Part shown: positions 1-64,000 of the stretch, one piece after another
Layout of the letters: the number at the start of each line of letters is the position of its first letter
Numbering within the stretch: position 1 is the stretch's first letter
Origin: a virus
Virus record (IMG/VR): IMGVR_UViG_3300036859_000864
Span: 47,462 to 111,461 of that record
Length of the DNA: 64,000 nucleotides
Reading direction: 5' to 3' (one strand)
Made by a program: the position numbers and the translations under genes
Notes under the pieces: model-generated
The model's input: the letters and a program-made list of their open reading frames with translations, nothing else
What the model was told of the DNA's origin: nothing
Database searches by the model: none

Positions 1-263
1 CCACCGCTACCAACGCGGCCTACCGTTTCACGCACGATTCAAACTCCGATGGCGCGTACACGCTCCAAGAGTTCCAGTCGACCAGCGCTCTGATGCGATC
101 CTTCAATTCGTGCGCAGCGACGTCCACCCCGACGTCCCCGAGCCCGTGCGTGTCCTACGACACGTGTACTCATCCGGTCGTCGAATGCGCGTACTCAGGT
201 CTCGGGCACCAGCTTCCAGCAGGCTGGGGCACCGACACCTGGAACTTCTTCAACAGCCTCTAG
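1..263 (+). CDS. Secreted PHB-depolymerase/feruloyl-esterase-like hydrolase, C-terminal part
   Basis: The reading frame is open from the window edge (first full codon at 3) to TAG at 261-263; the start lies outside. The last 86 residues contain paired cysteines, a VVECAYSGLGHQLP stretch and a terminal WNFF motif. In the esterase/PHB-depolymerase alpha/beta-hydrolase family the His of the GxGH segment is the catalytic base and the closing Trp-x-Phe-Phe follows it. The nucleophile Ser and the signal peptide would be in the missing upstream part. A degradative secreted enzyme is unusual next to replication genes; it could help exit or penetration through extracellular polymer. The family call is moderate. 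Confidence 0.6.
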   Translation, partial: TATNAAYRFTHDSNSDGAYTLQEFQSTSALMRSFNSCAATSTPTSPSPCVSYDTCTHPVVECAYSGLGHQLPAGWGTDTWNFFNSL

Positions 264-272
264 CGAAACCAC

Positions 273-309
273 GAACGGCGCGAGCAGACGACACCTGCGC
301 GCGCCGTTC
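273..309 (+). terminator. Hairpin after the esterase gene
   Basis: A perfect 10-bp stem, GAACGGCGCG at 273-282 paired with CGCGCCGTTC at 300-309, encloses a 17-nt loop and lies 10 nt after the esterase stop codon. A short AT-rich stretch but no true T run follows, so it could be a weak intrinsic terminator or an mRNA-stabilising hairpin. Confidence 0.5.
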
Positions 310-322
310 TCTAGAAATAAAA

Positions 323-586
323 ATGCCCGAGAACACACACCGCCCGAACGCTCCTAGCGGCGTTGCTTCTATGAAGCTCTGCGAGAAGTGCGGGCCGCTC
401 GTGTTCCGAACCGATCTCGACACGCTCGAGAAATTGCGCGAAGAGCTGTGCCCCGTGTGCAAGGCGCTCCTTCGGCTCCACACCATCGGGAAGAACCAGA
501 CCGGCGGCATACGCGCAGGCTCTATACGCGGCGGCCTCAACAAGCGCGAGGCGAAGCTGCTTCGGAAGTACGGAAACCGCGTCTGA
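323..586 (+). CDS. Small zinc-ribbon protein
   Basis: 87 aa. Two CxxC knuckles (CEKC near 20-23 and CPVC near 43-46) frame a short acidic helix, and the C-terminus is basic (KREAKLLRKYGNR). That is a treble-clef or zinc-ribbon arrangement suited to nucleic-acid or protein contacts. The stop overlaps the ATG of the primase gene (TGATG), so the two are probably translated together. No convincing Shine-Dalgarno is seen. An internal ATG at 371 would give a 71-residue form retaining both knuckles. Function unknown. Confidence 0.6.
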   Translation: MPENTHRPNAPSGVASMKLCEKCGPLVFRTDLDTLEKLREELCPVCKALLRLHTIGKNQTGGIRAGSIRGGLNKREAKLLRKYGNRV

Positions 587-2010
587 TGAAAGACACGCCT
601 CTCACCGTGACCCTCTGGAACTCCTTCTCACGCGGCCGGCGTGAAGAACGAACCTGGCGATCGTTCATCGACATCTTCGTGCGAGAGCCCGAGGTCGCGC
701 GCGACAAGCGCAAGGTGGCCGGCTTCTCCCTCGGGGCTTTCCTCGAGAACCGGCGCTCGCTCCCTCGAGTCGAGAGAGTTCATGCGCTCATTCTCGATTT
801 CGACAACGGCGACACGACAGTGAAGCAAGCCGCGCATCTACTCCCCGGCGTGCAAGGCGTGACCTACACAACATTCAGACACACACCCAAACATCCGAAG
901 CTGCGTCTCATCTTTCGCCTCAGCAGGCCCGTCGACGCCGACGAGTACGCGCGCGTCTGGGTTTGGGTAGCCGACAAGATCACGAAGGCGAAGCGGGTCC
1001 TCGACGAGTCGACGCGAGATGCGAGCCGCTTCTGGTACCTGCCGAGCCATCCGCCGGGGGCGACGTACGAGTGGCAAGAGATCGATGGGAAGCCTCTCGA
1101 CGTAGCGAAGGCGTTGAAGGAATCGAAAGCCACACACACCCGTCCCTTTCCAAGCCCCGGCAAGGCACGTGAGCGCAAGCCTCTGGCGCCCCTGCCTGGA
1201 AAAGGGCGGGTGTGTGTCGATCCCTCGGAGGCCGATCAGACCTTCTTCGGACGCGCGTTCGTGCACGCCAACATGGCCTTCGAGCTCCTCGACAACGGCG
1301 CGCTTCCCGTCACCTGCCCGTGGGCGAAGCTCCACACGAGCGGCGACGACGGCGATTCGTCGACGGTGATCTTTCCCGCGACCACCGAGGCCGGCTGGGG
1401 TCTCTTTCACTGTTCTCACGCCCACTGCGTCGGGCGGACGACGGCCGACCTCCTCGATGCCTTGCCCGCTGAGGCGCTCGAGAAGGCCCGGCACGAGCAC
1501 GGCCGCGGGATGATGAGGGTGCGGGTGATCGACGGCTGGGCGCAACGGCTAGAGGCCCTGCCGGAGTTCCCGGCGCTCGACCGGCTCATCTTGAAGTGCC
1601 GCCCGCGTGGGGGAGGCGCCGTCTTTACGATGACGGTGAAACTTGGAAGCTCGATGCACACCAACCACCTCGGGGCCGCGCCGTTGCCGTTGTTGATCGG
1701 ACGGCGTCTCGATGTCTCTATGGAGGGCCGGACGGTGAAGGCCGCTCGACTCGTCGTCGAGCCTTTCGATCGAAAGACGGCGCGAGCGCGCGGGGCGGCG
1801 ATTCTCTCGGGAGCCTCGGCGGGGGATCTGATCGCCGATGCTGACTTCGATTTTCTGTTTCAGGTATTGTGCCTGAGCTCGCGCCCCGAAGAGATGATAG
1901 GCCCGGGCGTTCGAAGGATTCGTGTGCGTGAAGACGAGCGTGGGAAGTGCTTTGAGGTCGTGCGTGTCGACGGGTCCTGCGTTGATCTTGGAAGGAGCTT
2001 GAGCGGATGA
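586..2010 (+). CDS. Archaeo-eukaryotic-type primase-polymerase (PrimPol) with zinc motif
   Basis: 474 aa. The N-terminal part has the signature of AEP primases: an hhhDhD motif (LILDFDNG, ~68-75), a conserved TTFRHT plus His stretch (~95-103) and a third acidic motif (DESTRDASRFWYLP, ~140-153). Downstream comes a zinc module, CPWxxxH (~244-250) with FHCSHAHC (~274-281) and DLL, typical of phage and plasmid PrimPols. It would make primers, and possibly extend DNA, at the element's origin. No helicase domain is fused; helicases are encoded separately at 27.9 and 31.2 kb. The C-terminal ~180 residues are not recognised. The start is set by the TGATG overlap with the preceding gene. Confidence 0.82.
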   Translation: MKDTPLTVTLWNSFSRGRREERTWRSFIDIFVREPEVARDKRKVAGFSLGAFLENRRSLPRVERVHALILDFDNGDTTVKQAAHLLPGVQGVTYTTFRHTPKHPKLRLIFRLSRPVDADEYARVWVWVADKITKAKRVLDESTRDASRFWYLPSHPPGATYEWQEIDGKPLDVAKALKESKATHTRPFPSPGKARERKPLAPLPGKGRVCVDPSEADQTFFGRAFVHANMAFELLDNGALPVTCPWAKLHTSGDDGDSSTVIFPATTEAGWGLFHCSHAHCVGRTTADLLDALPAEALEKARHEHGRGMMRVRVIDGWAQRLEALPEFPALDRLILKCRPRGGGAVFTMTVKLGSSMHTNHLGAAPLPLLIGRRLDVSMEGRTVKAARLVVEPFDRKTARARGAAILSGASAGDLIADADFDFLFQVLCLSSRPEEMIGPGVRRIRVREDERGKCFEVVRVDGSCVDLGRSLSG

Positions 2011-2237
2011 CGACCGATGAGAAAATGAAGATGAACGTCGAGACGACGATTTGGATCGTGGGGATCCTAATCATCGTAGGGCTGCTTGCCGTCGTGTATT
2101 TTTGGGGCAAGGGCCTTCGCAATGGGACGTGCACCGAGATGTGCCGCCCTGCGCAGTTCGACTCAGGTCAAGATGTGAACGGCGGTTGTCTTTGCATCGG
2201 TAGCGACAAGGTTCTTCGCATCAGGCCGGCGCCGTGA
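2007..2237 (+). CDS. Small single-span membrane protein with four cysteines
   Basis: 76 aa. A hydrophobic helix spans ~14-33, followed by a short domain with Cys at ~42, 46, 61 and 63, which could form disulphides outside the membrane or bind metal. The ATG overlaps the primase stop. No family recognised. Confidence 0.65.
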   Translation: MTTDEKMKMNVETTIWIVGILIIVGLLAVVYFWGKGLRNGTCTEMCRPAQFDSGQDVNGGCLCIGSDKVLRIRPAP

Positions 2238-2416
2238 CGACCGAAGAGCGATGGGAGCGTGAGAGGCGTGCGCGTGTTCGCGCTCGTGCTCGAGATACGA
2301 GTCGTGAGTTTCACGTCGTGTTGAACGTGTGGCTTCAAGAATCGCACCTATCCGGTGACAGTCGGATCCCATCTGAGAATTATTTAGGGCCGCCTAAGCG
2401 CAAGGGACACCAGTGA
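2234..2416 (+). CDS. Arg-rich small protein
   Basis: 60 aa, GTG start overlapping the upstream stop (GTGA). The N-terminal third is almost entirely Arg/Glu (ERWERERRARVRARARD), a charged helix, and the rest is polar. Unknown; kept because both ends are translationally coupled to neighbours. Confidence 0.5.
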   Translation: MTTEERWERERRARVRARARDTSREFHVVLNVWLQESHLSGDSRIPSENYLGPPKRKGHQ

Positions 2417-2634
2417 TGTGGAATCCGATCACCGAGATGATCATTCAACTCGTACAGGTTGAAGAGGGGCTAGATCGGTTGCAGAAGATCGTCGATGAGT
2501 CCTCAGCGCCGAAGTCGGCGGAGTTGTTGAGCGCGCTGCTCGAGGCGACCGCGCATCTGTTGAAGATGGGTCGAACGGTCGAGGCGACCTTTACCGCGAC
2601 GGTGTGGGTCGAGCTCATTCGAAGGGCGAAATGA
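2416..2634 (+). CDS. Small helical protein
   Basis: 72 aa starting at the ATG of a TGATG overlap. Predicted all-helical, with heptad-like Leu/Ile spacing (IIQLVQVEEGLDRLQKIVDE) suggesting a short coiled coil or helical hairpin. No family recognised. Confidence 0.55.
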   Translation: MWNPITEMIIQLVQVEEGLDRLQKIVDESSAPKSAELLSALLEATAHLLKMGRTVEATFTATVWVELIRRAK

Positions 2635-2984
2635 ACTACCTGCTCTCCGAAGTCGAGGAGCCCATCTTCCAAGCGCTCGAACGTCTCGTCGCGAAAGACA
2701 TCGGGCTCCGACCGTTCGTCCACGTGTCGAAGGTCGGGCGCCCCGACGTCTTCGTTCAATTTGCGCGGCTGGTCCGGAACGGCGTTCTCTGTTTCGACGT
2801 GCCGAAACTCGAAATCGTGCTGGCTCCGACGACGCCTGCGGATGGGGCTAAACGCGCGGTAGTAGTGCTTTACATGGATCTGGGGGTGAGCATGGACGAG
2901 CGTGTTCTCATCCGCGAAGAGGAGGGTGGCTCGGGCGGCAAAGGCATTCCTTTTTGGAAGAGACCGTGGCTGCGCCCCGCGTGA
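2631..2984 (+). CDS. Hypothetical protein
   Basis: 117 aa, ATGA overlap with the preceding gene. The N-terminal half is helical; the middle alternates hydrophobic residues like beta strands (VLCFDVPKLEIVLAP, RAVVVLYMDL); the C-terminus is glycine-rich and ends with WKRPWLRPA. No family recognised. Confidence 0.55.
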   Translation: MNYLLSEVEEPIFQALERLVAKDIGLRPFVHVSKVGRPDVFVQFARLVRNGVLCFDVPKLEIVLAPTTPADGAKRAVVVLYMDLGVSMDERVLIREEEGGSGGKGIPFWKRPWLRPA

Positions 2985-3023
2985 GTTGACTTTTGACTAC
3001 GGTTGTAATACCTCCAAAAGACG

Positions 3024-3302
3024 ATGGCAGCCAAAGACGAGAAGGCGAAAGAGCGCTGGGTCGGCTGGACGCGCGATGCGATGACCGCGTACACGGAGCC
3101 GGACGACATCAAAGATCTCGACGATCTCGTCGACGACATGGTGGACACCTCGGTCGCGTACGCCAACGCGATGGCCGAGGAGTTCGATCATCTGTTCGAG
3201 AACGCCGGCGCTCGAAAGCGTCGGGGTAAGGGGAAGGGTCGGAGCCGTAGATCCGAGCCGGACCCGGACGATGACGACGACGATGACGACGATGACGACT
3301 GA
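3024..3302 (+). CDS. Acidic-tailed hypothetical protein
   Basis: 92 aa. A helical body (~1-62) is followed by a basic patch (KRRGKGKGRSRR) and a tail ending in eleven consecutive Asp. Acidic tails of this kind occur in DNA mimics and histone- or SSB-binding partners. The GAC/GAT repeat that encodes the tail overlaps the start region of the next gene in another frame. Confidence 0.6.
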   Translation: MAAKDEKAKERWVGWTRDAMTAYTEPDDIKDLDDLVDDMVDTSVAYANAMAEEFDHLFENAGARKRRGKGKGRSRRSEPDPDDDDDDDDDDD

Positions 3303-3438
3303 GACGCCGTCGGGGGCTTTTCTCGCCCTCACGCTCTTGCTGCTCGTGCTGGTGGGTCTCCCGACGGCCTACACGGTCGTAGTGCTGTTCGGACTGAATA
3401 AGCGGTCCGAGCAGGCGGACGAAGACAAGAAGGAGTGA
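3292..3438 (+). CDS. Small single-span membrane protein
   Basis: 48 aa. A long hydrophobic helix (~9-34) precedes a short charged tail (NKRSEQADEDKKE). The chosen ATG lies inside the poly-Asp codons of the upstream gene; two further in-frame ATGs occur just upstream (3271, 3283). Holin-like in size and topology, but nothing else supports a lysis role. Confidence 0.5.
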   Translation: MTTETPSGAFLALTLLLLVLVGLPTAYTVVVLFGLNKRSEQADEDKKE

Positions 3439-3441
3439 GTC

Positions 3442-3588
3442 ATGGCATCCAAGAAGAAAAAGAAGTCCTCGAAGAAGAAGGCGCCTGCGAAGGCCGCCAA
3501 GGGGTCCTCGAAGAAGAAGTGCACCGTGTGCCGCAAGCCCGGCCACAACGCGCGCAGTCACAGGGCCGGTTCCAAGAAAGCTCTGTGA
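3442..3588 (+). CDS. Lys-rich zinc-knuckle protein
   Basis: 48 aa. The N-terminal half is Lys/Ser/Ala rich, like a histone tail. The C-terminal half is a zinc knuckle, C-x2-C-x4-H-x4-H (CTVCRKPGHNARSH, ~27-40), with His in the fourth ligand position instead of the usual Cys. Probably a small nucleic-acid-binding protein. A purine-rich GAAGGAG sequence lies just upstream of the ATG. Confidence 0.6.
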   Translation: MASKKKKKSSKKKAPAKAAKGSSKKKCTVCRKPGHNARSHRAGSKKAL

Positions 3589-3857
3589 GCGCGTTCATCG
3601 GGGACGTGAAGGGGCCGCGCCACAACAGCCCGGACGAGGCGGCTGGTGTGTGGTGCAGCCCCGGCAACGTCGAGCTCACCGTGGTTGGGGATCAGGGCGA
3701 TCCTGACTACGCCTCGGGTACCGTCAGACGAAGCCTCGATCCGATTGCCGCGCGGAACCTCGCCGCGCTCCTTGTGCGCGCCTCTGAGGAGGCCGAGCGC
3801 ATGGCCGAGCGGAAAGACCGCGAAGCCCGACAACCGAACGGAGACCTCGCAAGATGA
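3585..3857 (+). CDS. Hypothetical protein
   Basis: 90 aa from a GTG in a GTGA overlap. The beta-rich first half contains the segment GVWCSPGNVELTVVGD; the second half is a charged helix (AARNLAALLVRASEEAERMAE). No family recognised. Start inferred from coupling. Confidence 0.5.
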   Translation: MSAFIGDVKGPRHNSPDEAAGVWCSPGNVELTVVGDQGDPDYASGTVRRSLDPIAARNLAALLVRASEEAERMAERKDREARQPNGDLAR

Positions 3858-4129
3858 GCAGCAAGCGTCAGAAGGCCAAAGATCTAATCAACCTCGCCCT
3901 CGATGGCGACAACGACGCCAACGAGCGAGCTGCTGCGGCGATGCGGGCCGTGAAGATCATCGCCAAGTACGATCTTCTCGCCAGTCCGCTCGATGGGATT
4001 CTCGATAGCGGCAACGAGACCGTTCAAGCAGCGGGGGACATCTTCTCGAGGCTCACGGACCCGACGCTCTTGAACAGCCTCAAGAAGGTCGCGAGCCATG
4101 TCGGTCAGGCACGTCGGAGACGGCGGTGA
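3854..4129 (+). CDS. DUF2786-like small protein
   Basis: 91 aa. The first ~45 residues follow the DUF2786 pattern (KDLINLALDGDNDANERAAAAMRAVKIIAKYDL is split here as KDLINLALDGDNDANE, then an Ala-rich helix ending in KYDL). The C-terminus ends in five Arg. DUF2786 proteins are common in phages and mobile elements, often near SprT-like proteases; one lies at 5.9-6.6 kb. Function unknown. Confidence 0.55.
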   Translation: MSSKRQKAKDLINLALDGDNDANERAAAAMRAVKIIAKYDLLASPLDGILDSGNETVQAAGDIFSRLTDPTLLNSLKKVASHVGQARRRRR

Positions 4130-4392
4130 GGGTTCGCCGCAGGCCGCGCCGTAGTAAGAAGGCGCCGATTGCTCGCCCGCGCGTGCGGGGCGGTACTTGG
4201 CTCTCTAGGGCGGCTGAGGCGTATCACCTGAATTCACGAAGGCTCATCGGATCGATCTCGAGAGAGTGCGCGCTCGGAAATATCTCGAACGCCAAGGCGG
4301 CTCGATTGATCCGTCAGGTTGAGGGGCAGTGGAGCCGGATGCACGACTTCTTGGACAAGGTGGGCGCTGAAATCGACGACGGGGTCTCTTGA
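4126..4392 (+). CDS. Basic hypothetical protein, possible HTH
   Basis: 88 aa, strongly basic first 20 residues (RVRRRPRRSKK), then helices around SRRLIGSISRECALGNISNAKAARLI that could form a helix-turn-helix. GTG start overlapping the preceding stop. A small DNA-binding protein is plausible but not proved. Confidence 0.5.
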   Translation: MRVRRRPRRSKKAPIARPRVRGGTWLSRAAEAYHLNSRRLIGSISRECALGNISNAKAARLIRQVEGQWSRMHDFLDKVGAEIDDGVS

Positions 4393-4395
4393 ACG

Positions 4396-4482
4396 GTGGA
4401 ACTATGGCTCGCTCTTCCTCTCGTGGTGCCGTTTGCGGTCCTGCTCGTCTTGCTTCGACGAAGGCGGCGCTCGCGCTTTTGA
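4396..4482 (+). CDS. Possible 28-residue membrane peptide
   Basis: A GTG three bases after the previous stop opens a 28-codon frame encoding an uninterrupted hydrophobic helix (VELWLALPLVVPFAVLLVLL) followed by a poly-Arg end and stop. Composition is exactly that of a positive-inside single-span peptide. It is very short and overlaps another open frame, so it may be chance. Confidence 0.35.
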   Translation: MELWLALPLVVPFAVLLVLLRRRRRSRF

Positions 4483-4523
4483 AAGAGTGGCCTTTAGAGC
4501 GTCAGATGAAAGAAGGAGTCCTC

Positions 4524-4886
4524 GTGAAGCAACACATACCGAAAAAGGACCCCCGTCGTCTTTCGAAACGTATCCGTTTCGCGAAACGTCATCGTCGGAT
4601 GACGTTCAAGCAGTTGGAGGCTCGTGGCAAAGAGTTCGAGCGCATGGCATTCCAGAAGCGCTTCGAGCTTGAAGTATTTTACCGCGGACTCAGTCACAAG
4701 AAAGACGAGGCCATCGAGAAGGCCGCTAGGCGCCCCTCAGAGGGCTCTGGGATGATGATCGCGACGGAGCTCCGTGACATGCGCTTCGAGTTTAAATCGG
4801 AAGCCTCCGCGCTCGCCGCCGCCGGTCGGATCAAGGCGACCGTGCGTGGCGCGCGTTGCATGCTCCGCAGCTCGAAGCGGGTCTGA
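4524..4886 (+). CDS. Basic hypothetical protein
   Basis: 120 aa from a GTG preceded by AGAAGGAG with a 5-nt spacer. This is the best start; the frame is also open upstream, with ATGs at 4389 and 4506. Lys/Arg rich with two long helices, ending in SSKRV. It closes the plus-strand run and converges with the minus-strand operon. No family recognised. Confidence 0.5.
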   Translation: MKQHIPKKDPRRLSKRIRFAKRHRRMTFKQLEARGKEFERMAFQKRFELEVFYRGLSHKKDEAIEKAARRPSEGSGMMIATELRDMRFEFKSEASALAAAGRIKATVRGARCMLRSSKRV

Positions 4887-4923
4887 TCTTTTGGGGTGTC
4901 GACTCTCCGCGCCCCAGCCTCGA

Positions 4924-5238
4924 CTACGTTGCAGCTAGAAACCTGGCGACGAACTCAGCCGCGTGCGCCTCGAGCTTCGCTTCGACCGTCTGTAGGAGCT
5001 GCTTCGTGTGTGGGGTCTCGGGCAGACGCCATCGAGCGCCGTCGTCGACGACCAGCTCGATGGCAGCGGCGCCCGAGTCGTCGAACACCTGCACGCGCCA
5101 CTGTAAAATCTGGCATTCGTACACGGGGCCCTTGCGGGTGTGATGCGCCGTAGTCCACTGGATTTTCCCGTTGCGTGCTTGGAGCTCCAACGTCGATACG
5201 ATTTTGACCCAGTCCTCGTGCGTTGCGCGTTTCGTCAT
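4924..5238 (-). CDS. Hypothetical protein, last gene of the rhomboid operon
   Basis: 104 aa. The ATG is preceded by a strong GGAGGGAC ribosome-binding site. Central beta-strand-like sequence (LQWRVQVFDD, AAIELVVDDGARWRLPE) and a C-terminal helix. No family recognised. Confidence 0.6.
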   Translation of the reverse strand: MTKRATHEDWVKIVSTLELQARNGKIQWTTAHHTRKGPVYECQILQWRVQVFDDSGAAAIELVVDDGARWRLPETPHTKQLLQTVEAKLEAHAAEFVARFLAAT

Positions 5239-5248
5239 CTGTCCCTCC

Positions 5249-5407
5249 CTAGTCATTCGACCATCGATACTGTTGCCACATCTCGTCGAGCCTTTTGACG
5301 AGACCTTCAAGCTCGGACGCCGCGCGTTTGAGGAGCTCGGCGTCTTCGGGATGTTTCTCAGCCAGTTCTCGAAGACTCGATGCTGTTTTGAGTTCGGGAT
5401 CTCTCAC
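5249..5407 (-). CDS. Small coiled-coil protein
   Basis: 52 aa from a GTG that overlaps the stop of the upstream gene (GTGA). Almost entirely a charged helix with heptad Leu spacing (LRELAEKHPEDAELLKRAA). Start chosen by coupling. Unknown. Confidence 0.5.
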   Translation of the reverse strand: MRDPELKTASSLRELAEKHPEDAELLKRAASELEGLVKRLDEMWQQYRWSND

Positions 5408-5610
5408 TTCGCCGCCGGTTTCTTTGGGGGAGGTGGGGGCTCGTAGATTACAGCGCGGAACCCGTACTCGAAGACCTTCGCCTTCGAGTTCTTGGTCCAC
5501 TCGGCCCAGCCTTCGAGCGGCTCTTTGAACAGAAGGTGCCGTTCGCCTTTCTTCGTGTCGATGACGACCCAAACCTGTTCCGGAACTCCGGACGGTACGA
5601 GGACGCTCAC
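5404..5610 (-). CDS. Small hypothetical protein with Pro/Lys tail
   Basis: 68 aa. Compact beta-type body (VWVVIDTKKGERHLLF, GFRAVIYE) followed by a PPPPPKKPAAK tail. Probably a small beta-barrel or ferredoxin-like fold; no family recognised. Coupled to both neighbours. Confidence 0.55.
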   Translation of the reverse strand: MSVLVPSGVPEQVWVVIDTKKGERHLLFKEPLEGWAEWTKNSKAKVFEYGFRAVIYEPPPPPKKPAAK

Positions 5611-5885
5611 GGGCGCACCTTGCGCATCCCGCTCGCGCGGGTGGCAAGCTCGAGGCGGTCCAGGGTTCCGGCGAGTGACGGGTGAGTCAGTATGTCGAAC
5701 GGAGAGTTCGGTTTGATTTCAGGTACCCACGCATCTGCGACGACGCATGCGATCTGTTCGATCTCTTCAAGCTGTCGTATACGCACGAGTATAGGGCTTG
5801 GCGATACTGAGGGCGCGTGTCCTTGAATTTCGCACAAGTAGGATCGTCTCCCGAGAATCGTACACGGGCATTCTTTGATGTTCAT
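5607..5885 (-). CDS. Hypothetical protein
   Basis: 92 aa. Begins MNIKECPCTILG, then SYLCEIQGHAP; three early Cys and a His could form a small metal site. The rest is helical. The ATG overlaps the stop of the SprT-like gene. No family recognised. Confidence 0.5.
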   Translation of the reverse strand: MNIKECPCTILGRRSYLCEIQGHAPSVSPSPILVRIRQLEEIEQIACVVADAWVPEIKPNSPFDILTHPSLAGTLDRLELATRASGMRKVRP

Positions 5886-6568
5886 GAGGTTTCTCGTTTC
5901 GCTGCGATCCGTTCGTAGCGCATGACTTTCACGCGCCACTTCTTCTCGAGGGTCTTCGCGCGCTTCAATCGGGTCTCGGCGCGGGCGAGCATCCGCGCGG
6001 CGTGCGCGGCGCGCTGTTCGACGCGCTCGGCGGTCGCGGCCTTTTTCTTGGAGGCGCGTTCCTCTTCGGTTGAAAATACGCGCTTGGGGTAGTCAAGCCC
6101 TGCTCCGAGGGCGGTCTCGAGCCATGCGTCGAGCCTGTGATCGAGCTCGTAGCAGAGCACGCGGCCTTTTTCGTTGGCGGGGTTCGGGTCGAGCTCGACG
6201 CCCCAGAGCTCCTTCGCCGCGCGCGCGAGGGTTCGACGGAAGCGCTCGTTGTGGTGCGTGCGCGAGGGCAGCGCACAGTGGACGAGCTCGTGAACGATGG
6301 TCTCGAGCACCCACGCGAGAGAAGCTGACGGTGAAACTCGGATTCGAGCGAGACGGTTGCCGTGCGCGAGACCACCGGTCGCGAACGCCGAGTACACGAT
6401 CTTGACCTCCGTCTTCGCGATCGAGTACGGGCAGTCGTGGAAGACCGGCAGCGCTTTTACCTGCTCGACGAAGGCGGGGATGTCGAGTGGGAGCCATTCT
6501 CGAATCAGCCTTCGACGGTCACGGGCGACGCGATCTATGGCGGTGAGGTGGGAGTGGCGTGTTGTCAT
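5882..6568 (-). CDS. SprT-like zinc metalloprotease
   Basis: 228 aa. The motif HELVH (~93-97) with a following His-His-Asn-Glu-Arg-Phe segment (~105-110) matches the HExxH plus downstream ligand arrangement of the SprT/Spartan family. These act on DNA-protein crosslinks or other DNA-bound proteins. The C-terminal ~70 residues are a Lys/Arg/Ala-rich helix likely to bind DNA. The position, in a phage-type operon with zinc-ribbon proteins, fits a DNA-transaction role. Substrate cannot be inferred. Start ATG chosen from the overlap with the preceding gene. Confidence 0.75.
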   Translation of the reverse strand: MTTRHSHLTAIDRVARDRRRLIREWLPLDIPAFVEQVKALPVFHDCPYSIAKTEVKIVYSAFATGGLAHGNRLARIRVSPSASLAWVLETIVHELVHCALPSRTHHNERFRRTLARAAKELWGVELDPNPANEKGRVLCYELDHRLDAWLETALGAGLDYPKRVFSTEEERASKKKAATAERVEQRAAHAARMLARAETRLKRAKTLEKKWRVKVMRYERIAAKRETS

Positions 6569-7194
6569 TGAATCCCTACGTCGTCGATCAAGAGGGTCAC
6601 GGGTCCGGAAGCGTTCAACGCGAATCCGAAGATCTGGACGTCTTTCGGAGCGAATCCTGGGGTTGATGGGGCGTCGAAATCGAACTCGAAGCACGTCCAG
6701 TCCCCTGGCGTGAGAGTGATGTCGCGATCGGCTCCGTAGTCGTTTCCGTTCGACACGTAGGCGAGCACGTTGAGGGGACCGCCAGCCTCGAGCTTGAGCC
6801 ACACGGAGCCCCGGCGGCCTTGGAGGTCTCCTAGACTCTCTGGGAGCACGAGCCATCCGTGTGGCGCGTCTGGCGTCTCAAATCGAACGGCCCCGTCGGC
6901 GGCGTGTCCCTCCGGGCTCCAGGTCGCCGTTTCGAGGTAGGGTGGTCGGTACTCCCACTGCTCGAGGCTCTGATCGAAACCCCAGTGCCTCACCAGCCGT
7001 TCTCCGGAGCAGCCGAGCGCGGGCCCGGAGGGCGTGGTGCCGGCGTCTACGCCGCCCTCGCTCGGCGCCCCGCCATCTGGCATCGAGACGCCCCCCTCGG
7101 GCGCGGAGAGCTCGGCTTCGAGCCCCATCGGGTAGTAGCCGATACGCCCGCAACCGAGGGCGAGAAAGGCGGTCAAGAGGCTCATGCGGGGCAT
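6565..7194 (-). CDS. Lipoprotein with jelly-roll carbohydrate-binding-like domain
   Basis: 209 aa. A short signal sequence ends in a lipobox (LALGC, Cys15), followed by a Gly/Pro/Ser linker (~30-55). The remaining ~150 residues resemble CBM or discoidin-type jelly rolls: HWGFDQSLEQWEY at the start, WLKLEAGG and DWTCFEFDFDAPST in the middle, LLIDDVGI at the end. The order GFD...W...DDV is characteristic of such sugar-binding modules in secreted myxobacterial proteins. Likely displayed on the infected cell surface; ligand unknown. An ATG at 7185 is an alternative start. Confidence 0.6.
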   Translation of the reverse strand: MPRMSLLTAFLALGCGRIGYYPMGLEAELSAPEGGVSMPDGGAPSEGGVDAGTTPSGPALGCSGERLVRHWGFDQSLEQWEYRPPYLETATWSPEGHAADGAVRFETPDAPHGWLVLPESLGDLQGRRGSVWLKLEAGGPLNVLAYVSNGNDYGADRDITLTPGDWTCFEFDFDAPSTPGFAPKDVQIFGFALNASGPVTLLIDDVGIQ

Positions 7195-7199
7195 CGTGT

Positions 7200-7475
7200 T
7201 CAGTTTTCTCCTACCGGCTCGCATCGATCGGCGAACCAGCCGCACGATCCTACGCACCGGTAGTTGAACCACTTCCCTGCTATTTCGGTGGGCCCCGCTT
7301 GCCGTTGGTCGAGGGTTCGAGTGAGTTTCGAGCCGCACTTCGGGCAGACGCCGGCGTCGATCTTCGCGTCCTCGGCCTTCATGTCGCGAATCACGTCGTC
7401 GGCTTCGGCTTCGGATACCCCACCGGCAAGAAGACCGGCTCGGTAGTTGTCGTACTTGTCTTTGATCGCAGCCAT
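7200..7475 (-). CDS. Zinc-ribbon protein
   Basis: 91 aa. Helical N-terminal half (~1-40), then CPKCGS (~44-47) and a second pair around CVGSCGW, a zinc ribbon. The start abuts the stop of the DUF6283-like gene. Unknown function; probably nucleic-acid associated. Confidence 0.6.
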   Translation of the reverse strand: MAAIKDKYDNYRAGLLAGGVSEAEADDVIRDMKAEDAKIDAGVCPKCGSKLTRTLDQRQAGPTEIAGKWFNYRCVGSCGWFADRCEPVGEN

Positions 7476-7936
7476 CAACCGACCTCGAGCTCGGCGGGGA
7501 GCCCGATCTCCGGATCGTCGCGCACCTCGGGGAGCTTCTCGCCTCCGATTATCGGCACCCCACCCATTTGGATGCGCTGTACGACCCAGTATAGGATCCC
7601 CATCTTCTTGAGCCCGTGCTTCTTGCGCTCGCGGAGGTAGCGATCCATCCCTTCGCCGTCGACGACGCGCTTGTCGTTCGCCATTTTGCCCACCTCGCGG
7701 AGCACGACGATCACCGCTCCAGGGCACTCCTGTGCCTTTGCGCCGGTCTTCGCGCCGACTGCGACGTGATCCGGATGCGACGGGTCGGTCAGGTGGCAAG
7801 ATTGCGGCTGCCCGCCCCCTCGAATCTGGTTCCAGAGACGGCGCAGGTTCGATTTCTTGTAGAAGCCGAACTTGTGAGGCTTGCCGTGGTTCGATTTGCG
7901 CCACGGGCACTGCGCGCACGGAGTCGTTTTGCTCAT
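7475..7936 (-). CDS. DUF6283-like Cys-rich phage protein
   Basis: 153 aa. N-terminal PCAQCPWRKSN, then a central QSCHLTDPSHPDH segment and QECPGAV. This C-x2-CPWR plus later Cys/His pattern is that of small phage and actinobacterial proteins of the DUF6283 type. A second, more divergent member is encoded at 29454-29825. Metal binding is likely; molecular role unknown. Confidence 0.6.
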   Translation of the reverse strand: MSKTTPCAQCPWRKSNHGKPHKFGFYKKSNLRRLWNQIRGGGQPQSCHLTDPSHPDHVAVGAKTGAKAQECPGAVIVVLREVGKMANDKRVVDGEGMDRYLRERKKHGLKKMGILYWVVQRIQMGGVPIIGGEKLPEVRDDPEIGLPAELEVG

Positions 7937-8106
7937 CGTTTACCCTTCGTCGCCATCAGGAGGGCCTCGAGCTCGGCAACGCGCGCCTTCAACGGCTCGA
8001 CTTGGGCGGCCTCCGCTTTCAAAGCCGTGACTTCGGCGCGGAGCTTCGTGATCTCGAGCTGTCGGCGCTCGAGGAGCGGGGTTAGTGTCTGACGTGAAGA
8101 GCTCAT
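7933..8106 (-). CDS. Short coiled-coil protein
   Basis: 57 aa. One long amphipathic helix with regular heptads (LEITKLRAEVTALKAEAAQV) and a Lys/Arg end. Likely an oligomerisation or adaptor peptide. Coupled to both neighbours. Confidence 0.55.
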   Translation of the reverse strand: MSSSRQTLTPLLERRQLEITKLRAEVTALKAEAAQVEPLKARVAELEALLMATKGKR

Positions 8107-8303
8107 CGCTTCACCCGTGCGAGCTTGACGCCCTGTTCGAGCTTGTCGGCGCCTTGAGCGATGCAAAGACGCATGGCTTCGGAGCGTGTGATGGGGCTCA
8201 CGCCCGGCTGCGACATGCGACCCGCGATCTTGTCGATGCGCGCGATCAAGGATTTCGGAAGACGGATTGCCGTCTGGATCTGCTGTTCTTGTTTTTCTGC
8301 CAT
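8103..8303 (-). CDS. Ribbon-helix-helix transcription factor
   Basis: 66 aa. QTAIRLPKSLIARIDKIA followed by TRSEAMRLCIAQGADKLE fits a MetJ/Arc fold: a short DNA-reading strand, then two helices. Such dimers repress their own operons or partner genes. It sits mid-operon, downstream of the rhomboid promoter, and may regulate it. Confidence 0.7.
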   Translation of the reverse strand: MAEKQEQQIQTAIRLPKSLIARIDKIAGRMSQPGVSPITRSEAMRLCIAQGADKLEQGVKLARVKR

Positions 8304-8308
8304 TTGGT

Positions 8309-8920
8309 TCAATGTTCCTGTCGTCGTTTTGCGATTCTGGTTCGAGCCTCGGCCTCTTCGTCCTTGGCCATGTCGGAGGCCATCTTCGAGAGTTCGTGTA
8401 GGAGCGTAGCCGGTGACTGGTGCGGCTCGTAGGTCTTCTTGAGGCGAACGGTCACATCGACGAGCGCGATCTCGAGCACGTCTTTCCCGAAACCCTCGCG
8501 TCTGAGAGCCTCGATGACGAAGCTGAGGCGATCGGATGCTTCCATCACCTGCGCTACCTGATCCGGCGTGTGCGCGGCGCGCTTGGCGGAAGGTTTCGAT
8601 CGCATGGGCCTTTGAGGTACCTCGATGCGATCTACGGCCTTCTTGCTGTCCCTGCGCCATTTCGCGCACTGAGCCGCGTGCTCGTAGATGCGCGCTTGCC
8701 TTTCGTCTCCGTTGCTTCGAGCGATTTCGGCTTTTGTCTCATCGATCGCGATGTCGATGTCGGCCTCGTTCGTTTTCATGCCGGATGTTGTCAGGATCGC
8801 CGGTACTCGACCCCCGGGGAGCTTCGACTCGCACGAACGGCAAAAGAAGATCGCCGCGGACGGTACTGGGTTCGAGCAGAACCGGCACGCAGGTTTGGGC
8901 GCGACGCTGGGGAGGCTCAC
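8309..8920 (-). CDS. Zinc-ribbon plus helical protein
   Basis: 203 aa from a GTG in a GTGA overlap. The N-terminus has two CxxC knuckles (CRFC ~12-15, CRSC ~27-30), which an internal ATG start at 8779 would lose; this favours the GTG. The rest is long charged helices. No family recognised. Confidence 0.55.
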   Translation of the reverse strand: MSLPSVAPKPACRFCSNPVPSAAIFFCRSCESKLPGGRVPAILTTSGMKTNEADIDIAIDETKAEIARSNGDERQARIYEHAAQCAKWRRDSKKAVDRIEVPQRPMRSKPSAKRAAHTPDQVAQVMEASDRLSFVIEALRREGFGKDVLEIALVDVTVRLKKTYEPHQSPATLLHELSKMASDMAKDEEAEARTRIAKRRQEH

Positions 8921-9390
8921 GGCGAGTCCTTGCTGGCTTGAATGGTGGTTGAGGCTTGCCCGTAGGCGTCTTGGATGTCGCCTCCGAAGAACAACTGCGT
9001 GGCGTTCAGCCCCGTGGCTGCGTCTGGGGTCCTCACGACTACCTGGAATTTGCCGGTAGGGCTCATTCGAGTGTCGTACGAGCACCTCGGGTTCGCGCGC
9101 ATCCACTCCGTGAAGATCTTGAGCGTTCGCGCGGCAGCATGCGCCATCACGATGTCGAGTTGCTCTTCGCGCGTAGGCATCGCGACAACCGTGAGCCCTC
9201 GCTTGTGGAGTTCTCGAACGAGCCTGGACGCGAGATCGATGAAAGTCTCCTCGGGATCCTCCGCGAGGGCCTTTTGATCCGTCGCGGTGATTGAATCACG
9301 GAGGCTTGCTGCGAGATCACGTGCCGTACTGTTAGGGCGGCGCGCACTCCCTCCTGTTTTTGAGGCTTGATCGGACTTCTTGACGTTCAT
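8917..9390 (-). CDS. Hypothetical protein
   Basis: 157 aa. Lys/Ser/Gly-rich disordered N-terminus (~1-35), then alternating helices and strands (EEQLDIVMAHAAARTLKIF, GKFQVVVRTPDA). The ATG overlaps the preceding stop (ATGA). No family recognised. Confidence 0.5.
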   Translation of the reverse strand: MNVKKSDQASKTGGSARRPNSTARDLAASLRDSITATDQKALAEDPEETFIDLASRLVRELHKRGLTVVAMPTREEQLDIVMAHAAARTLKIFTEWMRANPRCSYDTRMSPTGKFQVVVRTPDAATGLNATQLFFGGDIQDAYGQASTTIQASKDSP

Positions 9391-9638
9391 GATGCTGTGC
9401 TTTCGTTGTTTGGGAGTTTTCGGGCGACCCTGCGGCAGGCGGCACGGGCCCCCTTCTGGCTTTTGCTCGTGCCCCCTCGAATGAAACCCGTTTTTGAGTG
9501 CCCGACGCGCCAGTTCCAGACGCCAACGGGATCTTCGGTAATCACGGCGACGGTGCTGGTGCGCGCGTCGCGGGCCCACTCTTGGCGCGTCCACCAGTAG
9601 GTGAAGGCTTTTTCGAGCTTGGGGGCCCCACGGCTCAT
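9387..9638 (-). CDS. Small Trp/Arg-rich protein
   Basis: 83 aa. Strand-strand-helix pattern: TSTVAVITEDPVGVWNWRV, then a Lys/Arg-rich helix (KGARAACRRVARKL). This small beta-beta-alpha arrangement is common in phage hypothetical proteins. Second gene after the rhomboid, overlapping it by 4 nt. Unknown. Confidence 0.5.
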   Translation of the reverse strand: MSRGAPKLEKAFTYWWTRQEWARDARTSTVAVITEDPVGVWNWRVGHSKTGFIRGGTSKSQKGARAACRRVARKLPNNESTAS

Positions 9639-10204
9639 GCGGCCTCCAAGGCTTCGCTGTCGGTCGCCCGTAGAAGAACGACGGCGAGGAAGCCGATGAC
9701 GAACCCGCCGATGTGGCAGCCGAAAGAGACGTTCCCGGAACCCCCCGTGAAGGCGTTCCAGATGTTGAGGCCGGCGAACGCGGCCACGAACCCGAGGAGG
9801 CGGGGGTAGAGCGCCCCGGCCACGGCGAGGACCCCAAAGATGGCCCCCGAGGCGCCCACGAGGGGGTCGGTTGAACCGGGGGCCACGAGGACGTGCGCGA
9901 GGCCCCCAAAGACGCCGGCAGCCAGGTAGAGGGCCAAGAAGCGGAGGTGTCCGAGGCGGCCTTCCACGAGGGTCCCGAAAATGGCCAAAAAAGCCATGTT
10001 TCCAACGATGTGGGTGAGGGCCCCCGGGTCGTGGAGAAAGAGGCTCGAGATGAGGGGGCTGAGGGCGCCCGTCGACATAAAAGACCTGGGGACCAGGCCG
10101 TACACCTCGCAGGCCGGCAGGCCGCCGGCACCGAGCTCGAGGGAGTAGGCCGCGACGTTGGCGAGGATGAGGGCGACAGTGAAGAGGGGCATCCGGGGGC
10201 GCAT
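9635..10204 (-). CDS. Rhomboid family intramembrane serine protease
   Basis: 189 aa, six or so hydrophobic helices. Catalytic features are complete: HxxxN motif (HIVGNM, H65/N69), GASG with nucleophile Ser119, and His164 in CHIGG. The EGRLG(H)xRFLALY segment after HxxxN is the usual L1-loop context. It cleaves membrane-embedded substrates; many membrane-anchored proteins encoded between 42 and 61 kb are possible targets. It is the first gene of a 14-gene minus-strand operon and has its own promoter. Rhomboids are rare in bacterial viruses, so capture from a host is likely. Confidence 0.88.
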   Translation of the reverse strand: MRPRMPLFTVALILANVAAYSLELGAGGLPACEVYGLVPRSFMSTGALSPLISSLFLHDPGALTHIVGNMAFLAIFGTLVEGRLGHLRFLALYLAAGVFGGLAHVLVAPGSTDPLVGASGAIFGVLAVAGALYPRLLGFVAAFAGLNIWNAFTGGSGNVSFGCHIGGFVIGFLAVVLLRATDSEALEAA

Positions 10205-10218
10205 GCGAGGTCTTACGC

Positions 10219-10247
10219 AGAATACCCCCTCCGCATCCCCCGGTCAA
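10219..10247 (-). promoter_or_regulatory. Promoter of the rhomboid operon
   Basis: On the minus strand TTGACC and TATTCT are separated by 17 bp, 15 bp upstream of the rhomboid ATG. The -35 to +8 segment is strikingly similar to the divergent plus-strand promoter at 10306-10334 (shared GGGGAT, GGGG, TGCGTA and GACC blocks). The short leader suggests transcription starts only a few bases before the gene. Confidence 0.65.
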
Positions 10248-10262
10248 ACAACAGAAACCGAC

Positions 10263-10310
10263 GTCAACCAATCTTCCAGTTTGGGCGTAATTCGTATTTC
10301 GGTGGTTGAC
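10263..10310. promoter_or_regulatory. Inverted repeat between divergent operons
   Basis: GTCAACCA at 10263-10270 and its exact complement TGGTTGAC at 10303-10310 flank 32 bp. The right half contains the -35 box of the plus promoter, so a dimeric regulator bound here could control both directions. Confidence 0.45.
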
Positions 10311-10334
10311 GAGGGGATACGAGGAGGGCATCTT
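10306..10334 (+). promoter_or_regulatory. Promoter of the sigma-factor operon
   Basis: TTGACG (10306-10311), 17-bp spacer, CATCTT (10329-10334), 14 bp before the first ATG. Aligned with the divergent minus promoter, most positions match, including the region downstream of the -10 box. This implies that one polymerase/sigma form reads both. Confidence 0.65.
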
Positions 10335-10348
10335 GCGTAGGACCCGAT

Positions 10349-10597
10349 ATGGCAACGCACTCGATGAACGAATACCGCCGGGCGGCCTTTCAGTTGATGG
10401 CTCGGCAGAATCGCCGTTTCGGCGGTGCGGGGCGCCCTACGATGAAGACCTACTTCGAGGGCGACGTGATGGGTCGGGAGATGGCTATCACGCTGGCCCG
10501 TCTGGGCTGGCTGACGCGGCTGGCCGGGCGAAACGGTAGGCCGTCTCAGGTGACTCTAACCGATGCGGGGCTGTGGGTTCTTGGGGGCGCGTCGTGA
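10349..10597 (+). CDS. Small winged-helix-like protein
   Basis: 82 aa. The AITLARLGWLTRLAGRNG segment followed by SQVTLTDAGLWVL looks like a recognition helix plus wing of a winged helix domain. First gene of the 10.3-16.3 kb operon, a good position for an autoregulator. Confidence 0.55.
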   Translation: MATHSMNEYRRAAFQLMARQNRRFGGAGRPTMKTYFEGDVMGREMAITLARLGWLTRLAGRNGRPSQVTLTDAGLWVLGGAS

Positions 10598-10782
10598 GCA
10601 CCGTCGAAGACAAGCAGGCCGAGATTCCGGACCTCTTGGCGCAAGCCAAGGCGCTCGTCGCGGCCCTGGAATGCGCCGAATCGTGCGAATCCGAATCGGA
10701 CTTTCAGGACAACGTCAGCGAGGCGCTCTCGCTCGCTCGCAGCATGAGCGTGGATTTGATTCTGCTCGCAAAAGACGCTTGA
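10594..10782 (+). CDS. Small acidic helical protein
   Basis: 62 aa, GTG start in a GTGA overlap. All-helical and acidic (CAESCESESDFQDNVSEAL). No family recognised. Confidence 0.5.
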   Translation: MSTVEDKQAEIPDLLAQAKALVAALECAESCESESDFQDNVSEALSLARSMSVDLILLAKDA

Positions 10783-10783
10783 A

Positions 10784-11050
10784 ATGATCGAATTGGAGCT
10801 TCGGCGGCAAATCGAAAAAGTGGCAGTCGCCTACGAACGCTCGATCGAGACGGTCGAGGTGGCGTACTCGGGCGGACCGACTCAGGACGGCGGTTGGGGT
10901 TGGTCCGTTCGAGTCGCGGCTGTAACGAAGAAGCACGGGGCCGGTAGAAGGGTGCTGGCCTCGGCTAGTTTTGCTTGGCACGAGACGCTGGTGGGCGCCG
11001 TCGAAGAATCGATCCGCAAGGCCCCATTCTACAAGCAGGAGAAACCGTGA
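10784..11050 (+). CDS. Hypothetical protein
   Basis: 88 aa. Helix, then strands (ETVEVAYSGG, GWGWSVRVAAVTKK), then a helix: a small alpha/beta protein. Ends in YKQEKP. No family recognised. Confidence 0.5.
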   Translation: MIELELRRQIEKVAVAYERSIETVEVAYSGGPTQDGGWGWSVRVAAVTKKHGAGRRVLASASFAWHETLVGAVEESIRKAPFYKQEKP

Positions 11051-11253
11051 ATCGCGTTCGGATCATCGTTCGTGCGTGCCTGTGCGGCCGAAAGGCGGCC
11101 GGGATAGACGAGTGCTACGGCAGCACCCGGGCGCGCGATAGCGGCTTAGGGTGCCCATGGAGGGCATCGTTGATGCACCCGCTCGACGAGCCCGATGGGC
11201 TCCAAAAGCTCGCCCAGTCAGATCTTCCGGTTCGCGATTTCGCCGATCAGTAG
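11047..11253 (+). CDS. Small Cys-containing hypothetical protein
   Basis: 68 aa, GTG start overlapping the previous stop. Cys at ~11, 13, 23 and 36 could bind zinc. No family recognised. Confidence 0.4.
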   Translation: MNRVRIIVRACLCGRKAAGIDECYGSTRARDSGLGCPWRASLMHPLDEPDGLQKLAQSDLPVRDFADQ

Positions 11254-11288
11254 GGGATGTTGTTGAGGCGCTTCGCGTAGGACAAGAC

Positions 11289-11573
11289 ATGGCCCAAACT
11301 GAACTCGAAGACCTGTCGCCTTCCCAGAAAGAGTACCTGCACCTCGCCTACGTGCTCCAGAAGGCGAATGGGTGCGTAGACGCTCGCGGACGCGAGAGCT
11401 CTTCCTTCAAGTCCGGGATGAGACGCCTTGTCAAATTCGCGCTCGCTACCGAGCGATTCTCAGGCGTGTTCGATTTGACGGTGCTCGGGTCTAGGATCGG
11501 AGCCGACATCGAGGCCCAACGCGCCGAAGCCAAACGTAAGCGCATCGAAGCACGTGCGAAAGAATCGATTTGA
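11289..11573 (+). CDS. Hypothetical protein
   Basis: 94 aa. Helical; ends in a highly charged helix (EAQRAEAKRKRIEARAKES). The ATG at 11289 was chosen as the first ATG after a 35-nt gap; in-frame GTG codons lie upstream. No family recognised. Confidence 0.5.
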   Translation: MAQTELEDLSPSQKEYLHLAYVLQKANGCVDARGRESSSFKSGMRRLVKFALATERFSGVFDLTVLGSRIGADIEAQRAEAKRKRIEARAKESI

Positions 11574-11926
11574 TGGCGCATTTTCCCTCTCAGATCGACG
11601 TCGACTTCTACCTCTCAAAGCAGAAGTTGCCGGCATGGGCTCAGAAGGTTCAGGCGGCCCGAGAGGCCAAGTTGCAACGAGCCTCGTGGAGCGTCGATGC
11701 CGCAGAGGGGATCGAATTCATCGTGAATGCCCACGCGGGCGTTCGAGGCTCCGACGGCGAGCGCGCGGCGCACAACCTCTTGGCCATTGTTCGGGGCTAC
11801 CGTCGAAGGAAGGTCGATCTGGGGGCCGAGTTGCGCCAGTTGTCGACCAACCCCGGATGCGCCATCAACCCGGAAAAGCGGGCCGCGTTCGCGAGGAAGT
11901 GGGCCAGGCGACTCGGGGCGATCTGA
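11573..11926 (+). CDS. Hypothetical protein
   Basis: 117 aa, TGATG overlap. Mostly helical with basic patches (VRGYRRRKVD, KRAAFARKWARR). Contains a short LSTNPGCAINPEKR loop. No family recognised. Confidence 0.5.
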   Translation: MAHFPSQIDVDFYLSKQKLPAWAQKVQAAREAKLQRASWSVDAAEGIEFIVNAHAGVRGSDGERAAHNLLAIVRGYRRRKVDLGAELRQLSTNPGCAINPEKRAAFARKWARRLGAI

Positions 11927-11962
11927 GGGAAGGTATTGAATACCAGTGGGGTACAACTAGGC

Positions 11963-12160
11963 ATGGCTCACCAAATCATCGGAAACGCGACCTCCGAAAC
12001 TGTCACCCGCAGCGATATCGTCGAGCTCCGAACCGTGGCCAGAATGGCCGACGATGATGATATGGATGACATCTGTGGGAGGGCGCTCGAGGGCGACGAG
12101 GACTCGATCCGTCACTGCGAGCGCGCTATCGCTCACCTCGTTGTAGTAGGTCTGCCGTGA
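11963..12160 (+). CDS. Small acidic hypothetical protein
   Basis: 65 aa. A four-Asp cluster (MADDDDMDD) and SIRHCERAIAHLV helix. A TTG at 11936 in the same frame is a possible longer start. No family recognised. Confidence 0.45.
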   Translation: MAHQIIGNATSETVTRSDIVELRTVARMADDDDMDDICGRALEGDEDSIRHCERAIAHLVVVGLP

Positions 12161-12507
12161 TGGCATCCAAGGCCCCCGTCGTCTCTCGCCCGACTCTCAT
12201 CGGGGTCGCCCCACCTCGAGCGGGTAGCGCCCCCGAGCCTACCCGGAGCCTGACCCCTACGGGGCGCTACCGGATGAAGCCGGCGACCGTCGAGACGACC
12301 AAGCCGTTGCCTCACCTGCACGGCTTTCGGTACTCGGAACTCGAGTTCGAGCAGCAGGTGTTCCTTCGGAGATTAAAGTCGTGGGGTCTCGCCCGCGTGG
12401 TCGACAGGATCGTGCAGATCCGCAAGTCGGCCGACGTCGGCTACGAGATCCCGTACGCAGAGGCCGTAGCGACCGCGAAGATCTTCGGGTTCGAGGTGCG
12501 GTCGTGA
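12160..12507 (+). CDS. Hypothetical protein
   Basis: 115 aa. Disordered Pro/Arg-rich N-terminus (~1-50), then a folded helical C-terminal part (LEFEQQVFLRRLKSWGLARV, EAVATAKIFGFEVRS). TGATG overlap with the preceding gene. No family recognised. Confidence 0.5.
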   Translation: MASKAPVVSRPTLIGVAPPRAGSAPEPTRSLTPTGRYRMKPATVETTKPLPHLHGFRYSELEFEQQVFLRRLKSWGLARVVDRIVQIRKSADVGYEIPYAEAVATAKIFGFEVRS

Positions 12508-12803
12508 GTATCGAGAAGACCTACCTCTCACGTAAAGGCCGTGAGCTTTTGCAGAATCGAAGGATTGTTGCGGGTCAGCGAATCTGGTCGGGCGACACCA
12601 TCGACGGTTTCCTGGTCGTTTTCTGCGATCAAGTTGATGACGGGTTCTACGCCACGCTCTTTGCCTCTCGCGAGAATGGTAGGATCGTTGCTCGTTCGCT
12701 TGGAGGCACGTGGCTCGGAGCGACTTACGACTTGGAGCCCTCGTTGATCGCGGTTTGGCTGGATGCGATAGCGAACACGGCCTTGGGGCAGGTGCGGGCG
12801 TGA
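12504..12803 (+). CDS. Hypothetical protein
   Basis: 99 aa, GTG start in a GTGA overlap. Begins with KTYLSRKGRELLQNRRIVAG, then a beta-rich section (DGFLVVFCDQVDDGFYATLF). No family recognised. Confidence 0.5.
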   Translation: MSIEKTYLSRKGRELLQNRRIVAGQRIWSGDTIDGFLVVFCDQVDDGFYATLFASRENGRIVARSLGGTWLGATYDLEPSLIAVWLDAIANTALGQVRA

Positions 12804-13081
12804 GCCAGCTCGTCCCTGACTTCCAGTGGCGATCGATCGTCAAGGTGACCCTCCACGGTTACTCGGAGAGCTCTGGAATGAATGGGCGGCGCGCCGTGCG
12901 CTACATCGCTGTCATAGGTGACGACTCGGTCGATGCGGAAGTCCCGAAGCTCGGGCCTATTCTCCAAAGCGACGTCGGCGGATGCCTAGTGATCGATTTG
13001 CTCGAGGACGATCGTGTCGAAGTCTACATCGTCGGGACTCGAGGTTCGGATCGCTCATCGGCGCCGAAGGCGGCCGTATGA
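12800..13081 (+). CDS. Beta-rich hypothetical protein
   Basis: 93 aa, GTG start. Alternating strands (WRSIVKVTLHGY, VRYIAVIGDDS, GCLVIDLLEDDRVEVYIVG) suggest a small beta barrel. No family recognised. Confidence 0.5.
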   Translation: MSQLVPDFQWRSIVKVTLHGYSESSGMNGRRAVRYIAVIGDDSVDAEVPKLGPILQSDVGGCLVIDLLEDDRVEVYIVGTRGSDRSSAPKAAV

Positions 13082-13260
13082 GAGCCGCAGCCAAGATCGA
13101 TCGAAAGCTCCGCTCGACCGCCGACGAGGCCAGCAAGAGTTACGACCCCGACGCCCGCGCCATCGCGGCGGTGATGGTGAAGCACTACGGCGACGAATCG
13201 GAGGCTGTCCTCAAGCGCGCGGCGCTGTTCTTGGACGACGCACGAAAGGCTAAGCGATGA
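13078..13260 (+). CDS. Small helical protein
   Basis: 60 aa, helical and basic at both ends; ARAIAAVMVKHYGDESEAVL in the middle. ATG overlaps the preceding stop by 4 nt. No family recognised. Confidence 0.5.
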   Translation: MRAAAKIDRKLRSTADEASKSYDPDARAIAAVMVKHYGDESEAVLKRAALFLDDARKAKR

Positions 13261-13874
13261 AGAAACAGGAAGATGAGTTCTACGAGATGACCGAGCAGGA
13301 CGTCGGCAAGGCCGTTTACCAAATGATCGCAAAGAAGTGGCCCGATTTTGGAAGGGGCCCGGGGCCTATCAAAGCGTTCCCACCCGGAACCGCTATGACT
13401 CGCGATATCGGAAGGCGGATCTATCTTCGCAACGGGGAGCTGGACGTCGAAACCAACGGGGAGCGCGCTGAACGGCTCGCTTCGAGAGGGGAAACGATGA
13501 AAGACGAATTTCGAGAGATCACGCAAGACGACGTCGGCCTGGCGCTCTTCAAAGCTTTCAAGAAACATTGGGTGGTCGCCGACTTCATCGGCCGCATCAC
13601 GTCGTTGGACGTCGGAAAGCGCGTGTTCTTGCGCGAGGGGGTCTTGCGGGTCGAAAGCAACGCCCAGCGGGCAGCTCGACTCAAGGATCCCCAAGCGGCC
13701 GTCGAGATCACCAAACTCGAAGCTGTGGGCCTCGTTCTGACTACACTCCGAAATCGTCTCTCGCTCGTCAGTCGACCTCAGCGTGAGGAGGCCCTCGAGC
13801 TCTCGAAGAAATACGAAATCACCGCGGCAGATCTTGTCGAGTACGCCGTAGAGCAGGTGAAGAGGAATTCCTGA
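13257..13874 (+). CDS. Protein with a tandem duplicated domain
   Basis: 205 aa. Two homologous ~65-residue units (~6-79 and ~81-145): each begins DEF(Y/R)E(M/I)T(E/Q)(Q/D)DVG, continues through a helix and TxxD(I/V)G(R/K)R(I/V)(Y/F)LR, and ends in V(E)xNxxRAxRL. The last ~60 residues are helical. The family is unknown, but the repeat shows an internal duplication. The two units may form a pseudo-dimer. Confidence 0.6.
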   Translation: MKKQEDEFYEMTEQDVGKAVYQMIAKKWPDFGRGPGPIKAFPPGTAMTRDIGRRIYLRNGELDVETNGERAERLASRGETMKDEFREITQDDVGLALFKAFKKHWVVADFIGRITSLDVGKRVFLREGVLRVESNAQRAARLKDPQAAVEITKLEAVGLVLTTLRNRLSLVSRPQREEALELSKKYEITAADLVEYAVEQVKRNS

Positions 13875-14152
13875 TGAACTGGCTCTACGCCCTCGTGGCT
13901 CCTATCTTGTTCGCGGCGATCGTCTACAGATTCGGTCGGAAGTCGCTCTGCGAACGTATCGAGGAGCACCTGGCTCAAATCCAATTCGAGCACGCGCGTT
14001 GGGTGGCCATCTGCCTCGAGTGGACTCGCGGCAGGTACGACAGAGAGGCCAAGATTGCGGCCGATCAAGTTGCCGTACTTCGGGGAGAGATCGACTTCTA
14101 CAGACGTATGCTCAAACGGATCCGAAGCACTAGCGCGAAGGCTCGAACGTGA
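13874..14152 (+). CDS. Single-span membrane protein
   Basis: 92 aa. N-terminal hydrophobic helix (~1-19), then a charged cytoplasmic helix/coiled coil (CERIEEHLAQIQFEHARW onward). ATG overlaps the preceding stop. Spanin- or adaptor-like topology, role unknown. Confidence 0.55.
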   Translation: MNWLYALVAPILFAAIVYRFGRKSLCERIEEHLAQIQFEHARWVAICLEWTRGRYDREAKIAADQVAVLRGEIDFYRRMLKRIRSTSAKART

Positions 14153-14436
14153 AAACCGCGAAACTCAACCCCTCTCAGGCTTGGCATCTTCAATGGGTCG
14201 CCGCCGCGTACCCTGGGCCGTTTCGAGAGATCTCGCGCTCGGCTGCGATGAACTCGCTGGCGCGCAAGGGGCTTGCGACGAAACGCCCTGCCGACGGTGT
14301 TCGTCGTCATCGTGGTCGGACGGATCGTCTCGCGGACTTCAAGCTCACGAGCGAGGGCCTGAAGGCTCTCGAGACAATCGACTCCGATTTGTTCAAGCGC
14401 GTGAGCGCATTGGTCTGCACTTTGAGCGGGGTCTGA
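14149..14436 (+). CDS. Winged-helix DNA-binding protein
   Basis: 95 aa, GTG start. AAMNSLARKGLATKRPADG is a recognition helix and basic hairpin, followed by LADFKLTSEGLKALETID, the typical wing and C-terminal helix of MarR/PadR-like minimal winged helices. Probably a transcription regulator. Confidence 0.6.
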   Translation: MKTAKLNPSQAWHLQWVAAAYPGPFREISRSAAMNSLARKGLATKRPADGVRRHRGRTDRLADFKLTSEGLKALETIDSDLFKRVSALVCTLSGV

Positions 14437-14440
14437 AAAA

Positions 14441-14830
14441 ATGTGGAACATGCAAATGTTTGGGCTCGCCGATTTCGCCATGCTGCACCAGCTCATCATG
14501 AACGAGAGGGTCTCGTTCAACCGAGCGTCCTTGCGTCACGCGCACGCGGATTTGATGCAGAAGGCCGGACTCGTTGAAATCGAGGCGTTGCCGCAGAACG
14601 AGTGTCGAGTTCAAATCACAAGTGCCGGTAGAGTTCTCGCGAGCAAGGCGCACAGGCTCCTTTCTATCTGGTCATCTCAGCTCGCGGGGCACGACGAGCA
14701 GAGCTCCGCTTCGTTGCGGAAGGCGATTTCCGATGCCAAGGGGGCGCTCTCGCGGGCCTCGGAAGAGGTCGATGAGTTGGAGGCGGCGATGGCCGTTGCT
14801 CTCTCAACGCCGGAGCCGGAAGCGCTCTAA
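14441..14830 (+). CDS. Winged-helix-like protein with C-terminal helix
   Basis: 129 aa. ADLMQKAGLVEIEALPQNEC then RVQITSAGRVLASKAHRLL reads as another small winged helix, followed by a long helix (~88-115). It lies directly before the sigma factor gene and overlaps it at the stop, so it may be co-produced as a partner or regulator. Confidence 0.5.
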   Translation: MWNMQMFGLADFAMLHQLIMNERVSFNRASLRHAHADLMQKAGLVEIEALPQNECRVQITSAGRVLASKAHRLLSIWSSQLAGHDEQSSASLRKAISDAKGALSRASEEVDELEAAMAVALSTPEPEAL

Positions 14831-15627
14831 TGCCCTCCCCTCTTCGACGTAGAGGTTCCACCGGCGAGGACCGACGCCGGCGTCGGTATCCCGACTATCA
14901 AGCCCCCGCACGCATGCCACGCCCACCGACAGCGAACTCGAACGAAGGTCCGTACATCGACCCTCGAGACACGACACCGCTCACGATTGAGGAATCGAAG
15001 GAATACGCGGCGCTAGCGATGGCCGGGAACGTATGCGCCAGGGACCGCATGGTTGCCTCGTGCGAGGGGATGTTGATCATTTGGGCCCGCAAGTACGCAC
15101 GTAGAGTGCCTCATCTGTTCGACGATCTACTCTCGGAATGCCGCCTAGCGGTCGCTCAGTCTGTACCTCTCTACAACGCGGAGCGCGGCATGAAGTTCTC
15201 GTCGTACGCGATGTTCCGCGTGAGGAACATGTGTTTCGAGCTGGTGCGGTCGCAGCGCTGGACGATAAATCTTCCGATCGTTCGGACCTACGAAAAAGCG
15301 AAACAGTACGGAGGGCGCCTTCGTACCAGATCGACGATTATCGCCGGCGAGGACGGCGAGGAGTTCGAGATGACGATCCCGTCGTGGGACCCGTCCCCGG
15401 ACTTCTTGGAGAACGAGTGTCTTCGAAATGCGTACTGGACGGTGCTCACAGATCGGGAGAGAGACATCATTGAGTCTCGTATGCGACGCGAGGAAACGTT
15501 CGAATCGATTGGGGCTCGGTACAATTTGAGCCGAACCAGAATCCAGCAGTTCGAGGCTGATGCGTTCGAGAAGCTTCGCGTGCACCTCATACGGCTCCCG
15601 GAGTTCAAGAAAAGAGCGCACCGATGA
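14830..15627 (+). CDS. Sigma-70 family RNA polymerase sigma factor
   Basis: 265 aa. Basic disordered N-terminus (~1-45). Region 2 spans ~65-145, including FDDLLSECRLAVAQSVPLY, then GMKFSSYAMFRVRNMCFEL for -10 recognition and melting. Region 4 covers ~205-255: LTDRERDIIESRMRREETF, then the helix-turn-helix ESIGARYNLSRTRIQQFE. It should redirect host RNA polymerase to element promoters, probably for a late phase. TAATG overlap with the preceding gene. Its promoter targets are unknown; it is encoded near the end of an operon that starts from one of a pair of similar TTGAC promoters. Confidence 0.85.
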   Translation: MPSPLRRRGSTGEDRRRRRYPDYQAPARMPRPPTANSNEGPYIDPRDTTPLTIEESKEYAALAMAGNVCARDRMVASCEGMLIIWARKYARRVPHLFDDLLSECRLAVAQSVPLYNAERGMKFSSYAMFRVRNMCFELVRSQRWTINLPIVRTYEKAKQYGGRLRTRSTIIAGEDGEEFEMTIPSWDPSPDFLENECLRNAYWTVLTDRERDIIESRMRREETFESIGARYNLSRTRIQQFEADAFEKLRVHLIRLPEFKKRAHR

Positions 15628-15905
15628 ACTCCGACGTGAAGCTGATCAAGCACACCGCCGAGTGCGATCATCCAGACGACCCTTCGTTCCCTTTCAAGCT
15701 CCACCTGGTGATGCGTCCGCCGGAGTTCATGATCGTGACCTTCGTGATACTCTACGGCGGTACCGAAGAGGTGATCGCCCGCGGACGCTCGCTCGAGGCG
15801 CTTTCCGAATGGGCGGACGAGAACGGCCTCAAGGAGCACTCTCGCTTTTTACGATACACCATCACAAATGAGAACGACGCCGTCGTCGAGGAGAAGAAGA
15901 GATGA
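15624..15905 (+). CDS. Hypothetical protein
   Basis: 93 aa, ATGA overlap with the sigma factor gene. Strands KLHLVMRPPEFMIVTFVILYG then an acidic helix. Could be a sigma-associated factor by position only. No family recognised. Confidence 0.5.
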   Translation: MNSDVKLIKHTAECDHPDDPSFPFKLHLVMRPPEFMIVTFVILYGGTEEVIARGRSLEALSEWADENGLKEHSRFLRYTITNENDAVVEEKKR

Positions 15906-16321
15906 GCACAGCAACCGCAACGAAGAAGCCGGAACCTGAGAAGCACACGTTCACACTCACCGTCGAAGTCAGCCCCGGTTGGGTCGAGTATCTGACGGAG
16001 TACGGCGACATTTTCGCATCAGATCGAGCCGGCTACTGGCTCCGCGGCGTCGAGCATGAGCCCAAGCTCGGCTGGCTTTGCTGGGAGGACGACGACAAGT
16101 GCCGTCCCGGCAAGGAACCCAATCGCCAGGTCGCCCTGACGGCGTGGCGCGCCGGCGAAGCGCTCCCCGAGCACTGGTTCCGTCTCGACCGATCCGCCGC
16201 GCTGCGCGCTTGGGAGGGAGGAGTCAAGCGCTGGGGCGTAGACTGGTACGAGGAAGTCGATGCGATTCGCGAAGACGCCGTCGTGCAGCTCGCGCTCCTC
16301 GGAGAAACTCGATACGGCTGA
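15902..16321 (+). CDS. Trp-rich hypothetical protein
   Basis: 139 aa, last gene of the operon. Eight or more Trp residues (GWVEYL, YWLRG, GWLCWEDDDKC, EHWFRLD, GVDWYEE). Compact alpha/beta with no recognised family. The structured region at 16322-16561 follows directly. Confidence 0.55.
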   Translation: MSTATATKKPEPEKHTFTLTVEVSPGWVEYLTEYGDIFASDRAGYWLRGVEHEPKLGWLCWEDDDKCRPGKEPNRQVALTAWRAGEALPEHWFRLDRSAALRAWEGGVKRWGVDWYEEVDAIREDAVVQLALLGETRYG

Positions 16322-16327
16322 AAGAAA

Positions 16328-16456
16328 GGCACTCGAGTCGAGAGAGGGGTAAGAGCCCAAGCGGGTCGCGCCTAGTCGGTACCCGAAGCGCGTCACGTGC
16401 GGTCAAAGAATGCTAACGGCTAGCCGCGCTCTTACCTCTCCCTTGACTCGAGTGTC
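16328..16456 (+). ncRNA. Candidate structured RNA with 29-bp terminal stem
   Basis: Bases 16328-16356 pair with 16428-16456 as a 29-bp stem: 25 Watson-Crick pairs, three G-U pairs on the plus strand and one A-C mismatch. The 71-nt loop contains an internal stem CGGGT (16362-16366)/ACCCG (16381-16385) and the palindrome CGGCTAGCCG near its end. The stretch lies in a non-coding gap between convergent genes. G-U pairs fit a plus-strand RNA better than a DNA palindrome. It is too long and loop-rich for a simple terminator. No known RNA family is recognised, and strand is inferred from the wobble pairs. Confidence 0.5.
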
Positions 16457-16517
16457 TCGCCCGAGCTACCAACCCGCCGCCACTCGACGAGGCGCGGCAG
16501 CGCTTTCAACGAGACGG

Positions 16518-16549
16518 GGGCACCGCGCCATGTGGGAGGTACGGTGCCC
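16518..16549. terminator. Hairpin in the convergent intergenic region
   Basis: GGGCACCG (16518-16525) and CGGTGCCC (16542-16549) form a perfect 8-bp stem with a 16-nt loop, located 13 bp past the stop of the minus-strand gene at 16562. No T run on either side; it may act as a bidirectional terminator or belong to the larger structured RNA region. Confidence 0.4.
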
Positions 16550-16561
16550 TTCCCGGCCCTC

Positions 16562-16729
16562 CTAGACGGGTATGTAGTAGGCCCCCTCTGAGAGATCCCA
16601 GTAGCTCCCTTCAGGCCAACTCGCAGGGCCGATTTGAGAATCGAACGCGACGTGAGCAGTGACGTAGTCGAGCCAGCCTCCGCCGACCGCCCCGGCCATG
16701 ATCGATTGCCACTGCTTGACGGCGCTCAT
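16562..16729 (-). CDS. Small Trp/Gly-rich hypothetical protein
   Basis: 55 aa. ATG overlaps the stop of the upstream lysozyme-like gene (ATGA) and is preceded by a purine-rich GAAGAGAAGAA. Sequence begins MSAVKQWQSIMAGAVGGGWL and ends in YYIPV. Hydrophobic glycine-rich start suggests weak membrane association. It forms a two-gene operon with the lysozyme-like gene, so it could be an accessory or inhibitor of it. Confidence 0.55.
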   Translation of the reverse strand: MSAVKQWQSIMAGAVGGGWLDYVTAHVAFDSQIGPASWPEGSYWDLSEGAYYIPV

Positions 16730-17517
16730 TTCTTCTCTTCGACGAAAACCGACACGCCGATCTTGCCCTCGGCGTGCTTCTCGACGAGGGACACGAACAC
16801 GCGGCCGTCCGAACCGTGCTCCGTGCGCTTGAACCCGGGGACGATCTCCGGGTACTTACCAATCTCGGAGGCGATGCCTTGAGCCGACGATACGATGTTC
16901 GGAGGGATCTCCTTGGGGCCTGCCCGTCGGTATCCTGGGAGCTCCTTCTTCGAGTGATCGGGGCGGTTGGCCATCATCTTCACCCACAGGTCTGCGCGCT
17001 GCCAGTCGCGGTCTGAGGGCACGCACTTGCCACCGCTCGCGTAGCTCGCGAACGTCTTCGCGACGCGCGTACGGTCGGCGTGGACGCCGATGAACACCCC
17101 GCACTGCCGCGCCTGCGCCACGACGACGCGGAGGCCGTACTGCGCGCACAGGCGCATGGGGTCGGAGCCGGGACCCGCCAGGTGCTCCCACACGTCCTGC
17201 GGAACGAGTCCGGACACGTGGAGTTGCATGCCGCACCGCGCGAGGCCGTGGTCCTGGTTCCAGATCGGGTGCTGCTCGCCGACTTGAATACGCTTGTCGA
17301 GAAGCGTTTCGCTGTACCAGATAATGGCACCGGCGGCGGCAAGTTCGGTGGACGTCCAGCCAGTCCCGTTGGCGTACGGAGTGGCTTCTTCGGCCAAGTC
17401 CGTAGCGACCTCCCCGGCACGGGTGATGTACTCCTCACGTGTTTCGCCTGGCGCGTGGGACCCCGGCAGCTTCATCAATTCGGCGGCAAGCCACGCCGCA
17501 ACTACTGCTGTTTTCAC
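16726..17517 (-). CDS. Secreted lysozyme/transglycosylase-like protein
   Basis: 263 aa from a GTG preceded by GGAGG. Short hydrophobic N-terminus (~2-14). The core has a candidate catalytic Glu (IIWYSETLLD, E70), then GLARCGMQLH (~91-100), resembling the C/G-x-Q(I/L) turn of goose-type lysozyme and lytic transglycosylase folds, and a later conserved CAQYGLRVV and RQCG pair of Cys. Likely cleaves peptidoglycan for entry or lysis. Transcribed from its own TTGACG/TAGGGT promoter with the small gene at 16562. Family assignment rests on motif order only. Confidence 0.5.
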   Translation of the reverse strand: MKTAVVAAWLAAELMKLPGSHAPGETREEYITRAGEVATDLAEEATPYANGTGWTSTELAAAGAIIWYSETLLDKRIQVGEQHPIWNQDHGLARCGMQLHVSGLVPQDVWEHLAGPGSDPMRLCAQYGLRVVVAQARQCGVFIGVHADRTRVAKTFASYASGGKCVPSDRDWQRADLWVKMMANRPDHSKKELPGYRRAGPKEIPPNIVSSAQGIASEIGKYPEIVPGFKRTEHGSDGRVFVSLVEKHAEGKIGVSVFVEEKK

Positions 17518-17571
17518 GAGAATCCTCCGCGCTCGCGCCCGAAGGCGTGGTGTATGTTCGACATGACACAC

Positions 17572-17600
17572 ACCCTAGCCAGCGACGCGGGGAGCGTCAA
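17572..17600 (-). promoter_or_regulatory. Promoter of the lysozyme-like gene
   Basis: On the minus strand TTGACG and TAGGGT are separated by exactly 17 bp, about 55 bp upstream of the GTG start. The -35 box is identical to that of the sigma operon promoter at 10306. Confidence 0.55.
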
Positions 17601-17642
17601 CGGGCTAAGATACCGCACCAGCCCACTAGGCGGGGGATCATC

Positions 17643-18011
17643 ATGCCCGACGTACTGCACAGTGAGACCTGCGTTTGCGGCGGCAACAACTGGCACATGA
17701 TGGTGGACCGCGTGATCTGGTGTCGCAGATGCGGGTGTCTGCGCCTCGTCTTCGAGAAGCTCTGGAAGGTGCCTCTGGATCAAGCAGGCGCGTTGCCGGC
17801 GGCAGCCTACGTCGTCAACGAGCGTGAAGATCCGCCGACGCTGCCAGGAACGCCTCACGCTTTGAAGACCTCGAGCCGCACTGACGTGGTGGCAGTACAG
17901 TCGCGCGAGTTCACGGCTCCCGGCGGGTTCAAGCCCCCGTCCGTGCCGCTCGTTCGAATGACTCCTACGCCTACGATCCCGCTTCCGGGGAAGAAGAACG
18001 ATCCGCGTTAG
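17643..18011 (+). CDS. Zinc-ribbon protein with Pro-rich tail
   Basis: 122 aa. N-terminal CVCGGNNWHMM and WCRRCGCLRLV form a two-knuckle zinc ribbon (~9-35). The rest is Pro/Thr rich and probably disordered. A single-gene plus-strand unit between two minus-strand operons, ending 4 nt into the DUF2935-like gene. Confidence 0.6.
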   Translation: MPDVLHSETCVCGGNNWHMMVDRVIWCRRCGCLRLVFEKLWKVPLDQAGALPAAAYVVNEREDPPTLPGTPHALKTSSRTDVVAVQSREFTAPGGFKPPSVPLVRMTPTPTIPLPGKKNDPR

Positions 18012-18691
18012 ACGGCTGGAACGGAGAGCGAGCTCATCGTCTCGAGGAACCGTTGCCCCTCACGAATCACGTGCTCGGCGAGCACCGGATGAATGACGGA
18101 CTTCCCACTCGAGGCCGATACCGGCTGCGTGCGAAAATACGTGTCGAGGCGTGTGCCGGCCTTGAGACCGAGATTGATGTAGTCCTGCGTGAGCGCGTGG
18201 CATCCGCCTTTCAGATTGTAGAATTCGCTGACGATCCCTTGGGCGTCGGCGACGAGAGAGGTCGCAGAAGGATCGAGGAGATGCGCGGCGAACTCGGCGT
18301 GCTCACGCATGAACGTGATGTTCTGACAGTACGTGAGCTCGGCCGGAAGGCCGCCCTCCCAAACACGCGCGACGAAGTAGATGAGCTCACGCAGCGTGTG
18401 ATCGATGAACAACGGGAAGAGCCATCCCATCCACTTGCCGGATTTTTGGAGATCGAGCACTTCTTGCGTGAAGGAGGCCAGGTTCTTCGTAGGCTCCGAA
18501 ACGATCGCCTTCGCCGCGTCGAGACCTTGCGACTTCGTGAGCCACGCCCGTGCGTGCTCCCAGTTCTCGTGGAGCGCAGCGGCTCGAGTCTTGTACGGTT
18601 CGACCTCCAATCCGAGGTTCAAGAACAGCGCGTGCTCGGAGAGCTGGCGCGACCAAAATATGATGTCTCCTAGCGGATCCAATGACGGCAT
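18008..18691 (-). CDS. DUF2935-like helical protein
   Basis: 227 aa. The N-terminal IIFWSRQLSEHALFLNLGLE segment is the hallmark of DUF2935-type proteins, which form metal-binding helical bundles in Bacillus and relatives. A second His-containing helix (FIDHTLRELIYFV) fits. Start ATG follows a GGAG site. Role in an element unknown; last gene of the minus-strand operon. Confidence 0.55.
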   Translation of the reverse strand: MPSLDPLGDIIFWSRQLSEHALFLNLGLEVEPYKTRAAALHENWEHARAWLTKSQGLDAAKAIVSEPTKNLASFTQEVLDLQKSGKWMGWLFPLFIDHTLRELIYFVARVWEGGLPAELTYCQNITFMREHAEFAAHLLDPSATSLVADAQGIVSEFYNLKGGCHALTQDYINLGLKAGTRLDTYFRTQPVSASSGKSVIHPVLAEHVIREGQRFLETMSSLSVPAV

Positions 18692-18698
18692 GGGTCTC

Positions 18699-19121
18699 CT
18701 ACTCAAGCCCGACCACGACGATGGCCGGGAACTCTGTCGCCTTCAAGTTGTAGAGCGCGACGAAGCGGTGGGCCCCCTCGATGATGAAGGGCCCCTTCTC
18801 GTCGACGCCGATGATCAGCGGGTTGATCTCTCGAGATTCTTCGATCGCGCCAGAGAGCCGCTCGCTTCGCGCGAAGTCGTCGGCGGCGTAGAACACGGAT
18901 CTCGGGCCGCCGAAGTCGGACATCGGTACGACGCGCACACCGGGGAGCGTTTCCGACTCGGCCATGTACCCGTCGATCGAGCTGAGGTTCGGTACGTGAT
19001 CTCGAACCGTCAGGCCGCCGACGACGTCGCCGGCGACCGGGTACCGCGCGCTTGTGCTCGCGATCAGGCCCTCGAGCGACGAGTCGGCGAGCGCGAGTGG
19101 CGCCGCGCCGACCCTGCGGCT
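18699..19121 (-). CDS. ParB/sulfiredoxin-like domain, reached by -1 frameshift
   Basis: 140 codons in the -1 frame relative to the gene at 19064-20422. The C-terminal half has the ParB-N/sulfiredoxin pattern INPLIIGVDEKGPFIIEGAH, then RFVALYNL and FPAIVVV, with the nucleotide-binding EGxHR. Coherent sequence (VPNLSSIDGY, LPGVRVVPMSDFGGPRSVF) extends well upstream of the only ATG (18965), and no ATG, GTG or TTG precedes it in this frame after an in-frame TAG just beyond 19139. The segment is therefore best read as the C-terminal domain of a frameshift product of 574 aa (434+140). An independent 88-aa protein from 18965 is the alternative. Confidence 0.6.
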   Translation of the reverse strand, partial: SRRVGAAPLALADSSLEGLIASTSARYPVAGDVVGGLTVRDHVPNLSSIDGYMAESETLPGVRVVPMSDFGGPRSVFYAADDFARSERLSGAIEESREINPLIIGVDEKGPFIIEGAHRFVALYNLKATEFPAIVVVGLE

Positions 19122-20422
19122 TTTGGGTGGCGACGACTCGACTCGTGCACGCCGGTACCGTTCCTAGCCGCTGCGACGCGCTCGGCGATCTCTCGGTCGC
19201 GGGCGCGTGTGAAGTTGCCTGTCCAGGCCGCCCAAGGGCGCCCCTGAGGCTTGAAGATGTCTACTTGCAACACCGAGTTGCCGGGCTCCCCGGGATGGTG
19301 GACGACCCAAGTTTCGGTCGATGCGTTCAACGTCTTGCTGGGAACGCCAACCCTCAATCGTCGCGCCTCCAAGCCGCCGTCGATGGTGAGCGTCGTCGGT
19401 CCGGAGGCGGGCGCGCCACGACGCGCTTCGCTCGCATGTGACGCAACGTCAGGCACGATTTTCACAGTGTACCCGCGTCCGGTCAGTTCGACTGCGATCT
19501 TGTCCGCTTTCTCGCGCGGGTACGATCGACGGTTCAGCCATCGGATCGGTTGGCCGGTGTCGACGTTGATGATCTTGAACAATGATCCTCTACGAGGCGC
19601 AGCGACCACACCTCGACGCGCTTCGCCGACGCCCCCGCCGCGCATCTCCTGTTTGATCTGCAAGAGCTCGTCCGCGAGCCAATCGCGCGTCTTCGGATCT
19701 TGCAAGGCGCCTTTGAAACCGATCCAAAACTCACGCACCGTCTCGCGTCCGCCTGTCGCCGTCCCGGGCCCGAAAACGCCCCCAGCCAGATCGAGGATGT
19801 CGTTATCGCCGAGGCCCCGCTCCGTGTCCCACACGAGCTGTTGAAGCATGTTTTTCGCGATCACCGTCGCGTCTGACTTCGTCTCGAGCGGGAGCATCTG
19901 AGACGGATCCGCGCGTTCTGCTTCGAGCATCTGCTCGCGGACCCAGTCCATGAAGTATCCGCCTTGGAGTTGATCGTTGGCGTACTGCTCACCGGCGGCT
20001 TCGGCGTTGGGGGCGTCGCCCGTCTCACGTGCGGTCGGAACTCTACGTTTGATCGGCACAGTCGACTCGCCGTAGTAGCGAAACGTCTTTCGCCCCCCAC
20101 CGATATCCACTTCGACGTTACGGTATCCGCGTTGGTCGCTATCGGACACAGAGACTACGGTAGCTTCTCCGGATTTGTCGTAGATGACGTCTCCGACGCG
20201 AAGATCATCCACGTAAATATGCTGATCTCGGCGGCGATCTCTCTTCGCGTTTTCTCGTGTTGTCTTTCGAGTCATCGTGCTCTCCTTCTCGTGTCCTTGG
20301 TAGCCGTGTGAGTAGGCCGCCCGTCCTTGCTTCTCGGCCTTCTGGCGTGCGCCGGGGCCGCAGTAAACCTTCCCGTGGGAGCCCCACTGGTAGCAACCGC
20401 GGCCTCTAGAGTGGACGGGCAT
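19064..20422 (-). CDS. Multi-module phage-type protein, upstream partner of the frameshift
   Basis: 452 aa in frame 0, of which 434 precede the slip site. N-terminal GCYQWGSHGKVYCGPGA module (~9-25), a basic segment, a small beta domain (VGDVIYDKSGEATVVSV), a helical region (~150-260), then two short domains separated by Arg-rich linkers (EARRGVVAAPRR ~267-278; EARRGAP ~332-338). The 18 residues after the slip site are only Arg/Ser/Ala rich and look like read-through of a non-protein frame. The first ~50 residues could be bypassed by an internal ATG at 20275. Function unknown. Confidence 0.6.
   Translation of the reverse strand: MPVHSRGRGCYQWGSHGKVYCGPGARQKAEKQGRAAYSHGYQGHEKESTMTRKTTRENAKRDRRRDQHIYVDDLRVGDVIYDKSGEATVVSVSDSDQRGYRNVEVDIGGGRKTFRYYGESTVPIKRRVPTARETGDAPNAEAAGEQYANDQLQGGYFMDWVREQMLEAERADPSQMLPLETKSDATVIAKNMLQQLVWDTERGLGDNDILDLAGGVFGPGTATGGRETVREFWIGFKGALQDPKTRDWLADELLQIKQEMRGGGVGEARRGVVAAPRRGSLFKIINVDTGQPIRWLNRRSYPREKADKIAVELTGRGYTVKIVPDVASHASEARRGAPASGPTTLTIDGGLEARRLRVGVPSKTLNASTETWVVHHPGEPGNSVLQVDIFKPQGRPWAAWTGNFTRARDREIAERVAAARNGTGVHESSRRHPKAAGSARRHSRSPTRRSRA
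19081..19127 (-). promoter_or_regulatory. Programmed -1 ribosomal frameshift signal
   Basis: On the minus strand the heptamer C_CCA_AAA (19127-19121, spaced by zero-frame codons) fits X_XXY_YYZ. After a 6-nt spacer comes a 9-bp stem, GGGTCGGCG (19114-19106) with CGCCGACTC (19089-19081), eight Watson-Crick pairs and one G-U, around a 16-nt loop. Shifting -1 here leads exactly into the ParB-like frame. All three elements of a canonical signal are present at standard distances. A homopolymer sequencing error at the C3A4 tract is the competing explanation. Confidence 0.6.
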
Positions 20423-20426
20423 AGTC

Positions 20427-21563
20427 CTACCGTCTTCGTGTCGATCGTCGAGCGTTCGGATTGTGCGCGCTGCGCGTCGGGCGCGGTGCCTCGTCCATGC
20501 GCGCGCCTTTGATGCGCGAGCCGCGCGGGTAAAAACCCGCGTTCTTGCCGCGGGCGAGGTCGGTCTGCGCCCGCTCGATTGTCGGAGCCGTGATGTGCGA
20601 GATCACCCGACCGTCTGGGTTCACGACCTCGAACTGTTTCCCGTGCCCCGATTCGCGCGCTCTAGGAGGCGCCTGACGGCCGCCGGAGGGCACGAAACGA
20701 ACGACCCCCCGAACTCGCTCGGCCTCGGTCTTCGCGTCCCCGTAGCTCTTGAACGGGCCGGCGATGACGCGGTTGTGGTTGTCGAGGGCCTCGTAGTCTC
20801 GGACGGCATGGCGCCGAGGGGCTCCTCGCCGGGCTTCGGTGTCTCCAGGGAGGTACATGGCGTTCCGAGGAAGCTGGGCGATGATGCTGCGCGCACCAGG
20901 CCCCTGCGCGTGCCAGTAGCCTTCTTTTTGCCAGACGGTGGCCACGTAGTATCCGTTGTCCGGACACGGGAAGTAGATCCGCGTGTTGGCACCGGCGCCC
21001 GATACATGCGTGGCGCCGTCGACGGTGGCCGCATGCTCGATGAGATCTTGGAGCGTGCCGAAGTCAGAGACACGGTGAGTACGCGACGCTGAACGGCGCG
21101 GGGCTGCGACGACGCCACGGCGCCGACTCTCGCCCACGTGCGCGTCCAGAGGCGACCCGTAGATGAGTGTCTCACCGTCCTCGTCCGGATCGCCGACGTA
21201 CAGATCGAACTCGCCGTACTCGTGGGCGCCGTCTGTCAGCTTGGTCGCGTCCGGCTCGGGCCAGTCGCCGTCCCAAAAGCCGGCGCCGGCGCCGTTGCGC
21301 GTCAGCCAGAAGTCATGACCGGCTAGCTCGAGGTTGCCTCCGATGAGCTCTCCGAAACGCTCTTGGAAGGAAGCACAGTCGGCGATCATCTTGTCGCGTG
21401 TCGCGTCGTCGATGTCTCCGACGTCGTAGTTCTTGTCGAGCGGCTCGCCCCCCTGATCGTCCGAGTTGTCCGAGCTCGCCCAGAGGGCCGTTTCGAAGTA
21501 CGCGCGGGTGAAAGAATCCATGCGCTGGGGCGCACGGGCGGTGTGTCGTCTGCGAGCGGCCAT
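20427..21563 (-). CDS. Conserved phage protein with GHDFWLTRNG domain
   Basis: 378 aa. Residues ~17-140 carry a domain recurrent in phage genomes: FETALWASSDNSDDQGGEPL, then GHDFWLTRNGAGAGFWDGDW, then YGEFDLYVGD. Two further short beta domains follow, divided by Arg-rich linkers (ESRRRGVVAAPRR ~145-157, EARRGAPRR ~243-251) like those in the neighbouring gene. The C-terminus is Arg-rich. Function of the domain is unknown; the modular layout suggests several small domains in one chain. Confidence 0.65.
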   Translation of the reverse strand: MAARRRHTARAPQRMDSFTRAYFETALWASSDNSDDQGGEPLDKNYDVGDIDDATRDKMIADCASFQERFGELIGGNLELAGHDFWLTRNGAGAGFWDGDWPEPDATKLTDGAHEYGEFDLYVGDPDEDGETLIYGSPLDAHVGESRRRGVVAAPRRSASRTHRVSDFGTLQDLIEHAATVDGATHVSGAGANTRIYFPCPDNGYYVATVWQKEGYWHAQGPGARSIIAQLPRNAMYLPGDTEARRGAPRRHAVRDYEALDNHNRVIAGPFKSYGDAKTEAERVRGVVRFVPSGGRQAPPRARESGHGKQFEVVNPDGRVISHITAPTIERAQTDLARGKNAGFYPRGSRIKGARMDEAPRPTRSAHNPNARRSTRRR

Positions 21564-22228
21564 TAGCGTCTCCTCTTGGAGGTTCTGAGCGCAGTTTTCC
21601 TACGCGCGATGCGCTTGCTTCGTTGCGCGTCGGTTTGGGTCAACCGATCGATGTACGACTTGGCGACGATGATCGCCTTCGTTTCAGTGCCGCCGTATCC
21701 GACCTGTTCGGCTTCGACGCCGGTAGCTCCGTTTTCGGATTCGTACGGGCTGTAGACGACGGCGGCGAAGTACCCCTTCTCGCCCTGATGGGGGCGTTCT
21801 TTGGGAGGTACTGGATCGTGATAGACCTCGAATTTGATACCCTTGTACTCACCCGTGTGTTGAAGCGATGCCTTCGGACCGAGCGCGCCGGTGACGAGCG
21901 TCGGAAGACTGGGGGCTTCCTCCTCTTCTTCGCTCATCAAACCGCGAACGAGCTCCTCGACATCTTGCTTGTCTTGGATGGCGGCGATCATGCGTCCGAG
22001 CTGGTCGAGTTCGTGCCACCCGATGCCCCCCAAAGGCTCGAAGCCCATGTCCTCGAGCTCCTCGCCGCCGGGCACGCTTGCGAGAAGTCGGAACACCGTC
22101 GTCGGGTAGTCGTTCGGACCGTGGTCGTAGTTCGGGAGCCACGACCTGAGCTCCGCGATCATGTCGGCGATCGGGGGGCGGGGTTTCGAGGTGTTCGCGT
22201 GCATTCTTCTTCGGGTTGCCATGGTCAT
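21563..22228 (-). CDS. Hypothetical protein with basic ends
   Basis: 221 aa. Arg-rich first 20 residues, helical middle (ELRSWLPNYDHG, ELDQLGRMIAAIQDKQDVEE), an acidic stretch (MSEEEEEAP), a beta segment (KFEVYHDPVPPKE, YFAAVVYSPYE) and a Lys/Arg-rich C-terminus. ATG 6 bp upstream of a second ATG; either could serve. No family recognised. Confidence 0.55.
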   Translation of the reverse strand: MTMATRRRMHANTSKPRPPIADMIAELRSWLPNYDHGPNDYPTTVFRLLASVPGGEELEDMGFEPLGGIGWHELDQLGRMIAAIQDKQDVEELVRGLMSEEEEEAPSLPTLVTGALGPKASLQHTGEYKGIKFEVYHDPVPPKERPHQGEKGYFAAVVYSPYESENGATGVEAEQVGYGGTETKAIIVAKSYIDRLTQTDAQRSKRIARRKTALRTSKRRR

Positions 22229-23766
22229 CGTCTCCTTCGCGGGCTGCGCCGCTCTTGCATTCCGTCTTCGGGCCTCGAGCTCCACACGAGTTCACCGTCG
22301 CGTGTGATTACCGTCACGTAGTCCCCTTCGAACGTCGGGTCTCGGAGCAACTTCTGCGCGGCGCGGATTGCTGCTTGCTCATCGTTCAACGAGAACGTTT
22401 CGCCACCACCGCCGCCCAAACCTCCGACGATGGTTCCGTCGCTGTACGCCCCCTGCACGACGTAGTCGCCATCGTCGACATGGGCGTTCGAATCTTTCTT
22501 ACCCCAAATGGAGGCGTAACCGCTCGTTGAGCTCGCGATCTCATCGTTGCGGTCTTTCGGCCACCAGTCGATGCCCTGAGCGGCTTCCTTGACCGTTTCG
22601 ATCGGCAACTCCATATCGTGCGCTACGGCACGGATGGCGGAGTCGGGGCTGACGTGTTCTTCGGTGGTCGGTACCCTACCCCCGAGATCGGTCAGCTCGT
22701 AGCCGTCCTTCTCGAGGTCGGCCTCTACGCCGGACTCGGTTCGCTCGCTCTCCAGATCACCGTTGACGGCCACGGCGTCTCCGAACGAAGCGACACCGAC
22801 GAGCGAATCTGAATCGAAGCCATCTCGAGCGGCGTCGTCCGCGTGCTGATCGCCGATCGTGCTCCACGTCTGCGCAGCGCCGATGTCGGCCATTTCCTCG
22901 ACTTTCTTTTCGAGGTTGCTTCGGATGTCGCTGTACCCTAGGACGTCGTCCTTGAACGATTCGTCTTCGTCTGCGAGGTACTCGCGGAGTGTTGCGGTCG
23001 CGCCGCTCGACCACTTCACTTCGTGATCGGGAAGATCTCCAGACCAGCCGGAAGGCCCCTCGTCGACACCAGTGCCGTAGTCCATGAGCGCGCTCGCGAT
23101 CGTGAGCGCGCGCTGAGTTGGTGTGAGATCCTCGAGCTGGTTGTGATCCATCCCGATGAAGCTCATGACGTTCGAGATGTTCTCCTTGTTCGTGAGATCG
23201 TCGAGATCGTAGTACGCCTCGCGGGTCCAAAACGGGAAGCCGGCTTCGGCCGCTTCCGTGTCGCCGACGTACTCACGCACCGGTTGGATCTTGAAGAGCT
23301 CGAGGGCTCTGCCGTCGCTCTTGGCGATGGTGCCGCCGTGCGCACCGGGATCCATGTCGCCGTCGATCTGCTCCCACATCGGCATGTCCGGGATCTGAAT
23401 TTCCAGCTTCCCGGGGATGTCAGGGAAGCCCGGCAGGCTCGGTTGGTGGCGGCTCCTCACCCTCCGTCCTTTTCCACGCTCGTGCATCTCCCCGCCGCTC
23501 GCCGCACCCTCGTCCGGGCGCGAGAACCGCTCGAGGTGCCCCGCGTCGGCCGTGAACGGATCGGCCGTCCTCGAGCGCCCGCGTCCCGTCGAGCCCGGAG
23601 GCCAGATGCGGATCGAGCGCGCCTTGGCCTCGTAGCTGTACGGCGTGCCGCTTCCGGGGCGCAGCATGGTCGGCCGTTGATCCATCGGTGCCTGGTAGTA
23701 GAGCGGGCCTCCCGTGCGCGCGTACGCGAGAACTTCAGGCCACGACTTGAAGGCTACAAGGTTCAT
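22225..23766 (-). CDS. Large hypothetical phage-type protein
   Basis: 513 aa. The N-terminal ~85 residues contain GGPLYYQAPMDQRPTMLRPG and TADPFTADAGHLERF, a short conserved motif pair in large-phage hypothetical proteins. The remainder is acidic, with repeated small helical units and a C-terminal beta section (GDYVVQGAYSDG, GDYVTVITRDGELVWS). Ends in SPRRRR, like its neighbours. No enzymatic motif seen. Confidence 0.55.
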   Translation of the reverse strand: MNLVAFKSWPEVLAYARTGGPLYYQAPMDQRPTMLRPGSGTPYSYEAKARSIRIWPPGSTGRGRSRTADPFTADAGHLERFSRPDEGAASGGEMHERGKGRRVRSRHQPSLPGFPDIPGKLEIQIPDMPMWEQIDGDMDPGAHGGTIAKSDGRALELFKIQPVREYVGDTEAAEAGFPFWTREAYYDLDDLTNKENISNVMSFIGMDHNQLEDLTPTQRALTIASALMDYGTGVDEGPSGWSGDLPDHEVKWSSGATATLREYLADEDESFKDDVLGYSDIRSNLEKKVEEMADIGAAQTWSTIGDQHADDAARDGFDSDSLVGVASFGDAVAVNGDLESERTESGVEADLEKDGYELTDLGGRVPTTEEHVSPDSAIRAVAHDMELPIETVKEAAQGIDWWPKDRNDEIASSTSGYASIWGKKDSNAHVDDGDYVVQGAYSDGTIVGGLGGGGGETFSLNDEQAAIRAAQKLLRDPTFEGDYVTVITRDGELVWSSRPEDGMQERRSPRRRR

Positions 23767-24491
23767 CAGTTGTCTCTCCAGTAAACGAACCCGGACGGGG
23801 TCGTGTAGTAGTTGCTGTCGTAGCGCGCGAGGAAGTGCTCGGCGCCGTCTGTGTCGACGGCCTCCTCGGCCGCCGCTTCGATGTCGATGCCGGCGATCTC
23901 GATGGCCTTCGCGGCGGCCTCGTCACCGTAGATCTCTTCGAGATACTCGAGCGGGTCGTTGAGACGCTCTTCGGCGATCTTCGAGGCGACGTCGTCGATG
24001 TAGTCCTCGGGGTCGGGCATCTCGCCCTCGCTGTCTTCCTCGGGGATGCTGTCGAGGTAGCGCTCCGCCGTCTGCCAGAATTGACGGCTGGACATCTCGC
24101 GAAGATCGTCCTCCGCCATACTCTGCACGTCAGACTTGAGCTCTCGACGCAAGCGATCCTTGTCGATGTGGTTCTCGATGAAGTCCTTGTTGAAGTTCCC
24201 GGGCTCTTCTTCGAGATCTTGCGTGACAACTTCGATGGCCAGCTCGTACATCTTGTCGTGACTTTCCACGACATGCCATTCCTTGCCGCCCGTACGATCG
24301 CCTCGAAAATAAATTCGGTAGGCGGTGCCGTCGAAATCTCCGAAACCTGTAAGCTGAGTGCTCTCTTCGATTTTCAAATCGTACGGGTCGATGTCAAGGT
24401 GCTTCGCCACCTCGATGAGCACCGCGTCTTGATCGTCGAAGTCGACCTTGCGCGGGCGCCGCTTCGCTGCCTTTTTCTTTCGGGTAGCCAT
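23766..24491 (-). CDS. Acidic hypothetical protein with basic N-terminus
   Basis: 241 aa. Lys/Arg N-terminal tail (~3-17), then an acidic helical protein rich in Asp/Glu; YLEEIYGDEAAAKAIEIAGI near 200. Segment TAYRIYFRGDRTGGKEWHVV may be a small beta domain. No family recognised. One base separates it from the preceding gene. Confidence 0.55.
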   Translation of the reverse strand: MATRKKKAAKRRPRKVDFDDQDAVLIEVAKHLDIDPYDLKIEESTQLTGFGDFDGTAYRIYFRGDRTGGKEWHVVESHDKMYELAIEVVTQDLEEEPGNFNKDFIENHIDKDRLRRELKSDVQSMAEDDLREMSSRQFWQTAERYLDSIPEEDSEGEMPDPEDYIDDVASKIAEERLNDPLEYLEEIYGDEAAAKAIEIAGIDIEAAAEEAVDTDGAEHFLARYDSNYYTTPSGFVYWRDN

Positions 24492-24492
24492 C

Positions 24493-24921
24493 TCAGTCGT
24501 CCTCCTCTTCGAACTCGTCTTCGTCTTCATCGTCGTCATCGTCATCCTCATCGTCGTCGTCGACGTCCTCGAACTCAGATTCGATTTCCTTCCACGCCGC
24601 TTCGGCTTTCGTCTTGCCGTCGAATCCGGTGAACCAGTCGGCCTCAACGATGCCATCTTCACGTTCGCAGAGAATCACCACCGAGGTGTCATCGAGCAGA
24701 GCGCCCTCCGCGCCGGTGAGCTGATCCTTCTCCTCTTTCGCGATCTCGTTGATGCGATCGACGACGTCAGGAGTGATTTCTACGAAACCGTACCAGCCGT
24801 CACCTTCGGAGCCTTCCTCCCGATCGGCGCCGCCATCGAGCGTCAACTCGTAGACGTAGCTGTCGATGATTTTGATGAACTTGCCGGGCCCGTACGAACG
24901 AATTCCTGTTTTGATCGGCAT
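24493..24921 (-). CDS. Acidic-tailed hypothetical protein
   Basis: 142 aa. The first ~115 residues form an alpha/beta domain; the last ~27 are almost only Asp and Glu, encoded by a GAC/GAT/GAG repeat. Start set by the TGATG overlap. Third acidic-tailed protein type in the window (also 3024 and 48059). Confidence 0.55.
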   Translation of the reverse strand: MPIKTGIRSYGPGKFIKIIDSYVYELTLDGGADREEGSEGDGWYGFVEITPDVVDRINEIAKEEKDQLTGAEGALLDDTSVVILCEREDGIVEADWFTGFDGKTKAEAAWKEIESEFEDVDDDDEDDDDDDEDEDEFEEEDD

Positions 24922-25304
24922 CACTTTCTCCATTCGATCCAAGCTCGATCGATCTCGAGCGGTAACTGTTCGGTGGATACGCCCACCGTCTTGAGAACTC
25001 CCCGTAGAACGCCCCACTCTTGATCGATGATTTCGTCAAGATACTCGTCTTCCGAGTCGCTCTCGATAGCCCCTACGCCGGCGCTCGTGAGCGTCTGAGG
25101 GACTCCTTCGATGGCAACCTCGGCCTCGGCGTAGACGCGCATGAAGTCGAACTCATCGCGCTCGTAGGCGGCAAGGCCGTCCTCGTTCAAGTACGAGGTG
25201 TCCGGGCTCGAGTCCGGCGTGAAGATCACGCGCACGGCGCGCAGCTCCGCACGTGGCCTGCGTGAGGCAGCCTCGACGACGCGGCGTCGCGGGGGAGAGC
25301 TCAT
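24921..25304 (-). CDS. Conserved phage/plasmid hypothetical protein
   Basis: 127 aa. After a basic N-terminus, FTPDSSPDTSYLNEDGLAAY, AEAEVAIEGVPQTLTSAGVG and AIESDSEDEYLDE follow a pattern shared by short phage and plasmid proteins (PDxSPDTSYL ... SxGxxGIESDS). Function unknown. Confidence 0.6.
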   Translation of the reverse strand: MSSPPRRRVVEAASRRPRAELRAVRVIFTPDSSPDTSYLNEDGLAAYERDEFDFMRVYAEAEVAIEGVPQTLTSAGVGAIESDSEDEYLDEIIDQEWGVLRGVLKTVGVSTEQLPLEIDRAWIEWRK

Positions 25305-25349
25305 CTTGTAACCTCAGTGTCCGCGAGCCTACGCGGGGCGTCAAGCCCT

Positions 25350-25619
25350 TCAAAATCCGAAGTATTCCTTGTGGAAACCGTTGAATACCTGTTCGGCATG
25401 TGAGCCGCGGGGGCCGGAGTATTCGCGGACGGTACGGCCATCCTTCGAAACGTTGACCGCGAAGGTGTTCGATTTCGCAAACATGACGACGCTGACGGTG
25501 TGCCCACAGAGCGTCGCAGCCTCGAGCCACCAGGTGCCATCTACATCTTCGAGCAGATCGATCGAACGGATGTCGTAGAGCCGAATGTCGTGCGGGTTCG
25601 GGGAGGGGATCGTGTTCAT
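25350..25619 (-). CDS. Hypothetical protein, first gene of the minus-strand operon
   Basis: 89 aa. Beta-rich (IRLYDIRSIDLLEDVDGTWW, HTVSVVMFAKSNTFAVNV) with a short helical end. Leads the operon running to 18008. No family recognised. Confidence 0.6.
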   Translation of the reverse strand: MNTIPSPNPHDIRLYDIRSIDLLEDVDGTWWLEAATLCGHTVSVVMFAKSNTFAVNVSKDGRTVREYSGPRGSHAEQVFNGFHKEYFGF

Positions 25620-25721
25620 GGCTCGAAAGACGCCCGGCCACTTTTAGATCTGACATTGAAAAAGGGGAGGGAAGAACAGTTGCCCGGCTCGCGTAGATGG
25701 TGTACGAAAGGTGAATAGACA

Positions 25722-26219
25722 GTGAATCAGCCCGTCGAACAGATCGTGCAGAAGAGCTTGCCGTTTACAGCCTCGGAAGATTCGGATTCCGGCCCTCGCG
25801 CCGAATTGCGGAGCCCGGCCGTTACGGTCGCCTTCATGCTCGCCGGAAACGCTCACGTAACGTTTCAGAGTCGACGGACCGGCACTCGATTCACGTATCG
25901 CGTCCGGGCGGCTAACAGCCATTCGAGTCAGGGTGAGGCGCCGTACTTCGTGGCCGTTCTGACCGGACCCGACAACTACGAGTACCTCGGGTGCATCTAC
26001 CGCCGAACGAACTACGCTCACGGTCGAAAGAGTCACATCTCGACGGAGGCGCCGAGCGCGGTCGCGTTCGGGTGGGTGTGGCGGTACCTCACCTCGGGGC
26101 GCATGCACCCCGATCTCGCCATCTACCACGAGGGGCGTTGTGGGGCGTGCGGGCGCCGGCTTACGGACCCGACGTCGATTGAGACTGGCTTGGGCCCCAA
26201 ATGTCGGGGCGAGCGATGA
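25722..26219 (+). CDS. DUF6011 zinc-binding protein
   Basis: 165 aa, GTG start after AAAGGTG. The C-terminus is a clear DUF6011 motif: CGACGRRLTDPTSIETGLGP followed by KC (Cys ~140, 143, 161). The preceding ~100 residues are beta-rich (VTFQSRRTGTRFTYRV, YFVAVLTGPDNYEYLG). DUF6011 proteins are common in phages and are often found near replication genes. First gene of the long plus-strand replication operon. Confidence 0.72.
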   Translation: MNQPVEQIVQKSLPFTASEDSDSGPRAELRSPAVTVAFMLAGNAHVTFQSRRTGTRFTYRVRAANSHSSQGEAPYFVAVLTGPDNYEYLGCIYRRTNYAHGRKSHISTEAPSAVAFGWVWRYLTSGRMHPDLAIYHEGRCGACGRRLTDPTSIETGLGPKCRGER

Positions 26220-26422
26220 AAAAGGGAGGCTCGAATTCACCGGCGAAGATCGCCGAGAAGATCACCGCTGGGTACTTCGACGGGAACGAGACCAAATCTG
26301 TTCTCGATCTCAAGAACGCGATCGTCGAAGCGATTCAAAAGGAACGGATTTCCAAGCTCCGCTCGATGAGGCGTCTTCGTGCGCATTACGTGAAGCTTCT
26401 CGTGGAGGCCAGAGACCCGTGA
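26216..26422 (+). CDS. Small basic protein
   Basis: 68 aa. Lys/Arg-rich helices (IVEAIQKERISKLRSMRRLR). ATG overlaps the DUF6011 stop. No family recognised. Confidence 0.5.
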   Translation: MKKGGSNSPAKIAEKITAGYFDGNETKSVLDLKNAIVEAIQKERISKLRSMRRLRAHYVKLLVEARDP

Positions 26423-26724
26423 CCTACTACCCGCTCGGGAGAGGCGAGGACATGAGCGAAGGCGAGTACCAGTATCAGATGGCTCTGTGCGACGCCGCCG
26501 GCAATGAAGACGCGATCTACGAGAGCAGCTCGCTTCATCCGTTAGAAGAGCCTCTTTCTCCGGTGCCGGAAGGCTTCTGGCGCGTTCGAGGAGGTGCGCT
26601 GCTCGAAATCGCGAAGATGTCGACGGAGCATCTCAAGAACGCGATCAACTACTTCGAGCGCAACGACGGTGGTAGGCACTCGAAGATCGAAGAGCTCCGC
26701 GCGGAGTTGGAGCGCCGGACGTGA
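26419..26724 (+). CDS. Hypothetical protein
   Basis: 101 aa, GTG start in a GTGA overlap; an ATG at 26452 is an alternative. Two helices at the C-terminus (EHLKNAINYFERND, KIEELRAELERR). No family recognised. Confidence 0.5.
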   Translation: MTYYPLGRGEDMSEGEYQYQMALCDAAGNEDAIYESSSLHPLEEPLSPVPEGFWRVRGGALLEIAKMSTEHLKNAINYFERNDGGRHSKIEELRAELERRT

Positions 26725-27068
26725 TACCGTCGCCGAAACTGTTCAACGCCGTGATGTGTTTCGCGGTGTGCCTACCTTGCCTCTTGGTGCAGATAGCGTG
26801 GGTGAGAGGCTTCTGTGGGCCATGGCTCGTACGAAACGTAAACCGCTTCGCTACCGTGGTGTGGGTCATGAGTACGATCGTGGACGCGACGGCAGGCTTG
26901 CGTTTGCACACGGCGATGGATCTACTCGTAGTTTTCGTGGGACTCCGTAACTGGAATCTCCCGAAAGACGACGAACCGCCTCGACGCCGGCGCAAGCTCG
27001 AGAAGAAAACCGAAGCAAAGAGCGGGTTCGATTGGACAGGCGCGGAGCCTGCAAGGGGAACGGCATGA
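26721..27068 (+). CDS. Membrane protein with two spans
   Basis: 115 aa, GTG start. Hydrophobic segments ~8-30 and ~40-75, then a basic cytoplasmic tail (PPRRRRKLEKKTEAK). Three Cys in the first span. Unknown role. Confidence 0.5.
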   Translation: MIPSPKLFNAVMCFAVCLPCLLVQIAWVRGFCGPWLVRNVNRFATVVWVMSTIVDATAGLRLHTAMDLLVVFVGLRNWNLPKDDEPPRRRRKLEKKTEAKSGFDWTGAEPARGTA

Positions 27069-27340
27069 AATCGAGAAATAAAATCATGTGGCTCGTCGTC
27101 GTGGGGCTCATCGGCTGGGGGCTTCTTCGACCGCAAGTAGCCGGAGCGGGCGCGGGCGCCGGTATCTTCCGTGAGGATTCGGTGCGTACCGACGGCGTGG
27201 TCTTCACGCGCGTGCGTGACACGACGGAGCATCGCGTCTGCTACGTCTTGAGCGCGCAGGGCGGAGCTTGGTGGTTCCAAGGTACGGCCACCTTGAACAC
27301 GGCGAACTTTCAATGTTTCCCGGAGGCCAGCGCGAAATGA
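27065..27340 (+). CDS. Exported small protein
   Basis: 91 aa. Lys/Arg start then a hydrophobic core (WLVVVGLIGWGLL) reads as a signal peptide or anchor; the mature part is beta-rich with two Cys (HRVCYVLSAQGGAWWF, FQCFPEA). Unknown. Confidence 0.55.
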   Translation: MKSRNKIMWLVVVGLIGWGLLRPQVAGAGAGAGIFREDSVRTDGVVFTRVRDTTEHRVCYVLSAQGGAWWFQGTATLNTANFQCFPEASAK

Positions 27341-27687
27341 AAAAGCAGACCTGGCGTCAGTGGGTGCGCTTGTGCTTGAACGACCCGTCGAGCCCGACGC
27401 TCCTCAAGAAAGGGTCGCTCGCCGCGCTCACAGGGCAAGACGAGCGCGCGTTGAATGCGATAGTGGCGTGCCTCGAGCTCTACTCGAACAGCGACGCCGC
27501 CGGCGAATGCGGTGCGCTCGCGGCGCTCCGGGCGCTTCTCCCTGCGATGCAACCGAGCACGCGGTTGATCGCGCGAGAGCTCATTCCGTTCGTGCTCGAT
27601 TGGCAAGACCGCCAACGGTTGTGGCCTCTCATCGCCCAACCTTCCGATCAAGGGCTGCAACCAGACTTCCGCAGTTTCGCCCCGTAG
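27337..27687 (+). CDS. Helical repeat-like hypothetical protein
   Basis: 116 aa. Consecutive helices (LLKKGSLAALTGQDERALNA, CGALAALRALLPAM) resembling a short armadillo or HEAT-type stack. No family recognised. ATGA overlap. Confidence 0.5.
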   Translation: MKKQTWRQWVRLCLNDPSSPTLLKKGSLAALTGQDERALNAIVACLELYSNSDAAGECGALAALRALLPAMQPSTRLIARELIPFVLDWQDRQRLWPLIAQPSDQGLQPDFRSFAP

Positions 27688-27692
27688 GAAAG

Positions 27693-27899
27693 ATGACCGT
27701 CGAACAAGTACAGCACGCCATGAACTGCGCAGAACGCAATCACTACGTGGGGTACCGCGGCGCTGCCGGTGCGGCGTTGACGATCCCCATCTTTCAGGGA
27801 TCACGAGCGTTCACGTGGCGCGGCGAGGTTCGACTGCTGACCCCGTACGTGCCTCGTCATCCAAGAATCCGAGGAAGATTGCCCGCCCCCGGCGCGTAG
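27693..27899 (+). CDS. Small hypothetical protein
   Basis: 68 aa. ATG preceded by AGGAAAG. Contains TVEQVQHAMNCAERNHYVGY and a beta stretch (AFTWRGEVRLLTPYV). No family recognised. Confidence 0.5.
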   Translation: MTVEQVQHAMNCAERNHYVGYRGAAGAALTIPIFQGSRAFTWRGEVRLLTPYVPRHPRIRGRLPAPGA

Positions 27900-27945
27900 A
27901 ATCTCTCAGTCTCAGAATAATCGTCGAAAGGCCCGGCATTCTCCC

Positions 27946-29457
27946 ATGACTGTTACCGTCAAAGATCTCTCCGCCGACCAGCTCGGGGCGTACAACACCA
28001 TCGTCGGTTGGATGAGGGCCAACGGCCCCGGCAGTGGTTCCGGTGTGCTCACGCTCGGCGGTTACGCCGGGAGCGGAAAGAGCACGCTCGTCAGCCTCAT
28101 CGCGGCGCAGGTCGAGCTCCCGGCGTTCTGCGCGTACACGGGCAAGGCCACGTCGATTCTTCGACGTAAGCTCAAGGCGGCGGGCACCGCGACCGTCGGC
28201 ACGCAGCCGCGCAGGGATGGGATGCAATCGGGGGACATGCGCCCCTACTGCGGGACGATCCACTCGCTCATCTATCGGCCGTGTGACTGTCGCGAGCCGA
28301 AGACCGTCGAAATCGCGAAGCCGTGCTCCGACGCCGACTGCGTAGGCGAGGTAGCGTGGAGTACGGATGAGGTCGACGGAAAGACGCAGTACATGTGCGC
28401 GAACGGCCACAGCGCGGATCTCACTGAGGAGACATTCGCGGCGCTCAAGCCGGCGAAGAAGTTCGTCTACGTGAAAAAGAATGAAGAGGGGCGCTGCGAG
28501 CTCTGCGGCGGCAAGGAATGGCTCCGCCGTGAGGTGCTCGATCGCAACTACGGTCTGATCATCGTGGACGAGGCGTCGATGGTCGACGACGCGATGCTCC
28601 GCGATCTCCGCAGCTACAACGTGCCGATCTTGGCGGTCGGCGACCACGGGCAGCTCCCGCCGGTCGGCGGCGTTGGCAGCCTCATGAAGGAGCCCAACCT
28701 TCGCCTCGAGAGGATCCACCGTCAGGCTGAGGGGAACCCGATCATTGCACTCAGCAAGTTGATTCGTGAGGACGGCAAGCTCCCCGAGAAAATGGACGGG
28801 GATGCCGTGACCTTCGAGAAGCTCCGTTTCATGGATCAGCTCATCGAGTCCCGCTACGAAAACGCTTCCCCCGCGCGGCTGCTCGAGATGGGCCTCGCCT
28901 GCTACACGAACCGCCGGCGCGTCGGCCTGAACGTCGCCGTCCGCCGAGCGCGGGGCACGGCGCGCGTCGGCCGTGAGCTCCCCCGCAAGGGCGAGCACGT
29001 CATCTGTCTCCGCAACATGAAGGCCGAAGGCGGGCGTCCGCCGGTGGCGAACGGCATGCGCGGCGTGCTCCAGAGCGATGTCGAGTTCAAGCAGAACTTC
29101 AACTACCGTGGCGAGAAGCTCAACGTGAGCGAGACGCAGGTCGCCGGCTCGATCGCGTTCCCCGAGGACGATATCGCAACGCACCAGTACACGATGCTCG
29201 CGGCGCAGTTCTGTCGCGAGAAGACGTTCTCGAGCCCCGAGGAACTCGCGAAGGAGACGGGCATCCACTCATTCTCGTCCGCCGGCGCGCTCTTTGATTT
29301 CGGCTATGCGATGACCGTGCACAAGATGCAAGGCAGCCAGTTCGACGATCTGGTGGTCGTCGCCGAGCGCCCCGGGCCCGTCGGCACGGAAGACTGGCGC
29401 CGCTGGCTGTACACCGCCGTGACGCGCGCATCTCACAGATTGACGGTGCTCCGGTGA
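27946..29457 (+). CDS. RecD-like/Dda-type SF1B DNA helicase with zinc insert
   Basis: 503 aa. Walker A GGYAGSGKST (~38-47), motif Ia YTGKAT, Walker B IIVDEAS (~205-211), motif III GDHGQLPP (~232-239), motif V VHKMQGSQF, motif VI YTAVTRA (~489-495). Between Ia and II sits an insert (~112-190) with seven or more Cys (RPCDC, KPCSDADC, MCANGH, CELCGGK) that likely binds two zincs. It resembles UvrD-like-C/RecD phage helicases and would unwind DNA with the PrimPol. The ~46-nt gap upstream may hold its own expression signal. Confidence 0.85.
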   Translation: MTVTVKDLSADQLGAYNTIVGWMRANGPGSGSGVLTLGGYAGSGKSTLVSLIAAQVELPAFCAYTGKATSILRRKLKAAGTATVGTQPRRDGMQSGDMRPYCGTIHSLIYRPCDCREPKTVEIAKPCSDADCVGEVAWSTDEVDGKTQYMCANGHSADLTEETFAALKPAKKFVYVKKNEEGRCELCGGKEWLRREVLDRNYGLIIVDEASMVDDAMLRDLRSYNVPILAVGDHGQLPPVGGVGSLMKEPNLRLERIHRQAEGNPIIALSKLIREDGKLPEKMDGDAVTFEKLRFMDQLIESRYENASPARLLEMGLACYTNRRRVGLNVAVRRARGTARVGRELPRKGEHVICLRNMKAEGGRPPVANGMRGVLQSDVEFKQNFNYRGEKLNVSETQVAGSIAFPEDDIATHQYTMLAAQFCREKTFSSPEELAKETGIHSFSSAGALFDFGYAMTVHKMQGSQFDDLVVVAERPGPVGTEDWRRWLYTAVTRASHRLTVLR

Positions 29458-29825
29458 ACGGGCGCGCCCTCCGAGGGCGCCTCGTCACGAACGACGAGGC
29501 GGTTCAAGCGAAGGGGCAGCACCGGCGCCCTTGCTCGGACTGCCCTTGGGCGCGCGCGTCGCTCAACGGGTGGCTCGGCACCGCCACGCCGGAGGAGTGG
29601 GTTCAAACAGCCCACGGCGAGGCGCGCATCGAGTGCCACACGAAGAAGGGCGCGCAGTGCGCAGGCGCCGCCATCTACCGCGCGAACGTCTGCAAGTCGC
29701 CGCGCGATCAGACGCTCCTTCGGCTCGAGAGTGACAAGACGCGGGTGTTCGCGGCGCCGAGCGAGTTCCTCGAGCACCATCACGCACCGCCGACGGCCAG
29801 GAAGAGGCTGAAGGTGTTGCGATGA
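29454..29825 (+). CDS. DUF6283-like Cys-rich protein
   Basis: 123 aa, GTG start. RRPCSDCPWARASLNGWLG, then IECHTKKGAQCAGAA and YRANVCKSPRDQ: the CPW ... CH ... C pattern of DUF6283. A distant paralogue lies at 7475-7936. Coupled to the helicase gene, suggesting a DNA-related role. Confidence 0.65.
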   Translation: MNGRALRGRLVTNDEAVQAKGQHRRPCSDCPWARASLNGWLGTATPEEWVQTAHGEARIECHTKKGAQCAGAAIYRANVCKSPRDQTLLRLESDKTRVFAAPSEFLEHHHAPPTARKRLKVLR

Positions 29826-30040
29826 CATCCAAGACGAACGCCGAAAACGAGAAATTGGATGAGGCCCGCAAAGACGCGATCGTATGTGCCGTTGCCGATG
29901 CTTGGGCGTGTATGCCGTCTCTGATCCGAAATTCCATACGCCATCTACTCGGCTCCGACGTCGATTCACTACCGGACGCGCTCGATCGTCTAGAAGGCAT
30001 CACTCGATCGAACTTGGGCCGAAAGTTCAAATCACGATGA
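29822..30040 (+). CDS. Small helical protein
   Basis: 72 aa; two amphipathic helices (DAIVCAVADAWACM, LIRNSIRHLLG) and a basic end. No family recognised. Overlaps both neighbours by 4 nt. Confidence 0.5.
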   Translation: MTSKTNAENEKLDEARKDAIVCAVADAWACMPSLIRNSIRHLLGSDVDSLPDALDRLEGITRSNLGRKFKSR

Positions 30041-30327
30041 CACACGACGACGAGAAAACCGTGCCGTGCGAGACGTGCGGGTTGGACACGACGAAAACGG
30101 GCACCAAGCGCTGCGATTGGTGTTGGACGGTCGAGAATCTTCTCGACGGCTACCTTCAACGGGGCGGACGAAACGCGCAGAATGTGCTCGTTAACGCTCT
30201 CTCACGCGCAGGCGCGACGACCGTTCGAGAGGCGCAAGTTCGAGCGGTCCAGTTCGTACGGAATCTGACGCCGGTGAGCATCGATAGAGTCACCGGCGAT
30301 TTGCGCGACGGGAAGGTGCACCTGTGA
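30037..30327 (+). CDS. Zinc-ribbon phage protein
   Basis: 96 aa. CETCGLDTTKTGTKRCDWCW (~11-30) is a compact zinc ribbon of a type widespread in phage hypothetical proteins; helices follow. Likely a nucleic-acid or protein adaptor. Confidence 0.6.
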   Translation: MTHDDEKTVPCETCGLDTTKTGTKRCDWCWTVENLLDGYLQRGGRNAQNVLVNALSRAGATTVREAQVRAVQFVRNLTPVSIDRVTGDLRDGKVHL

Positions 30328-30494
30328 GGGCCTCCCTTCTTGCCGAGCTGTCGGATCTGTTCTTGCGCGAAGCGAGCCGTGCGCTCAAACGCAGCGACTT
30401 CGACGAGTCCGAACGTCTTTGGGATATCTCGGACGAGCTACACCAGCGCAAGGTTGATACCGAGCGCGCCGAAGCGGGGAGGCCAGTTCAATGA
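30324..30494 (+). CDS. Small acidic helical protein
   Basis: 56 aa, GTG start in a GTGA overlap and ATGA overlap at the end. Two charged helices (LLAELSDLFLREASRALKR, ESERLWDISDELHQRK). Unknown. Confidence 0.5.
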   Translation: MRASLLAELSDLFLREASRALKRSDFDESERLWDISDELHQRKVDTERAEAGRPVQ

Positions 30495-31210
30495 CGGGCA
30501 TTGAAAACGAATCGGGTGTGCGGTTGCGCGACGTGTCGATCTCCGTTTCGTTCCCGGAGATGCGAATCGATACGGAGGCGGAGCATGGACGTTACGTGCG
30601 TGCGGTAAATGTAACGGTCTACACCGAAGACGATGATGACGGTCGGACTGTTCTAGGTTACCTAGAGTGCCTTCTATTCGATGCTGAAAGCGCCGATGCC
30701 GATGAGAAGACTATGTGGAGCGAGGCCGATTCCGACTCCGAATCCGCCGAGTTCCATGAGTTTCTTTTCTCTCGCTTGGATTTTATACGAGGCCGTATTC
30801 TTCATCGAATATCGCCAGAAGATTACGTCGACGACGATGATGCGGAAATGTGCGATAGCTGGGAGCTCTGCAACGTCTTGGCTGTCAACGGTGGATGGTG
30901 GGTGTGCCGTCCGGATGTTTTAGCGCATGTGATACGTCATCTGTTACGCTCGATCAAATTCAGCTTCGTGTGTATCGATACGGCGCACATTCGTACCGTC
31001 AGGTGCATCGATTGGCGCAGCGTCGACGCGCCGAAAACGCCGATTAGATTGTGCGAACCTTTCAAGAAGATCGTGTGGAGCGAAACGGCAAATCTCGCGG
31101 ACGGCCTTCAAGATCGTTTTTTCTGGATCGCCGCGCTGTTTGGCGACCGTGAATGTGACTTGCCAGAGATGTGCGACGACGAAAGAGTCCAGATTGGAGC
31201 GTTGAATTGA
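30491..31210 (+). CDS. Hypothetical protein, AT-richer than its neighbours
   Basis: 239 aa. Acidic, with beta strands (DVSISVSFPEMRID, VRAVNVTVYTED) and many Asp/Cys/Trp. Codons ending in A or T are clearly more frequent than in adjacent genes, suggesting later acquisition or a different host history. Ends in a TGATG overlap with the SNF2-like gene. No family recognised. Confidence 0.6.
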   Translation: MTGIENESGVRLRDVSISVSFPEMRIDTEAEHGRYVRAVNVTVYTEDDDDGRTVLGYLECLLFDAESADADEKTMWSEADSDSESAEFHEFLFSRLDFIRGRILHRISPEDYVDDDDAEMCDSWELCNVLAVNGGWWVCRPDVLAHVIRHLLRSIKFSFVCIDTAHIRTVRCIDWRSVDAPKTPIRLCEPFKKIVWSETANLADGLQDRFFWIAALFGDRECDLPEMCDDERVQIGALN

Positions 31211-32853
31211 TGGCCGGCTTTCGCATCCGTCAAATCGAGAACTCGGCGCTCTGGTCGATCGGCGCGGGCTATTACAGCCCCAAGCTCAATCAGGTCGCTA
31301 GAACCGTTCCCGGTGTGACCTTCGACGTGAAGCGCAAGGCGCACGTCGGGTACATCGACGGCATCGAGCAGGTCGCGCTCCGATTGCGCGAGCTCAACTT
31401 GAACACGGACGACCCGCCCGCGAACAGGCGGAAGTGGCCTCACAATCTGCCCGTCTCGTACGACAGCGCGCGCGAGTACCAGAAGGAGGGGATCGATTTT
31501 CTCGTCAATCAGGCGGGCTCTGGGGCGCTGCTCTGCGACGACATGGGCATCGGCAAATCGTTCCAGACCGTCAAGGCGGTGCGTGCCTTCAGACGAAAGA
31601 CGATCATCGTGTGCGAAGCCCACGTTCGAGGGGTGTGGGAGCGTTCGCCGGAGCTCGACGACAAGGGCGGCGAGCTCGCGAAGTGGTGGCCGAAGGCGGA
31701 GGTGTTCAAGCCGTACGGGGTCAAGCCGTCACCGGTGCCGCCGAAGGCCGACGTCGCCGTGATCCACTACGACATCATTTACGCTTGGGTCGACGCGCTG
31801 CTCGAGTGGTCGAAGGGTGACCTGACGATCGTCTTCGACGAGTTTCAGGTACTCCTCAACCCAACCAGCAGGCGATCCATCGCGTGCCGTACGCTGGCAC
31901 ACACCGCGAAGGGTCGAATCGGACTGAGCGGCACGCCGCCGGTCGACAAGATCAAAAATCTGCACAACGCCGTCGATACGATCTGCCCGGGGCGCTTCGG
32001 AGAGTTCTTCCCGTTTTGCATGCGCTACGCGGACGCACAGCAGAAGGAGGTCGACGGGCCTGAGAAGACGAAGAAGATCGTGTGGGATTTCTCGGGGAGA
32101 TCCAACACTAAGGAGCTCCGTCAACGTCTCGATTGGTTCTGCCTCCGACGCACGAAACGGGAGGTCATGAAAGAACTTCCGGCGCTGCAACGGCAGATCG
32201 TCGACGTCGAGGTGCCGGCGAAGCACCGCATCGCGATGAACGCGCGACTGGTCGGCGACCAGCGCCAGATGCGCATGGCGCTTGATAGTGCCGCGGATGG
32301 GAAGTTCAAGAGCGTCATCGAGTTGATCCGTGGGCATCTCGAGGCCGGACAGCGGGTCGTCGTCGGAACCTTCCGTCGGGCAGTCTGCGAGCGCATCGCC
32401 GACGTCATCGGTGAGTACGCGCCCACGCAGTTCATCCACGGCGGTGTGTCGCTCACACGGCGCAACAAGATCGTCGCCGATCTCCACCGCACGGAAGGGC
32501 CGGTGTGTCTCGTCGCGAACATCGATAGCACCAAGACGGGCATCGATTTCACGTTCGCGAACGTGGGCGTCTTCGCCGAGCTCGTGTGGGAGCCGCACGA
32601 GTTGGCGCAGTGGGAGGCACGCGCGCATCGCTTCGGCGCATCCCTCAAAGAGCCCGTGCTCATGCAGTACGTCATCGCGCGCGGCACCGGCGACGAGCTC
32701 ATCCTTCACGCCGTCATCAACAAGCTCGACAACTTCCTCGATCTAGTCGAGACCGACGCCGGCGACGGGCTCAAGGAAGCGCTCGCTGGCAAGAAGGACG
32801 AGGGCCTCTCGAGGCTCGCTGCCGCACTCAAGAAGATGGGGAAGAGCCGATGA
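31210..32853 (+). CDS. SNF2/SMARCAL1-like DEAD-type DNA-dependent ATPase
   Basis: 547 aa. Motif I is LLCDDMGIGKSFQTV (~108-121), motif II DEFQ (~210-213) instead of the canonical DEAH, motif III GLSGTPP, then a RecA2 half with VANIDSTKTGIDFTFA and motif VI QWEARAHRFG. The ~80-residue N-terminal part (RTVPGVTFDVKRKAHVGYI) resembles the HARP-like substrate-recognition segment seen in phage SMARCAL1-type proteins. It likely remodels forks or strips proteins from DNA. The DEFQ box is worth noting but its other motifs are intact. Confidence 0.8.
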   Translation: MAGFRIRQIENSALWSIGAGYYSPKLNQVARTVPGVTFDVKRKAHVGYIDGIEQVALRLRELNLNTDDPPANRRKWPHNLPVSYDSAREYQKEGIDFLVNQAGSGALLCDDMGIGKSFQTVKAVRAFRRKTIIVCEAHVRGVWERSPELDDKGGELAKWWPKAEVFKPYGVKPSPVPPKADVAVIHYDIIYAWVDALLEWSKGDLTIVFDEFQVLLNPTSRRSIACRTLAHTAKGRIGLSGTPPVDKIKNLHNAVDTICPGRFGEFFPFCMRYADAQQKEVDGPEKTKKIVWDFSGRSNTKELRQRLDWFCLRRTKREVMKELPALQRQIVDVEVPAKHRIAMNARLVGDQRQMRMALDSAADGKFKSVIELIRGHLEAGQRVVVGTFRRAVCERIADVIGEYAPTQFIHGGVSLTRRNKIVADLHRTEGPVCLVANIDSTKTGIDFTFANVGVFAELVWEPHELAQWEARAHRFGASLKEPVLMQYVIARGTGDELILHAVINKLDNFLDLVETDAGDGLKEALAGKKDEGLSRLAAALKKMGKSR

Positions 32854-32919
32854 GCTTTCGCGACAAGACGCTGGGCGAGCTGTTCCCGAACGCGGTAGGG
32901 GCGTTGGCCGCGGACATTC

Positions 32920-33090
32920 ATGCTCGGAGTGCTACTCGTGACTGTCGTAGTGACGGGCGGGATCCTCGTGAGCTCCGTGGTGTTTTTGGGCGTCTACGGA
33001 CCCGTGTGCCTCAGCATCGGAGCCTTGATCTACGCCATAGGCGCTGCGGTGTACGGCGATCTCCAAGATCTGAAACGGAAGAAACCATGA
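32920..33090 (+). CDS. Small two-span membrane protein
   Basis: 56 aa. Two hydrophobic helices (~1-22 and ~26-44) and a charged end (DLQDLKRKKP). Stop overlaps the next ATG. An ATG at 32850 in a different frame overlaps the SNF2 stop and opens a plausible 23-residue start (MSFRDKTLGELFP onward) that runs into this region out of frame. Confidence 0.5.
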   Translation: MLGVLLVTVVVTGGILVSSVVFLGVYGPVCLSIGALIYAIGAAVYGDLQDLKRKKP

Positions 33091-33341
33091 GCGAGAAAAA
33101 CACCGCGACCGTCTACACCATTCGCGTGAACATGACGCCGATGAGTGCTTCCACACGCATCAACGTGGAGGGCTCGACGATCAAGAGCTACTACATGAAC
33201 GAGGTGGTGGCGTCGGAGGCCGTGATCTCGGCTCTGGCTGCCGTAGCCCAGCGCATCGCACGCAAAGAGATCGACGCCGGCGACGGCTTCACCGTCAAAG
33301 TGGAGTTCGTGACGGTACCGCCCGACAAGGAGAAACCGTGA
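33087..33341 (+). CDS. Hypothetical protein
   Basis: 84 aa. Strand-helix-strand pattern (VYTIRVNMTPMSASTRINVE, FTVKVEFVTVPP) with a central Ala-rich helix. No family recognised. Confidence 0.55.
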   Translation: MSEKNTATVYTIRVNMTPMSASTRINVEGSTIKSYYMNEVVASEAVISALAAVAQRIARKEIDAGDGFTVKVEFVTVPPDKEKP

Positions 33342-33598
33342 GACGATCATTCGCAAAGTTCACCGAGCGGCTCGAAGAGATCGATCTTCGCCGCGGTGTC
33401 GAGTCGCGCTCCGTGAAAATGCACGTCACGCTGCGTGAGCTCTACGAGGGAGAGGGGCGAGAAACTTCGATCGCCACTGCCCGGCGTGTCGTCTACCTGT
33501 GGCTCGTGGGGGAGGGCAAAGGTATCAACGAAATCGCCAGGCTCTTCGATCGAGCTCCGAGCGGCGTGAGCAAACTGATGCGAGAGAAAGGAGCCTGA
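33338..33598 (+). CDS. DnaA domain IV-like helix-turn-helix protein
   Basis: 86 aa, GTG start. TARRVVYLWLVGEGKGINEI, then ARLFDRAPSGVSKLMRE, matches the layout of the DnaA C-terminal DNA-binding domain (helix, basic turn, helix with the SGVSKL position corresponding to the HSTV signature). Could bind an origin or act as regulator. Confidence 0.55.
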   Translation: MRRSFAKFTERLEEIDLRRGVESRSVKMHVTLRELYEGEGRETSIATARRVVYLWLVGEGKGINEIARLFDRAPSGVSKLMREKGA

Positions 33599-33601
33599 CA
33601 G

Positions 33602-33838
33602 ATGCCGGAAGTGACACACATCGAAGGGCGATTGCTCCGTCCGATAGCGTGCTCTTGCGTGTACCAGTGCCGAAGCCGCGAGGAGATGCGTATGCGTCAC
33701 GGCGACCCGGAGCAATTTGCCGACTCACTGGCCAACGCGCTCGGAGAGATCTCGTTCGAAGAGGCCGAACGCGCGAATCTTAAGTACCGAGAGGAGTGGG
33801 CGAACGCTCCGGAAAAAACGGAGGTCGACAAATCATGA
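33602..33838 (+). CDS. Small hypothetical protein
   Basis: 78 aa. Starts with a Cys-containing segment (RPIACSCVYQC), then acidic helices. No family recognised. Confidence 0.5.
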   Translation: MPEVTHIEGRLLRPIACSCVYQCRSREEMRMRHGDPEQFADSLANALGEISFEEAERANLKYREEWANAPEKTEVDKS

Positions 33839-34125
33839 AGCCAGGCATGTTCGTGTGGCGAAAAAGCGGACGCGCATGGGTTGCGGACATCGGCAAGCTG
33901 TCGCTGATCGTGAACGAGCGTGGCAGTTTGAAAACCGGTCTTCGTTGGCGCGTCGTTTCTATTTTCGGGGCTCAGTCCTTCAAAATGGGCGGCACGCAAT
34001 GGCGTGACAGGCTCGAGGATGCGCTCCTCGAAGCTGAAAGTTACGCGGTGGCGGTAGGGATCCCCGCCCTCCGCAAATTAGGAGAGGCCACAGCGGCGCG
34101 CAGCGTACTGCGAGATTCGCGATGA
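33835..34125 (+). CDS. Hypothetical protein
   Basis: 96 aa. SH3-like beta start (GMFVWRKSGRAWVADIGKLS, LRWRVVSIFGA) followed by helices. ATG overlaps the upstream stop. No family recognised. Confidence 0.5.
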   Translation: MKPGMFVWRKSGRAWVADIGKLSLIVNERGSLKTGLRWRVVSIFGAQSFKMGGTQWRDRLEDALLEAESYAVAVGIPALRKLGEATAARSVLRDSR

Positions 34126-34796
34126 GAAACTCCAAGCCGGGCACTATCCTGACGTACGAGCAGGTCGTCACGGCGCTCCGTGAGGCCAAGCGGCTCGGGG
34201 ACTGCGTACCCGAAGACATCGAGGGCACCGCGCGCGCCATCATCGACGGACGTTTGCAGAAGCCCTACCACGTTGTGGTTCGCATGCCAGAACCTCAGCC
34301 GAGCGACAGCGTTCGTCTGGAAGACACGATCGACGCACTGAAAACGTTCACTCTCGGCTCTTGGGGTGCGAAGAGCGCCGTCGTGCGTCAGGAGACTGAA
34401 AAAGTGATCGCCGGGTCGCGGCCGGAAGAGTTCGCCGGCGCCATCGGCGATTGGGTGGCGGCGCATTTCCAGTTCATGCGCGATCCGGCTCTGGCCGAGG
34501 TAGTGCCGACCCCAGAGTGGATGATGACTCAAATCGCTGCGTGCGGTCATTGCCTAGCCGACGGAGACGACGTAGCTGTTCTCGTTGCGGCAATGTGCTT
34601 GTCGGTCGGACTGGAAACACAGTTCGTGGCCGTAGGTTTCGACGGGAAGCCGCCCTCGCACGTCTTCACTCGCGTAAAAAAGCCGACGGGCTTGGATTTG
34701 TGGATCGCCATCGATCCGATCGCCGGGAAGCGATTCGAAGAGTTTTCCAAGCGCGTGACCGATTCGCGCATCTTTCCGATCGAGGAGGGCTCATGA
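34122..34796 (+). CDS. Transglutaminase-like protein lacking the catalytic Cys
   Basis: 224 aa. FMRDPALAEVVPTPEWMM, then ADGDDVAVLVAAMCLSVGL, HVFTRV and WIAIDP reproduce the papain/transglutaminase fold signature of phage proteins, which reads GDCDDxA. Here the nucleophile position is Gly148; His180 and Asp198 remain. Cys144, four residues earlier, is not in the normal position. Probably catalytically dead or altered. A complete paralogue is encoded at 52376-53032. Confidence 0.65.
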   Translation: MRNSKPGTILTYEQVVTALREAKRLGDCVPEDIEGTARAIIDGRLQKPYHVVVRMPEPQPSDSVRLEDTIDALKTFTLGSWGAKSAVVRQETEKVIAGSRPEEFAGAIGDWVAAHFQFMRDPALAEVVPTPEWMMTQIAACGHCLADGDDVAVLVAAMCLSVGLETQFVAVGFDGKPPSHVFTRVKKPTGLDLWIAIDPIAGKRFEEFSKRVTDSRIFPIEEGS

Positions 34797-35194
34797 CCGA
34801 CGAAGACGAGATCATCCAAGCTGTCGCGGAACTTCTCCACGAGTCTCGAGAAGACGAGTACACGGACATTCGACGCAGCTTTTGGATCAATGGACGTTGC
34901 GAGCATTGCGGGAAACCGCGTGCTGACAGCAATGCGCTCCAATGTGAAAGCTGCGGCGGGGCGACCGTAAGCCGAAGCAACACCTCTCCCGGCAAGAAAG
35001 TGCGCGCGCCGATCGCACAGTGGTGGGATATCGTACCTCCAGGTGACGGCGCCGCATTCCCGATACTCGTCGTGGCCAACCGCGTCGCTTTGGCTTGGGC
35101 TACGTGCGGGCTCTTTTCGGTCTTCGATCGATGGGATGACGCGCGGAAGGCGCTCGAGGAGCACAAGTTCGTGTGCACGAAGGCGCCGCCGTGA
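34793..35194 (+). CDS. Zinc-ribbon hypothetical protein
   Basis: 133 aa. Acidic helical start, zinc ribbon CEHCGKPRADSNALQCESCG (~36-55), then a beta segment (AAFPILVVANRVALAW). Unknown. Confidence 0.6.
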   Translation: MTDEDEIIQAVAELLHESREDEYTDIRRSFWINGRCEHCGKPRADSNALQCESCGGATVSRSNTSPGKKVRAPIAQWWDIVPPGDGAAFPILVVANRVALAWATCGLFSVFDRWDDARKALEEHKFVCTKAPP

Positions 35195-35565
35195 GCCACA
35201 CCTGCCACGCGCCTGACTGCAAGGAGCTCGTGCCGCAACGCATGTTCGCGTGCCGTTGGCATTGGAGCCGGCTCCCTAGCAAAGTCATGGACGCGATCTG
35301 GCGCGAGTACACCGAGGGGCAAGAGATCAGCAAGACCCCGAGCCGGCGCTACATGGCCGTACAGCAGCTCGCGTGCGCCTACCTCGTGTTCAAGCCGAAC
35401 AACGCGAAGGCAGTGCTCAAGGCGCTGCCATACATCGCGAAGGCGTTCGAGCACTCCAAGAAGTGCATCGCAGAGGGGCTCGGTGACCCGCTCGAGGGGC
35501 TCATCCCGAAAGAGTGGCCGACGAAGACGGTAGTGAAAGCGCACGCGAAAGCGAAGAGGCTGTGA
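35191..35565 (+). CDS. Conserved phage protein with Cys/His/Trp motif
   Basis: 124 aa, GTG start. SHTCHAPDCKELVPQRMFAC, then RWHWSRLPSKVMDAIWREY and EGQEISKTPSRRYMA match a small family very common in phages: two Cys, a third Cys and HW, then the xxW(R)xYxxGQ segment. Probably zinc-binding; role unknown. Confidence 0.65.
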   Translation: MSHTCHAPDCKELVPQRMFACRWHWSRLPSKVMDAIWREYTEGQEISKTPSRRYMAVQQLACAYLVFKPNNAKAVLKALPYIAKAFEHSKKCIAEGLGDPLEGLIPKEWPTKTVVKAHAKAKRL

Positions 35566-35873
35566 AAGTCCACTTGCTTCACTACAAGTACGACCCGGCG
35601 CATCTCGCCGACGTGACAGACGAGATGCGACGCCGCGGTGCGCCGCGAATTCGAGCGACTTTGCACGACGGGCAATGGTTCGCCCACGAAGGCTGCCATC
35701 GGCTACGGGCCGCCCTCGCCCTCGGCGTGGCACCAGTCATGATCCCGACCCCGTGGAAGAAATCACGCGCTGCTCTCGTCAGAGCAACGTTGCGCCGCGG
35801 GGCGCTTCTATTTCGGACAGTGGAGATGTCACGCGACTCCGGCGTCGACATCACCGAGGAGTTCCTACCGTGA
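35562..35873 (+). CDS. ParB/sulfiredoxin-like small protein
   Basis: 103 aa, GTG start. RRRGAPRIRATLHDGQWFAH then EGCHRLRAALALGV corresponds to the ParB-N nucleotide-binding EGxHR region preceded by a strand. Stand-alone, with no helix-turn-helix domain. A second domain of this type is at 18699-19121. No ParA partner is present in the window. Confidence 0.55.
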   Translation: MKVHLLHYKYDPAHLADVTDEMRRRGAPRIRATLHDGQWFAHEGCHRLRAALALGVAPVMIPTPWKKSRAALVRATLRRGALLFRTVEMSRDSGVDITEEFLP

Positions 35874-36070
35874 CGCGAAAAGTAGTTCAAATAGCTGTAG
35901 CGCAATCGGCAACCACAGAGAGCTACAGCGAGGCTCTCTACGCACTGGATTCTGACGGAACGATATGGGAATGGCGCCCGGCCCAATCGGACATGACTTC
36001 GGGGTGGTGCGCTCTAGATAACCCGTGGGACGATCCACCGACGAAGACGAAAAAGAAGAGGGCGGTATGA
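35870..36070 (+). CDS. Small beta-rich protein
   Basis: 66 aa, GTG start. VVQIAVAQ, YALDSDGTIWEWRP and GWCALDNPWDDPP are typical of short phage-type WD-like single blades. Basic C-terminus. Unknown. Confidence 0.5.
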   Translation: MTRKVVQIAVAQSATTESYSEALYALDSDGTIWEWRPAQSDMTSGWCALDNPWDDPPTKTKKKRAV

Positions 36071-36888
36071 TCGCCCATCCGTTCATCAAATTCGTCGGTG
36101 GGAAGACCGCACTCTTGCCGGAGATCCTTGCCAGGCTCCCGAAGAAGATCAACACCTACTACGAGCCGTTCGTCGGCGGAGGTGCTGTTTTCTTCGCGCT
36201 CGCGGCGGAGGGGCGTTTCAAGCGGGCCGTCATCGGGGACGCGAACGAGGAGCTCATCCGTACGTACCGGGCACTCGCACGCAACGTCGACGTCGTCGTG
36301 CAGCACCTCAAGAAGCACGTCTACGAAGAGGAGCACTACTACTTCGTGCGCGCGAAGAACCCGCGGATACTCAGCGATGCCGTCGCAGCGGCGCGGTTCA
36401 TCTACCTGAACCGCACGTGCTTCAACGGGCTCTACCGCGTGAACAAGAAGGGGCTGTTCAACGTACCCTTCGGCAGCTACACGAACCCGACGATCTGCGA
36501 CGAGGAGAACTTGCGGGCGGTGTCGAAGGTGTTGCGGGAGACGGAGATCGTCTCGGCGGGTTTCCAAGCGACGACCGAGCTCGCGAAGCGCGGCGACGTG
36601 GTGTACTGCGACCCCCCGTACATTCCTGTCTCTGTTACCGCCAACTTCACGACCTACACCAAAGGGGGCTTCGATCTAGTCGATCAAGCACGTCTTCGAG
36701 ATTTCGCAGCGGATCTCGACAAGCGCGGTGTTCGTGTCTTGCTCTCGAATGCCGATACGCCTGTCGTGCGCAAACTCTACCGAGGTTTCAAGATCGAGGA
36801 GGTTCAAGCTCCTCGTCGAGTGAACTCGAAAGCCAGCAAGCGCGGGAATGTCGGGGAGCTTCTCATTTCCGGAAAGCATTCAAAGTGA
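36067..36888 (+). CDS. Dam-type DNA adenine methyltransferase
   Basis: 273 aa. FVGGKTALLP and the SAM-binding YEPFVGGGAVFF (~32-43), catalytic DPPY (~182-185), and FIYLNRTCFNGLYRVNKKG between them place it in the MT-A70-unrelated D12 (Dam) class. It methylates adenine N6, likely protecting element DNA or marking it for timing. No cognate restriction enzyme is nearby, so it is an orphan methylase. GATC is the typical target but is not proved here. Confidence 0.85.
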   Translation: MIAHPFIKFVGGKTALLPEILARLPKKINTYYEPFVGGGAVFFALAAEGRFKRAVIGDANEELIRTYRALARNVDVVVQHLKKHVYEEEHYYFVRAKNPRILSDAVAAARFIYLNRTCFNGLYRVNKKGLFNVPFGSYTNPTICDEENLRAVSKVLRETEIVSAGFQATTELAKRGDVVYCDPPYIPVSVTANFTTYTKGGFDLVDQARLRDFAADLDKRGVRVLLSNADTPVVRKLYRGFKIEEVQAPRRVNSKASKRGNVGELLISGKHSK

Positions 36889-37007
36889 TCCAAGCCGTCG
36901 TGATTGTCGGCGGCTTCTTGCTCGCAGGATGGCTCGAACGTTGGTTCGAGCGTCGTGCGCGCGTACGCGCAAGAACGAAAGCACGTCTACCTAGGAGAGT
37001 CGGATGA
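36885..37007 (+). CDS. Small single-span membrane peptide
   Basis: 40 aa, GTG start in a GTGA overlap. Hydrophobic helix (~2-16) followed by an Arg-rich tail (RARVRARTKARLPRR). Overlaps both neighbours by 4 nt, supporting translation. Confidence 0.5.
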   Translation: MIQAVVIVGGFLLAGWLERWFERRARVRARTKARLPRRVG

Positions 37008-37342
37008 GCATTCCGTTTTCAGATCGTAGCGACAATCATTTCACACGCACGTCTCAAGAGCGTGATCGGGCACTTCTCCCCGAGCCTGTACAAGAGCTCC
37101 TTCGGGGGCTCTTTGAGAAGCGCGACCAACTCGCGAAAGATGAAGTCGAGATCGAAGCGGCCATCGAGCGGGAACTCACGAAGCGAGACGCGGAGCTAAA
37201 AGCCCCTACACCTCATAGGTGGTCGACCGGCAGCCGCACGTGCGACAACTGTGGAAGAGACTACGATTGGAGCCACGAGGCTTGCAGCACGCCGCTTCCG
37301 CTCAACGATGCGCGTCGTCAGAGGGTTGTGTCGCAGCCGTGA
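37004..37342 (+). CDS. Hypothetical protein with C-terminal Cys motif
   Basis: 112 aa. Charged helix (LLRGLFEKRDQLAKDEVEIE) then TCDNCGRDYDWSHEACS, a small zinc site (~79-95). Unknown. Confidence 0.55.
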   Translation: MSIPFSDRSDNHFTRTSQERDRALLPEPVQELLRGLFEKRDQLAKDEVEIEAAIERELTKRDAELKAPTPHRWSTGSRTCDNCGRDYDWSHEACSTPLPLNDARRQRVVSQP

Positions 37343-37563
37343 AGCAACGACCTCCATGCCCAAACTGCAAAGGCGAAAAAGTCATCCGATGCGGTCTGCT
37401 GCACCCGGATGGTACGTTCGAGGACAGCATGCCTCCGATCGAGTGCCCCGACTGTCTCGGCACCGGCAAGGACTATCGATCTCGTACCGATGAGCAACCG
37501 CTCAACGGTTCTTGCAAACCGACTGAAGTGAAAAGGATCGAGGAATCTCATGGAAACAAATAG
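37339..37563 (+). CDS. DnaJ-type zinc-finger protein
   Basis: 74 aa, GTG start. CPNCKGEKVIRC ... ECPDCLGTGK is one DnaJ-like zinc module (two CxxCxG repeats). Stand-alone modules like this occur in phages and plasmids as adaptors. Overlaps the next gene by 14 nt. Confidence 0.6.
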   Translation: MKQRPPCPNCKGEKVIRCGLLHPDGTFEDSMPPIECPDCLGTGKDYRSRTDEQPLNGSCKPTEVKRIEESHGNK

Positions 37564-38137
37564 GCGCAGCGTTCTACTCAAAGTCGCTCTGTTGATGCTC
37601 GTGTTCGTGGTTGCGTTCGTGGCTCACACGGTGAAGGCGAACGGCAATTCGTTGACCGTAAACGGTCGGTGGGCGGGAACCGGATTTGCCAACGCGGCGT
37701 TCGATTTCAACAACGACGGCATCTTCGCGCGATCATTTGATGTGAAAACGTACGACCAGCTCCCGTTCGCTGGGATGGAAGGAGTCGCCGACACCGGATT
37801 GATCAGCGTGGGATCTTGCGGCACCGCAAACTCCTTCGAGCTCCAACCCTTCGGTAAGATCACGTTTCGTGGTCGCTTCGGTGAAGCTCTCTACGCCGAG
37901 GTGGACCCTGCGGCACCGAATCTTTGCTTCGAACCAGCCAACCCGAGCGAGATTCTGACAATTCGTTTCGTCGGTGGAACCGGCATCTATCTCCACGCAA
38001 CCGGAACGGGGACGATGACGTTCCACGACTTCGCTCGAATAGAGAAGCCGGTCACGCTCCCCGGTTTCCCGTTCCTCATTCCGGCCCCACTCATGATCGA
38101 CTCCCATGGGGAGTTCGTGCTGCACATCAACCTGTAG
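37550..38137 (+). CDS. Secreted beta-rich protein
   Basis: 195 aa. Basic start and hydrophobic segment (~9-27) form a signal peptide or anchor. The mature part is beta-rich (LTVNGRWAGTGFANAAFDFN, FGKITFRGRFGEALYAEV, IRFVGGTGIYLHATGTGTM) like a periplasmic or extracellular beta barrel. Two Cys may pair. Unknown. Confidence 0.6.
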   Translation: METNRRSVLLKVALLMLVFVVAFVAHTVKANGNSLTVNGRWAGTGFANAAFDFNNDGIFARSFDVKTYDQLPFAGMEGVADTGLISVGSCGTANSFELQPFGKITFRGRFGEALYAEVDPAAPNLCFEPANPSEILTIRFVGGTGIYLHATGTGTMTFHDFARIEKPVTLPGFPFLIPAPLMIDSHGEFVLHINL

Positions 38138-38148
38138 CGGGAATCCAA

Positions 38149-38337
38149 ATGAAGCACCCGGCGACCGTCGCGTTATTTCTCTTCGGATGCGTGCCTCAAG
38201 CACATTCCGGGGAAGATTCTAGACGTCTCTTCGTAAGAGACGTCAGCGCGGCGGTCGCCGACTGCGCGCGCCGAGGAGCTCCTCGGGTGTGCCCCGAGGC
38301 CGATCGGTTGTCGCGTGAGTATTTCGAGCACAGGTAG
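38149..38337 (+). CDS. Small putative lipoprotein
   Basis: 62 aa. Hydrophobic start ending LFLFGC, a lipobox-like Cys at ~14, then a charged mature part with two more Cys (ADCARRG, RVCPEADR). A perfect 10-bp palindrome (38222-38244) lies inside the reading frame. Confidence 0.45.
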   Translation: MKHPATVALFLFGCVPQAHSGEDSRRLFVRDVSAAVADCARRGAPRVCPEADRLSREYFEHR

Positions 38338-38342
38338 TTGAA

Positions 38343-38666
38343 ATGAAGCATCGCAAACCTCGACAAGAAGAACGCCACGGAGGACATGGGACTATGACAA
38401 CAAGCGCAAAAACCAGCGACGGAGCGAAGTACCGAGCAATCATCGACGCAGCGGAGAAACGTCTCTCCAAACAGGTCAAAGCGAGCGAGGCCCAGGACGG
38501 GGACGACGCCGCCCAGGATGAGTTCAGCGATCCCCTTATGGCAACGAACGCGATCGCGCGTCACCGGTCCTTCTTGCCGTTCGTCGAGGCCGGGCTTCTT
38601 CCTGCGAGCATCGCGATTCGCATGGCCGTGGAGGGGAACTCCGCGCTGGCTCAGGTCGACGAATGA
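38343..38666 (+). CDS. Hypothetical protein
   Basis: 107 aa. Disordered basic/acidic first 60 residues, then hydrophobic C-terminal helices (FLPFVEAGLLPASIAIRMAV). An ATG at 38394 is an alternative start. No family recognised. Confidence 0.5.
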   Translation: MKHRKPRQEERHGGHGTMTTSAKTSDGAKYRAIIDAAEKRLSKQVKASEAQDGDDAAQDEFSDPLMATNAIARHRSFLPFVEAGLLPASIAIRMAVEGNSALAQVDE

Positions 38667-39310
38667 GCCTCTTGCAGAGAGAGAGCCCGCTGATTTGGAA
38701 GCGCGCCCTGGCGCTCGCCACTGGCACGACTGGGATGGTGTATCTACCGAAGCTCCCAGCTCCAGACGGCACCGTCTGGGCCTGTGGTGGCGGCGGCACC
38801 GGTTCCCCAAAGCCGGAACCGAGACGCAAACGGAGAGACGTCGCGTTCCCGATCTTCCCTGAAGAGGGAGATCCGGAACTCGACGAGCCGAACGAGCACG
38901 AGCCCAAGCCGAATGCGCGGGCAGCTGTTTTCGTTCCCGACGGCGCCGTCGAGTGGCTCTTGCACGAGGTTGGCCACTGGCTTGCTGCGACTCCGGCCGA
39001 ACGCGCGCAGCGGAATTACGGGCTAACTGCGGCTCAGCACGGACACGACGGCGATCGCGAATGGCAAGCGTGGTCGTTCGAGGAGATCGTGCTCGCGCCG
39101 TTCGGGCCGAGTCGGCTCTTTGCGCCACCGTCGCAGCGTGACGGAGCGGCGTTTGCCAAATCGGGCCCGATGCCGACTCGGCATCTTCGACACATCGACG
39201 CGCGGCTCCGCGAAGAGGACGTCGACATCGCTGCATGGCGCGCGGTTTACGGCGAGTGGGTTCGGTGGGGCCTCGGGAAGACGGTTCGGCCCTGGGACCG
39301 CGTGAACTAG
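38663..39310 (+). CDS. HExxH-type metallopeptidase-like protein
   Basis: 215 aa. LLHEVGHWLAATPAERAQRN (~98-117) carries HEVGH, an HExxH zinc motif, followed by NYGL and a later acidic WSFEEIV that could supply the third ligand. The Pro/Arg-rich section before it (~45-90) looks disordered. Phage proteins with the same HExxHWLxATxxER segment exist; substrate unknown. Confidence 0.55.
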   Translation: MSLLQRESPLIWKRALALATGTTGMVYLPKLPAPDGTVWACGGGGTGSPKPEPRRKRRDVAFPIFPEEGDPELDEPNEHEPKPNARAAVFVPDGAVEWLLHEVGHWLAATPAERAQRNYGLTAAQHGHDGDREWQAWSFEEIVLAPFGPSRLFAPPSQRDGAAFAKSGPMPTRHLRHIDARLREEDVDIAAWRAVYGEWVRWGLGKTVRPWDRVN

Positions 39311-39392
39311 GTGGCACTCGTGAAGCAACGTGTGCCGGCGTCTCCGGCGGACTGAGTTACGCAACGTCTGAATATTGGAAGGACCGAACACC

Positions 39393-39755
39393 ATGAACAA
39401 CACCGACAAGATCGAAGCCTGCGCCCGAGCTGCCCACGAGGCGAACCGCGCCTACTGCATCGCCATCGGCGACACGTCACAACCGTCGTGGGACGACGCG
39501 CCTCAGTGGCAGAAAGATAGCGCCATCAACGGGGTGGACGGCGTGCTCAAGGGCAACACGCCGCACGAATCGCACGTCTCGTGGCTCGCGGAGAAGGAGC
39601 GCACGGGTTGGAAGTACGGCCCGGTGAAGGACCCCGAGAAGAAGGAGCATCCGTGCTTCGTCGCTTACGACCAGCTCCCGCCGGAGCAGCGCCAGAAGGA
39701 TGCCGTGTTCGTCGGGACCGTGCGGACGATGGCGACCGCGCTCGGGCTCGTCTAG
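39393..39755 (+). CDS. RyR domain protein
   Basis: 120 aa, ATG after GGAAGGA. The whole protein fits a RyR domain: ARAAHEANRAYCIAIGDTSQ, W(D)DAPQWQKDSAINGV, SWLAEKERTGWKYGPVKD, KKEHPCFVAYDQLPPEQRQK. In prokaryotes and phages this domain is found alone or fused to ion channels and is proposed to bind nucleotides or modified ligands. Here it stands alone. Confidence 0.8.
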   Translation: MNNTDKIEACARAAHEANRAYCIAIGDTSQPSWDDAPQWQKDSAINGVDGVLKGNTPHESHVSWLAEKERTGWKYGPVKDPEKKEHPCFVAYDQLPPEQRQKDAVFVGTVRTMATALGLV

Positions 39756-39768
39756 GTCGACGATTCAC

Positions 39769-39918
39769 ATGGCATCCCTGAAGCAGTGGGTAACAGCTAT
39801 CCGTGAGGAGCTGAGAAAATCTGAAATGAAATTCATCGATTATCTCCTCTCGTTCATTCTTCTCATTTTCTGCTTTGCTCTCGCGTGGATGTGCGTCACC
39901 GGAGTGATTCAACTGTGA
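39769..39918 (+). CDS. Small single-span membrane protein
   Basis: 49 aa. Charged N-terminus then a hydrophobic helix (~24-44, LLSFILLIFCFALAW). Stop overlaps the GTG of the next gene. Unknown. Confidence 0.5.
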   Translation: MASLKQWVTAIREELRKSEMKFIDYLLSFILLIFCFALAWMCVTGVIQL

Positions 39919-41075
39919 ACGAGATCATCGAGATGTTTTGGGAGTGCCTCTCCTGTCATCAGGCTCCTCGCAACCGTGGGCGTTTCAAGGAGTGCGAGAA
40001 GTGCGGAGCGCCGCGGACTACGGACAGCCCCGAGTACATGCCGGACGACATCCAAGCGGCGCCATCCGTTGAAGATCCCGAGCTCCTACGAAAGTTCAAA
40101 GCGGGCGCCGACTGGAAGTGTCGGTACTGCGGATCGAGCGCGTTCCGCGCCGACGGATGCTGCGCGCAGTGCGGATCCCCGCAAGGCGAGTCGACGGCTC
40201 TAGAAACCGCTTCGACGGAACCGTCTTCCGTTTCGGTGGAGGAGCCCCCTGCGCTACGGCGCAGAATCCCGGATTGGGCCGTTCGAGTCATCGCTGCGGG
40301 TCTTTTGCTCTCGCTTGCAGGCTGGTTGGTTTTTCGAGAACGAACGTACGACGTGACGGTGCAGAGCGTTTCTTGGACGTCTACGGTGCACCTCGAGCGG
40401 TACTCTGTCCACAGTCACGAGAGCTTCATGGAAGGCGTCTCCGTCGGATCTTTTGATCGGACGCCGCTCGGTATACGACATCATCACGACGAGAAACTTC
40501 TCGATCACTACGACACGGTTCCGTATTCGGTATCGGAGCTGGCGGGCTACCGAAGCGAAAGCTACAGCGCGAGCGAAGCTTGCGGGCAATCGTGCTACAC
40601 GACGCCGCGTAGCTGCACCTCTAACCGCAACGGTTCGGCGACCTGTACTGGCGGTGGAGAGCGCTGCTCGACGAAGTATTGCTCGGTCTCTCGTACGCGA
40701 CAGGTTCCCTACTACCACGACGTCACGCACTATCGGCAGGAACCTCGATACCGATACGAGCCTCGTTTTGCCGTGTGGTATAGCTGGCGCGCTTGGGAGT
40801 GGGCGCCTGACCACGACGTGCGCAGGTCAGGTGCCGACACGAAGATCACTTGGCCGCCCTCGAAAGAACTGCTTCTCACGCTCGGCCCCGGAGAGCAGCA
40901 ACGTGAAGGTCGAGACACCAGCATGCGGGTCATTTTCACCGGAGACGACAAGACGTTCGACTACGTTCCGAAATCGCAAAGAGAGCTCGGTCTGTTGAAA
41001 CCGAGATCGCGTCACCGCATCAAAACGAACGCGCTCGGTAGCGTCACTCTCTTGGATTTGCCGAAAGGGATTTGA
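39915..41075 (+). CDS. Double zinc-ribbon membrane protein
   Basis: 386 aa, GTG start. Two zinc ribbons (CLSCHQAP...CEKCGAPR ~11-33 and CRYCGSS...CCAQCGSP ~69-88), one membrane span (~120-138), then a ~240-residue extracellular/periplasmic domain with WTSTVHLERYSVHSHES, HHHDEKLLDHYD, six or more Cys, and FAVWYSWRAWEW. The W-R-VxIER plus Y-x-x-Y-x-W signature recurs in bacterial zinc-ribbon membrane proteins of unknown role. Ends with a folded tail. Confidence 0.65.
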   Translation: MNEIIEMFWECLSCHQAPRNRGRFKECEKCGAPRTTDSPEYMPDDIQAAPSVEDPELLRKFKAGADWKCRYCGSSAFRADGCCAQCGSPQGESTALETASTEPSSVSVEEPPALRRRIPDWAVRVIAAGLLLSLAGWLVFRERTYDVTVQSVSWTSTVHLERYSVHSHESFMEGVSVGSFDRTPLGIRHHHDEKLLDHYDTVPYSVSELAGYRSESYSASEACGQSCYTTPRSCTSNRNGSATCTGGGERCSTKYCSVSRTRQVPYYHDVTHYRQEPRYRYEPRFAVWYSWRAWEWAPDHDVRRSGADTKITWPPSKELLLTLGPGEQQREGRDTSMRVIFTGDDKTFDYVPKSQRELGLLKPRSRHRIKTNALGSVTLLDLPKGI

Positions 41076-41281
41076 CGTTGAGGATCCGACGCGACACCAG
41101 CACCGCCGCCATCCACATCGAGCTCTCCCCGCCGGAGGCTCGCGCGTTCTTCGAGGAGCTCTTGGATGTCCCCGGAGGGGCCCGTTTGCCGAAACTCAAG
41201 CAGGTGTGCCAAGGGCTCGGGGCTCTCTTCGCACCCGTCGAGCCCCAACGGAAACTGTCGGTGCTAGGGAAGAAGCGCTAG
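41072..41281 (+). CDS. Hypothetical protein
   Basis: 69 aa from a TTG overlapping the previous stop; GAAAGGGA precedes it. Basic beta start (RIRRDTSTAAIHIELSPPEA) then helices. No family recognised. Confidence 0.45.
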   Translation: MTLRIRRDTSTAAIHIELSPPEARAFFEELLDVPGGARLPKLKQVCQGLGALFAPVEPQRKLSVLGKKR

Positions 41282-41318
41282 CCGTTCGACGTACCAAAGA
41301 GACAGGAGACACTTTCCA

Positions 41319-41927
41319 ATGAAGACGTTCATCGCAGCCCTCGTTTCCCTTGTACTGTTCGGTTGCAGCGGTGAGGCATTCACTGGGTTCACCCCCGGAG
41401 ATCCATCGTCAGCGGACGCCGATTCGACGATTCCGGCTGACGGCGGACCCGATGCGGTCCCGGCGAGCGCCACGGGTGGCAGCAGGGGGCTACTAGAGGA
41501 GGACGGGGGACCGAGCGGATCGGGTGGCGCAGGTACCGGCGGCACGGGTGGCACGGTCTCGACGGGAGGCTCGACCTCAAGCACCGGTGGGGCGCTTGGC
41601 ACTGGTGGCGCCGTCGGGTGTGCGCTCGTGACCCACGACAACGGTCTTGGGCAAATCTGGCAGGACTGTGTGCCGCTCGGCACCTACAATTTGAGCCAGG
41701 CGATGAAAGCCTGTGCGGCCTCCGGCGCCGTACAGTGTTTCGCCCGAGCCGCGTGCGGGCTGCAACTCGATACGGTGCGCGGGTACGACGGCGGTCAAGG
41801 ATGGCCCACCGGAGAATGGGGATATGGCTACAACGCTGCCGGCTACGTCGCGCCGGGCAACGGCGACGGGAATCTTCGCGGGAGCACCTGCGGGGGCTCC
41901 GTCCCTGGAACCAAAACCTGGAATTGA
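41319..41927 (+). CDS. Lipoprotein with Gly/Thr-rich linker
   Basis: 202 aa. Signal peptide with lipobox LFGC (Cys16), a long linker of Gly/Thr/Ser repeats (~50-98) as in secreted myxobacterial proteins, then a Cys-rich C-terminal module (CALVTHDNGLGQIWQDC, MKACAASGAVQCFARAACG, STCGG) presumably disulphide-bonded. Likely surface-exposed. Possible superinfection exclusion or adhesion role is speculation. Confidence 0.6.
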   Translation: MKTFIAALVSLVLFGCSGEAFTGFTPGDPSSADADSTIPADGGPDAVPASATGGSRGLLEEDGGPSGSGGAGTGGTGGTVSTGGSTSSTGGALGTGGAVGCALVTHDNGLGQIWQDCVPLGTYNLSQAMKACAASGAVQCFARAACGLQLDTVRGYDGGQGWPTGEWGYGYNAAGYVAPGNGDGNLRGSTCGGSVPGTKTWN

Positions 41928-41966
41928 GCCGCGAAAAGACGGCTGAAAACGACCCGGGCGAAGACG

Positions 41967-41999
41967 ATGTTGCCGATCACGCCGCGCGCGTGGCAACAT
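41967..41999. promoter_or_regulatory. Inverted repeat upstream of 42007
   Basis: ATGTTGCC (41967-41974) and GGCAACAT (41992-41999) are exact complements separated by 17 bp, ending 7 bp before the ATG at 42007. Could be an operator or a 5' hairpin occluding the ribosome-binding region. Confidence 0.4.
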
Positions 42000-42006
42000 G
42001 TAGTCC

Positions 42007-42405
42007 ATGCTCAAAACAGGCTTGGAGTTCGCGCCTGGAACGACCGACGAGTGCAAAAAGCTGATCGCTAGGTTGGTGCAACCCGAGCAGATCGTCAGCG
42101 CGTACCGTCAAGCCCGCGGGCAGTTCTCGACGAGCGACATCGTATTGACGGTCTCGGAGCAAGATCCGTCAGGGTTCGAAGCCGAGCCTCGACTCTCGTA
42201 CGTCAAGCGTATTCGAGACGCGAACAAGAAGGTTCCGCTTCTCATGACCGGACTCGCAGAGAAGTCAGCGCACGCGGTAGCGAAGATGCCGTTCGACTCG
42301 GAAGCGCTGTGGCTCATCATCGTGCGCGGCCCAAAGACGGTGCCGGCCATGTGCGTGCTTTTCGCGGTGCCTTACGAGACCACCGCTGTCGCTGCGCCGA
42401 ACTGA
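42007..42405 (+). CDS. Hypothetical protein
   Basis: 132 aa, alpha/beta: AKMPFDSEALWLIIVRG and AMCVLFAVPYETT strands near the C-terminus. Preceded by an inverted repeat rather than a clear ribosome-binding site. No family recognised. Confidence 0.55.
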   Translation: MLKTGLEFAPGTTDECKKLIARLVQPEQIVSAYRQARGQFSTSDIVLTVSEQDPSGFEAEPRLSYVKRIRDANKKVPLLMTGLAEKSAHAVAKMPFDSEALWLIIVRGPKTVPAMCVLFAVPYETTAVAAPN

Positions 42406-42427
42406 ACCTGGAAAAGGACGGGAGACG

Positions 42428-42682
42428 ATGAGCAACGCGAAAACAGGAATCTGGAGCGCCATCGGCGCGGTACTTGGCGGCGCTGCGGGCGCGGCTGCGG
42501 GCAACTACGTTGCGCAGATGCGTCCTCGAGTTCGGTACGCGAACGCGAGCCGAAAGCGCAGTCGAGGTCAGCACATCGAAGATGCGATGGTGATGGGTGG
42601 CGCCGCGGGCGCTACGGTCGGCGCGTTCCTCGGCGGGACGATCGCCGGCGAGGAGACGCCTCCTCTACAGCTTCGAAAGTGA
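42428..42682 (+). CDS. Glycine-zipper membrane protein
   Basis: 84 aa. Two glycine/alanine-rich hydrophobic helices (GAVLGGAAGAAAGNYVA ~13-29; GGAAGATVGAFLGGTIAG ~57-74) separated by a basic loop (RKRSRGQHIED). The glycine-zipper pattern recurs in several proteins of the presumed virion module. Confidence 0.6.
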   Translation: MSNAKTGIWSAIGAVLGGAAGAAAGNYVAQMRPRVRYANASRKRSRGQHIEDAMVMGGAAGATVGAFLGGTIAGEETPPLQLRK

Positions 42683-42850
42683 ATCTTCTTCGTCTGATTT
42701 GCGGTACGTTCAGACCGCGCCGGCGCTGCTTTATCCTCTCTGGGCATGGTGAGGATCTTCGGCGACCGGCGTCTCTCGGTGCTCTCTCGGGAATCTCGAT
42801 CGCCGGCTTTCGATCGAACTCGAGTTGGACAGCGCTCGCTTGGTCGACGC

Positions 42851-43342
42851 TCAACGGGGCAAACGCGGTGGGCGCTTCGCGGGAGGCGGCAGGCTCGGGT
42901 CGCGCCTGGAGTCGGTAGAGTTCAAGCCGGGAACGACCAGCTCCAACAGCTCGCGCACGCCCGTCGGCGCCTCATCCCACTCTGAGGGGCGATCTGAGCG
43001 ACCGCCTCGATTGACGTGCCCGCGCAGTAGCAGGCTCGCAGTTCGGCGCGCATCTTCGATTCGAGCCAGGCGCTCGTCGTTGAGATCTTGCTCGAACTTC
43101 TCTCGTTGGTCGTCGAGCTTCTTGCCGAGACTCGCGGTCACCGCCTCCTTAGAAGCTTGCAGCACTTCGTACTGCTTTCGTTGCTCTTCGATGCGCGCCT
43201 CGAGCGCACCGACCAGTTTCGCATCTTTCCCACGCATCATACCCCACACCGCTCCGACGCCGGCGACCGCCATCGTGAGCAGGTAGGGGCCTACTCCGTG
43301 GGTGAGGTCTTGCGTAACGTTCGGTGGCGGGGTGTCGATCAC
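42851..43342 (-). CDS. Membrane-anchored coiled-coil protein
   Basis: 163 aa. Hydrophobic segment ~18-36 (YLLTMAVAGVGAVWGMM), then a long charged coiled coil (~40-105: ALEARIEEQRKQYEVLQASK) and a Pro/Arg C-terminus. Last gene of the minus-strand membrane cluster. Could be a structural tether. Confidence 0.6.
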   Translation of the reverse strand: MIDTPPPNVTQDLTHGVGPYLLTMAVAGVGAVWGMMRGKDAKLVGALEARIEEQRKQYEVLQASKEAVTASLGKKLDDQREKFEQDLNDERLARIEDARRTASLLLRGHVNRGGRSDRPSEWDEAPTGVRELLELVVPGLNSTDSRRDPSLPPPAKRPPRLPR

Positions 43343-43764
43343 GCCGGTTCAGGCTCCGACGGTGTTGCTGCGGGGGTGATCGCGGGCGGCGCGATCCCGA
43401 GCTTCTGCTCGATCTCGGCGAGTCTCAAATTGATCGTTTGCTGTTCGGTCGAGAGCTTGTGCGTTCGGTTTCGGAGCTGCTTGATCCACTTTGCGTGCTC
43501 ATCGCCGCGCTGTGTCTCTCGCTGGTAATGCTCCACGATCATGGTGCGGATGTCGTGCACCACTAGCAGGATGCGCTCGTCGCGCTTGTCGATTTGACCG
43601 AGCAGGTCTTGCTTGAAGTGCCCGAAAATCTCGATCACGTCTTCTGCCGTCGGGGGTTTGATCGGCTGGGTCTTGCCGAAGCTGCCCGATTGGGGCCGCT
43701 CGCCGTTGTCTTCAAGAGACTCGCCGGGAACTGGTGTGAGACGGTCGTCGTCGTGGTCGCTCAT
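43339..43764 (-). CDS. Coiled-coil protein
   Basis: 141 aa. Disordered first 40 residues, coiled coil ~40-115 (FGHFKQDLLGQIDKRDERIL, LSTEQQTINLRLAEIEQKLG), Pro/Ala tail. Overlaps both neighbours. Probably a partner of the adjacent coiled-coil membrane protein. Confidence 0.55.
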   Translation of the reverse strand: MSDHDDDRLTPVPGESLEDNGERPQSGSFGKTQPIKPPTAEDVIEIFGHFKQDLLGQIDKRDERILLVVHDIRTMIVEHYQRETQRGDEHAKWIKQLRNRTHKLSTEQQTINLRLAEIEQKLGIAPPAITPAATPSEPEPA

Positions 43765-44579
43765 GTGCGGCTCGGCTCGATCTGTTTCTTCGGTATGTAG
43801 TAGACGATGAGAGCTCCGCCGACCAGCACGGCGGCGCCCACGAGCACGATCGTTGCCCAGTGTATCGTTTTAGGTATCCCCTTGGCGGTTTCAGTGAGCC
43901 CTTGGGTAGTCGCTTGTACCAGATCGTGTACTTCCCCGAGCAGTTCGCCCGCGGAGTAGCCGATTAGCTGGATGACGCCCTTCGTGGAGATGTAGGCCCC
44001 CTCGATGCGGGCGCGGATCTCTTGTTGCAGGTCGAAGGACGGGACGTCGGGGAGTTGTAGAGGGACGTTCCAGAGTTTCGAGAGCGCGATCAGCTCTTGC
44101 GCGTAGTCGCCGCCGACACGCATGACGACGTCCTGGTGCCACTTGAGCATCGACGATGCGCCGGCGAGGATGTCAGCGCTGGACTTGTCCTTCCAGGCGT
44201 TCCATTGCGTCAAGATGTCGCCGCCCGGGTCTTTACCCCAGGTGCGCTTGCGTGTGAGAGCGAGCGAAGAGCAGAACTCGTGGTTCGCGTTCGGTGCGAT
44301 CTGCGCTTCGGTGAAGATGCCCGCCGGGCATTGCTTCGCGTCGGGTAGCCCTTCGAGGAGGTCGTTCAAATTACGCCAGAGCGCGATGTGCGCTGCGATG
44401 AATGGGTCCCACTCTTGTCGGTAGGCGAGCAGATCGCCGACATCGCCGAGTCCGATGCCGTTCAACCCGGAACTGAGCGATGGGTCGAGCGAGATGACTC
44501 GCCGTCCGCCGTAGTAAATCCCCTCTGGTCGTATGATGGGGCACTCTCCGAGGAACGCCGTTTCGTTGATCATCGTCAT
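43761..44579 (-). CDS. C-terminally anchored membrane protein
   Basis: 272 aa. Folded helical body (~1-235), then a single hydrophobic span (~243-265, ATIVLVGAAVLVGGALIVYY) and a short basic tail (IPKKQIEPSRT). Same topology as the LysM proteins at 51-60 kb: large N-terminal domain, C-terminal anchor, basic end. Probably a virion membrane component. Start ATG overlaps the preceding gene; ATG 44573 is an alternative. Confidence 0.6.
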   Translation of the reverse strand: MTMINETAFLGECPIIRPEGIYYGGRRVISLDPSLSSGLNGIGLGDVGDLLAYRQEWDPFIAAHIALWRNLNDLLEGLPDAKQCPAGIFTEAQIAPNANHEFCSSLALTRKRTWGKDPGGDILTQWNAWKDKSSADILAGASSMLKWHQDVVMRVGGDYAQELIALSKLWNVPLQLPDVPSFDLQQEIRARIEGAYISTKGVIQLIGYSAGELLGEVHDLVQATTQGLTETAKGIPKTIHWATIVLVGAAVLVGGALIVYYIPKKQIEPSRT

Positions 44580-44755
44580 CGTCGTTTCTTCTTTCGAAAA
44601 GTGCTCGCGACTTCTTCGATGACCCATCCTGCTGCGGCGCTTACAACGCTCGTTGCGAGCACCGCAGGCCACGGCGATGCGGCGGCGGCGGCCGGAGGCA
44701 CCGGCACGCTCGAACCGAAACCGACGACGGGATGGCCTCCGTAACGGACGGTCAT
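44576..44755 (-). CDS. Small membrane protein with PVVGFG motif
   Basis: 59 aa. N-terminal GGHPVVGFGS, then a hydrophobic span (~28-48, WPAVLATSVVSAAAGWV) and a KKKRR end. The PVVGFG segment is shared with the next gene upstream, suggesting the two are processed or targeted alike. Confidence 0.55.
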   Translation of the reverse strand: MTVRYGGHPVVGFGSSVPVPPAAAAASPWPAVLATSVVSAAAGWVIEEVASTFRKKKRR

Positions 44756-45615
44756 GACTTGTCTCGGACCCACGCCCTGAACGTCATCATTACGCCCATC
44801 TCCGGAACACCTGGCGTTGGTAGCTCGGCGGAGGAAGTCAACGGCGCTGTGATCGGCGCGTCGACCATGTAGCGGAACGCTCCCGGACCTAAATCGTCGT
44901 CCGAAGGCCAGTCCAGCGGGAGCAGTGACCCAGGAGGGTATGCGATAGCGTGCAACCCCGGTTGCCCCGCAGCGGCCTCCTCGAACATTCGAGTGCCTTG
45001 CGCGACGAATTCCGGAGGCAGCGGCACGCCGTCGATCCCGGCGACCGCGACGGCGATTCGCTGTCCCGCGTTCACGACGCTGTTCGCTTGAACGGGATGC
45101 CACCCCGACGTCGTCGCCGGCGTCGGTGTTACAGGCGCCGGCGTCGCGGGAGGAAGCGCCTTCGGTGTCGATGAGGGCGTCGGTGCGGGAGGCGTTACAG
45201 TGCACCCCGCCACTCTGGAAACTTCGGCCATGAACGCGCCGAACTTGTTCGGATCGGACATCCACGAGGCGTCGAACGGAGTGCCCGCCGCTTCGAGATT
45301 CGCTTTTGCCTTGTTGAAGGCGGCCGTGCGCTCGTCGGCGGACAGGCTCTCGCAATCTCTTTGCGGAGGTTTACGTAGCGCGTACGAAGCGAGAAGGTTG
45401 CCCCCCAGCAAGCCGCCGACTCCGCCGACTATAGTACCGACGGTGGCACCAACAGCGCCTTTATGGACGACGTTGCCGAGAACCGCTCCTCCAATTGCAC
45501 CTACGAAAAATCCAGCGATCGTCGCCGGTGCTGTAGCCCGCTCGTGCGCTAATTCACTCTCCGCGTCACCGAACCCGACAACCGGCGCGCCGTTCAAAAA
45601 TACTTGCTCGTTCAT
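44752..45615 (-). CDS. Glycine-zipper membrane protein with PVVGFG motif
   Basis: 287 aa. N-terminal LNGAPVVGFGDAE, glycine-zipper hydrophobic region (~32-75, GAIGGAVLGNVVHKGAVGAT), a Cys-containing domain, Pro/Thr linker (~140-175), then a folded C-terminal domain (~180-287). Probably an integral virion or envelope protein. Confidence 0.6.
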   Translation of the reverse strand: MNEQVFLNGAPVVGFGDAESELAHERATAPATIAGFFVGAIGGAVLGNVVHKGAVGATVGTIVGGVGGLLGGNLLASYALRKPPQRDCESLSADERTAAFNKAKANLEAAGTPFDASWMSDPNKFGAFMAEVSRVAGCTVTPPAPTPSSTPKALPPATPAPVTPTPATTSGWHPVQANSVVNAGQRIAVAVAGIDGVPLPPEFVAQGTRMFEEAAAGQPGLHAIAYPPGSLLPLDWPSDDDLGPGAFRYMVDAPITAPLTSSAELPTPGVPEMGVMMTFRAWVRDKS

Positions 45616-46034
45616 GATGCTTTGCTCCAACCGTGTAGCGTAGCCGCGGTGCCCACAGCGAGGCTGGCTACCGTGAGAACAGCAATCGCGCGATCCCATC
45701 CCGACTTGGATGACGGTGGTGTGATGCCGGCTCCCTCGGGCGCGCCGGCGGGGATGTAGATGCCCGCCGCGCGAAAGCACCCCTGCACGAGGTCGCCCTT
45801 CTCGTCGCGCCCCCAAACCCGCGGCTCGATGCGGATGAGCGTCGTGACGCCCGGCAACGGAAAGCTTTCGGTCGCGCCGAGCGGCACAGCCGGATCGTCG
45901 ATGACGGCCTTCGCGCGTTGCGCCAAAGCGTCAGGCACGGGGCCGTCAGCGTCCGTCCAGCTTCTCCAACCGTCTGGAGTAGGTGCGACAGGGCACTGCG
46001 CCGCGAGTTGGGATCCTGCGCCGAATTGCGCCAT
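45612..46034 (-). CDS. C-terminally anchored protein
   Basis: 140 aa. Folded domain with IRIEPRVWGRDEKGDLVQGC and FRAAGIYIP, a Gly/Pro/Ser linker, and a C-terminal hydrophobic helix (~113-133, AIAVLTVASLAVGTAATLHG). First gene of the minus-strand membrane cluster, divergent from a ribbon-helix-helix gene. Confidence 0.6.
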   Translation of the reverse strand: MAQFGAGSQLAAQCPVAPTPDGWRSWTDADGPVPDALAQRAKAVIDDPAVPLGATESFPLPGVTTLIRIEPRVWGRDEKGDLVQGCFRAAGIYIPAGAPEGAGITPPSSKSGWDRAIAVLTVASLAVGTAATLHGWSKAS

Positions 46035-46052
46035 CCCAGGCTAGTCTACACG

Positions 46053-46066
46053 TGACACCTTGACAC
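46053..46066. promoter_or_regulatory. TGACAC direct repeats, candidate operator
   Basis: Two TGACAC copies, 46053-46058 and 46061-46066, lie 8 bp apart in the divergent spacer between the membrane cluster and a ribbon-helix-helix gene. Short tandem sites are typical for that protein class, so autoregulation is plausible. A TTGACA is included at 46060, but no well-spaced -10 box is obvious. Confidence 0.4.
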
Positions 46067-46116
46067 GTCCAACCGCAGGGGAGCAGTATTACGAAACGCA
46101 GACGGTTGAAATACGA

Positions 46117-46326
46117 ATGTCACACAAGGTTTTGGCTAAAACACCAGCAAAAACTGTAGTCACCACCTTCAGGTTCACACTCGAACAGCACCGCGCTATT
46201 GCAGATCGTGCCGCTCAGTCTGGGGCCCATGTGGGCGCTTGGGCACGCTCTATTCTGGTGCAAGCCGTCAACCAAAAGCCCCGTAAGGGGTATCTTCGCA
46301 TTCGAGAGCCGGACGGAGCGACCTGA
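46117..46326 (+). CDS. Ribbon-helix-helix-like regulator
   Basis: 69 aa. TTFRFTLEQHRAIADRAAQS, then GAWARSILVQAV reads as strand-helix-helix of the CopG/Arc type. It starts the plus-strand run towards the virion genes and diverges from the minus-strand membrane cluster, an ideal position for a switch. A TTG at 46060 would add 19 residues. Confidence 0.6.
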   Translation: MSHKVLAKTPAKTVVTTFRFTLEQHRAIADRAAQSGAHVGAWARSILVQAVNQKPRKGYLRIREPDGAT

Positions 46327-46931
46327 TGGATCCGCGTAAAATGATGGGCTTCCAGGCACCTGGCGATCAGAAGGTGCCGATCATGGTTCGCGACTGGAAC
46401 GCGATGAAGCTCGCGGTGTGGCGCAGCAAGGCCGGATGGGACATCGCCGAGCGCGAGGCCACCGCTATTCTGAATCGTTGTGAGCATGCGGAGGGTTGCC
46501 CCGCCGTGCACGACGAGACCAAACCGTGTCTGTCGGAACGTTACGAGAAGGAGCGCGCTCGAAACGAGGACGAGACGGACGACGAGTACGCTCAGGTTCC
46601 GGGCGTGCGCGTTCGAGAGGGTTGCCCTGATCGGGAGTTGCGCATGAGCGCGCTCGTCGTTCTCAATGCTGCTCGAATGTTCGCGCCGGTCGATGCGCGA
46701 CGGCCCGCCAACGAACCGTACTTCGCACCGAGCCGTGAGTATTTCAGCGAGGTGCTCTCGGAGCTAGGCGCCGCGCAGATCGAACTCGAAGTGCTACGCG
46801 AAGCACTCCGCGCGGCAGGCGTACCTTTGCCGTCGCCGAGCGCGGAGTTGACTACACTGAGCGAAGCCTTACTCACGGAGCGCGCACCGCCTCCGCAACT
46901 CTCACAACCGCTCGAGGAGCCCCCCACGTGA
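46326..46931 (+). CDS. Hypothetical protein with Cys cluster
   Basis: 201 aa. Helical; Cys in CEHAEGCPAVHDETKPCLSE and REGCPDRE suggest a metal site (~52-100). C-terminal Ala/Pro/Leu-rich tail. TGATG overlap. No family recognised. Confidence 0.55.
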   Translation: MDPRKMMGFQAPGDQKVPIMVRDWNAMKLAVWRSKAGWDIAEREATAILNRCEHAEGCPAVHDETKPCLSERYEKERARNEDETDDEYAQVPGVRVREGCPDRELRMSALVVLNAARMFAPVDARRPANEPYFAPSREYFSEVLSELGAAQIELEVLREALRAAGVPLPSPSAELTTLSEALLTERAPPPQLSQPLEEPPT

Positions 46932-47311
46932 AATTCGTTCCTAGACACGCGCAGATCATCGGTCGCTTGGTTATCAAACCGCAGTCATCGACGATCATCA
47001 TGGGGGATCCGACGAAGGTCACAAAATTCCTCTTGGTGGACGCTGTCGGTGAAGGCGCCTCGAAGTCGGGGATCAAAGTCGGCGACTTGGTCGTGCCGAA
47101 AGCGTTGGCCCAGATCGTATTGGAGTCGGGCACTCGGTTCTGTCCGTATCTCGAAGAGAAGGACGTGGCGTTCTTCGTTCGAGGCGCGAACTTGAACGAC
47201 CTGCACGTGCAGACAGACTCCGCCGCCAAATACGTGCCGTTCGGTTCGCCGGAAGCTGCGGAACCGATCGGGGCGCAAGACGACCTCGAGCAAGCACAGG
47301 CGGCAGAATGA
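46928..47311 (+). CDS. GroES-like co-chaperonin protein
   Basis: 127 aa, GTG start. The order of strands GRLVIKPQSSTIIMGDPTKV, LLVDAVGEGASKSGIKVGDL, VLESGTRFCPYLEEKDVAFF fits the GroES beta barrel (VGxG ... VGDxV). Phages such as T4 encode their own co-chaperonin to fold capsid protein in host GroEL; being near capsid genes fits. Sequence similarity is weak. Confidence 0.5.
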   Translation: MKFVPRHAQIIGRLVIKPQSSTIIMGDPTKVTKFLLVDAVGEGASKSGIKVGDLVVPKALAQIVLESGTRFCPYLEEKDVAFFVRGANLNDLHVQTDSAAKYVPFGSPEAAEPIGAQDDLEQAQAAE

Positions 47312-47982
47312 CGTACGGGGCTCGCGAGATCATTCGGCGCCAACGCGCCAACGACTGTGCGTGCAAAGCGCCTGCACGCGCGCCTTCTCATGTGCGTGAG
47401 GGCGGCGGTCGGATCTTGCGCCCGCGCGCGTTCATGCGCGAAGAGGTTTCCGAGCGCGGCAAGGTTCATCGTCCTCGCGGTGTCGAGCCTGTCGTCATCG
47501 CCGGCGCGCCCGGCTCGAAGTGTCGACCTTTCCTCAAGGTCGAGAAGGACGCTGAGAAGTTCGCGGCGTGCAACGCGCTCGCCGAGGAGCTCGGGCCACT
47601 CAACACGCCGAAGAAGATGTACAGAATCATCGAAGATGCCATCGGTGACGAGGTCAACGAGGTCTTCGGTGTCCTGATGCTCGACATGCACTTGAGGCTC
47701 AAAGGTCTCGCCGAGACCGGGCGCGGGGAACCCTCGAGCGTGATGGCGCCGTTGAAGCCGACACTTCAGATGGCGCTGATCAGCGGAGCGGATTCGATCA
47801 TCTTGTGGCACGTGCACCCCTCTGGGATCGAAGCCGAGCCCAGTGAGGCGGACAAGGAGACCACAGAGGCGTTCGCCGAAGCGTGCGATGCGATCGAGCT
47901 GCCACTTCTCGACCACCTGATCATCGGCGGAGACATCCGAAGACGCAGCTACTTCTCGTTTGCAGAAGACGGTTTGCTGTAA
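47308..47982 (+). CDS. RadC/JAB-family metalloprotein
   Basis: 224 aa. JAMM motif HVHPSG (~168-173) with Asp182 in EPSEAD and LLDHLIIGG near the C-terminus, all typical of RadC/MPN domains. The N-terminal ~90 residues are basic. RadC-like proteins in mobile elements act in DNA recombination or as deubiquitinase-like peptidases; which applies here is unknown. Confidence 0.75.
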   Translation: MTYGAREIIRRQRANDCACKAPARAPSHVREGGGRILRPRAFMREEVSERGKVHRPRGVEPVVIAGAPGSKCRPFLKVEKDAEKFAACNALAEELGPLNTPKKMYRIIEDAIGDEVNEVFGVLMLDMHLRLKGLAETGRGEPSSVMAPLKPTLQMALISGADSIILWHVHPSGIEAEPSEADKETTEAFAEACDAIELPLLDHLIIGGDIRRRSYFSFAEDGLL

Positions 47983-48058
47983 GCCGTCGTCCTCTCTCTT
48001 TCGTTCTAGGCGAGCTCGCTCGCCCCAATTCTCTTTTCACATGGAGGCTCGCCCCCGT

Positions 48059-48565
48059 ATGACCGTACCTGCCAACGGTGCTCAACCGACCGTCATAGAA
48101 CTCCCGAAACCGGAGTTCCCCATGCTCATGCGCGTGATCTCGAACGCGCTGTTCCCCGCCGCTCAGACGATAGGGTGCCCGCACTGCTCGAAGCCCATTT
48201 CGATTCCGGAGCTTGGAAAGACCGATCAAGATCCCGTCACTTGGGTTTTCGGTGAGGCGCACCCGCTCACGCCAGACATGCGCATTATTCGAATGTTCAT
48301 CAAAGGTGACGGCATCGAAATCTACTCGGTGCCCGGCGACACCTCCAAAAAGGGTGGCGTGTGCACGCGCAATCTCATTCCGATGTCCTCGGTACGCTTC
48401 ACCGAAGAAGCGATGCCGATCAACGTCTTCGTCGAAGAGCTGATCGATGCCTCCGAAGATGATGACGACGACGACGGTGACGATGACGACGACAACGACG
48501 ATCCGGAGGCGGAGCCTGCCGAAGGTGGGACTGCGCCCACGACGGACGGCTCCTCTGTGTCTTGA
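48059..48565 (+). CDS. Acidic-tailed protein with zinc knuckle
   Basis: 168 aa from ATG 48059, with GGAGG 11 nt upstream; ATG 48041 is an alternative without such a site. A single CPHC (~43-46) may bind metal. The body is alpha/beta; the last ~45 residues are Asp-rich then Gly/Thr/Ser. Precedes the large Pro/Gln protein. Confidence 0.55.
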   Translation: MTVPANGAQPTVIELPKPEFPMLMRVISNALFPAAQTIGCPHCSKPISIPELGKTDQDPVTWVFGEAHPLTPDMRIIRMFIKGDGIEIYSVPGDTSKKGGVCTRNLIPMSSVRFTEEAMPINVFVEELIDASEDDDDDDGDDDDDNDDPEAEPAEGGTAPTTDGSSVS

Positions 48566-48582
48566 AAGAAGGGCTCGTAAGA

Positions 48583-50442
48583 ATGACTCGTCGTGGATCG
48601 CGCGATCAGAATCGAAGCGAACGGGTCGCGCCCGTCGGCACGCCTGCTCAAGAAGATGAAGCGGACATCTTGGCCGAGGTGGGCGGTGAGCGTGACGAAA
48701 ACGGTCAGCTCATAGCCGACGAGGAATCGGTGCGCGCGATAGGTGCGATCGACGCGGAGAGCGTGCGCACGAACCGACGGATGAAAGACGTCGTGGACAA
48801 GAAGCGCGGAGGGATGAAGGGCGTCACGTTCAACACGGACGATCTGCTCGCGTCGTACGAGGCGCTGATCAAGCAGTGGCCTCCGAACACCCTCGACATC
48901 ACCGTCAGGCGCATGACAGGCACGCAGGTGACACGAACGATCACCAGCCGTCCCCGGTCCGGTGTCGAGCTCTACGAAGCGATCAAGCTGATCCACGGTC
49001 AGTACGAGGAAGCCGAGTACGAGGTCAAGTGCCTGGACACCAACCAGAAGCAGTACCGCGGCACCGGTCGAATCATCATGCCGGACACGCGCGCCGTGCC
49101 CCCACAAGGACAGCCGATGCAAACCTTCTACCCGAACGGAGCGCCTATACCTCCGGGTTACCCTCCGCAACCGGCGCCTGCTTTCTACCCACCGACGCCC
49201 GGTTATCCACCGCCTCCCGGCTACGCAGCGCCTCCGTCACCTCCGGCGCAGGGCCAACAGCCGCCTCCGCAGCAACAGCAACAGCCGTTCCCGCAGCAGT
49301 CGGCAGCGCCGCCGCAAGTGCCTACCGTACAAGTCATGCCGTCGCAGTTCGATCCGGGATCGATGATGACGATCATGGATCAGTTGTTTCAGATGTTCCA
49401 ACGGTTGCAGGCGTCGGCACAACCGCCACCGCAACCGCCGCCTCAGTACCCGCCACAGTACGCACCCCCGCCTTTGGCGACTTCGATGCCGCCGCCTCCT
49501 TCGGCGCAGGCCAGTCCCGCCGAGATGTTCGAGTGGATTCAAAGGGCGTTCGGGATGTTTCAGTCGATGACACAGCAGCCGCAGCAACAGCAGCCTGCGC
49601 AAGCGCCGGTCGTTTATCGGGAGCCGCCGGTACCGCCGCCGGCGCAACAGACCGCGCCTGCGGGTCCGACGAAGCCGCCGCCGCGCGGCTACATTTGGGG
49701 TTGGTTCCCCGAGCACGCCGCGTTCGCGCTCGTGCCTGAAACGACCGGTGGGGGCTCGGAGCAGGCCCCGGGCCCGTTCCGGCGCCCGGCGTACATGCCG
49801 CAAGGAGATCAAGGCGCCAGAACGCCCTACACGGGGCCGCAGCACCAACAACAGCAGCACGCGCAACATCCGCCGCCGCCCTCTCGTCCGAAAACGCCTC
49901 GAGAGCAGTTTCAAGAGTCCATAGGGTTCGTGCGCGAAGCTGCGAGCGCGGTCGAAGAGATGCAATCCTTGCTGCCCGGCTTCGGTGGAGGGGGGCAGCA
50001 AGAGGTCGCTGAACAGCCGGACGACGACGACAACCCGATCAAGATCATCGACACCGGCAAAGGACGCATCGCTATCAACAAGAGCGACGGCGCCCTGCGT
50101 TGGGCCGAGACGGGCATGATGGTGCTTCCCGACGTGCTCAAGTGGCTCGGCGAGCAGCATCAGACTATTCAAAAAGCTGCCGAACGGCGACAGCAGCAAC
50201 AACAGCAGCAACAGCCGCGACAACTCGCACCCGGCTACGTCGAAGTGACGCCCGGGTATCAGCCGCCGCCTGGGTTCACGGCCGTTCCGGTCGATCAAGA
50301 TCAACCTCAGCAGCAGCAACAGTCTCCGCTTCCGCCACCGCCGGCGCACGTGCCCCCGCCGATTCAAACTTCGGCGGAGCCTCCCGCAGGACGAACGTGG
50401 GGCACGCCAACGATCCCCGAGTTCGATCAAGGAGAGAACTGA
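48583..50442 (+). CDS. Large Pro/Gln-rich virion-associated protein
   Basis: 619 aa. N-terminal ~175 residues form a folded domain (TFNTDDLLASYEALIKQW, ELYEAIKLIHGQYEEAEYEV). Residues ~180-440 are low-complexity Pro/Gln/Ala with Gln runs of up to five; a helical segment (SIGFVREAASAVEEMQSLLP) and a folded patch (KGRIAINKSDGALRWAETGM) follow; the end is again Pro/Gln rich. Such disordered sequence is unusual in bacterial viruses. A TTG at 48562 is an alternative start. Possibly a scaffold or condensate-forming protein. Confidence 0.65.
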   Translation: MTRRGSRDQNRSERVAPVGTPAQEDEADILAEVGGERDENGQLIADEESVRAIGAIDAESVRTNRRMKDVVDKKRGGMKGVTFNTDDLLASYEALIKQWPPNTLDITVRRMTGTQVTRTITSRPRSGVELYEAIKLIHGQYEEAEYEVKCLDTNQKQYRGTGRIIMPDTRAVPPQGQPMQTFYPNGAPIPPGYPPQPAPAFYPPTPGYPPPPGYAAPPSPPAQGQQPPPQQQQQPFPQQSAAPPQVPTVQVMPSQFDPGSMMTIMDQLFQMFQRLQASAQPPPQPPPQYPPQYAPPPLATSMPPPPSAQASPAEMFEWIQRAFGMFQSMTQQPQQQQPAQAPVVYREPPVPPPAQQTAPAGPTKPPPRGYIWGWFPEHAAFALVPETTGGGSEQAPGPFRRPAYMPQGDQGARTPYTGPQHQQQQHAQHPPPPSRPKTPREQFQESIGFVREAASAVEEMQSLLPGFGGGGQQEVAEQPDDDDNPIKIIDTGKGRIAINKSDGALRWAETGMMVLPDVLKWLGEQHQTIQKAAERRQQQQQQQQPRQLAPGYVEVTPGYQPPPGFTAVPVDQDQPQQQQQSPLPPPPAHVPPPIQTSAEPPAGRTWGTPTIPEFDQGEN

Positions 50443-50867
50443 TGAAGGTCGCGGTCAACATCGAGTTCACGGATGATGAGCTCAAGAAGCACGCCGAAGA
50501 CGTCGGAAGGCGTTGGGCGCTGAACACCATCAACGACGTGTTCAAAGCCGCTCAACGCTTCAAGTTCGACCCGAATGTCATCGCGGCCCTCAGAGACGCG
50601 GCTGCGAATGCGTTCGGGGGCTCGAAGAATCAAAACGATCCGGGCCCGCGAGCGACGGCCGGGATCGATGCGGAATTCGAACCGCCTACCAGGTGCGCGC
50701 AAGTGCATGCCAACGCGGATTTCGACGAGGGTTGGGCGTGTCATCACTGCGGCACCTACAACGCGCTTCAACGCGCAGCGTGCCGGAACTGCGCTCACGA
50801 ACGCTGCGACATCGTCGTACCCCCTCCCCCGGTTTCATCCGCCGCAGGCGACCCGTCCGCACACTAG
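50442..50867 (+). CDS. Zinc-finger protein
   Basis: 141 aa, ATG after GGAGAG. Helical N-terminal half (~1-60), then WACHHCGTYNALQRAACRNC (~99-118), a RanBP2/NZF-like zinc finger. Pro/Ser tail. Unknown. Confidence 0.6.
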   Translation: MKVAVNIEFTDDELKKHAEDVGRRWALNTINDVFKAAQRFKFDPNVIAALRDAAANAFGGSKNQNDPGPRATAGIDAEFEPPTRCAQVHANADFDEGWACHHCGTYNALQRAACRNCAHERCDIVVPPPPVSSAAGDPSAH

Positions 50868-50879
50868 TAGAGGCCCGAA

Positions 50880-51065
50880 GTGGCGAAGTACCGCATCACG
50901 ATGAGCATGGCGGTGGAGGCGATCAACGACCACCAAGCTCACGACTACGCTGTGAAGCTCGCGGAGCTTCTCAAATCGCCGCTCGTGAAGATGGCGGTTT
51001 CGAACGAAGGGATTCGACTCTCCGGGGACGGACGTCCGATCGTGCACCAGCCACAGCGCGAATAG
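50880..51065 (+). CDS. Small hypothetical protein
   Basis: 61 aa, GTG start. KYRITMSMAVEAINDHQAHD with alternating strands and helix, a ferredoxin-like half. No family recognised. Confidence 0.5.
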   Translation: MAKYRITMSMAVEAINDHQAHDYAVKLAELLKSPLVKMAVSNEGIRLSGDGRPIVHQPQRE

Positions 51066-51134
51066 CACAGCGGAAAATGAGGGCATTGACAACGCGCCTG
51101 GACTAGTCCCGGGAAGCGCGCGTACTCTTGTGGC

Positions 51135-52379
51135 GTGCACACACACGTCGTTCAGGCCGGTGAGAGCCCCTCGTCGATTGCGATCAACTACGTGGGGTGC
51201 CCCAAATGCTCGCGGGATTTGATCGAAGCGAACCCGCACAAGCCTGCCGTGGTGCACCCGAACGGCTACATTTCCTTCAAAGACCTGCGTGAGGGCGAAA
51301 AGCTCAAGCTGCCCGGCAAGTGGTTTGACGGGAGTCTCGACTCTCGCCCGACCGCGTACTTCGCAGCACTGCCGTACCATGACGGGGTGACGCCTGGCAA
51401 ATTCGGAGTCGGCGCCCCCAACGTGCTCAACGACTACGCCGCGCTCGACGCCGCCGGCGTGAAAGTCGGGGCACTCGCCGCTTTGGGTGATCAAGCGTTC
51501 GCTGCCGCCGTGAACGGCGCTGCCGACGCCGTCGACGTGTCGGTGCGTGAGATAGGTGAGGGGACGACGACGCCTACGGTGTACGCCGCTCCGTACGCGC
51601 GAGATGCACGCACGGCTACGGCCAAGGCGCGGCAGTACAACGCCACGGTGCTCGATGCGGCTATCGCGGCCGGGGATGCTCAAGAAGCATTTCAAGCGCG
51701 CACAGAAATTCTGAAAAACCTCTCGAGCGCGCTCGGGTCTGCGCGTTTGGCGCTCCAAGCGTTCTACGGAGACGCGGGCGACGGGGGTGCGCCTCAGCCT
51801 GTAGCGCCGGCGCCTCAACCGACTCCGGAAATTCAGGTCGACATCGGCCCGGCTACGATCGATCCGACGCTCACATCGCCGGCAGTCGTCACCGCTGCGG
51901 CACAAGCTGCGGTTTCCGCTATGGGCGCGGACGCCAACTACTGCACGTCGGTCGCGCGACCCGGCAGTGCTGTCAACTCAGCAGTGCATGCTTTCAAAAC
52001 AGCCTGGAACGCGGCAAATCCGAACAATCCGGTCCCGATTGGCACCAGCACCTACGAGCAAGCGACGGCCGACGCGATCATGCGCGCGGTTGGACACGCG
52101 CCCGTCGCGTGCGGGGCGAGTGCTGTTCCGAGTGCATCGCCGGGCGCAACGCCTACCGCCCCCTCGCTCGTGGCGCCTGAACCGAGCAAAGGGATCGGTG
52201 TCGCCGGTATCTTGGGTCTCGGATTGCTCGGCGCCGGCGCTGTTGGGGGCGTGATCTACTACGCCACCAGCAAACCTGTCGCGCCTCGCCGACGAGTGCG
52301 ACGAGTCAGCCCCGGCCCTCGTCGACGACCCGTGCAGCGCGACACCATCGGCCCTTGGAAGAAAGACCCCAACTCGTGA
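51135..52379 (+). CDS. LysM protein with C-terminal membrane anchor and basic tail
   Basis: 414 aa, GTG start. N-terminal LysM (~2-57: VVQAGESPSSIAINY ... LIEANPHKP), a helical stretch (~100-220), a module ANYCTSVARPGSAVNSAVH (~266 on) with AWNAANP and VPIGT, a Pro/Ala linker, one membrane span (~353-377) and a strongly basic tail. LysM binds peptidoglycan. By the positive-inside rule the LysM faces away from the DNA compartment. The NYCTSVAR module and overall design recur in the gene at 59080. Likely a vertex or penetration protein of a membrane-containing virion. Confidence 0.72.
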   Translation: MHTHVVQAGESPSSIAINYVGCPKCSRDLIEANPHKPAVVHPNGYISFKDLREGEKLKLPGKWFDGSLDSRPTAYFAALPYHDGVTPGKFGVGAPNVLNDYAALDAAGVKVGALAALGDQAFAAAVNGAADAVDVSVREIGEGTTTPTVYAAPYARDARTATAKARQYNATVLDAAIAAGDAQEAFQARTEILKNLSSALGSARLALQAFYGDAGDGGAPQPVAPAPQPTPEIQVDIGPATIDPTLTSPAVVTAAAQAAVSAMGADANYCTSVARPGSAVNSAVHAFKTAWNAANPNNPVPIGTSTYEQATADAIMRAVGHAPVACGASAVPSASPGATPTAPSLVAPEPSKGIGVAGILGLGLLGAGAVGGVIYYATSKPVAPRRRVRRVSPGPRRRPVQRDTIGPWKKDPNS

Positions 52380-53032
52380 TCGAAAAACCTGTAGAGGGCG
52401 TGCAGACAGACGCGAGACCGCATCCGCCTGGCGGCAAGGGCGCGCGATTGTCTTTACAAGAGGTGGCCGATCGCTCGTGGAAGGCGCGCATGAGCCCGCG
52501 TCTTCGTTCGTGGGTCACGAAAGTGCTCGACAAGGCCGGCGTGTCGAACGGAGGCCGTCGACAGAAGGCGCAGGCCATCCTCAAAGCTTTCCGAGAGAAG
52601 GTGCCTTACATCGCCGATCCGTTGATGGGCGAGTTCATGGCGACGCCCGACCAGGTGTTGTGCCTCGACGAGGGCGGTCTTTGCATCATCGGAGGAGACT
52701 GCGACGAGCACGCGATCACGCTCGCCGCTGCGATGATGACGATCGGCATCCCGGCCATGATCATCGGCGCCAGCTACCACGATCCGATCGATGTCCCGAC
52801 GCACGTGTACATGGCGTTCGAAGACGATCTCAAAGATTGGGTGCGCATGGACGGCACGACCAAACAGCATCCTGTCGGCCGCGTGTCTCCGAGCAGGAAA
52901 GAGTTCTGGGTAGAGCCCGGTGCGGCAGCGAAAGAGAACGGGAACGGCGACTTCGTAGGCATGAGCGGAGCTCCGGGAATGCTCGCCGCGCCTACGAGCG
53001 TGCTCGATCTGGTCTACCCGGGACTACGTTAG
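52376..53032 (+). CDS. Transglutaminase-like cysteine peptidase-fold protein
   Basis: 218 aa, GTG start in a GTGA overlap with the LysM gene. Complete triad: GGDCDEH (Cys109), THVYMAF (His143) and VRMDGTT (Asp159) in the order of bacterial transglutaminase-like proteins. Basic/Pro-rich N-terminus (~10-50). Placed among virion genes, it may crosslink or cleave capsid or membrane proteins during maturation, or attack peptidoglycan peptide stems. Confidence 0.7.
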   Translation: MIEKPVEGVQTDARPHPPGGKGARLSLQEVADRSWKARMSPRLRSWVTKVLDKAGVSNGGRRQKAQAILKAFREKVPYIADPLMGEFMATPDQVLCLDEGGLCIIGGDCDEHAITLAAAMMTIGIPAMIIGASYHDPIDVPTHVYMAFEDDLKDWVRMDGTTKQHPVGRVSPSRKEFWVEPGAAAKENGNGDFVGMSGAPGMLAAPTSVLDLVYPGLR

Positions 53033-53281
53033 TAATACGTACGTAGTCTGTTCGTAATACATCGGACGACTATTTTCGATCTCGAACGTGCTCTGATTTG
53101 CCGGCAGAGGGCTCTTACACCGACCGCACGTAACCTGCCGTTCCGATTGGCGTTTCAATCGAACGTGAGATCGACGGGCGTAGAGAGATCGTTCCTGTAA
53201 CCACGACTGCGGCTCACCGCAATGCGTGTATTCCTGGACGCATCGATCTCTTGTTGCGATCTTAGAGGGGCACAGTGACAT
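53024..53281 (-). CDS. Possible minus-strand zinc-finger protein
   Basis: 85 aa. It fills exactly the gap between two plus-strand virion genes. Composition is not shadow-like: THCGEPQSW, SLYARRSHVRLKRQSE, VTCGRCKSPLP, then FEIENSRPMYY. Two Cys clusters ~30 residues apart could bind zinc. No strong ribosome-binding site, and the strand is opposite to its surroundings, so support is limited. Confidence 0.35.
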   Translation of the reverse strand: MSLCPSKIATRDRCVQEYTHCGEPQSWLQERSLYARRSHVRLKRQSERQVTCGRCKSPLPANQSTFEIENSRPMYYEQTTYVLLT

Positions 53282-54845
53282 GGGCCTTTACGACACCCGA
53301 CTGGCTGAGCTCAGCGAACCGCGCCGGCGAAGGCGTGTCGCGCAGACCCACCCGTCCTTTTCCCTGTCACCTCCGAGACGCAACCCGATGTTGCGCCCGA
53401 TCGCCGAGCGGCGATCCGCTCCGATCGTAGTCGTTCGCAAAACCGAGGAAGAAAACATGGCCACTGCCCGCCGACGCTCCAAGAAAAAGACCGCAGCCCC
53501 CAAGCGCCGCCGGCGCGCGCGCAAAGCCGCGTCACCGAAGCGTCATCGACGCGCACGGAAGGTTGCGGCCCCCAAGCGTCGTCGTCGGGCCAAGAAGGCG
53601 GCTGCCGTCACTCGTCGGCGTCGTCGGCGCACCGTGCGCGTGGAAGCAAAGAGGTCTCGTCGTCGTCGTCGTTCGGCTGCTCCCGCGGCCCCCAAGCGTC
53701 GTCGTCGGCGTCGGGTGGCGCGTGAGGCGTGGAAGGGCGACTCGGCCGGTCACGCGAAGGCCGCCAAGAAGGGTCATCGTCGTCGTCGGGCGGCGCGGAA
53801 GACCACGAAGCGTCGTCGTCGGCGGAGCAAGGCTCGCGAGACTACGTACGCAGCAGCTCCTCGGCGTCGTCGGCGTCGGAGTTCCAGGCGGCGATCGTCT
53901 CACGTGATGGAGGCGAGTCGTCCCCGTCGTCGTCGGCACCGCATGCACGCCTCGAGTGGTGGCGGCATGGGCGTCGGAGCGATGTTGCTCGGAATCGGTA
54001 CGGCTGGCGTCGGGTTCGTGATCGCCGACGGTCTCGACCGTCTGCTCGCCACGTACAACCCGTCCGACGCCAAGAAGCCCACGGACAGGTTCACGAGCGA
54101 CGGCACCGGCATGCTCGCGAACACGCTCAACGTCGCGGCGATGCCGAACTGGAAGCGCGTCGTGGCGGGCGTCGGTCTCACGGCGGCACCTGCCGTCGGA
54201 TCGATGTTCGTCAAGAACACCTACGTACGCGGCGCGCTCGAGGGCCTTGCTCTCGGCGCCGGCATCTCGGTGTTCAAGCTGGTCTGGAGCAACGTGCTCA
54301 TGCCGATGCTCATCGGTAAGGACACGTCGGCCCCGGCGCTCCAGAAGAGTTACATCGCGCGGCTCTACCCGACGGAGGTCGCCTCTTCGCTCAACAAGAA
54401 GCAGGCGATGTCCAACGTCTCGAGCTCCGGCTCGGGTGCGCTCTCCGGCGCTCCCGAGCAACAGACCGGCGTCGGATCTCCCGACGTGGGCCCGTTCGCA
54501 CTCGCCGGCGACTCACCGTACCCCGACGCCTCTCAGGCACTCAGGTCTGGCGTGAGCGACGACCCCGGGTACCCCAGCACCTCGCAAGCGCTCCGAGCCG
54601 GAGTGAGCGGCGACTCGCCGTACCCCAGCGCAGGCCAGGCGCTCCACGCCGGAGTCAGCGCGCCGGCGCCGACGCCGACGGGCGGCTCCGATCCGAACTG
54701 GAATCCGGGTCCTCCTCCGGGTTCCGGTCCGGGGCCGCAGGCGAAGCCGCACTCCTCTTGCGGATGCGTCGGCGAGAACAACGCCTTCCTCGGCTTCATC
54801 GGTGAAGCAGTCGAAGAGACGCCCTTCTTGGGTGCCGTTGCGTGA
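53280..54845 (+). CDS. Protamine-like Arg/Lys-rich membrane protein
   Basis: 521 aa from ATG 53280, or 462 from ATG 53457, which has a better GAGGAAG site. From ~60 to ~220 the sequence is mostly Arg, Lys and Ala in repeats such as APKRRRRA and SPKRHRRA, histone- or protamine-like. A glycine-rich hydrophobic segment follows (~228-250, MGVGAMLLGIGTAGVGFVIA) and further hydrophobic helices (~285-345). The C-terminal part has three 17-residue repeats and a Pro/Gly tail. The basic arm most likely binds genomic DNA on the inner side of a membrane. Confidence 0.7.
   Translation: MGLYDTRLAELSEPRRRRRVAQTHPSFSLSPPRRNPMLRPIAERRSAPIVVVRKTEEENMATARRRSKKKTAAPKRRRRARKAASPKRHRRARKVAAPKRRRRAKKAAAVTRRRRRRTVRVEAKRSRRRRRSAAPAAPKRRRRRRVAREAWKGDSAGHAKAAKKGHRRRRAARKTTKRRRRRSKARETTYAAAPRRRRRRSSRRRSSHVMEASRPRRRRHRMHASSGGGMGVGAMLLGIGTAGVGFVIADGLDRLLATYNPSDAKKPTDRFTSDGTGMLANTLNVAAMPNWKRVVAGVGLTAAPAVGSMFVKNTYVRGALEGLALGAGISVFKLVWSNVLMPMLIGKDTSAPALQKSYIARLYPTEVASSLNKKQAMSNVSSSGSGALSGAPEQQTGVGSPDVGPFALAGDSPYPDASQALRSGVSDDPGYPSTSQALRAGVSGDSPYPSAGQALHAGVSAPAPTPTGGSDPNWNPGPPPGSGPGPQAKPHSSCGCVGENNAFLGFIGEAVEETPFLGAVA
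54507..54659 (+). repeat. Three tandem 51-bp coding repeats
   Basis: Units 54507-54557, 54558-54608 and 54609-54659 encode a 17-residue repeat with consensus (G/D)D(S/P)xYPxxxQALRxGVS. They lie in the C-terminal tail of the protamine-like protein and keep the reading frame. Confidence 0.75.
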
Positions 54846-54852
54846 ACGCGCC

Positions 54853-54871
54853 TCTCCGCGCATCGCGGAGA
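54853..54871. promoter_or_regulatory. Hairpin in the leader of the 441-aa capsid candidate
   Basis: TCTCCGCG (54853-54860), CAT, CGCGGAGA (54864-54871): a perfect 8-bp stem 7 bp after the previous stop. The rest of the 145-bp gap is also structured (CTTCGA/TCGAAG and CCCGG/CCGGG pairs) and ends with AGGAGAAGAAG before the ATG. Suggests termination or processing and separate, strong expression of the capsid gene. Confidence 0.45.
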
Positions 54872-54990
54872 AGCAACACCCCCGCCCCGGTAGGCTTCGA
54901 GCCCCGGGGTTGAGGTGTCGAAGGGCCCGGAGCCCCTAAAACACCGCTCGTGTCGGCCCAGGAAACGGCGAGCAATCAGGAGAAGAAGTC

Positions 54991-56316
54991 ATGGGAGCCA
55001 GGAACATCGTCGGTCGGCAGATTCACAAGTTCGGTGACGCGCAGGACAAGGTCAAGCGCATGCAATTCGGTCTCGGAGTGGATCCGAACAGCGGAGCGCT
55101 CGCGGCAGACGCCTCGGGCAAGTGCCTCCGTTGCTCCTTCGGGAACATCCCCGTGATCGAGGAGGTCGTCTGGACGATCCCGCTCCCCCTCACGGCCACC
55201 GAGGCGCTCGCAACGCTCGGTGACACGGTGAACCTTCTCTCGGGCAGCTCCAGCGTGCCCGGCGTCGCGTCGATCGACTCGACGTTCCTCATCAACGGCA
55301 TTCTCCAGACGGACATTCTGGCGCAGGGCATCGGCGTGCACGTGTTCTGCGAGCCGATGAGCTTCTCGACCATCGGCAACGCCTTCGTGGCGCCCGAGAC
55401 GACGGTGGCTCCTCCTCCGTCGCCCGACGTGTTCACCAACAACGACGTGACCTCGCGCGCGATGAGCACGCAGGTCGACGCGACCGCGTCGAACTTCAGC
55501 CCGGCCGTGTTCGAGTTCGGTGCCGACGTTTGGCGCGCGGGCTGGAACTTCATCAACGCCTACCAGTTTCAGTGGAAGACCTCGCAGCGCGAGCTCGTCC
55601 TCAACGAGCTGGCGGCGGACGTCTCGTACTTCGGCTCCTTCGCGGACGCCGAGGCGAGCGGCACGAGCGAAGTCGCCATCATCGAGTTCGTCGCGACGGT
55701 CAACGCGATCTACCGGTCGAAGGGCTCGAATACGATCTTCCTGCCCGTCAACTTCCGGCGCGTGGGTTCCGTCAACAGCACCAGCGCGACGGTCAACGTC
55801 GGCGTGTTCCACCCGACGCGCGATTTCGATCTCGCGCCGGTCACCTGGGGCGGTCTTCGGTGGCAGGGGTACGGCTGCCGCGGGCAGATGTACCGGCCGA
55901 TCGAGAGCCCGTGCTTCCTCGAGCGCGGTATCCCCATCGGGATGCTCTTCGTCGTGCAGGACGCCGTGCACCAGGCGCTCATGCTCCAGGCCGTCACCAT
56001 CAACAACGAGCCCCTCGGCGTGAACGTCAGCGTGGACGAGAACTTCTCGGACGCCTCGGCCGTCATCCCGACGCCGGCGACCCCCGGTACGCCCACGGCG
56101 GGCGCCATCGTGGTCGGCGGCAACAACACGATGCTGGAGCAGACGCTCGATGCGACTCCGGTGCTCGTGACGCAGTCGGTGAACACCTCTCGGCAGGTGT
56201 TCAAGGGCGGCATCCTGAAACTCGCGATCAAGATCAAGGGCTGGGAGATGCCCGGCGGCTGGAAGGACTACTGCAAGACCAACCTGCCGCAGATCATGTC
56301 GAACTCGGCTCCCTGA
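54991..56316 (+). CDS. Candidate major capsid protein, 441 aa
   Basis: 441 aa, ATG after a strong AGGAGAAGAAG site. Beta-rich throughout with few charged helices: VVWTIPLPLTATEALATLGD, GVHVFCEPMSFSTIG, KTSQRELVLNELAADVSYFG, FDLAPVTWGGLRWQGYGC, RGIPIGMLFVVQDAVHQALM. The length, strand-loop alternation, strong own leader and following hairpin fit an abundant capsid protein, possibly a double jelly-roll. No HK97 signature is seen. Assignment by context and composition only. Confidence 0.5.
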   Translation: MGARNIVGRQIHKFGDAQDKVKRMQFGLGVDPNSGALAADASGKCLRCSFGNIPVIEEVVWTIPLPLTATEALATLGDTVNLLSGSSSVPGVASIDSTFLINGILQTDILAQGIGVHVFCEPMSFSTIGNAFVAPETTVAPPPSPDVFTNNDVTSRAMSTQVDATASNFSPAVFEFGADVWRAGWNFINAYQFQWKTSQRELVLNELAADVSYFGSFADAEASGTSEVAIIEFVATVNAIYRSKGSNTIFLPVNFRRVGSVNSTSATVNVGVFHPTRDFDLAPVTWGGLRWQGYGCRGQMYRPIESPCFLERGIPIGMLFVVQDAVHQALMLQAVTINNEPLGVNVSVDENFSDASAVIPTPATPGTPTAGAIVVGGNNTMLEQTLDATPVLVTQSVNTSRQVFKGGILKLAIKIKGWEMPGGWKDYCKTNLPQIMSNSAP

Positions 56317-56355
56317 TTCGAACCAGCGCACGCTAGTCCGAACAGCACAAGGCTC

Positions 56356-56389
56356 AGGCGGCGTGACGGAAGACAACGTCGCGCCGCCT
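56356..56389 (+). terminator. Hairpin between capsid candidates
   Basis: AGGCGGCGTGACG (56356-56368) pairs with CGTCGCGCCGCCT (56377-56389) as a 13-bp stem with one G-U and an 8-nt loop, followed by GTCCTGTTT. A likely intrinsic terminator or attenuator that sets the ratio of the upstream 441-aa protein to the downstream genes. Confidence 0.6.
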
Positions 56390-56423
56390 GTCCTGTTTCT
56401 AGAGAGTTCAACGGAGAATCGCC

Positions 56424-57029
56424 ATGCAGCCTCGTGATCACGAAATTCGGAATCTTGCGCTCTACGCCCCCAAGATCGCCTTCGGCATGATGGCCGGCGT
56501 CCCGCGCGTGCCGTTCATTGGGGACATCCCGATCCAGTTCTCCTCGTCGACGGTCAACGCGCCGCCGGTCGTGCAGAACTTCCAGAACAACCTGACGCAG
56601 CACACGATCGTCGAGCGCATCGCGTACAACTTGGGGCAGCAAAATAGCTTCCCCGGGAGCCCGTTCCAGAGCCTCTACTTCAACCAGCTCAAGCAGAGCG
56701 GCCAGATCGGCGTTGGCGTGCAGCTCGCCGTGTACGGCGGCCCCAAGTACAACGTCAACGACACGTTCACGGATCTCGGCACTCTCGCCGATGTGTTCGC
56801 GGTCGCGTGGCCCATGGGATGGCCGCTCGAGAAGCAGAGCAACGTGAAGGTGAGCGCGATTCTTCAACAGACGCCGGTGAGTGTGCCCTTCAACGTTACT
56901 CTCACCTTCCTCGGCTGGCAGTTTCTCTCGAAGGAGCTGGACGACATGAGCGACACCGAAGCGCGAGACCGATTGCGCAAACTCGGTATCGAGACCCCCG
57001 ACCTCAAGGTACTTCTCTCGAACCCCTGA
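56424..57029 (+). CDS. Candidate capsid protein, 201 aa
   Basis: 201 aa. Beta-rich: IAFGMMAGVPRVPFIGDIPI, GVGVQLAVYGGPKYNVND, VKVSAILQQTPVSVPFNVTL, TFLGWQFL, then a helical tail (MSDTEARDRLRKLGI). Together with the next gene it matches the size pair of the two single-jelly-roll capsid proteins of P23-77-type viruses (about 20 and 32 kDa). Sequence homology cannot be judged here. Confidence 0.5.
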   Translation: MQPRDHEIRNLALYAPKIAFGMMAGVPRVPFIGDIPIQFSSSTVNAPPVVQNFQNNLTQHTIVERIAYNLGQQNSFPGSPFQSLYFNQLKQSGQIGVGVQLAVYGGPKYNVNDTFTDLGTLADVFAVAWPMGWPLEKQSNVKVSAILQQTPVSVPFNVTLTFLGWQFLSKELDDMSDTEARDRLRKLGIETPDLKVLLSNP

Positions 57030-57031
57030 AA

Positions 57032-57925
57032 ATGGACGAGCGCAGCGCGAAGGTGATCAGGCTCCAGACACACCCCGATGGTGTGGGGGCCTCGATCCGC
57101 TCGACGCTGTGCAACGGCCGTGACGAGATTGTCACCAACGGGCCGAACCAAGAATTCGGCTTCCTCGGAAGCGACCCGTACAACACGAACGCCTACACGG
57201 GTCTGGTCGTCCCGTCGGTTGCCAGCTCGGCGATCGGAAACGCTCGCTACCTCTTCGTGCTCGCGCGTCAGAGTTTCAGCACGGGCGAGCAGAGCTCGGA
57301 CCGACGCGGCGTCCGTCTGGTCGGCATTCGACAGTACGCCGAACTCATCGCGCGTATCCCCGCACGCACCGCCCCGCTCGCTTCAGGTACGGGATCACCA
57401 GCCGGAAGCACCGTCACGTTTCGCAAGGAGATCACGAGCCCCCTCTGGCATCCGCAAGACGGGAACATCTCCTGGCACGTGATGATCATCAACAAGGTGC
57501 AGCGTGATACGCGCAACCCCGCGAACACGGACGGGGTCATCTATCAGGACGCGCTGTCTCCCGCGCTGCTCTACCAAACGCTCGGGCCGTACGTTCCTCC
57601 GAACGCTGGACGTCCTTGGGGCACTCCGATTGGAGCGAGCCTCGGCAACATCCACGAGCTTCGGTACCCCTGGCGCACGACGCTGAGTGAGCTGACGCTC
57701 GATATTTCGATCCCGGTCCCGTGTGACGTCGTGCTCTTCGCGAGCGTTCGTCAGAACGACCCCGCGACCAATCCTGTGCTTTCGGACGCTGTGACCACGA
57801 CGCAACAGTTCGAGGCGCTCTCACCGGAAGATCAGTTCATCGTCGCGTACCCGACGTTCGCGCAATACGGCGCCATCGCCGGCTCGCTCGTCTTCGATCA
57901 GAACCTCGGGGAGGACGTACCGTGA
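57032..57925 (+). CDS. Candidate capsid protein, 297 aa
   Basis: 297 aa, ATG 2 nt after the previous stop. Beta-rich: ARYLFVLARQSFSTGEQSSD, GVRLVGIRQYAELIARIP, ISWHVMIINKVQRD, LSELTLDISIPVPCDVVLFA. Begins with an Arg/Lys-containing arm. Its partnership with the 201-aa gene suggests a capsid heterodimer, or one of the three forms spikes or pentons. Confidence 0.5.
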   Translation: MDERSAKVIRLQTHPDGVGASIRSTLCNGRDEIVTNGPNQEFGFLGSDPYNTNAYTGLVVPSVASSAIGNARYLFVLARQSFSTGEQSSDRRGVRLVGIRQYAELIARIPARTAPLASGTGSPAGSTVTFRKEITSPLWHPQDGNISWHVMIINKVQRDTRNPANTDGVIYQDALSPALLYQTLGPYVPPNAGRPWGTPIGASLGNIHELRYPWRTTLSELTLDISIPVPCDVVLFASVRQNDPATNPVLSDAVTTTQQFEALSPEDQFIVAYPTFAQYGAIAGSLVFDQNLGEDVP

Positions 57926-58155
57926 GTTTTAACAACGGTGGCGTGTACATTCTCAGCAGCGCGATCGGAGGCTTGTTCGCGGGCGCTGTCGGCGCGGCCG
58001 TTGCCGAGTCCGCTGACTCGCATCCCGTGCTCAAAGGGGCCCTCGTTGTCGGAGCTATCGACGCGCTTCTGGCAACCGCCGTCTACGTCGCCGTCTCACA
58101 GCCCATCCTTCCTGCAACCGGCGTGAGCGGATTGCACAACCCGAGGATCCCGTGA
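57922..58155 (+). CDS. Small two-span membrane protein
   Basis: 77 aa, GTG start. Glycine-rich hydrophobic helices (~8-30 and ~38-62). In the capsid cluster; likely a virion membrane protein. Confidence 0.6.
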   Translation: MSFNNGGVYILSSAIGGLFAGAVGAAVAESADSHPVLKGALVVGAIDALLATAVYVAVSQPILPATGVSGLHNPRIP

Positions 58156-58370
58156 CGCGAACTACCGCAGCGCTTCTCGGTCTCGTGGTAGGCGGTATCG
58201 CCGGTGAGGTCGTGGGTCGTCATTTCGAGAAGGGCCACGGAAAAGAGGCCGAGCTCGAGGGCGCGATCGGCGGCGGCGTTCTCGGCGCGGCGCTGGGTTC
58301 GGTTCTTTTCGCCACGGCGGCATCTTCTCCTCAACAGCAGGCGCAAGTCTCGCAAGCGAGTTTCCCATGA
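58152..58370 (+). CDS. Glycine-zipper membrane protein
   Basis: 72 aa, GTG start. Two glycine-rich hydrophobic helices (LLGLVVGGIAGEVVG ~8-22; GAIGGGVLGAALGSVLFATA ~38-57) with a charged loop. Similar design to the 42428 gene. Probably in the virion membrane. Confidence 0.6.
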   Translation: MTRTTAALLGLVVGGIAGEVVGRHFEKGHGKEAELEGAIGGGVLGAALGSVLFATAASSPQQQAQVSQASFP

Positions 58371-59080
58371 CGCCGGCACAAGCGTACGGACACCCCGACT
58401 ACGTTCTGGACGTTCCCGTTCAAGGACCGACCGATCAAGGCATGCGCGAACTGGCCTGCCTGTTCGTCAAGACCGTTTTACCGACACCGCAGCAGGCCGC
58501 GTGCGTCGATTGTAAAGGACCGATTCCAATGTGGGCAAAAACGAACACAGGCGTCAGTGAAAAGATCTCGTTCGGCGGCGTCGGCGCAGTCGGCTTCGCG
58601 CTCGGAGCTCCCGGAGATCCCGACGCTTGGACGCAGCTCACGCCAGCGCAGCAGACGTGGGTCGTAACTTCGATCCGCACGCTCGACTCGAAGATCCGAG
58701 AGCAGACGAAGACCACGTGCCCTGGCATGCAATCGCCGAGCATCACGGGCATGGCCGGTTGCTTTCAGAACTGGTTCAACAGCGCGAAACTCGGTCTGAC
58801 GAAGCGCGACGGATCCCCGGTCGTGCTGCGCACCGACGGCGTCTTCGATCAAGACACGCTCGATGCGCTGCGCACCGTCACTTCGCTCGACGCGAAGAAC
58901 TACCCGACGCCGTTTCCGGGTACCGAGGCGGCCGGCATTCAGCCCGTCAAGAAGCTTTCCACCGGAGCCATGGTCGGCATCGCTGCCGCCGGCGCAACGG
59001 TTCTCGGTGGGATCGCCTACGTCGCCATGCATGGCAAGAGCAAACGCAAGGGCCGCACGACCCGCAGAAAGAGGAAGTGA
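58367..59080 (+). CDS. C-terminally anchored protein with PG-binding-like motif
   Basis: 237 aa. N-terminal domain with paired Cys (RELACLF, QAACVDCKG, TTCPGM, AGCFQNW); LRTDGVFDQDTLDALR (~154-169) looks like the end of a peptidoglycan_binding_1 repeat; membrane span ~200-222; tail GKSKRKGRTTRRKRK. Same C-terminal design as the two LysM proteins. ATGA overlap on one side and TGATG on the other. Confidence 0.6.
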   Translation: MTPAQAYGHPDYVLDVPVQGPTDQGMRELACLFVKTVLPTPQQAACVDCKGPIPMWAKTNTGVSEKISFGGVGAVGFALGAPGDPDAWTQLTPAQQTWVVTSIRTLDSKIREQTKTTCPGMQSPSITGMAGCFQNWFNSAKLGLTKRDGSPVVLRTDGVFDQDTLDALRTVTSLDAKNYPTPFPGTEAAGIQPVKKLSTGAMVGIAAAGATVLGGIAYVAMHGKSKRKGRTTRRKRK

Positions 59081-60546
59081 TGTCGTTCTTCAGAGTCAAG
59101 CCGGGACAATCTCCGGCCATGGTCGCACGCGAGCTCGGCACGTCGGTGTCGGCGCTCATCGCCGCCAACTCGCACAAGCCCACTGCGGTCGTCGCAGGCA
59201 AGCGCACGTTCAAAACACTGCGCTACAACGAGCTCTTGCACAAGCCCGGTGTGGGCGTTGGAGCACTCGGTGAGGACGGCACGCTCGGTGCGATCACGCC
59301 GGCTGATCCGGCGGCGCCTCACGCGCTGATCGCATCAGGTAGCAGCGGTCCTGACGTTGCGCTCTGGCAGAAGATCATCGGCGTCAAGGTCGATGGCTCC
59401 TTCGGATCTGGAACCGCAGCAGCAACGAAAACGTGGCAGAGCGCACATGGGCTCAACAACGACGGCGTCGTCGGTCCCAACACGTGGGCGAAAGCTCTCG
59501 GCAACGCCTCGAGCGCGCCGGTATCGGTGTCGACTCCAGTCGCAGCCGGAGCGAGCCTCGCGATGGCGGCGGGAGCCGCATACACGGCGCTCAACCAGGA
59601 TCCGAACTACTGCACGAGCGTCGCTCGTGCAGGCACGCCGGTGAACACGGCCGTCCACAACTTCAAAGCGGCCTGGAACGCGGCCTACCCCGGACAGACG
59701 GTACCTATCGGGACTGGAAAGTACGAGCCGTCGGTGTCCGCCGCGCTCTCGTCGGCGCTCGGCGGAGTGGCCGTGCCTGCGGGATGCGGCGCCGGAGCGG
59801 CTCCACAACCCTCCCCCGCGGCGGCTCCGTCGGCACCGGCTCCCATGCCGGCACCGAGTGTCACGCCGGTGCCTACACCGGCACCCACGGCCTCGAGCGC
59901 CTACAGCAGCGCGCAGATCGCTGCGGCGACGGCCATGAACTCAGCGCTCGCGGCGCACGGCTACAAGCAGGCCGATCAGGGGCTCTACATGGCGTTCCAG
60001 CGCGCGATGGGGCTCACGGCCGACGGGTACCCCGGAACCGGCACGATGGGGAAGCTCAGGGCCGTCCTCACCTCCGCCGGCATTCCGATGGCCTCGGTAC
60101 CCGTGTACCCGTGGCGCGCGGGAGCCTACGACGGCGTGAACGCACCGACGGCCGCCTCTTGGACAGGCGCCGCCGCAACGCCCGCGCCGCCTCCCCCACC
60201 GTCCGCCCCGCCCTCCGCGCCTCCCGGCGGCGGCGCGGCTCCGGCACCCTCCGCACCGTCTGCTCCTTCCGCCGGCGGAGGCACGCTCCCCGTAGCTCCG
60301 ACGCCGGGCGGCATCACACCCCCGGAGGCGAAGAAGGGCCTGAGCACCGGTGCGATCGTGGTCGGCGCGATCGGCGCAGCGGCGCTCATCGGGTTGGGCG
60401 CCATGGCGTTGACGGGCAAGAAGACCGGCCGCCGCGGAGCTCGAGGAGCGCGTGGCCCGTCTCGACGCAAGTCGAGCAAGCACAAGCCGGCGCACCACGC
60501 GCATCCCGCACATCCGAAGCGCAAGAGGAAGTCGAAGAAGAAGTAG
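59080..60546 (+). CDS. LysM and peptidoglycan-binding protein with membrane anchor and basic tail
   Basis: 488 aa, ATG after GAGGAAG. LysM (~2-45: VKPGQSPAMVARELGTSVSA), PG_binding_1 (~85-145: VALWQKIIGVKVDGSFGSGT ... GVVGPNTWAKAL), a NYCTSVARAGTPVNTAVHNF module (~174-235), a second PG-binding-like unit (~280-345: YMAFQRAMGLTADGYPGTGT), a Pro/Ala linker, a membrane span (~424-446) and a 40-residue Arg/Lys/His tail. It would hold the virion membrane on its DNA side and bind the host cell wall on the other. A penetration or vertex role is inferred. Confidence 0.75.
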   Translation: MSFFRVKPGQSPAMVARELGTSVSALIAANSHKPTAVVAGKRTFKTLRYNELLHKPGVGVGALGEDGTLGAITPADPAAPHALIASGSSGPDVALWQKIIGVKVDGSFGSGTAAATKTWQSAHGLNNDGVVGPNTWAKALGNASSAPVSVSTPVAAGASLAMAAGAAYTALNQDPNYCTSVARAGTPVNTAVHNFKAAWNAAYPGQTVPIGTGKYEPSVSAALSSALGGVAVPAGCGAGAAPQPSPAAAPSAPAPMPAPSVTPVPTPAPTASSAYSSAQIAAATAMNSALAAHGYKQADQGLYMAFQRAMGLTADGYPGTGTMGKLRAVLTSAGIPMASVPVYPWRAGAYDGVNAPTAASWTGAAATPAPPPPPSAPPSAPPGGGAAPAPSAPSAPSAGGGTLPVAPTPGGITPPEAKKGLSTGAIVVGAIGAAALIGLGAMALTGKKTGRRGARGARGPSRRKSSKHKPAHHAHPAHPKRKRKSKKK

Positions 60547-60550
60547 ACGC

Positions 60551-60799
60551 ATGCGCGTAGTGATCGACAACGCGGCGCTCAGGAAGGCTCGTTCCTGCAA
60601 GGGCGCCTACACCAACCGGGAATGGGATCCTGCATTGCAGGCGCTCGTGTTCCCGGATTGGGATGCGTCTGTCAAAGAGCTGCTGTCGACACCCAAAGGC
60701 CGCGCGCGTCTCGAGTGGTACGCCAGGCACAATCTCGTTCCGATGACGCTAGATCAATTCATCGCGGCAAAAGCCGCACTTGGAGTCTCCGATGAGTGA
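60551..60799 (+). CDS. Small hypothetical protein
   Basis: 82 aa. RVVIDNAALRKARSCKGAYT, then helices (ASVKELLSTPKGRARLEW). Follows the LysM gene with 4-nt spacing. Possibly a virion or packaging accessory. No family recognised. Confidence 0.5.
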   Translation: MRVVIDNAALRKARSCKGAYTNREWDPALQALVFPDWDASVKELLSTPKGRARLEWYARHNLVPMTLDQFIAAKAALGVSDE

Positions 60800-61283
60800 G
60801 TTCGTAGGACGTACAGGGTCGCATCGCGTTTACTCCTACCCGGAGCCTCGGCGCACCGCTGCCGCGGTGACGCCGTTCGCGCGGAACTTCGCAACGGGCA
60901 CGAAGGGCAGCACTGCCGTAGGTGCAGGCATAGCCCTCACGTGGAACTCGATCGACGTCGGGACGGATCCGAGCACCGACGTTCCGATCACACCCATAAC
61001 CACCGGAGAGGTGCTGGTCACCGGCGTCATCACGCTCAACAACCCCACGGGCGCGCCCATACTTGCAACCATTCAGGTGCAGGTCGACGGGAGCGCCGTG
61101 GCGACTTTCTCCGCAACCACAATCGCCGCCGGCGCGGAAGCATCTATCCCTTTCGTGGCAGAAGCCGGGGTCCTCTCGCTGGCCCAGCACATCGTCACCG
61201 TCACGATCGACGGTAACGGACTGACGACCGTCTCGGATGGTTCGTCGATCAACGTAGAAGAAGTTCCACTGTCAACCGGTTGA
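60792..61283 (+). CDS. Beta-sandwich virion surface protein
   Basis: 163 aa, ATG after GGAG. N-terminal SEFVGRTGSHRVYSYPEP resembles the anchor peptide of the two fibres that follow; the rest is an Ig-like beta sandwich (EVLVTGVITLNNPTGAPI, ATIQVQVDGSAVATFSATT, AQHIVTVTIDGNGLTTV). Probably a spike or fibre-associated protein. Confidence 0.6.
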   Translation: MSEFVGRTGSHRVYSYPEPRRTAAAVTPFARNFATGTKGSTAVGAGIALTWNSIDVGTDPSTDVPITPITTGEVLVTGVITLNNPTGAPILATIQVQVDGSAVATFSATTIAAGAEASIPFVAEAGVLSLAQHIVTVTIDGNGLTTVSDGSSINVEEVPLSTG

Positions 61284-61294
61284 AGGAGACGCGC

Positions 61295-61483
61295 ATGCCG
61301 AAGCTGATTCATCAGGAGACGATGTGCTGCGGGTACAAGCGGTGCCCGGAGGCCAAGATCTTCGACGACGGCTCCGTCGAAATCAGCGACAACGACACGG
61401 AGGCAGGATCGGTCGGCACGATAAAGCTTCACCCCGAAGTGATGGCCCGCCTCGTCGAGCTCTACGCGCAACGAAAAATCTGA
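61295..61483 (+). CDS. Small Cys-containing protein
   Basis: 62 aa, ATG after AAGGAG. ETMCCGYKRCPEAKIFDDGS, then EISDNDTEAGSVGTIKLHPE. Three clustered Cys; a beta-hairpin motif of the type found in small phage cap proteins. Unknown. Confidence 0.55.
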   Translation: MPKLIHQETMCCGYKRCPEAKIFDDGSVEISDNDTEAGSVGTIKLHPEVMARLVELYAQRKI

Positions 61484-61486
61484 TCC

Positions 61487-62659
61487 ATGACACGCATCAT
61501 CGGAAAAGGCAGATACGCGAGCGAGGTCTACCCGATCAGCCCGGGCGTCGGCGCGGGTAGCGGTGGCGACGTGTTGCCTTTTTCGAATTTGCGCTACCTC
61601 GATCCGGCAACGACGCACGCGGCGCCGCACACGGGGTCGGTCAGCAACCCGTGCGTGACGGTCGCGGAGATCGCCGCGCTGACTCCCGGGTTCATGGTGA
61701 TCCAGGTCGCCGGGAGCCCGCTAGATAACCCTGCGGTGATCCCCGCCGGCACGCTGTGCGGCATCACAGGCATGCCGGAGTTCGGTTTCTTCTTCCCGTC
61801 GATGACGCTCGAGTCCGGCGCAAACGTCTCGATGCGTGACGTGTACTTCGTCAACGTCGGAGAGCAAGAAGGAGGAGGGGCGGCACAACTCAATGTCGTG
61901 TTTGCTATCGATCCGAGATCAGCCTCATTCACGAACCAGATTCGACAGATAAATCTGACTAACTCTCAGGTTTCCCTGACTCGCTGCAATGTCTACTCGT
62001 CGATCAGCGCGACATTCTTGACGCTCTATCAGTGTCGCATTTCTAGTCTCGGAGGAGAGCCAGCGCCTAGCATCACAATGAACAACGGCGGGTTCCTCTC
62101 TGCCGAAGACACGCTGTTCACTTCTTCGGTCCCGTCTACCATCACGCTCGACACGGGCGGGGGGCAGTTCATAAACTGCACGTTCAACTCGGCGGTGACG
62201 ATCAACAACGCGACCGGAATCGCGACGTTCGATCAGGTTTCGTTGGACAGCCTCAACGCAGCAGGAGGCACCGTCACCACCCCCGAGAACTTGGCCCTGG
62301 CTCCGGCGCAGTTGATGGTTCCCATGATCGGGACTCAGACCGTCGCGGCCAGCGAAGTTCTCACAATAGGAGCCAATTACTCTGCCGTAAATCAGTACGG
62401 ATCCAAAGCGACCGCATTCATCCCGCAGGCTGCCGCCGTTGGAGAGTCGTTGGTGATCACGCTCGTCATCGCAACGGGCGCCGTGATCGGGTCGGTGACG
62501 ATAGACAATACGACGCCCCCTGGCGCTGTAGACATCCCGCTCATCACGCCGAAAGTCCCCATCCCACCGGCTGGGGTACTCCTTGCCGATCTCAACTACA
62601 CGTCTGGAGTCGGCCCAACGCCGCTCGCTGCAACCGTCGTTCGCGTCGATTTGATCTGA
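61487..62659 (+). CDS. Beta-helix fibre/receptor-binding protein
   Basis: 390 aa. N-terminal anchor TRIIGKGRYASEVYPISPG, Gly/Ser linker, then Asn/Ser/Thr-rich repeats of a right-handed parallel beta helix (SQVSLTRCNVYSSISATFLT, SITMNNGGFLSAEDTLFTSS, TIDNTTPPG...). C-terminal beta sandwich-like end. No catalytic motif identified. Likely binds the host surface. Confidence 0.65.
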   Translation: MTRIIGKGRYASEVYPISPGVGAGSGGDVLPFSNLRYLDPATTHAAPHTGSVSNPCVTVAEIAALTPGFMVIQVAGSPLDNPAVIPAGTLCGITGMPEFGFFFPSMTLESGANVSMRDVYFVNVGEQEGGGAAQLNVVFAIDPRSASFTNQIRQINLTNSQVSLTRCNVYSSISATFLTLYQCRISSLGGEPAPSITMNNGGFLSAEDTLFTSSVPSTITLDTGGGQFINCTFNSAVTINNATGIATFDQVSLDSLNAAGGTVTTPENLALAPAQLMVPMIGTQTVAASEVLTIGANYSAVNQYGSKATAFIPQAAAVGESLVITLVIATGAVIGSVTIDNTTPPGAVDIPLITPKVPIPPAGVLLADLNYTSGVGPTPLAATVVRVDLI

Positions 62660-62674
62660 AAGAGAGCATCCCAA

Positions 62675-63910
62675 ATGAGTCGAATACTCGGTCGTGGTCG
62701 TTACGTTTACGGAACCTACCCGCAAGGCCCCGGAGGCGGAGGCGGAGCTGGCGCGGCGGCTGTGCCGCTCTCTCGACAGCGTTTCATCGACGGTGACACG
62801 TCGCAGGCGGGGTTGAACGGGTCGGCGGCCGAACCGTTCAAGACCATCGAGCAGTTCATGACCGCTCGAGACAACACTGTTTCAGCGGCGGACTCAGACG
62901 CGAATTTCGTCGGGTGGCTCATGCCGTCACTCGCCGGGTACGTGGAAGACGTCGCATTTCGCGCTCGTTGTTCGACTGAACTTCGAGCCGACTCCATGTC
63001 TTTGCCCGGGACCGGAGGTGTAACGATCACCGGCAATGTGTCGTGGGCGAACACGTCTGGGACAGCAGCCGCTACGGCCGCCAATCTCTCACTCCACAAC
63101 ATCAACGTGACCGGCGCGCTCACCGTGACTGACAACGGAGCCGCACCGACGTGTCTCGTTTCGATAAGCGGAGACGAGGAGCCGGGTGGTGCTTCTGCGA
63201 TCATAGCCAGCATCGACTCGAGTACGACCACGAAGTTGTCGTCGATCTCGCTCAACAACGCTCAGTGCACGGGAACTCTCACCGCGGGCACCAGTGCGAC
63301 CAGCGCCGTAGCGATTCTCACGGGCGGATCTATCGTGGGAGACAACCTCACTGCACAGTCGCTCATTTGCAACGACGCGGTGATCGGCGGGGACGTCGCC
63401 GTAAACACTTCCGGGTTCGCGATATTCCGAAACACCGCGTTCAACGGTGTGACGGCGCTCACGGCTGCCACCTCCTCATTCGACACTGCATCGTGGGCCA
63501 GCTTCGTGGAGCAGGCCGGCACGCGCGCCGCCGGAACGACAGTGCTGGTCACCGGGGGTTACAACGGGGGCTCAGTGGAAGGTGCCGCTCTAGCAGCCGC
63601 GAGCACCAGCGTGTCGCTCAACGGCACGGGAGCCACTGCCGGATTCACCGGTGAGAACTCTGGAAATCACTACTCCACGGCGAGCGTCACACCGACCTCA
63701 GTCACACTCCTGACGGGCGGCGGAGAGAAACCCGGAGACACGCTGCTCATCACTCGAACCGCCGTCGTGGCAGCCGACCTCGCGGTCATAAACGGAGGCG
63801 GCGGAGCCGGCACAATCGGGACGATTCCGACCGGTTCCAAAGGGTTCGTGCTCGCTCGATTCAACGGCACGAACTGGATCTTCGTGGAGGGCGGATCGCT
63901 CGCAGCGTGA
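62675..63910 (+). CDS. Second beta-helix fibre/receptor-binding protein
   Basis: 411 aa. Anchor SRILGRGRYVYGTYPQGPG is nearly the same as that of the preceding fibre; then a Gly/Ala linker, AEPFKTIEQFMTARDN (typical start of a phage beta-helix), and repeats (NLSLHNINVTGALTVTDNG, ISLNNAQCTGTLTAGT, LICNDAVIGGDVAVN). C-terminal KGFVLARFNGTNWIFVEGG is a typical fibre tip. Two fibres with one anchor imply alternative host-range proteins. Confidence 0.68.
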   Translation: MSRILGRGRYVYGTYPQGPGGGGGAGAAAVPLSRQRFIDGDTSQAGLNGSAAEPFKTIEQFMTARDNTVSAADSDANFVGWLMPSLAGYVEDVAFRARCSTELRADSMSLPGTGGVTITGNVSWANTSGTAAATAANLSLHNINVTGALTVTDNGAAPTCLVSISGDEEPGGASAIIASIDSSTTTKLSSISLNNAQCTGTLTAGTSATSAVAILTGGSIVGDNLTAQSLICNDAVIGGDVAVNTSGFAIFRNTAFNGVTALTAATSSFDTASWASFVEQAGTRAAGTTVLVTGGYNGGSVEGAALAAASTSVSLNGTGATAGFTGENSGNHYSTASVTPTSVTLLTGGGEKPGDTLLITRTAVVAADLAVINGGGGAGTIGTIPTGSKGFVLARFNGTNWIFVEGGSLAA

Positions 63911-64000
63911 ACGAATTCCTGATCGTCTCGGCGCTCATCGGCACAACTCTTCTCGTTGTGCGCGGCACCATCTTCGAGCCACTCAGACGCCTCTGGCCCG
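63907..64000 (+). CDS. DUF1360-like membrane protein, N-terminal part
   Basis: GTG start in a GTGA overlap; open to the window edge (31 codons). A hydrophobic helix then RGTIFEPLRRLWP, the pattern of DUF1360-type phage membrane proteins, which are often near lysis genes. Incomplete, so tentative. Confidence 0.4.
   Translation, partial: MNEFLIVSALIGTTLLVVRGTIFEPLRRLWP

Follow-up and report, generated by a model that had tools for sequence, protein, structure and literature searches.

A very likely programmed -1 frameshift cassette shared by modular phage proteins

Phage -1 (or +1) frameshifts are known to extend capsid and tail proteins by Ig-like domains at the C-terminus, as in A2, T3, A118, A500 and PSA (PMC5009743), and the G/GT frameshift of lambda-type tail assembly chaperones is established (PMC5009743; PRFect, PMC10885494). 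ParB/Srx domains of the DdrB-like kind are found in the polyvalent proteins that phages and conjugative elements encode (Iyer et al. 2017, PMC5512222), and frameshifting is not mentioned in that survey. The locus described here lies in a 64-kb stretch of viral DNA (called the window below; bases 47,462-111,461 of the 111,461-bp uncultured virus record IMGVR_UViG_3300036859_000864). Our comparison points to a programmed -1 ribosomal frameshift cassette of ~50 nt, carried by modular phage proteins. We consider this reading very likely (probability ~0.9), although it rests on comparative evidence only: slippage itself is inferred, and no expression, ribosome-profiling or proteomic data stand behind it.

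An earlier note, made from the sequence alone, had placed the heptamer C_CCA_AAA, a 6-nt spacer and a 9-bp stem (19081-19127, minus strand) at the end of a long frame, with a conserved domain opening in the -1 frame without an upstream start and with products of 452 and 574 residues. All of this held, and the sequence was exact. On the minus strand, the slippery heptamer (19127-19121) is in frame with a 452-aa ORF (20422-19064) and is separated by the spacer GCCGCA (19120-19115) from a putative stimulatory hairpin (19114-19081). The 9-bp outer stem of this hairpin pairs 19114-19106 with 19089-19081, and its inner part has 5 bp around a single bulged C. Folded as a 41-nt segment it reaches -25.5 kcal/mol, a stability equaled in 0.05% of the 2,212 coding segments of the record. 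The 0-frame stop codon TGA follows at 19064-19066. An open -1 frame spans 19163-18699, without any ATG, GTG or TTG before ATG 18965, which already lies within the downstream domain. A slip at the heptamer would add an extension of 140 aa plus stop (19121-18699), giving a predicted fusion of 434 + 140 = 574 aa beside the unslipped product of 452 aa. When the whole window was scanned for frameshift geometry (X_XXY_YYZ with Y = A or T, a 0-frame stop within 30 codons and a -1 frame open for at least 60 codons past that stop), three sites fitted, and only C_CCA_AAA at 19127-19121 was followed by a strong hairpin.

The frame break, heptamer, spacer and stem are kept in six relatives in all, so that the proposal of programmed frameshifting made in the earlier note is supported and can be extended to a shared cassette. 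Using a degenerate pattern and a covariance model, the cassette was found in 7 of the 17 phage records examined, exactly once in each (the window, G001, G004, G005, G006, G007 and G016), and these seven records come from different metagenomes. Its anatomy is constant: the slippery heptamer, GCCNNNN, a hairpin with a GG[U/C]CGG stem, a short Arg-rich 0-frame tail and a long -1 extension. The domains in the -1 frame fall into two ParB-like and two winged-helix types, and the upstream modules differ as well. The nearest relative, G001 (IMGVR_UViG_3300019880_000001), shares the gene neighborhood, the frame break and the conserved heptamer; its upstream module is 87% identical to that of the window over 105 matched residues. 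Its -1 frame, of 358 codons, encodes an additional segment of ~230 aa and then the ParB-like domain of the window at 90% identity. In G004 a different ParB-like domain follows the heptamer and stem, G005, G006 and G007 have winged-helix domains in the -1 frame, and in G016 a perfect 12-bp stem leads straight into the ParB-like module present in the window. Identity is 0.60-0.80 within the cassette, while in most pairs the flanks stay at a background of ~0.46-0.62. Protein homology led to G001, G004 and G016 with no use of the heptamer; the search that first returned G005, G006 and G007 included the heptamer in its query, and a protein search recovered the same genes. The seven cassettes are homologous and share ancestry, and are not seven independent inventions.

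The heptamer is conserved beyond coding need. The 0-frame tail requires only CCN-AAR after a free third base, and the heptamer bases are not constrained by the -1 reading, since the slip comes only after both codons have been read. Even so, the three synonymous positions (C, CCA, AAA) are invariant in 7/7 cassettes. In these loci, C is used at the third base at ~0.39, CCA makes up 0.10-0.21 of Pro codons and AAA 0.26-0.50 of Lys codons, and synonymous variation is seen in neighboring codons of this tail (AAA/AAG, AGG/CGG, CGA/CGC/CGT). We ran the pattern CCN AAR GC.....GG.CGG.G, free at two synonymous heptamer positions, over the 17 related phage records. It matched exactly the seven cassettes, all with CCA AAA, and the reversed control gave one match.

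The seven hairpins start 6-7 nt past the heptamer and have energies of -19.8 to -25.5 kcal/mol; at most ~0.7% of coding segments of the same locus fold as stably as the respective cassette hairpin. In the 7-pair outer helix, 89.8% of the cells pair, versus 4-51% in slid registers, and two hairpin pairs show compensatory change with both sides altered. In a shuffle control, the covariation statistic was reached by 23/500 shuffles, a modest result. In G006 and G007 the hairpin is formed in a shifted register with another 3' partner, and in G004 the 41-nt segment, when folded without constraint, has a minimum-energy structure that is an alternative to the shared stem. Given the moderate shuffle margin, the register shift and the competing fold, covariation is therefore supportive and not decisive.

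The -1 extensions are under purifying selection, with dN/dS values of 0.14-0.23: 0.142 between the window and G001, 0.148 between G005 and G006, and, in comparisons with G016, 0.231 (window) and 0.177 (G001). Across the seven cassettes, the earliest possible -1-frame start past the heptamer is 24-61 codons downstream. In the window, the extension carries a module at 19082-18702 (minus strand; alignment A2) whose assignment to the ParB/sulfiredoxin superfamily, suggested earlier, held by sequence and by predicted fold. Profile search against the PDB matched ParB/Noc (E 8e-5), the AF2 model has a mean pLDDT of 89, and Foldseek retrieved sulfiredoxin (Srx) and ParB structures with a probability of 1.0 for the leading hits.

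The 452-aa ORF is itself modular: an N-terminal MPVHSRGRGCYQWGSHGKVYCG module is followed by the A1 module ('DWLADELL'), by two more modules split by EARR linkers and by the basic tail, and these modules occur separately in related phages. The A1 module (DQL..YFMDWVREQM...DWLADELL; approximate bounds 19610-20011, minus strand; alignment A1) marks the gene family of this ORF in 16 viral loci. No Pfam match was obtained for the 0-frame protein, and a search for the upstream module in bacterial genomes returned nothing. The Arg/Ser end of the long frame had been called meaningless, and this claim failed. Relatives end in a conserved PKAxRSxRRR-stop tail, of which the end in the window is a divergent form, and this tail resembles the Arg-rich ends of neighboring modular genes. 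The neighboring modular genes at 20427-21563, 21563-22285 and 22225-23766 (minus strand) likewise end in RRR or RRRR, and EARRG-type linkers recur between modules in the proteins of this gene cluster. The last module of 22225-23766 also resembles the last 0-frame module of the cassette gene of G004. Separately, an in-frame ATG at 20275 (minus strand) inside the 452-aa ORF has a good Shine-Dalgarno-like AAGGAG, and the nearby peptide is conserved in G001; it is possible that this ATG is an internal start separating the N-terminal CYQWGSHGK module.

Several searches and candidates led no further. All relatives are metagenomic contigs, with none from a cultured phage; blastn and tblastn against GenBank phages detected no relative, and a scan of IMG/VR with the exact-junction pattern gave no further record of the phage in the window. 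A heptamer-free scan for the stem pattern returned 38 loci, with the context present only in three cassettes already known. A site in L072 (10411-10445; RNA model E 0.0075, CCCAAAG) was set aside as its context is not homologous, and L078, considered as a -1 overlap, has no heptamer and a -1 reading that resembles antisense sequence. An upstream Shine-Dalgarno-like GAGG precedes some cassettes, is absent in the window and G001, and is not claimed as part of the cassette. In L083/L084 (~6690-6720), an A1-module gene breaks frame at GACCCCCTGAC and has a coherent -1 continuation (DKKQNDIYVRARGLFMF...) without a cassette; this break may be an indel, as the sequences of L083 and L084 do not differ over 3 kb. 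A relaxed scan for heptamer and stem returned 59 loci, and outside the family only loci such as L112 (2021, minus strand), L121 (5420) and L125 (6511), unrelated phages in which an ORF ends in a frameshift-like manner at C_CCA_AAA. The next gene in L112 is tape-measure-like, an arrangement known from tail chaperone loci. These three look like tail-chaperone frameshifts that have the same heptamer by convergence. The independent heptamer ahead of a tape-measure-like gene in L112 suggests that C_CCA_AAA is a usable phage slippery site.

The anatomy of the cassette, its conservation in seven phages, the synonymous-position constraint, the stem and selection in both frames are results of the comparison; the events on the ribosome are a proposal. 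The hairpin 6-7 nt downstream would stall ribosomes reading CCA-AAA, and a fraction of these would slip back by one base (P site from CCA to CCC, A site from AAA to AAA). Unslipped ribosomes would terminate 11-23 codons later, after the basic tail, and slipped ribosomes would yield a longer protein carrying an additional domain (ParB/Srx or winged-helix) at its C-terminus. What is established about -1 frameshifting implies that the majority of ribosomes should finish at the Arg-rich tail and some should add the domain. That slippage occurs, its efficiency, the ratio of the two forms and the importance of this ratio are all inferred. A plausible role, also inferred, would be that a minority of the subunits in a complex carry a nucleic-acid/NTP-binding domain in place of the Arg tail. 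The cassette sits in the linker between modules and has been kept while upstream modules and -1-frame domains were exchanged, and would act as a portable junction that makes the C-terminal domain optional and sub-stoichiometric. A bolder reading, which we regard as likely, is that the cassette is transferable, a ~50-nt signal inherited as a unit at the module junctions of shuffled phage proteins, so that whatever C-terminal domain lands behind it may become optional, at a set ratio, in exchange for the Arg-rich tail.

One objection is that the ORF is truly continuous and was broken by a recent frameshift mutation or by an indel introduced in sequencing or assembly. A separate indel does exist in one relative: in G016 (L085 ~650-690) the frame breaks within the A1 module upstream of the cassette, near the contig end. 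The ParB-like module is also found in one continuous frame in L003, L005, L006, L007 and L009, an outcome that could have counted against the frameshift. These genes, however, all have other upstream modules and no cassette, and the module is therefore mobile rather than wrongly broken in the window. Similarly, L075/L077 (5974-6648) join the A1 module and the winged-helix domain of G005/G006 in one uninterrupted frame, a constitutive counterpart of the frameshifted form. Against the indel stand the same break and heptamer in seven records of different metagenomes, as well as the conservation of both the 0-frame tail and the -1 continuation, and we regard it as all but excluded.

Termination at the 0-frame TGA with restart at an overlapping -1-frame CTG would instead yield a separate domain protein. 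The 0-frame stop is indeed C-TGA in 6/7 cassettes (19064-19067 in the window), so that a CTG overlaps it in the -1 frame and could be a weak reinitiation site. CTG is, however, a poor start, and the easily reached ATGA or GTGA is used by no cassette; in G016 the stop is TAG, without a CTG, and the CTG of the window falls inside the first helix of the module. As this model also leaves the invariant heptamer and the hairpin unexplained, we find it very unlikely. Slippage of the polymerase during transcription would have the same protein outcome as ribosomal slippage. A downstream hairpin at a 6-7 nt spacing, however, fits the ribosomal event, and runs of A4 and C3 are too short for efficient polymerase slippage, leaving this explanation hardly tenable. 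Programmed -1 ribosomal frameshifting remains our preferred reading.

With polyvalent proteins, the cassette proteins share shuffled modules and ParB/Srx-fold domains in phage multi-module proteins, but no named polyvalent domain (ArdC, MPTase, DdrB-ParB etc.) was recognized in the 0-frame part by Pfam/PHROGs; they resemble this group, and membership is not established. With lambda-like G/GT they share a -1 frameshift that is driven by a heptamer and lies close to where a phage ORF ends. The gene and its neighborhood differ, however: a DUF2935 gene lies next downstream and there is no tape measure gene, and with no tail match in PHROG/Pfam, the cassette gene does not qualify as a lambda-type chaperone. 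The earlier note had held, as far as its author knew, that frameshifting to add a ParB-like domain was undescribed; the literature searched gave no contrary report, and nothing on ribosomal frameshifting with ParB, phage and a heptamer. Frameshifted mobile Ig-like domains are known, and the same literature has yielded no case of ParB-like or winged-helix domains added via a shared cassette. The cassette is compact and testable, and offers a route to hidden -1-frame domains missed by gene callers in viral metagenomes. As in the Ig-like cases, a phage protein would gain a mobile domain at its C-terminus, in sub-stoichiometric amounts, through programmed frameshifting. Here, in contrast, ParB/Srx-like or winged-helix domains are added, the protein that carries them is no recognized virion protein, and different modules have the frameshift cassette itself in common. 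The phage frameshifts described so far are mostly located in tail chaperone or capsid genes, each bound to its own gene; the persistence of the same signal while modules on both sides change suggests that recoding can serve as an evolutionary adapter for domain shuffling.

Follow-up and report, generated by a model that had tools for sequence, protein, structure and literature searches.

What kind of particle would be built by a dense, conserved block of non-annotated genes whose products are beta-rich, membrane-like or basic? Such a block, recognised in an earlier note from the letters alone, does lie at 42-64 kb of the window (the whole 64,000-nucleotide stretch analysed here) and was read there as the virion module of a large tailless virus with an internal membrane. 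The final 64 kb of the IMG/VR record IMGVR_UViG_3300036859_000864 (111,461 bp) make up the window, which carries the genes for building the particle of an uncultured microbial virus of 111 kb, in line with the predicted genome of more than 64 kb. A 127-bp direct repeat links the record ends, as in a circular dsDNA genome, and because it is present at both ends, the genome is probably complete; terminal repeats are found in the relatives G015, G022, G030 and G038 too. The family comprises about 40 related uncultured genomes of up to 128 kb. There are genes for replication and nucleotide metabolism, namely DNA polymerase A, VapE, Dda helicase and ThyX, and the genome also encodes ice-binding, peptidoglycan-binding and adhesin-like proteins. 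Searches of a phage collection gave no match at the DNA level, nor any at the protein level for g103, g105 or g107.

The core of the block is formed by g103 to g107 (52376-57925), the order of which is kept across 16 compared genomes, with the caveats that g104 is weakest in G034 and that the best g104 match in G037 does not adjoin g105-g107. The last three genes recur on approximately 39 contigs of 5-128 kb, with identity down to about 18%. All lie on the plus strand and encode the capsid candidates: g105 (54991..56316, 441 aa; capsid protein 1) is the most conserved, followed by g106 (56424..57029, 201 aa; capsid protein 2) and g107 (57032..57925, 297 aa; capsid protein 3), both predicted beta-sandwich proteins. 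Modelled jointly with AF2 as a two-protein read-through from L010, with one TGA read as W, g106 and g107 gave confident beta-rich domains (pLDDT 81.7), while the model of g105 was poor (pLDDT 56.9) and leaves its fold without a confident assignment. The top PDB matches of g106/g107 are PNGase F, a double-jelly-roll relative of capsid proteins (PMC8812541), the capsids of TRSV, HPV and IBDV, PRD1 P3 and the faustovirus MCP; the best of them are mostly jelly-roll proteins, all sub-significant, and Foldseek returned no match below E 0.001 with either the g105 or the g106/g107 model. Profiles of g105-g107 had no meaningful match among PDB sequences, and comparison of the three proteins with one another gave no support for mutual duplication. 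The three beta-rich capsid candidates at 54991-57925 hold up, and the proposed jelly-roll fold finds partial agreement in the g106/g107 matches, but the g105 model is too poor to bear on it.

Upstream of the capsid candidates, g104 (53457..54845, plus strand, 462 aa; 53457 is the true start) has a protamine-like, Arg/Lys-rich N-terminus of about 150 aa, with K+R at about 50% over 150 residues, followed by hydrophobic segments. This is the protamine-like membrane protein noticed earlier, and its architecture is similar throughout the family. The preceding g103 (52376..53032, plus strand), found in 16/16 genomes, encodes a transglutaminase-like protein of the cysteine-protease fold (Pfam Transglut_core, E 1e-6).

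A protein was counted as anchored if a tail with a net charge of at least +3 came after its C-terminal hydrophobic segment; this rule selects three module proteins compared with 1/143 elsewhere in the genome. They are encoded on the plus strand by g102 (51135..52379, 414 aa, with a C-terminal membrane span and a strongly basic tail), g110 (58529..59080, 183 aa, span and basic tail; 8/9 relatives) and g111 (59080..60546, 488 aa, C-terminal span and basic tail). At least six such proteins had been counted before, which is too many: the products of g091 (43761..44579, minus strand, 272 aa; in part of the family) and g094 (45612..45938, minus strand, 108 aa; 13/29 loci) do have a C-terminal hydrophobic span, but their tails are barely basic, and the one placed at 44576 turns out to be an ORF of 59 aa whose end is basic. 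Similarly, one of two supposed LysM/peptidoglycan-binding proteins stands: g111 carries peptidoglycan-binding domains (PG_binding_1, E 5e-15) and is likely a host-envelope contact or penetration protein, but LysM is sub-threshold there (E 0.014) and undetected by Pfam in g102, where a LysM-like N-terminus is seen by eye only.

Small or glycine-rich proteins are encoded by g088 (42428..42682, plus strand; glycine-zipper-like, relatives in 3/9 genomes), g093 (44752..45615, minus strand, 287 aa; an N-terminal VVGFG motif, then a glycine-zipper segment), g108 (57922..58155, plus strand; a 77-aa membrane protein, 4/29 loci) and g109 (58152..58370, plus strand; a 72-aa glycine-zipper membrane protein). 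Two further plus-strand genes are conserved in 10/10 genomes, g097 (47308..47982), which encodes a RadC-like JAB protein of the metalloprotease fold (Pfam RadC, E 4.5e-25) and is also kept in 4/6 distant genomes, and g099 (48583..50442), which encodes a 619-aa Pro/Gln-rich protein. Towards the window end, g116 (61487..62659, plus strand) and g117 (62762..63910, plus strand) encode fibre-like proteins, the former with an N-terminal motif, IIGKGRYA, common to two more proteins of the same genome. Calling them beta-helix fibres went too far, as Pfam has no match for either.

Among known viruses, the nearest appears to be SSIP-1, a tailless phage with an internal membrane and a genome of 44 kb (PMC6260650), to which sequence comparison suggests a distant relationship. 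Both genomes are circular dsDNA. The profile of g103 matches the transglutaminase-like SSIP-1 structural protein gp34 (hhalign probability 97.5, E 8e-12, 283 columns), a similarity that may be partly generic, because g073, a second transglutaminase-like protein of the genome, matches gp34 likewise. The order gp44-gp45-gp46-gp47, in which gp44 is membrane-like, parallels g104-g105-g106-g107 with weak profile similarity. In the hhalign ranking for g105, gp45 came first and gp46 third of 215 entries including decoys and shuffles, at low probabilities; taken singly, the g105/gp45 and g104/gp44 links are each sub-significant, and the capsid candidates are joined to SSIP-1 through such ranks only. 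SSIP-1 differs in its genome of 44 kb as against 74-128 kb in the g105 family, in a gp44 that lacks the protamine-like arm of g104, and in its virion ATPase gp40, for which no family-wide P-loop counterpart was found here. No bridging sequences between the two were found. The lineage is large and lacks the tailed-phage hallmarks searched for, as proposed, but is less isolated than 'undescribed' implied, since SSIP-1, overlooked earlier, looks like a relative; the statement that known tailless membrane phages have small genomes is likewise not true of all, given the 44 kb of SSIP-1.

Could the block nevertheless belong to a tailed phage or another duplodnavirus, with a terminase, portal and capsid that have diverged beyond recognition and with g105-g107 products that are tail or decoration proteins? 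Such proteins can be beta-rich too, DNA polymerase A, VapE, Dda helicase and ThyX are common in tailed phages, and IMG/VR records come from general virus classifiers. Pfam searches over the whole 111-kb genome and up to 28 relatives, in which positive controls were detected, agree with the earlier failure to see a terminase or portal and gave no HK97 capsid either: for the large terminase, PF03237 was absent in 28 records, PF03354 in 16 and PF04466 in 14; for the portal, PF04860 was absent in 28 and PF05133 in 14; and for the HK97-fold capsid, PF05065 was absent in 28. The conserved core contains no long tape-measure candidate. One apparently complete family member, G038, has no recognisable Walker A/P-loop ATPase and therefore no visible terminase, and a packaging ATPase or P-loop protein common to the whole family was not found. 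The suggested check for an A32/FtsK-type gene yielded a HerA-type ATPase at record position 14700-15626, outside the window, which is not specific to packaging and was rejected as evidence for a packaging motor because it occurs in 8/31 records and its nearest annotated relative, in the podovirus MW202482, lies beside that phage's own terminase and portal. The likeness to Caudoviricetes is one of replication and nucleotide genes and of this HerA-like ATPase. Together with the protamine-like membrane protein and the gp34 link to a tailless phage, the missing hallmarks make a tailed phage unlikely, and a large virus with jelly-roll-like capsid candidates, as modelled, and without tailed-phage hallmarks is supported.

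Among other known systems, P23-77 (Matshushitaviridae/Sphaerolipoviridae), with two single-jelly-roll capsid proteins, also has adjoining genes for a small and a large capsid protein, of sizes (VP16, 173 aa; VP17, 291 aa) comparable with g106 and g107. No sequence similarity between these pairs was found, however, and the g105 family differs in its third conserved capsid candidate, g105, in a genome of 111 kb versus 17 kb, and in that no FtsK/HerA packaging ATPase, as in the Helvetiavirae type, adjoins g105-g107. The double-jelly-roll phages (PRD1, PM2, FLiP and the Odin group; Bamfordvirae) resemble the g105 family in the PRD1 P3 and faustovirus MCP matches. Those of prokaryotes have genome sizes of about 7-18 kb, and a packaging ATPase is likewise missing from FLiP and the Odin group (PMC5894146). 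They build on a single double-jelly-roll capsid protein; the g105 model, itself poor, had no fold match below E 0.001. The protamine-like protein, the many membrane proteins and the lack of a common packaging motor would also suit a tailless particle of another architecture, either enveloped and pleomorphic or a nucleoprotein rod, with a membrane around g104-coated DNA and g105-g107 as surface spikes. Beta proteins that, like these three, are strictly linked and strongly conserved resemble shell components more closely, and the jelly-roll matches and the SSIP-1 link point the same way, which leaves this arrangement improbable.

A plasmid-like or other non-viral element with surface-protein genes, to which circular DNA and the ice-binding, peptidoglycan-binding and adhesin-like proteins also known in bacteria might point, is very improbable, as g105 had no match among 72,556 plasmid records, neither of two pattern scans across 84,980 genomes gave a relative (no provirus in the first; in the second a sole match, L171, rejected as a 24-residue chance match within a PLP-dependent regulator), no plasmid-type gene is among the Pfam matches and g103 is related to a virion protein.

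From the genes alone we infer that the virus is probably a tailless membrane virus, in which g105, g106 and g107, at least the last two as jelly-roll proteins, would form an icosahedral shell. The protamine-like arm of g104 would condense the DNA, its hydrophobic part lying in the internal membrane, which the small glycine-zipper proteins and the anchored g102, g110 and g111 may line, unless they are assembled at the vertices into complexes for binding peptidoglycan and opening the envelope of the host. The g103 product would be a virion-associated transglutaminase-fold enzyme, since the related gp34 belongs to the structural proteins of SSIP-1, and g116, g117 and genes just beyond the window end, at the start of the circular record, may be exchangeable fibres. 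A more far-reaching version is possible but doubtful: an undescribed order- or class-level lineage of tailless membrane viruses, unmatched in size among their kind at 74-128 kb, in which DNA condensed by membrane-anchored, protamine-like g104 would be enclosed without a packaging ATPase as the g105-g107 shell assembles.

The g105 family may thus consist of tailless bacterial viruses larger than any seen before. In the literature consulted, tailless membrane-containing phages have genomes of about 7-44 kb, and relatives of more than 100 kb would show that the particle plan scales up to sizes otherwise known, with this plan, only in eukaryotic giant-virus relatives. SSIP-1, until now almost without relatives, would gain about 40 uncultured ones. 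With no common packaging motor and a family-wide protamine-like membrane protein, how a genome of more than 70 kb enters its shell becomes a testable question.

The candidate virion module stands in its main lines, as the shared property of some 40 contigs that form a conserved family, and because of this conservation the observation is stronger than first stated. A search of IMG/VR with g105, one of the three capsid candidates (g105, g106 and g107) in the module core (g103-g107, 52376-57925), returned 29 loci at 45-87% identity, then one more divergent locus and three more of its clade. Searching with the g107 profile added a distant group (L202, L205-L209) that all three g105-g107 profiles match, with order kept. 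The universal core of ten genomes compared is small, and module genes belong to it; across sixteen genomes g103, g104, g105, g106 and g107 are still present, the assignment of g104 being weaker in G034 (E 4e-5) and in G037, where its best match lies apart from the g105-g107 trio and is not basic. Contigs with terminal repeats of at least 87 bp measure 73.6, 111.5, 116.3, 124.6 and 127.5 kb. The family was not found in the phage and plasmid collections searched, nor did either of two pattern scans across 84,980 genomes reveal a provirus.

Genes were called by our own codon-usage dynamic programming, and the remaining 47 kb of the record were also read. The last 127 bases of the 111,461-bp record repeat its first 127, the pattern that a complete genome, circular or circularly permuted, should show. 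The module block proposed at 42851-64000 is real and extends beyond the window end into the record start, where it continues with an ice-binding-like protein (Pfam E 7.5e-45), further fibre-like proteins and a GDSL-like hydrolase. Three fibre-like proteins (61487-62659 and, in record coordinates, L003:2135-3580 and L003:7010-7576) open with the motif IIGKGRYA..YP, a common start that points to exchangeable fibres docking through one kind of peptide. Many of the module's small membrane-like proteins (44576-44755, 44752-45615, L003:4873-5112) begin with a motif like NGRxVVGFG, also seen in relatives G001, G002, G020 and G026, which is possibly a targeting or processing signal. The earlier tally of membrane-anchored, basic-tailed proteins was too high: requiring a C-terminal hydrophobic segment and then a tail of net charge +3 or more gives 3 in the module versus 1 of 143 elsewhere in the genome (Fisher p 0.04). 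In the g104 protein (start 53457, 462 aa), Lys and Arg make up roughly 50% of a stretch of about 150 residues, after which come hydrophobic segments.

Elsewhere, on the minus strand, lie g048-g052 (19064-24491); the g048-g051 proteins form one group with short Arg/Lys-rich C-terminal tails and members in 10 of 10 genomes, and those proteins of the region scanned against Pfam gave no match. The virus also carries a rhomboid protease (9635-10192, minus) and a nitrilase-like carbon-nitrogen hydrolase (L003:9802-10902, minus).

The lack of portal and terminase claimed in the earlier note holds in the relatives too, as does that of an HK97 capsid, which it had named as evidence against its reading: terminase (PF03237, PF03354, PF04466), portal (PF04860, PF05133) and HK97 capsid (PF05065) families went unmatched in the 14 to 28 relatives tested, control genomes being positive. 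PHROG and Pfam scans of the genome's longer proteins detected replication and nucleotide genes, and no head or tail genes in Pfam or among the PHROG matches listed (the best 25 families, below which weaker matches could lie), besides one 'terminase'. This sole such match among those listed is a HerA-type ATPase (L003:14700-15626, minus; DUF87 E 4e-7), which 8 of the 31 records carry; its match is phrog_2666, whose label 'terminase large subunit' may mislead automatic annotation. We rejected it as a packaging marker because its best phage relative, the 'HerA helicase' of podovirus MW202482, coexists with that phage's own terminase and portal. No universal P-loop protein was found among the genomes compared, and ORFs above 100 aa in the relative G038 (L254-L257; 73.6 kb, 123-bp terminal repeat) hold no convincing Walker A motif. 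A packaging ATPase is likewise missing from FLiP and the Odin group (PMC5894146; table in PMC8328091), but their genomes, unlike those of this family, are small.

The predicted structure of g105 (pLDDT 56.9, pTM 0.57) gave only insignificant Foldseek matches, those in the PDB dominated by papillomavirus L1 and the named ones in BFVD including many capsid proteins. For g106 and g107, a natural in-frame read-through from locus L010, one TGA being translated as W, was modelled (pLDDT 81.7); among the PDB structures that it matches best are PNGase F (E 3.2e-3), the furin P domain, tobacco ringspot virus, papillomavirus L1, IBDV VP2, PRD1 P3 (E 0.062) and faustovirus capsid. Most of these, beyond PNGase F, we take to be jelly-roll proteins. 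Both PNGase F and PHM-type enzymes have a double jelly roll and are relatives of viral capsid proteins (PMC8812541). The matches lend moderate support to a jelly-roll nature of g106 and g107, and no more since TM-scores are low, perhaps through arbitrary relative placement of the two domains in the fused chain.

Salisaeta icosahedral phage 1 (SSIP-1) is a circular dsDNA virus of 44 kbp and 100 nm, listed as T=49 and 'single jelly roll?' (PMC6260650), which encodes two capsid-protein types and scarcely resembles anything in GenBank (PMC6356626). When family profiles were compared with all 57 SSIP-1 proteins, g103 matched the structural protein gp34 (probability 97.5, E 8e-12, 283 columns), with the caveat that a second transglutaminase-like protein, g073 (34122-34796), also matches gp34 (E 4e-6). 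The g105 profile ranked gp45 first and gp46 second, and gp44 and gp47 each came second for g104 and g106, respectively; among 215 proteins including decoys and shuffles, g105 placed gp45 first and gp46 third, shuffles reaching at most 17.7 versus 25.7. The capsid-candidate matches are each below significance singly, and the SSIP-1 order gp44-gp45-gp46-gp47 agrees with the family order g104-g105-g106-g107. Bridging sequences between SSIP-1 and the family were looked for and none found. Taken together, the gp34 match and the capsid-candidate ranks make SSIP-1 the best candidate relative.

The earlier proposal of a new large tailless lineage pointed in the right direction but calls for revision. 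The family, which judging from its genes would have an internal membrane and lack a tail, is probably a large-genome branch near SSIP-1 rather than an isolated lineage without likeness to known viruses.
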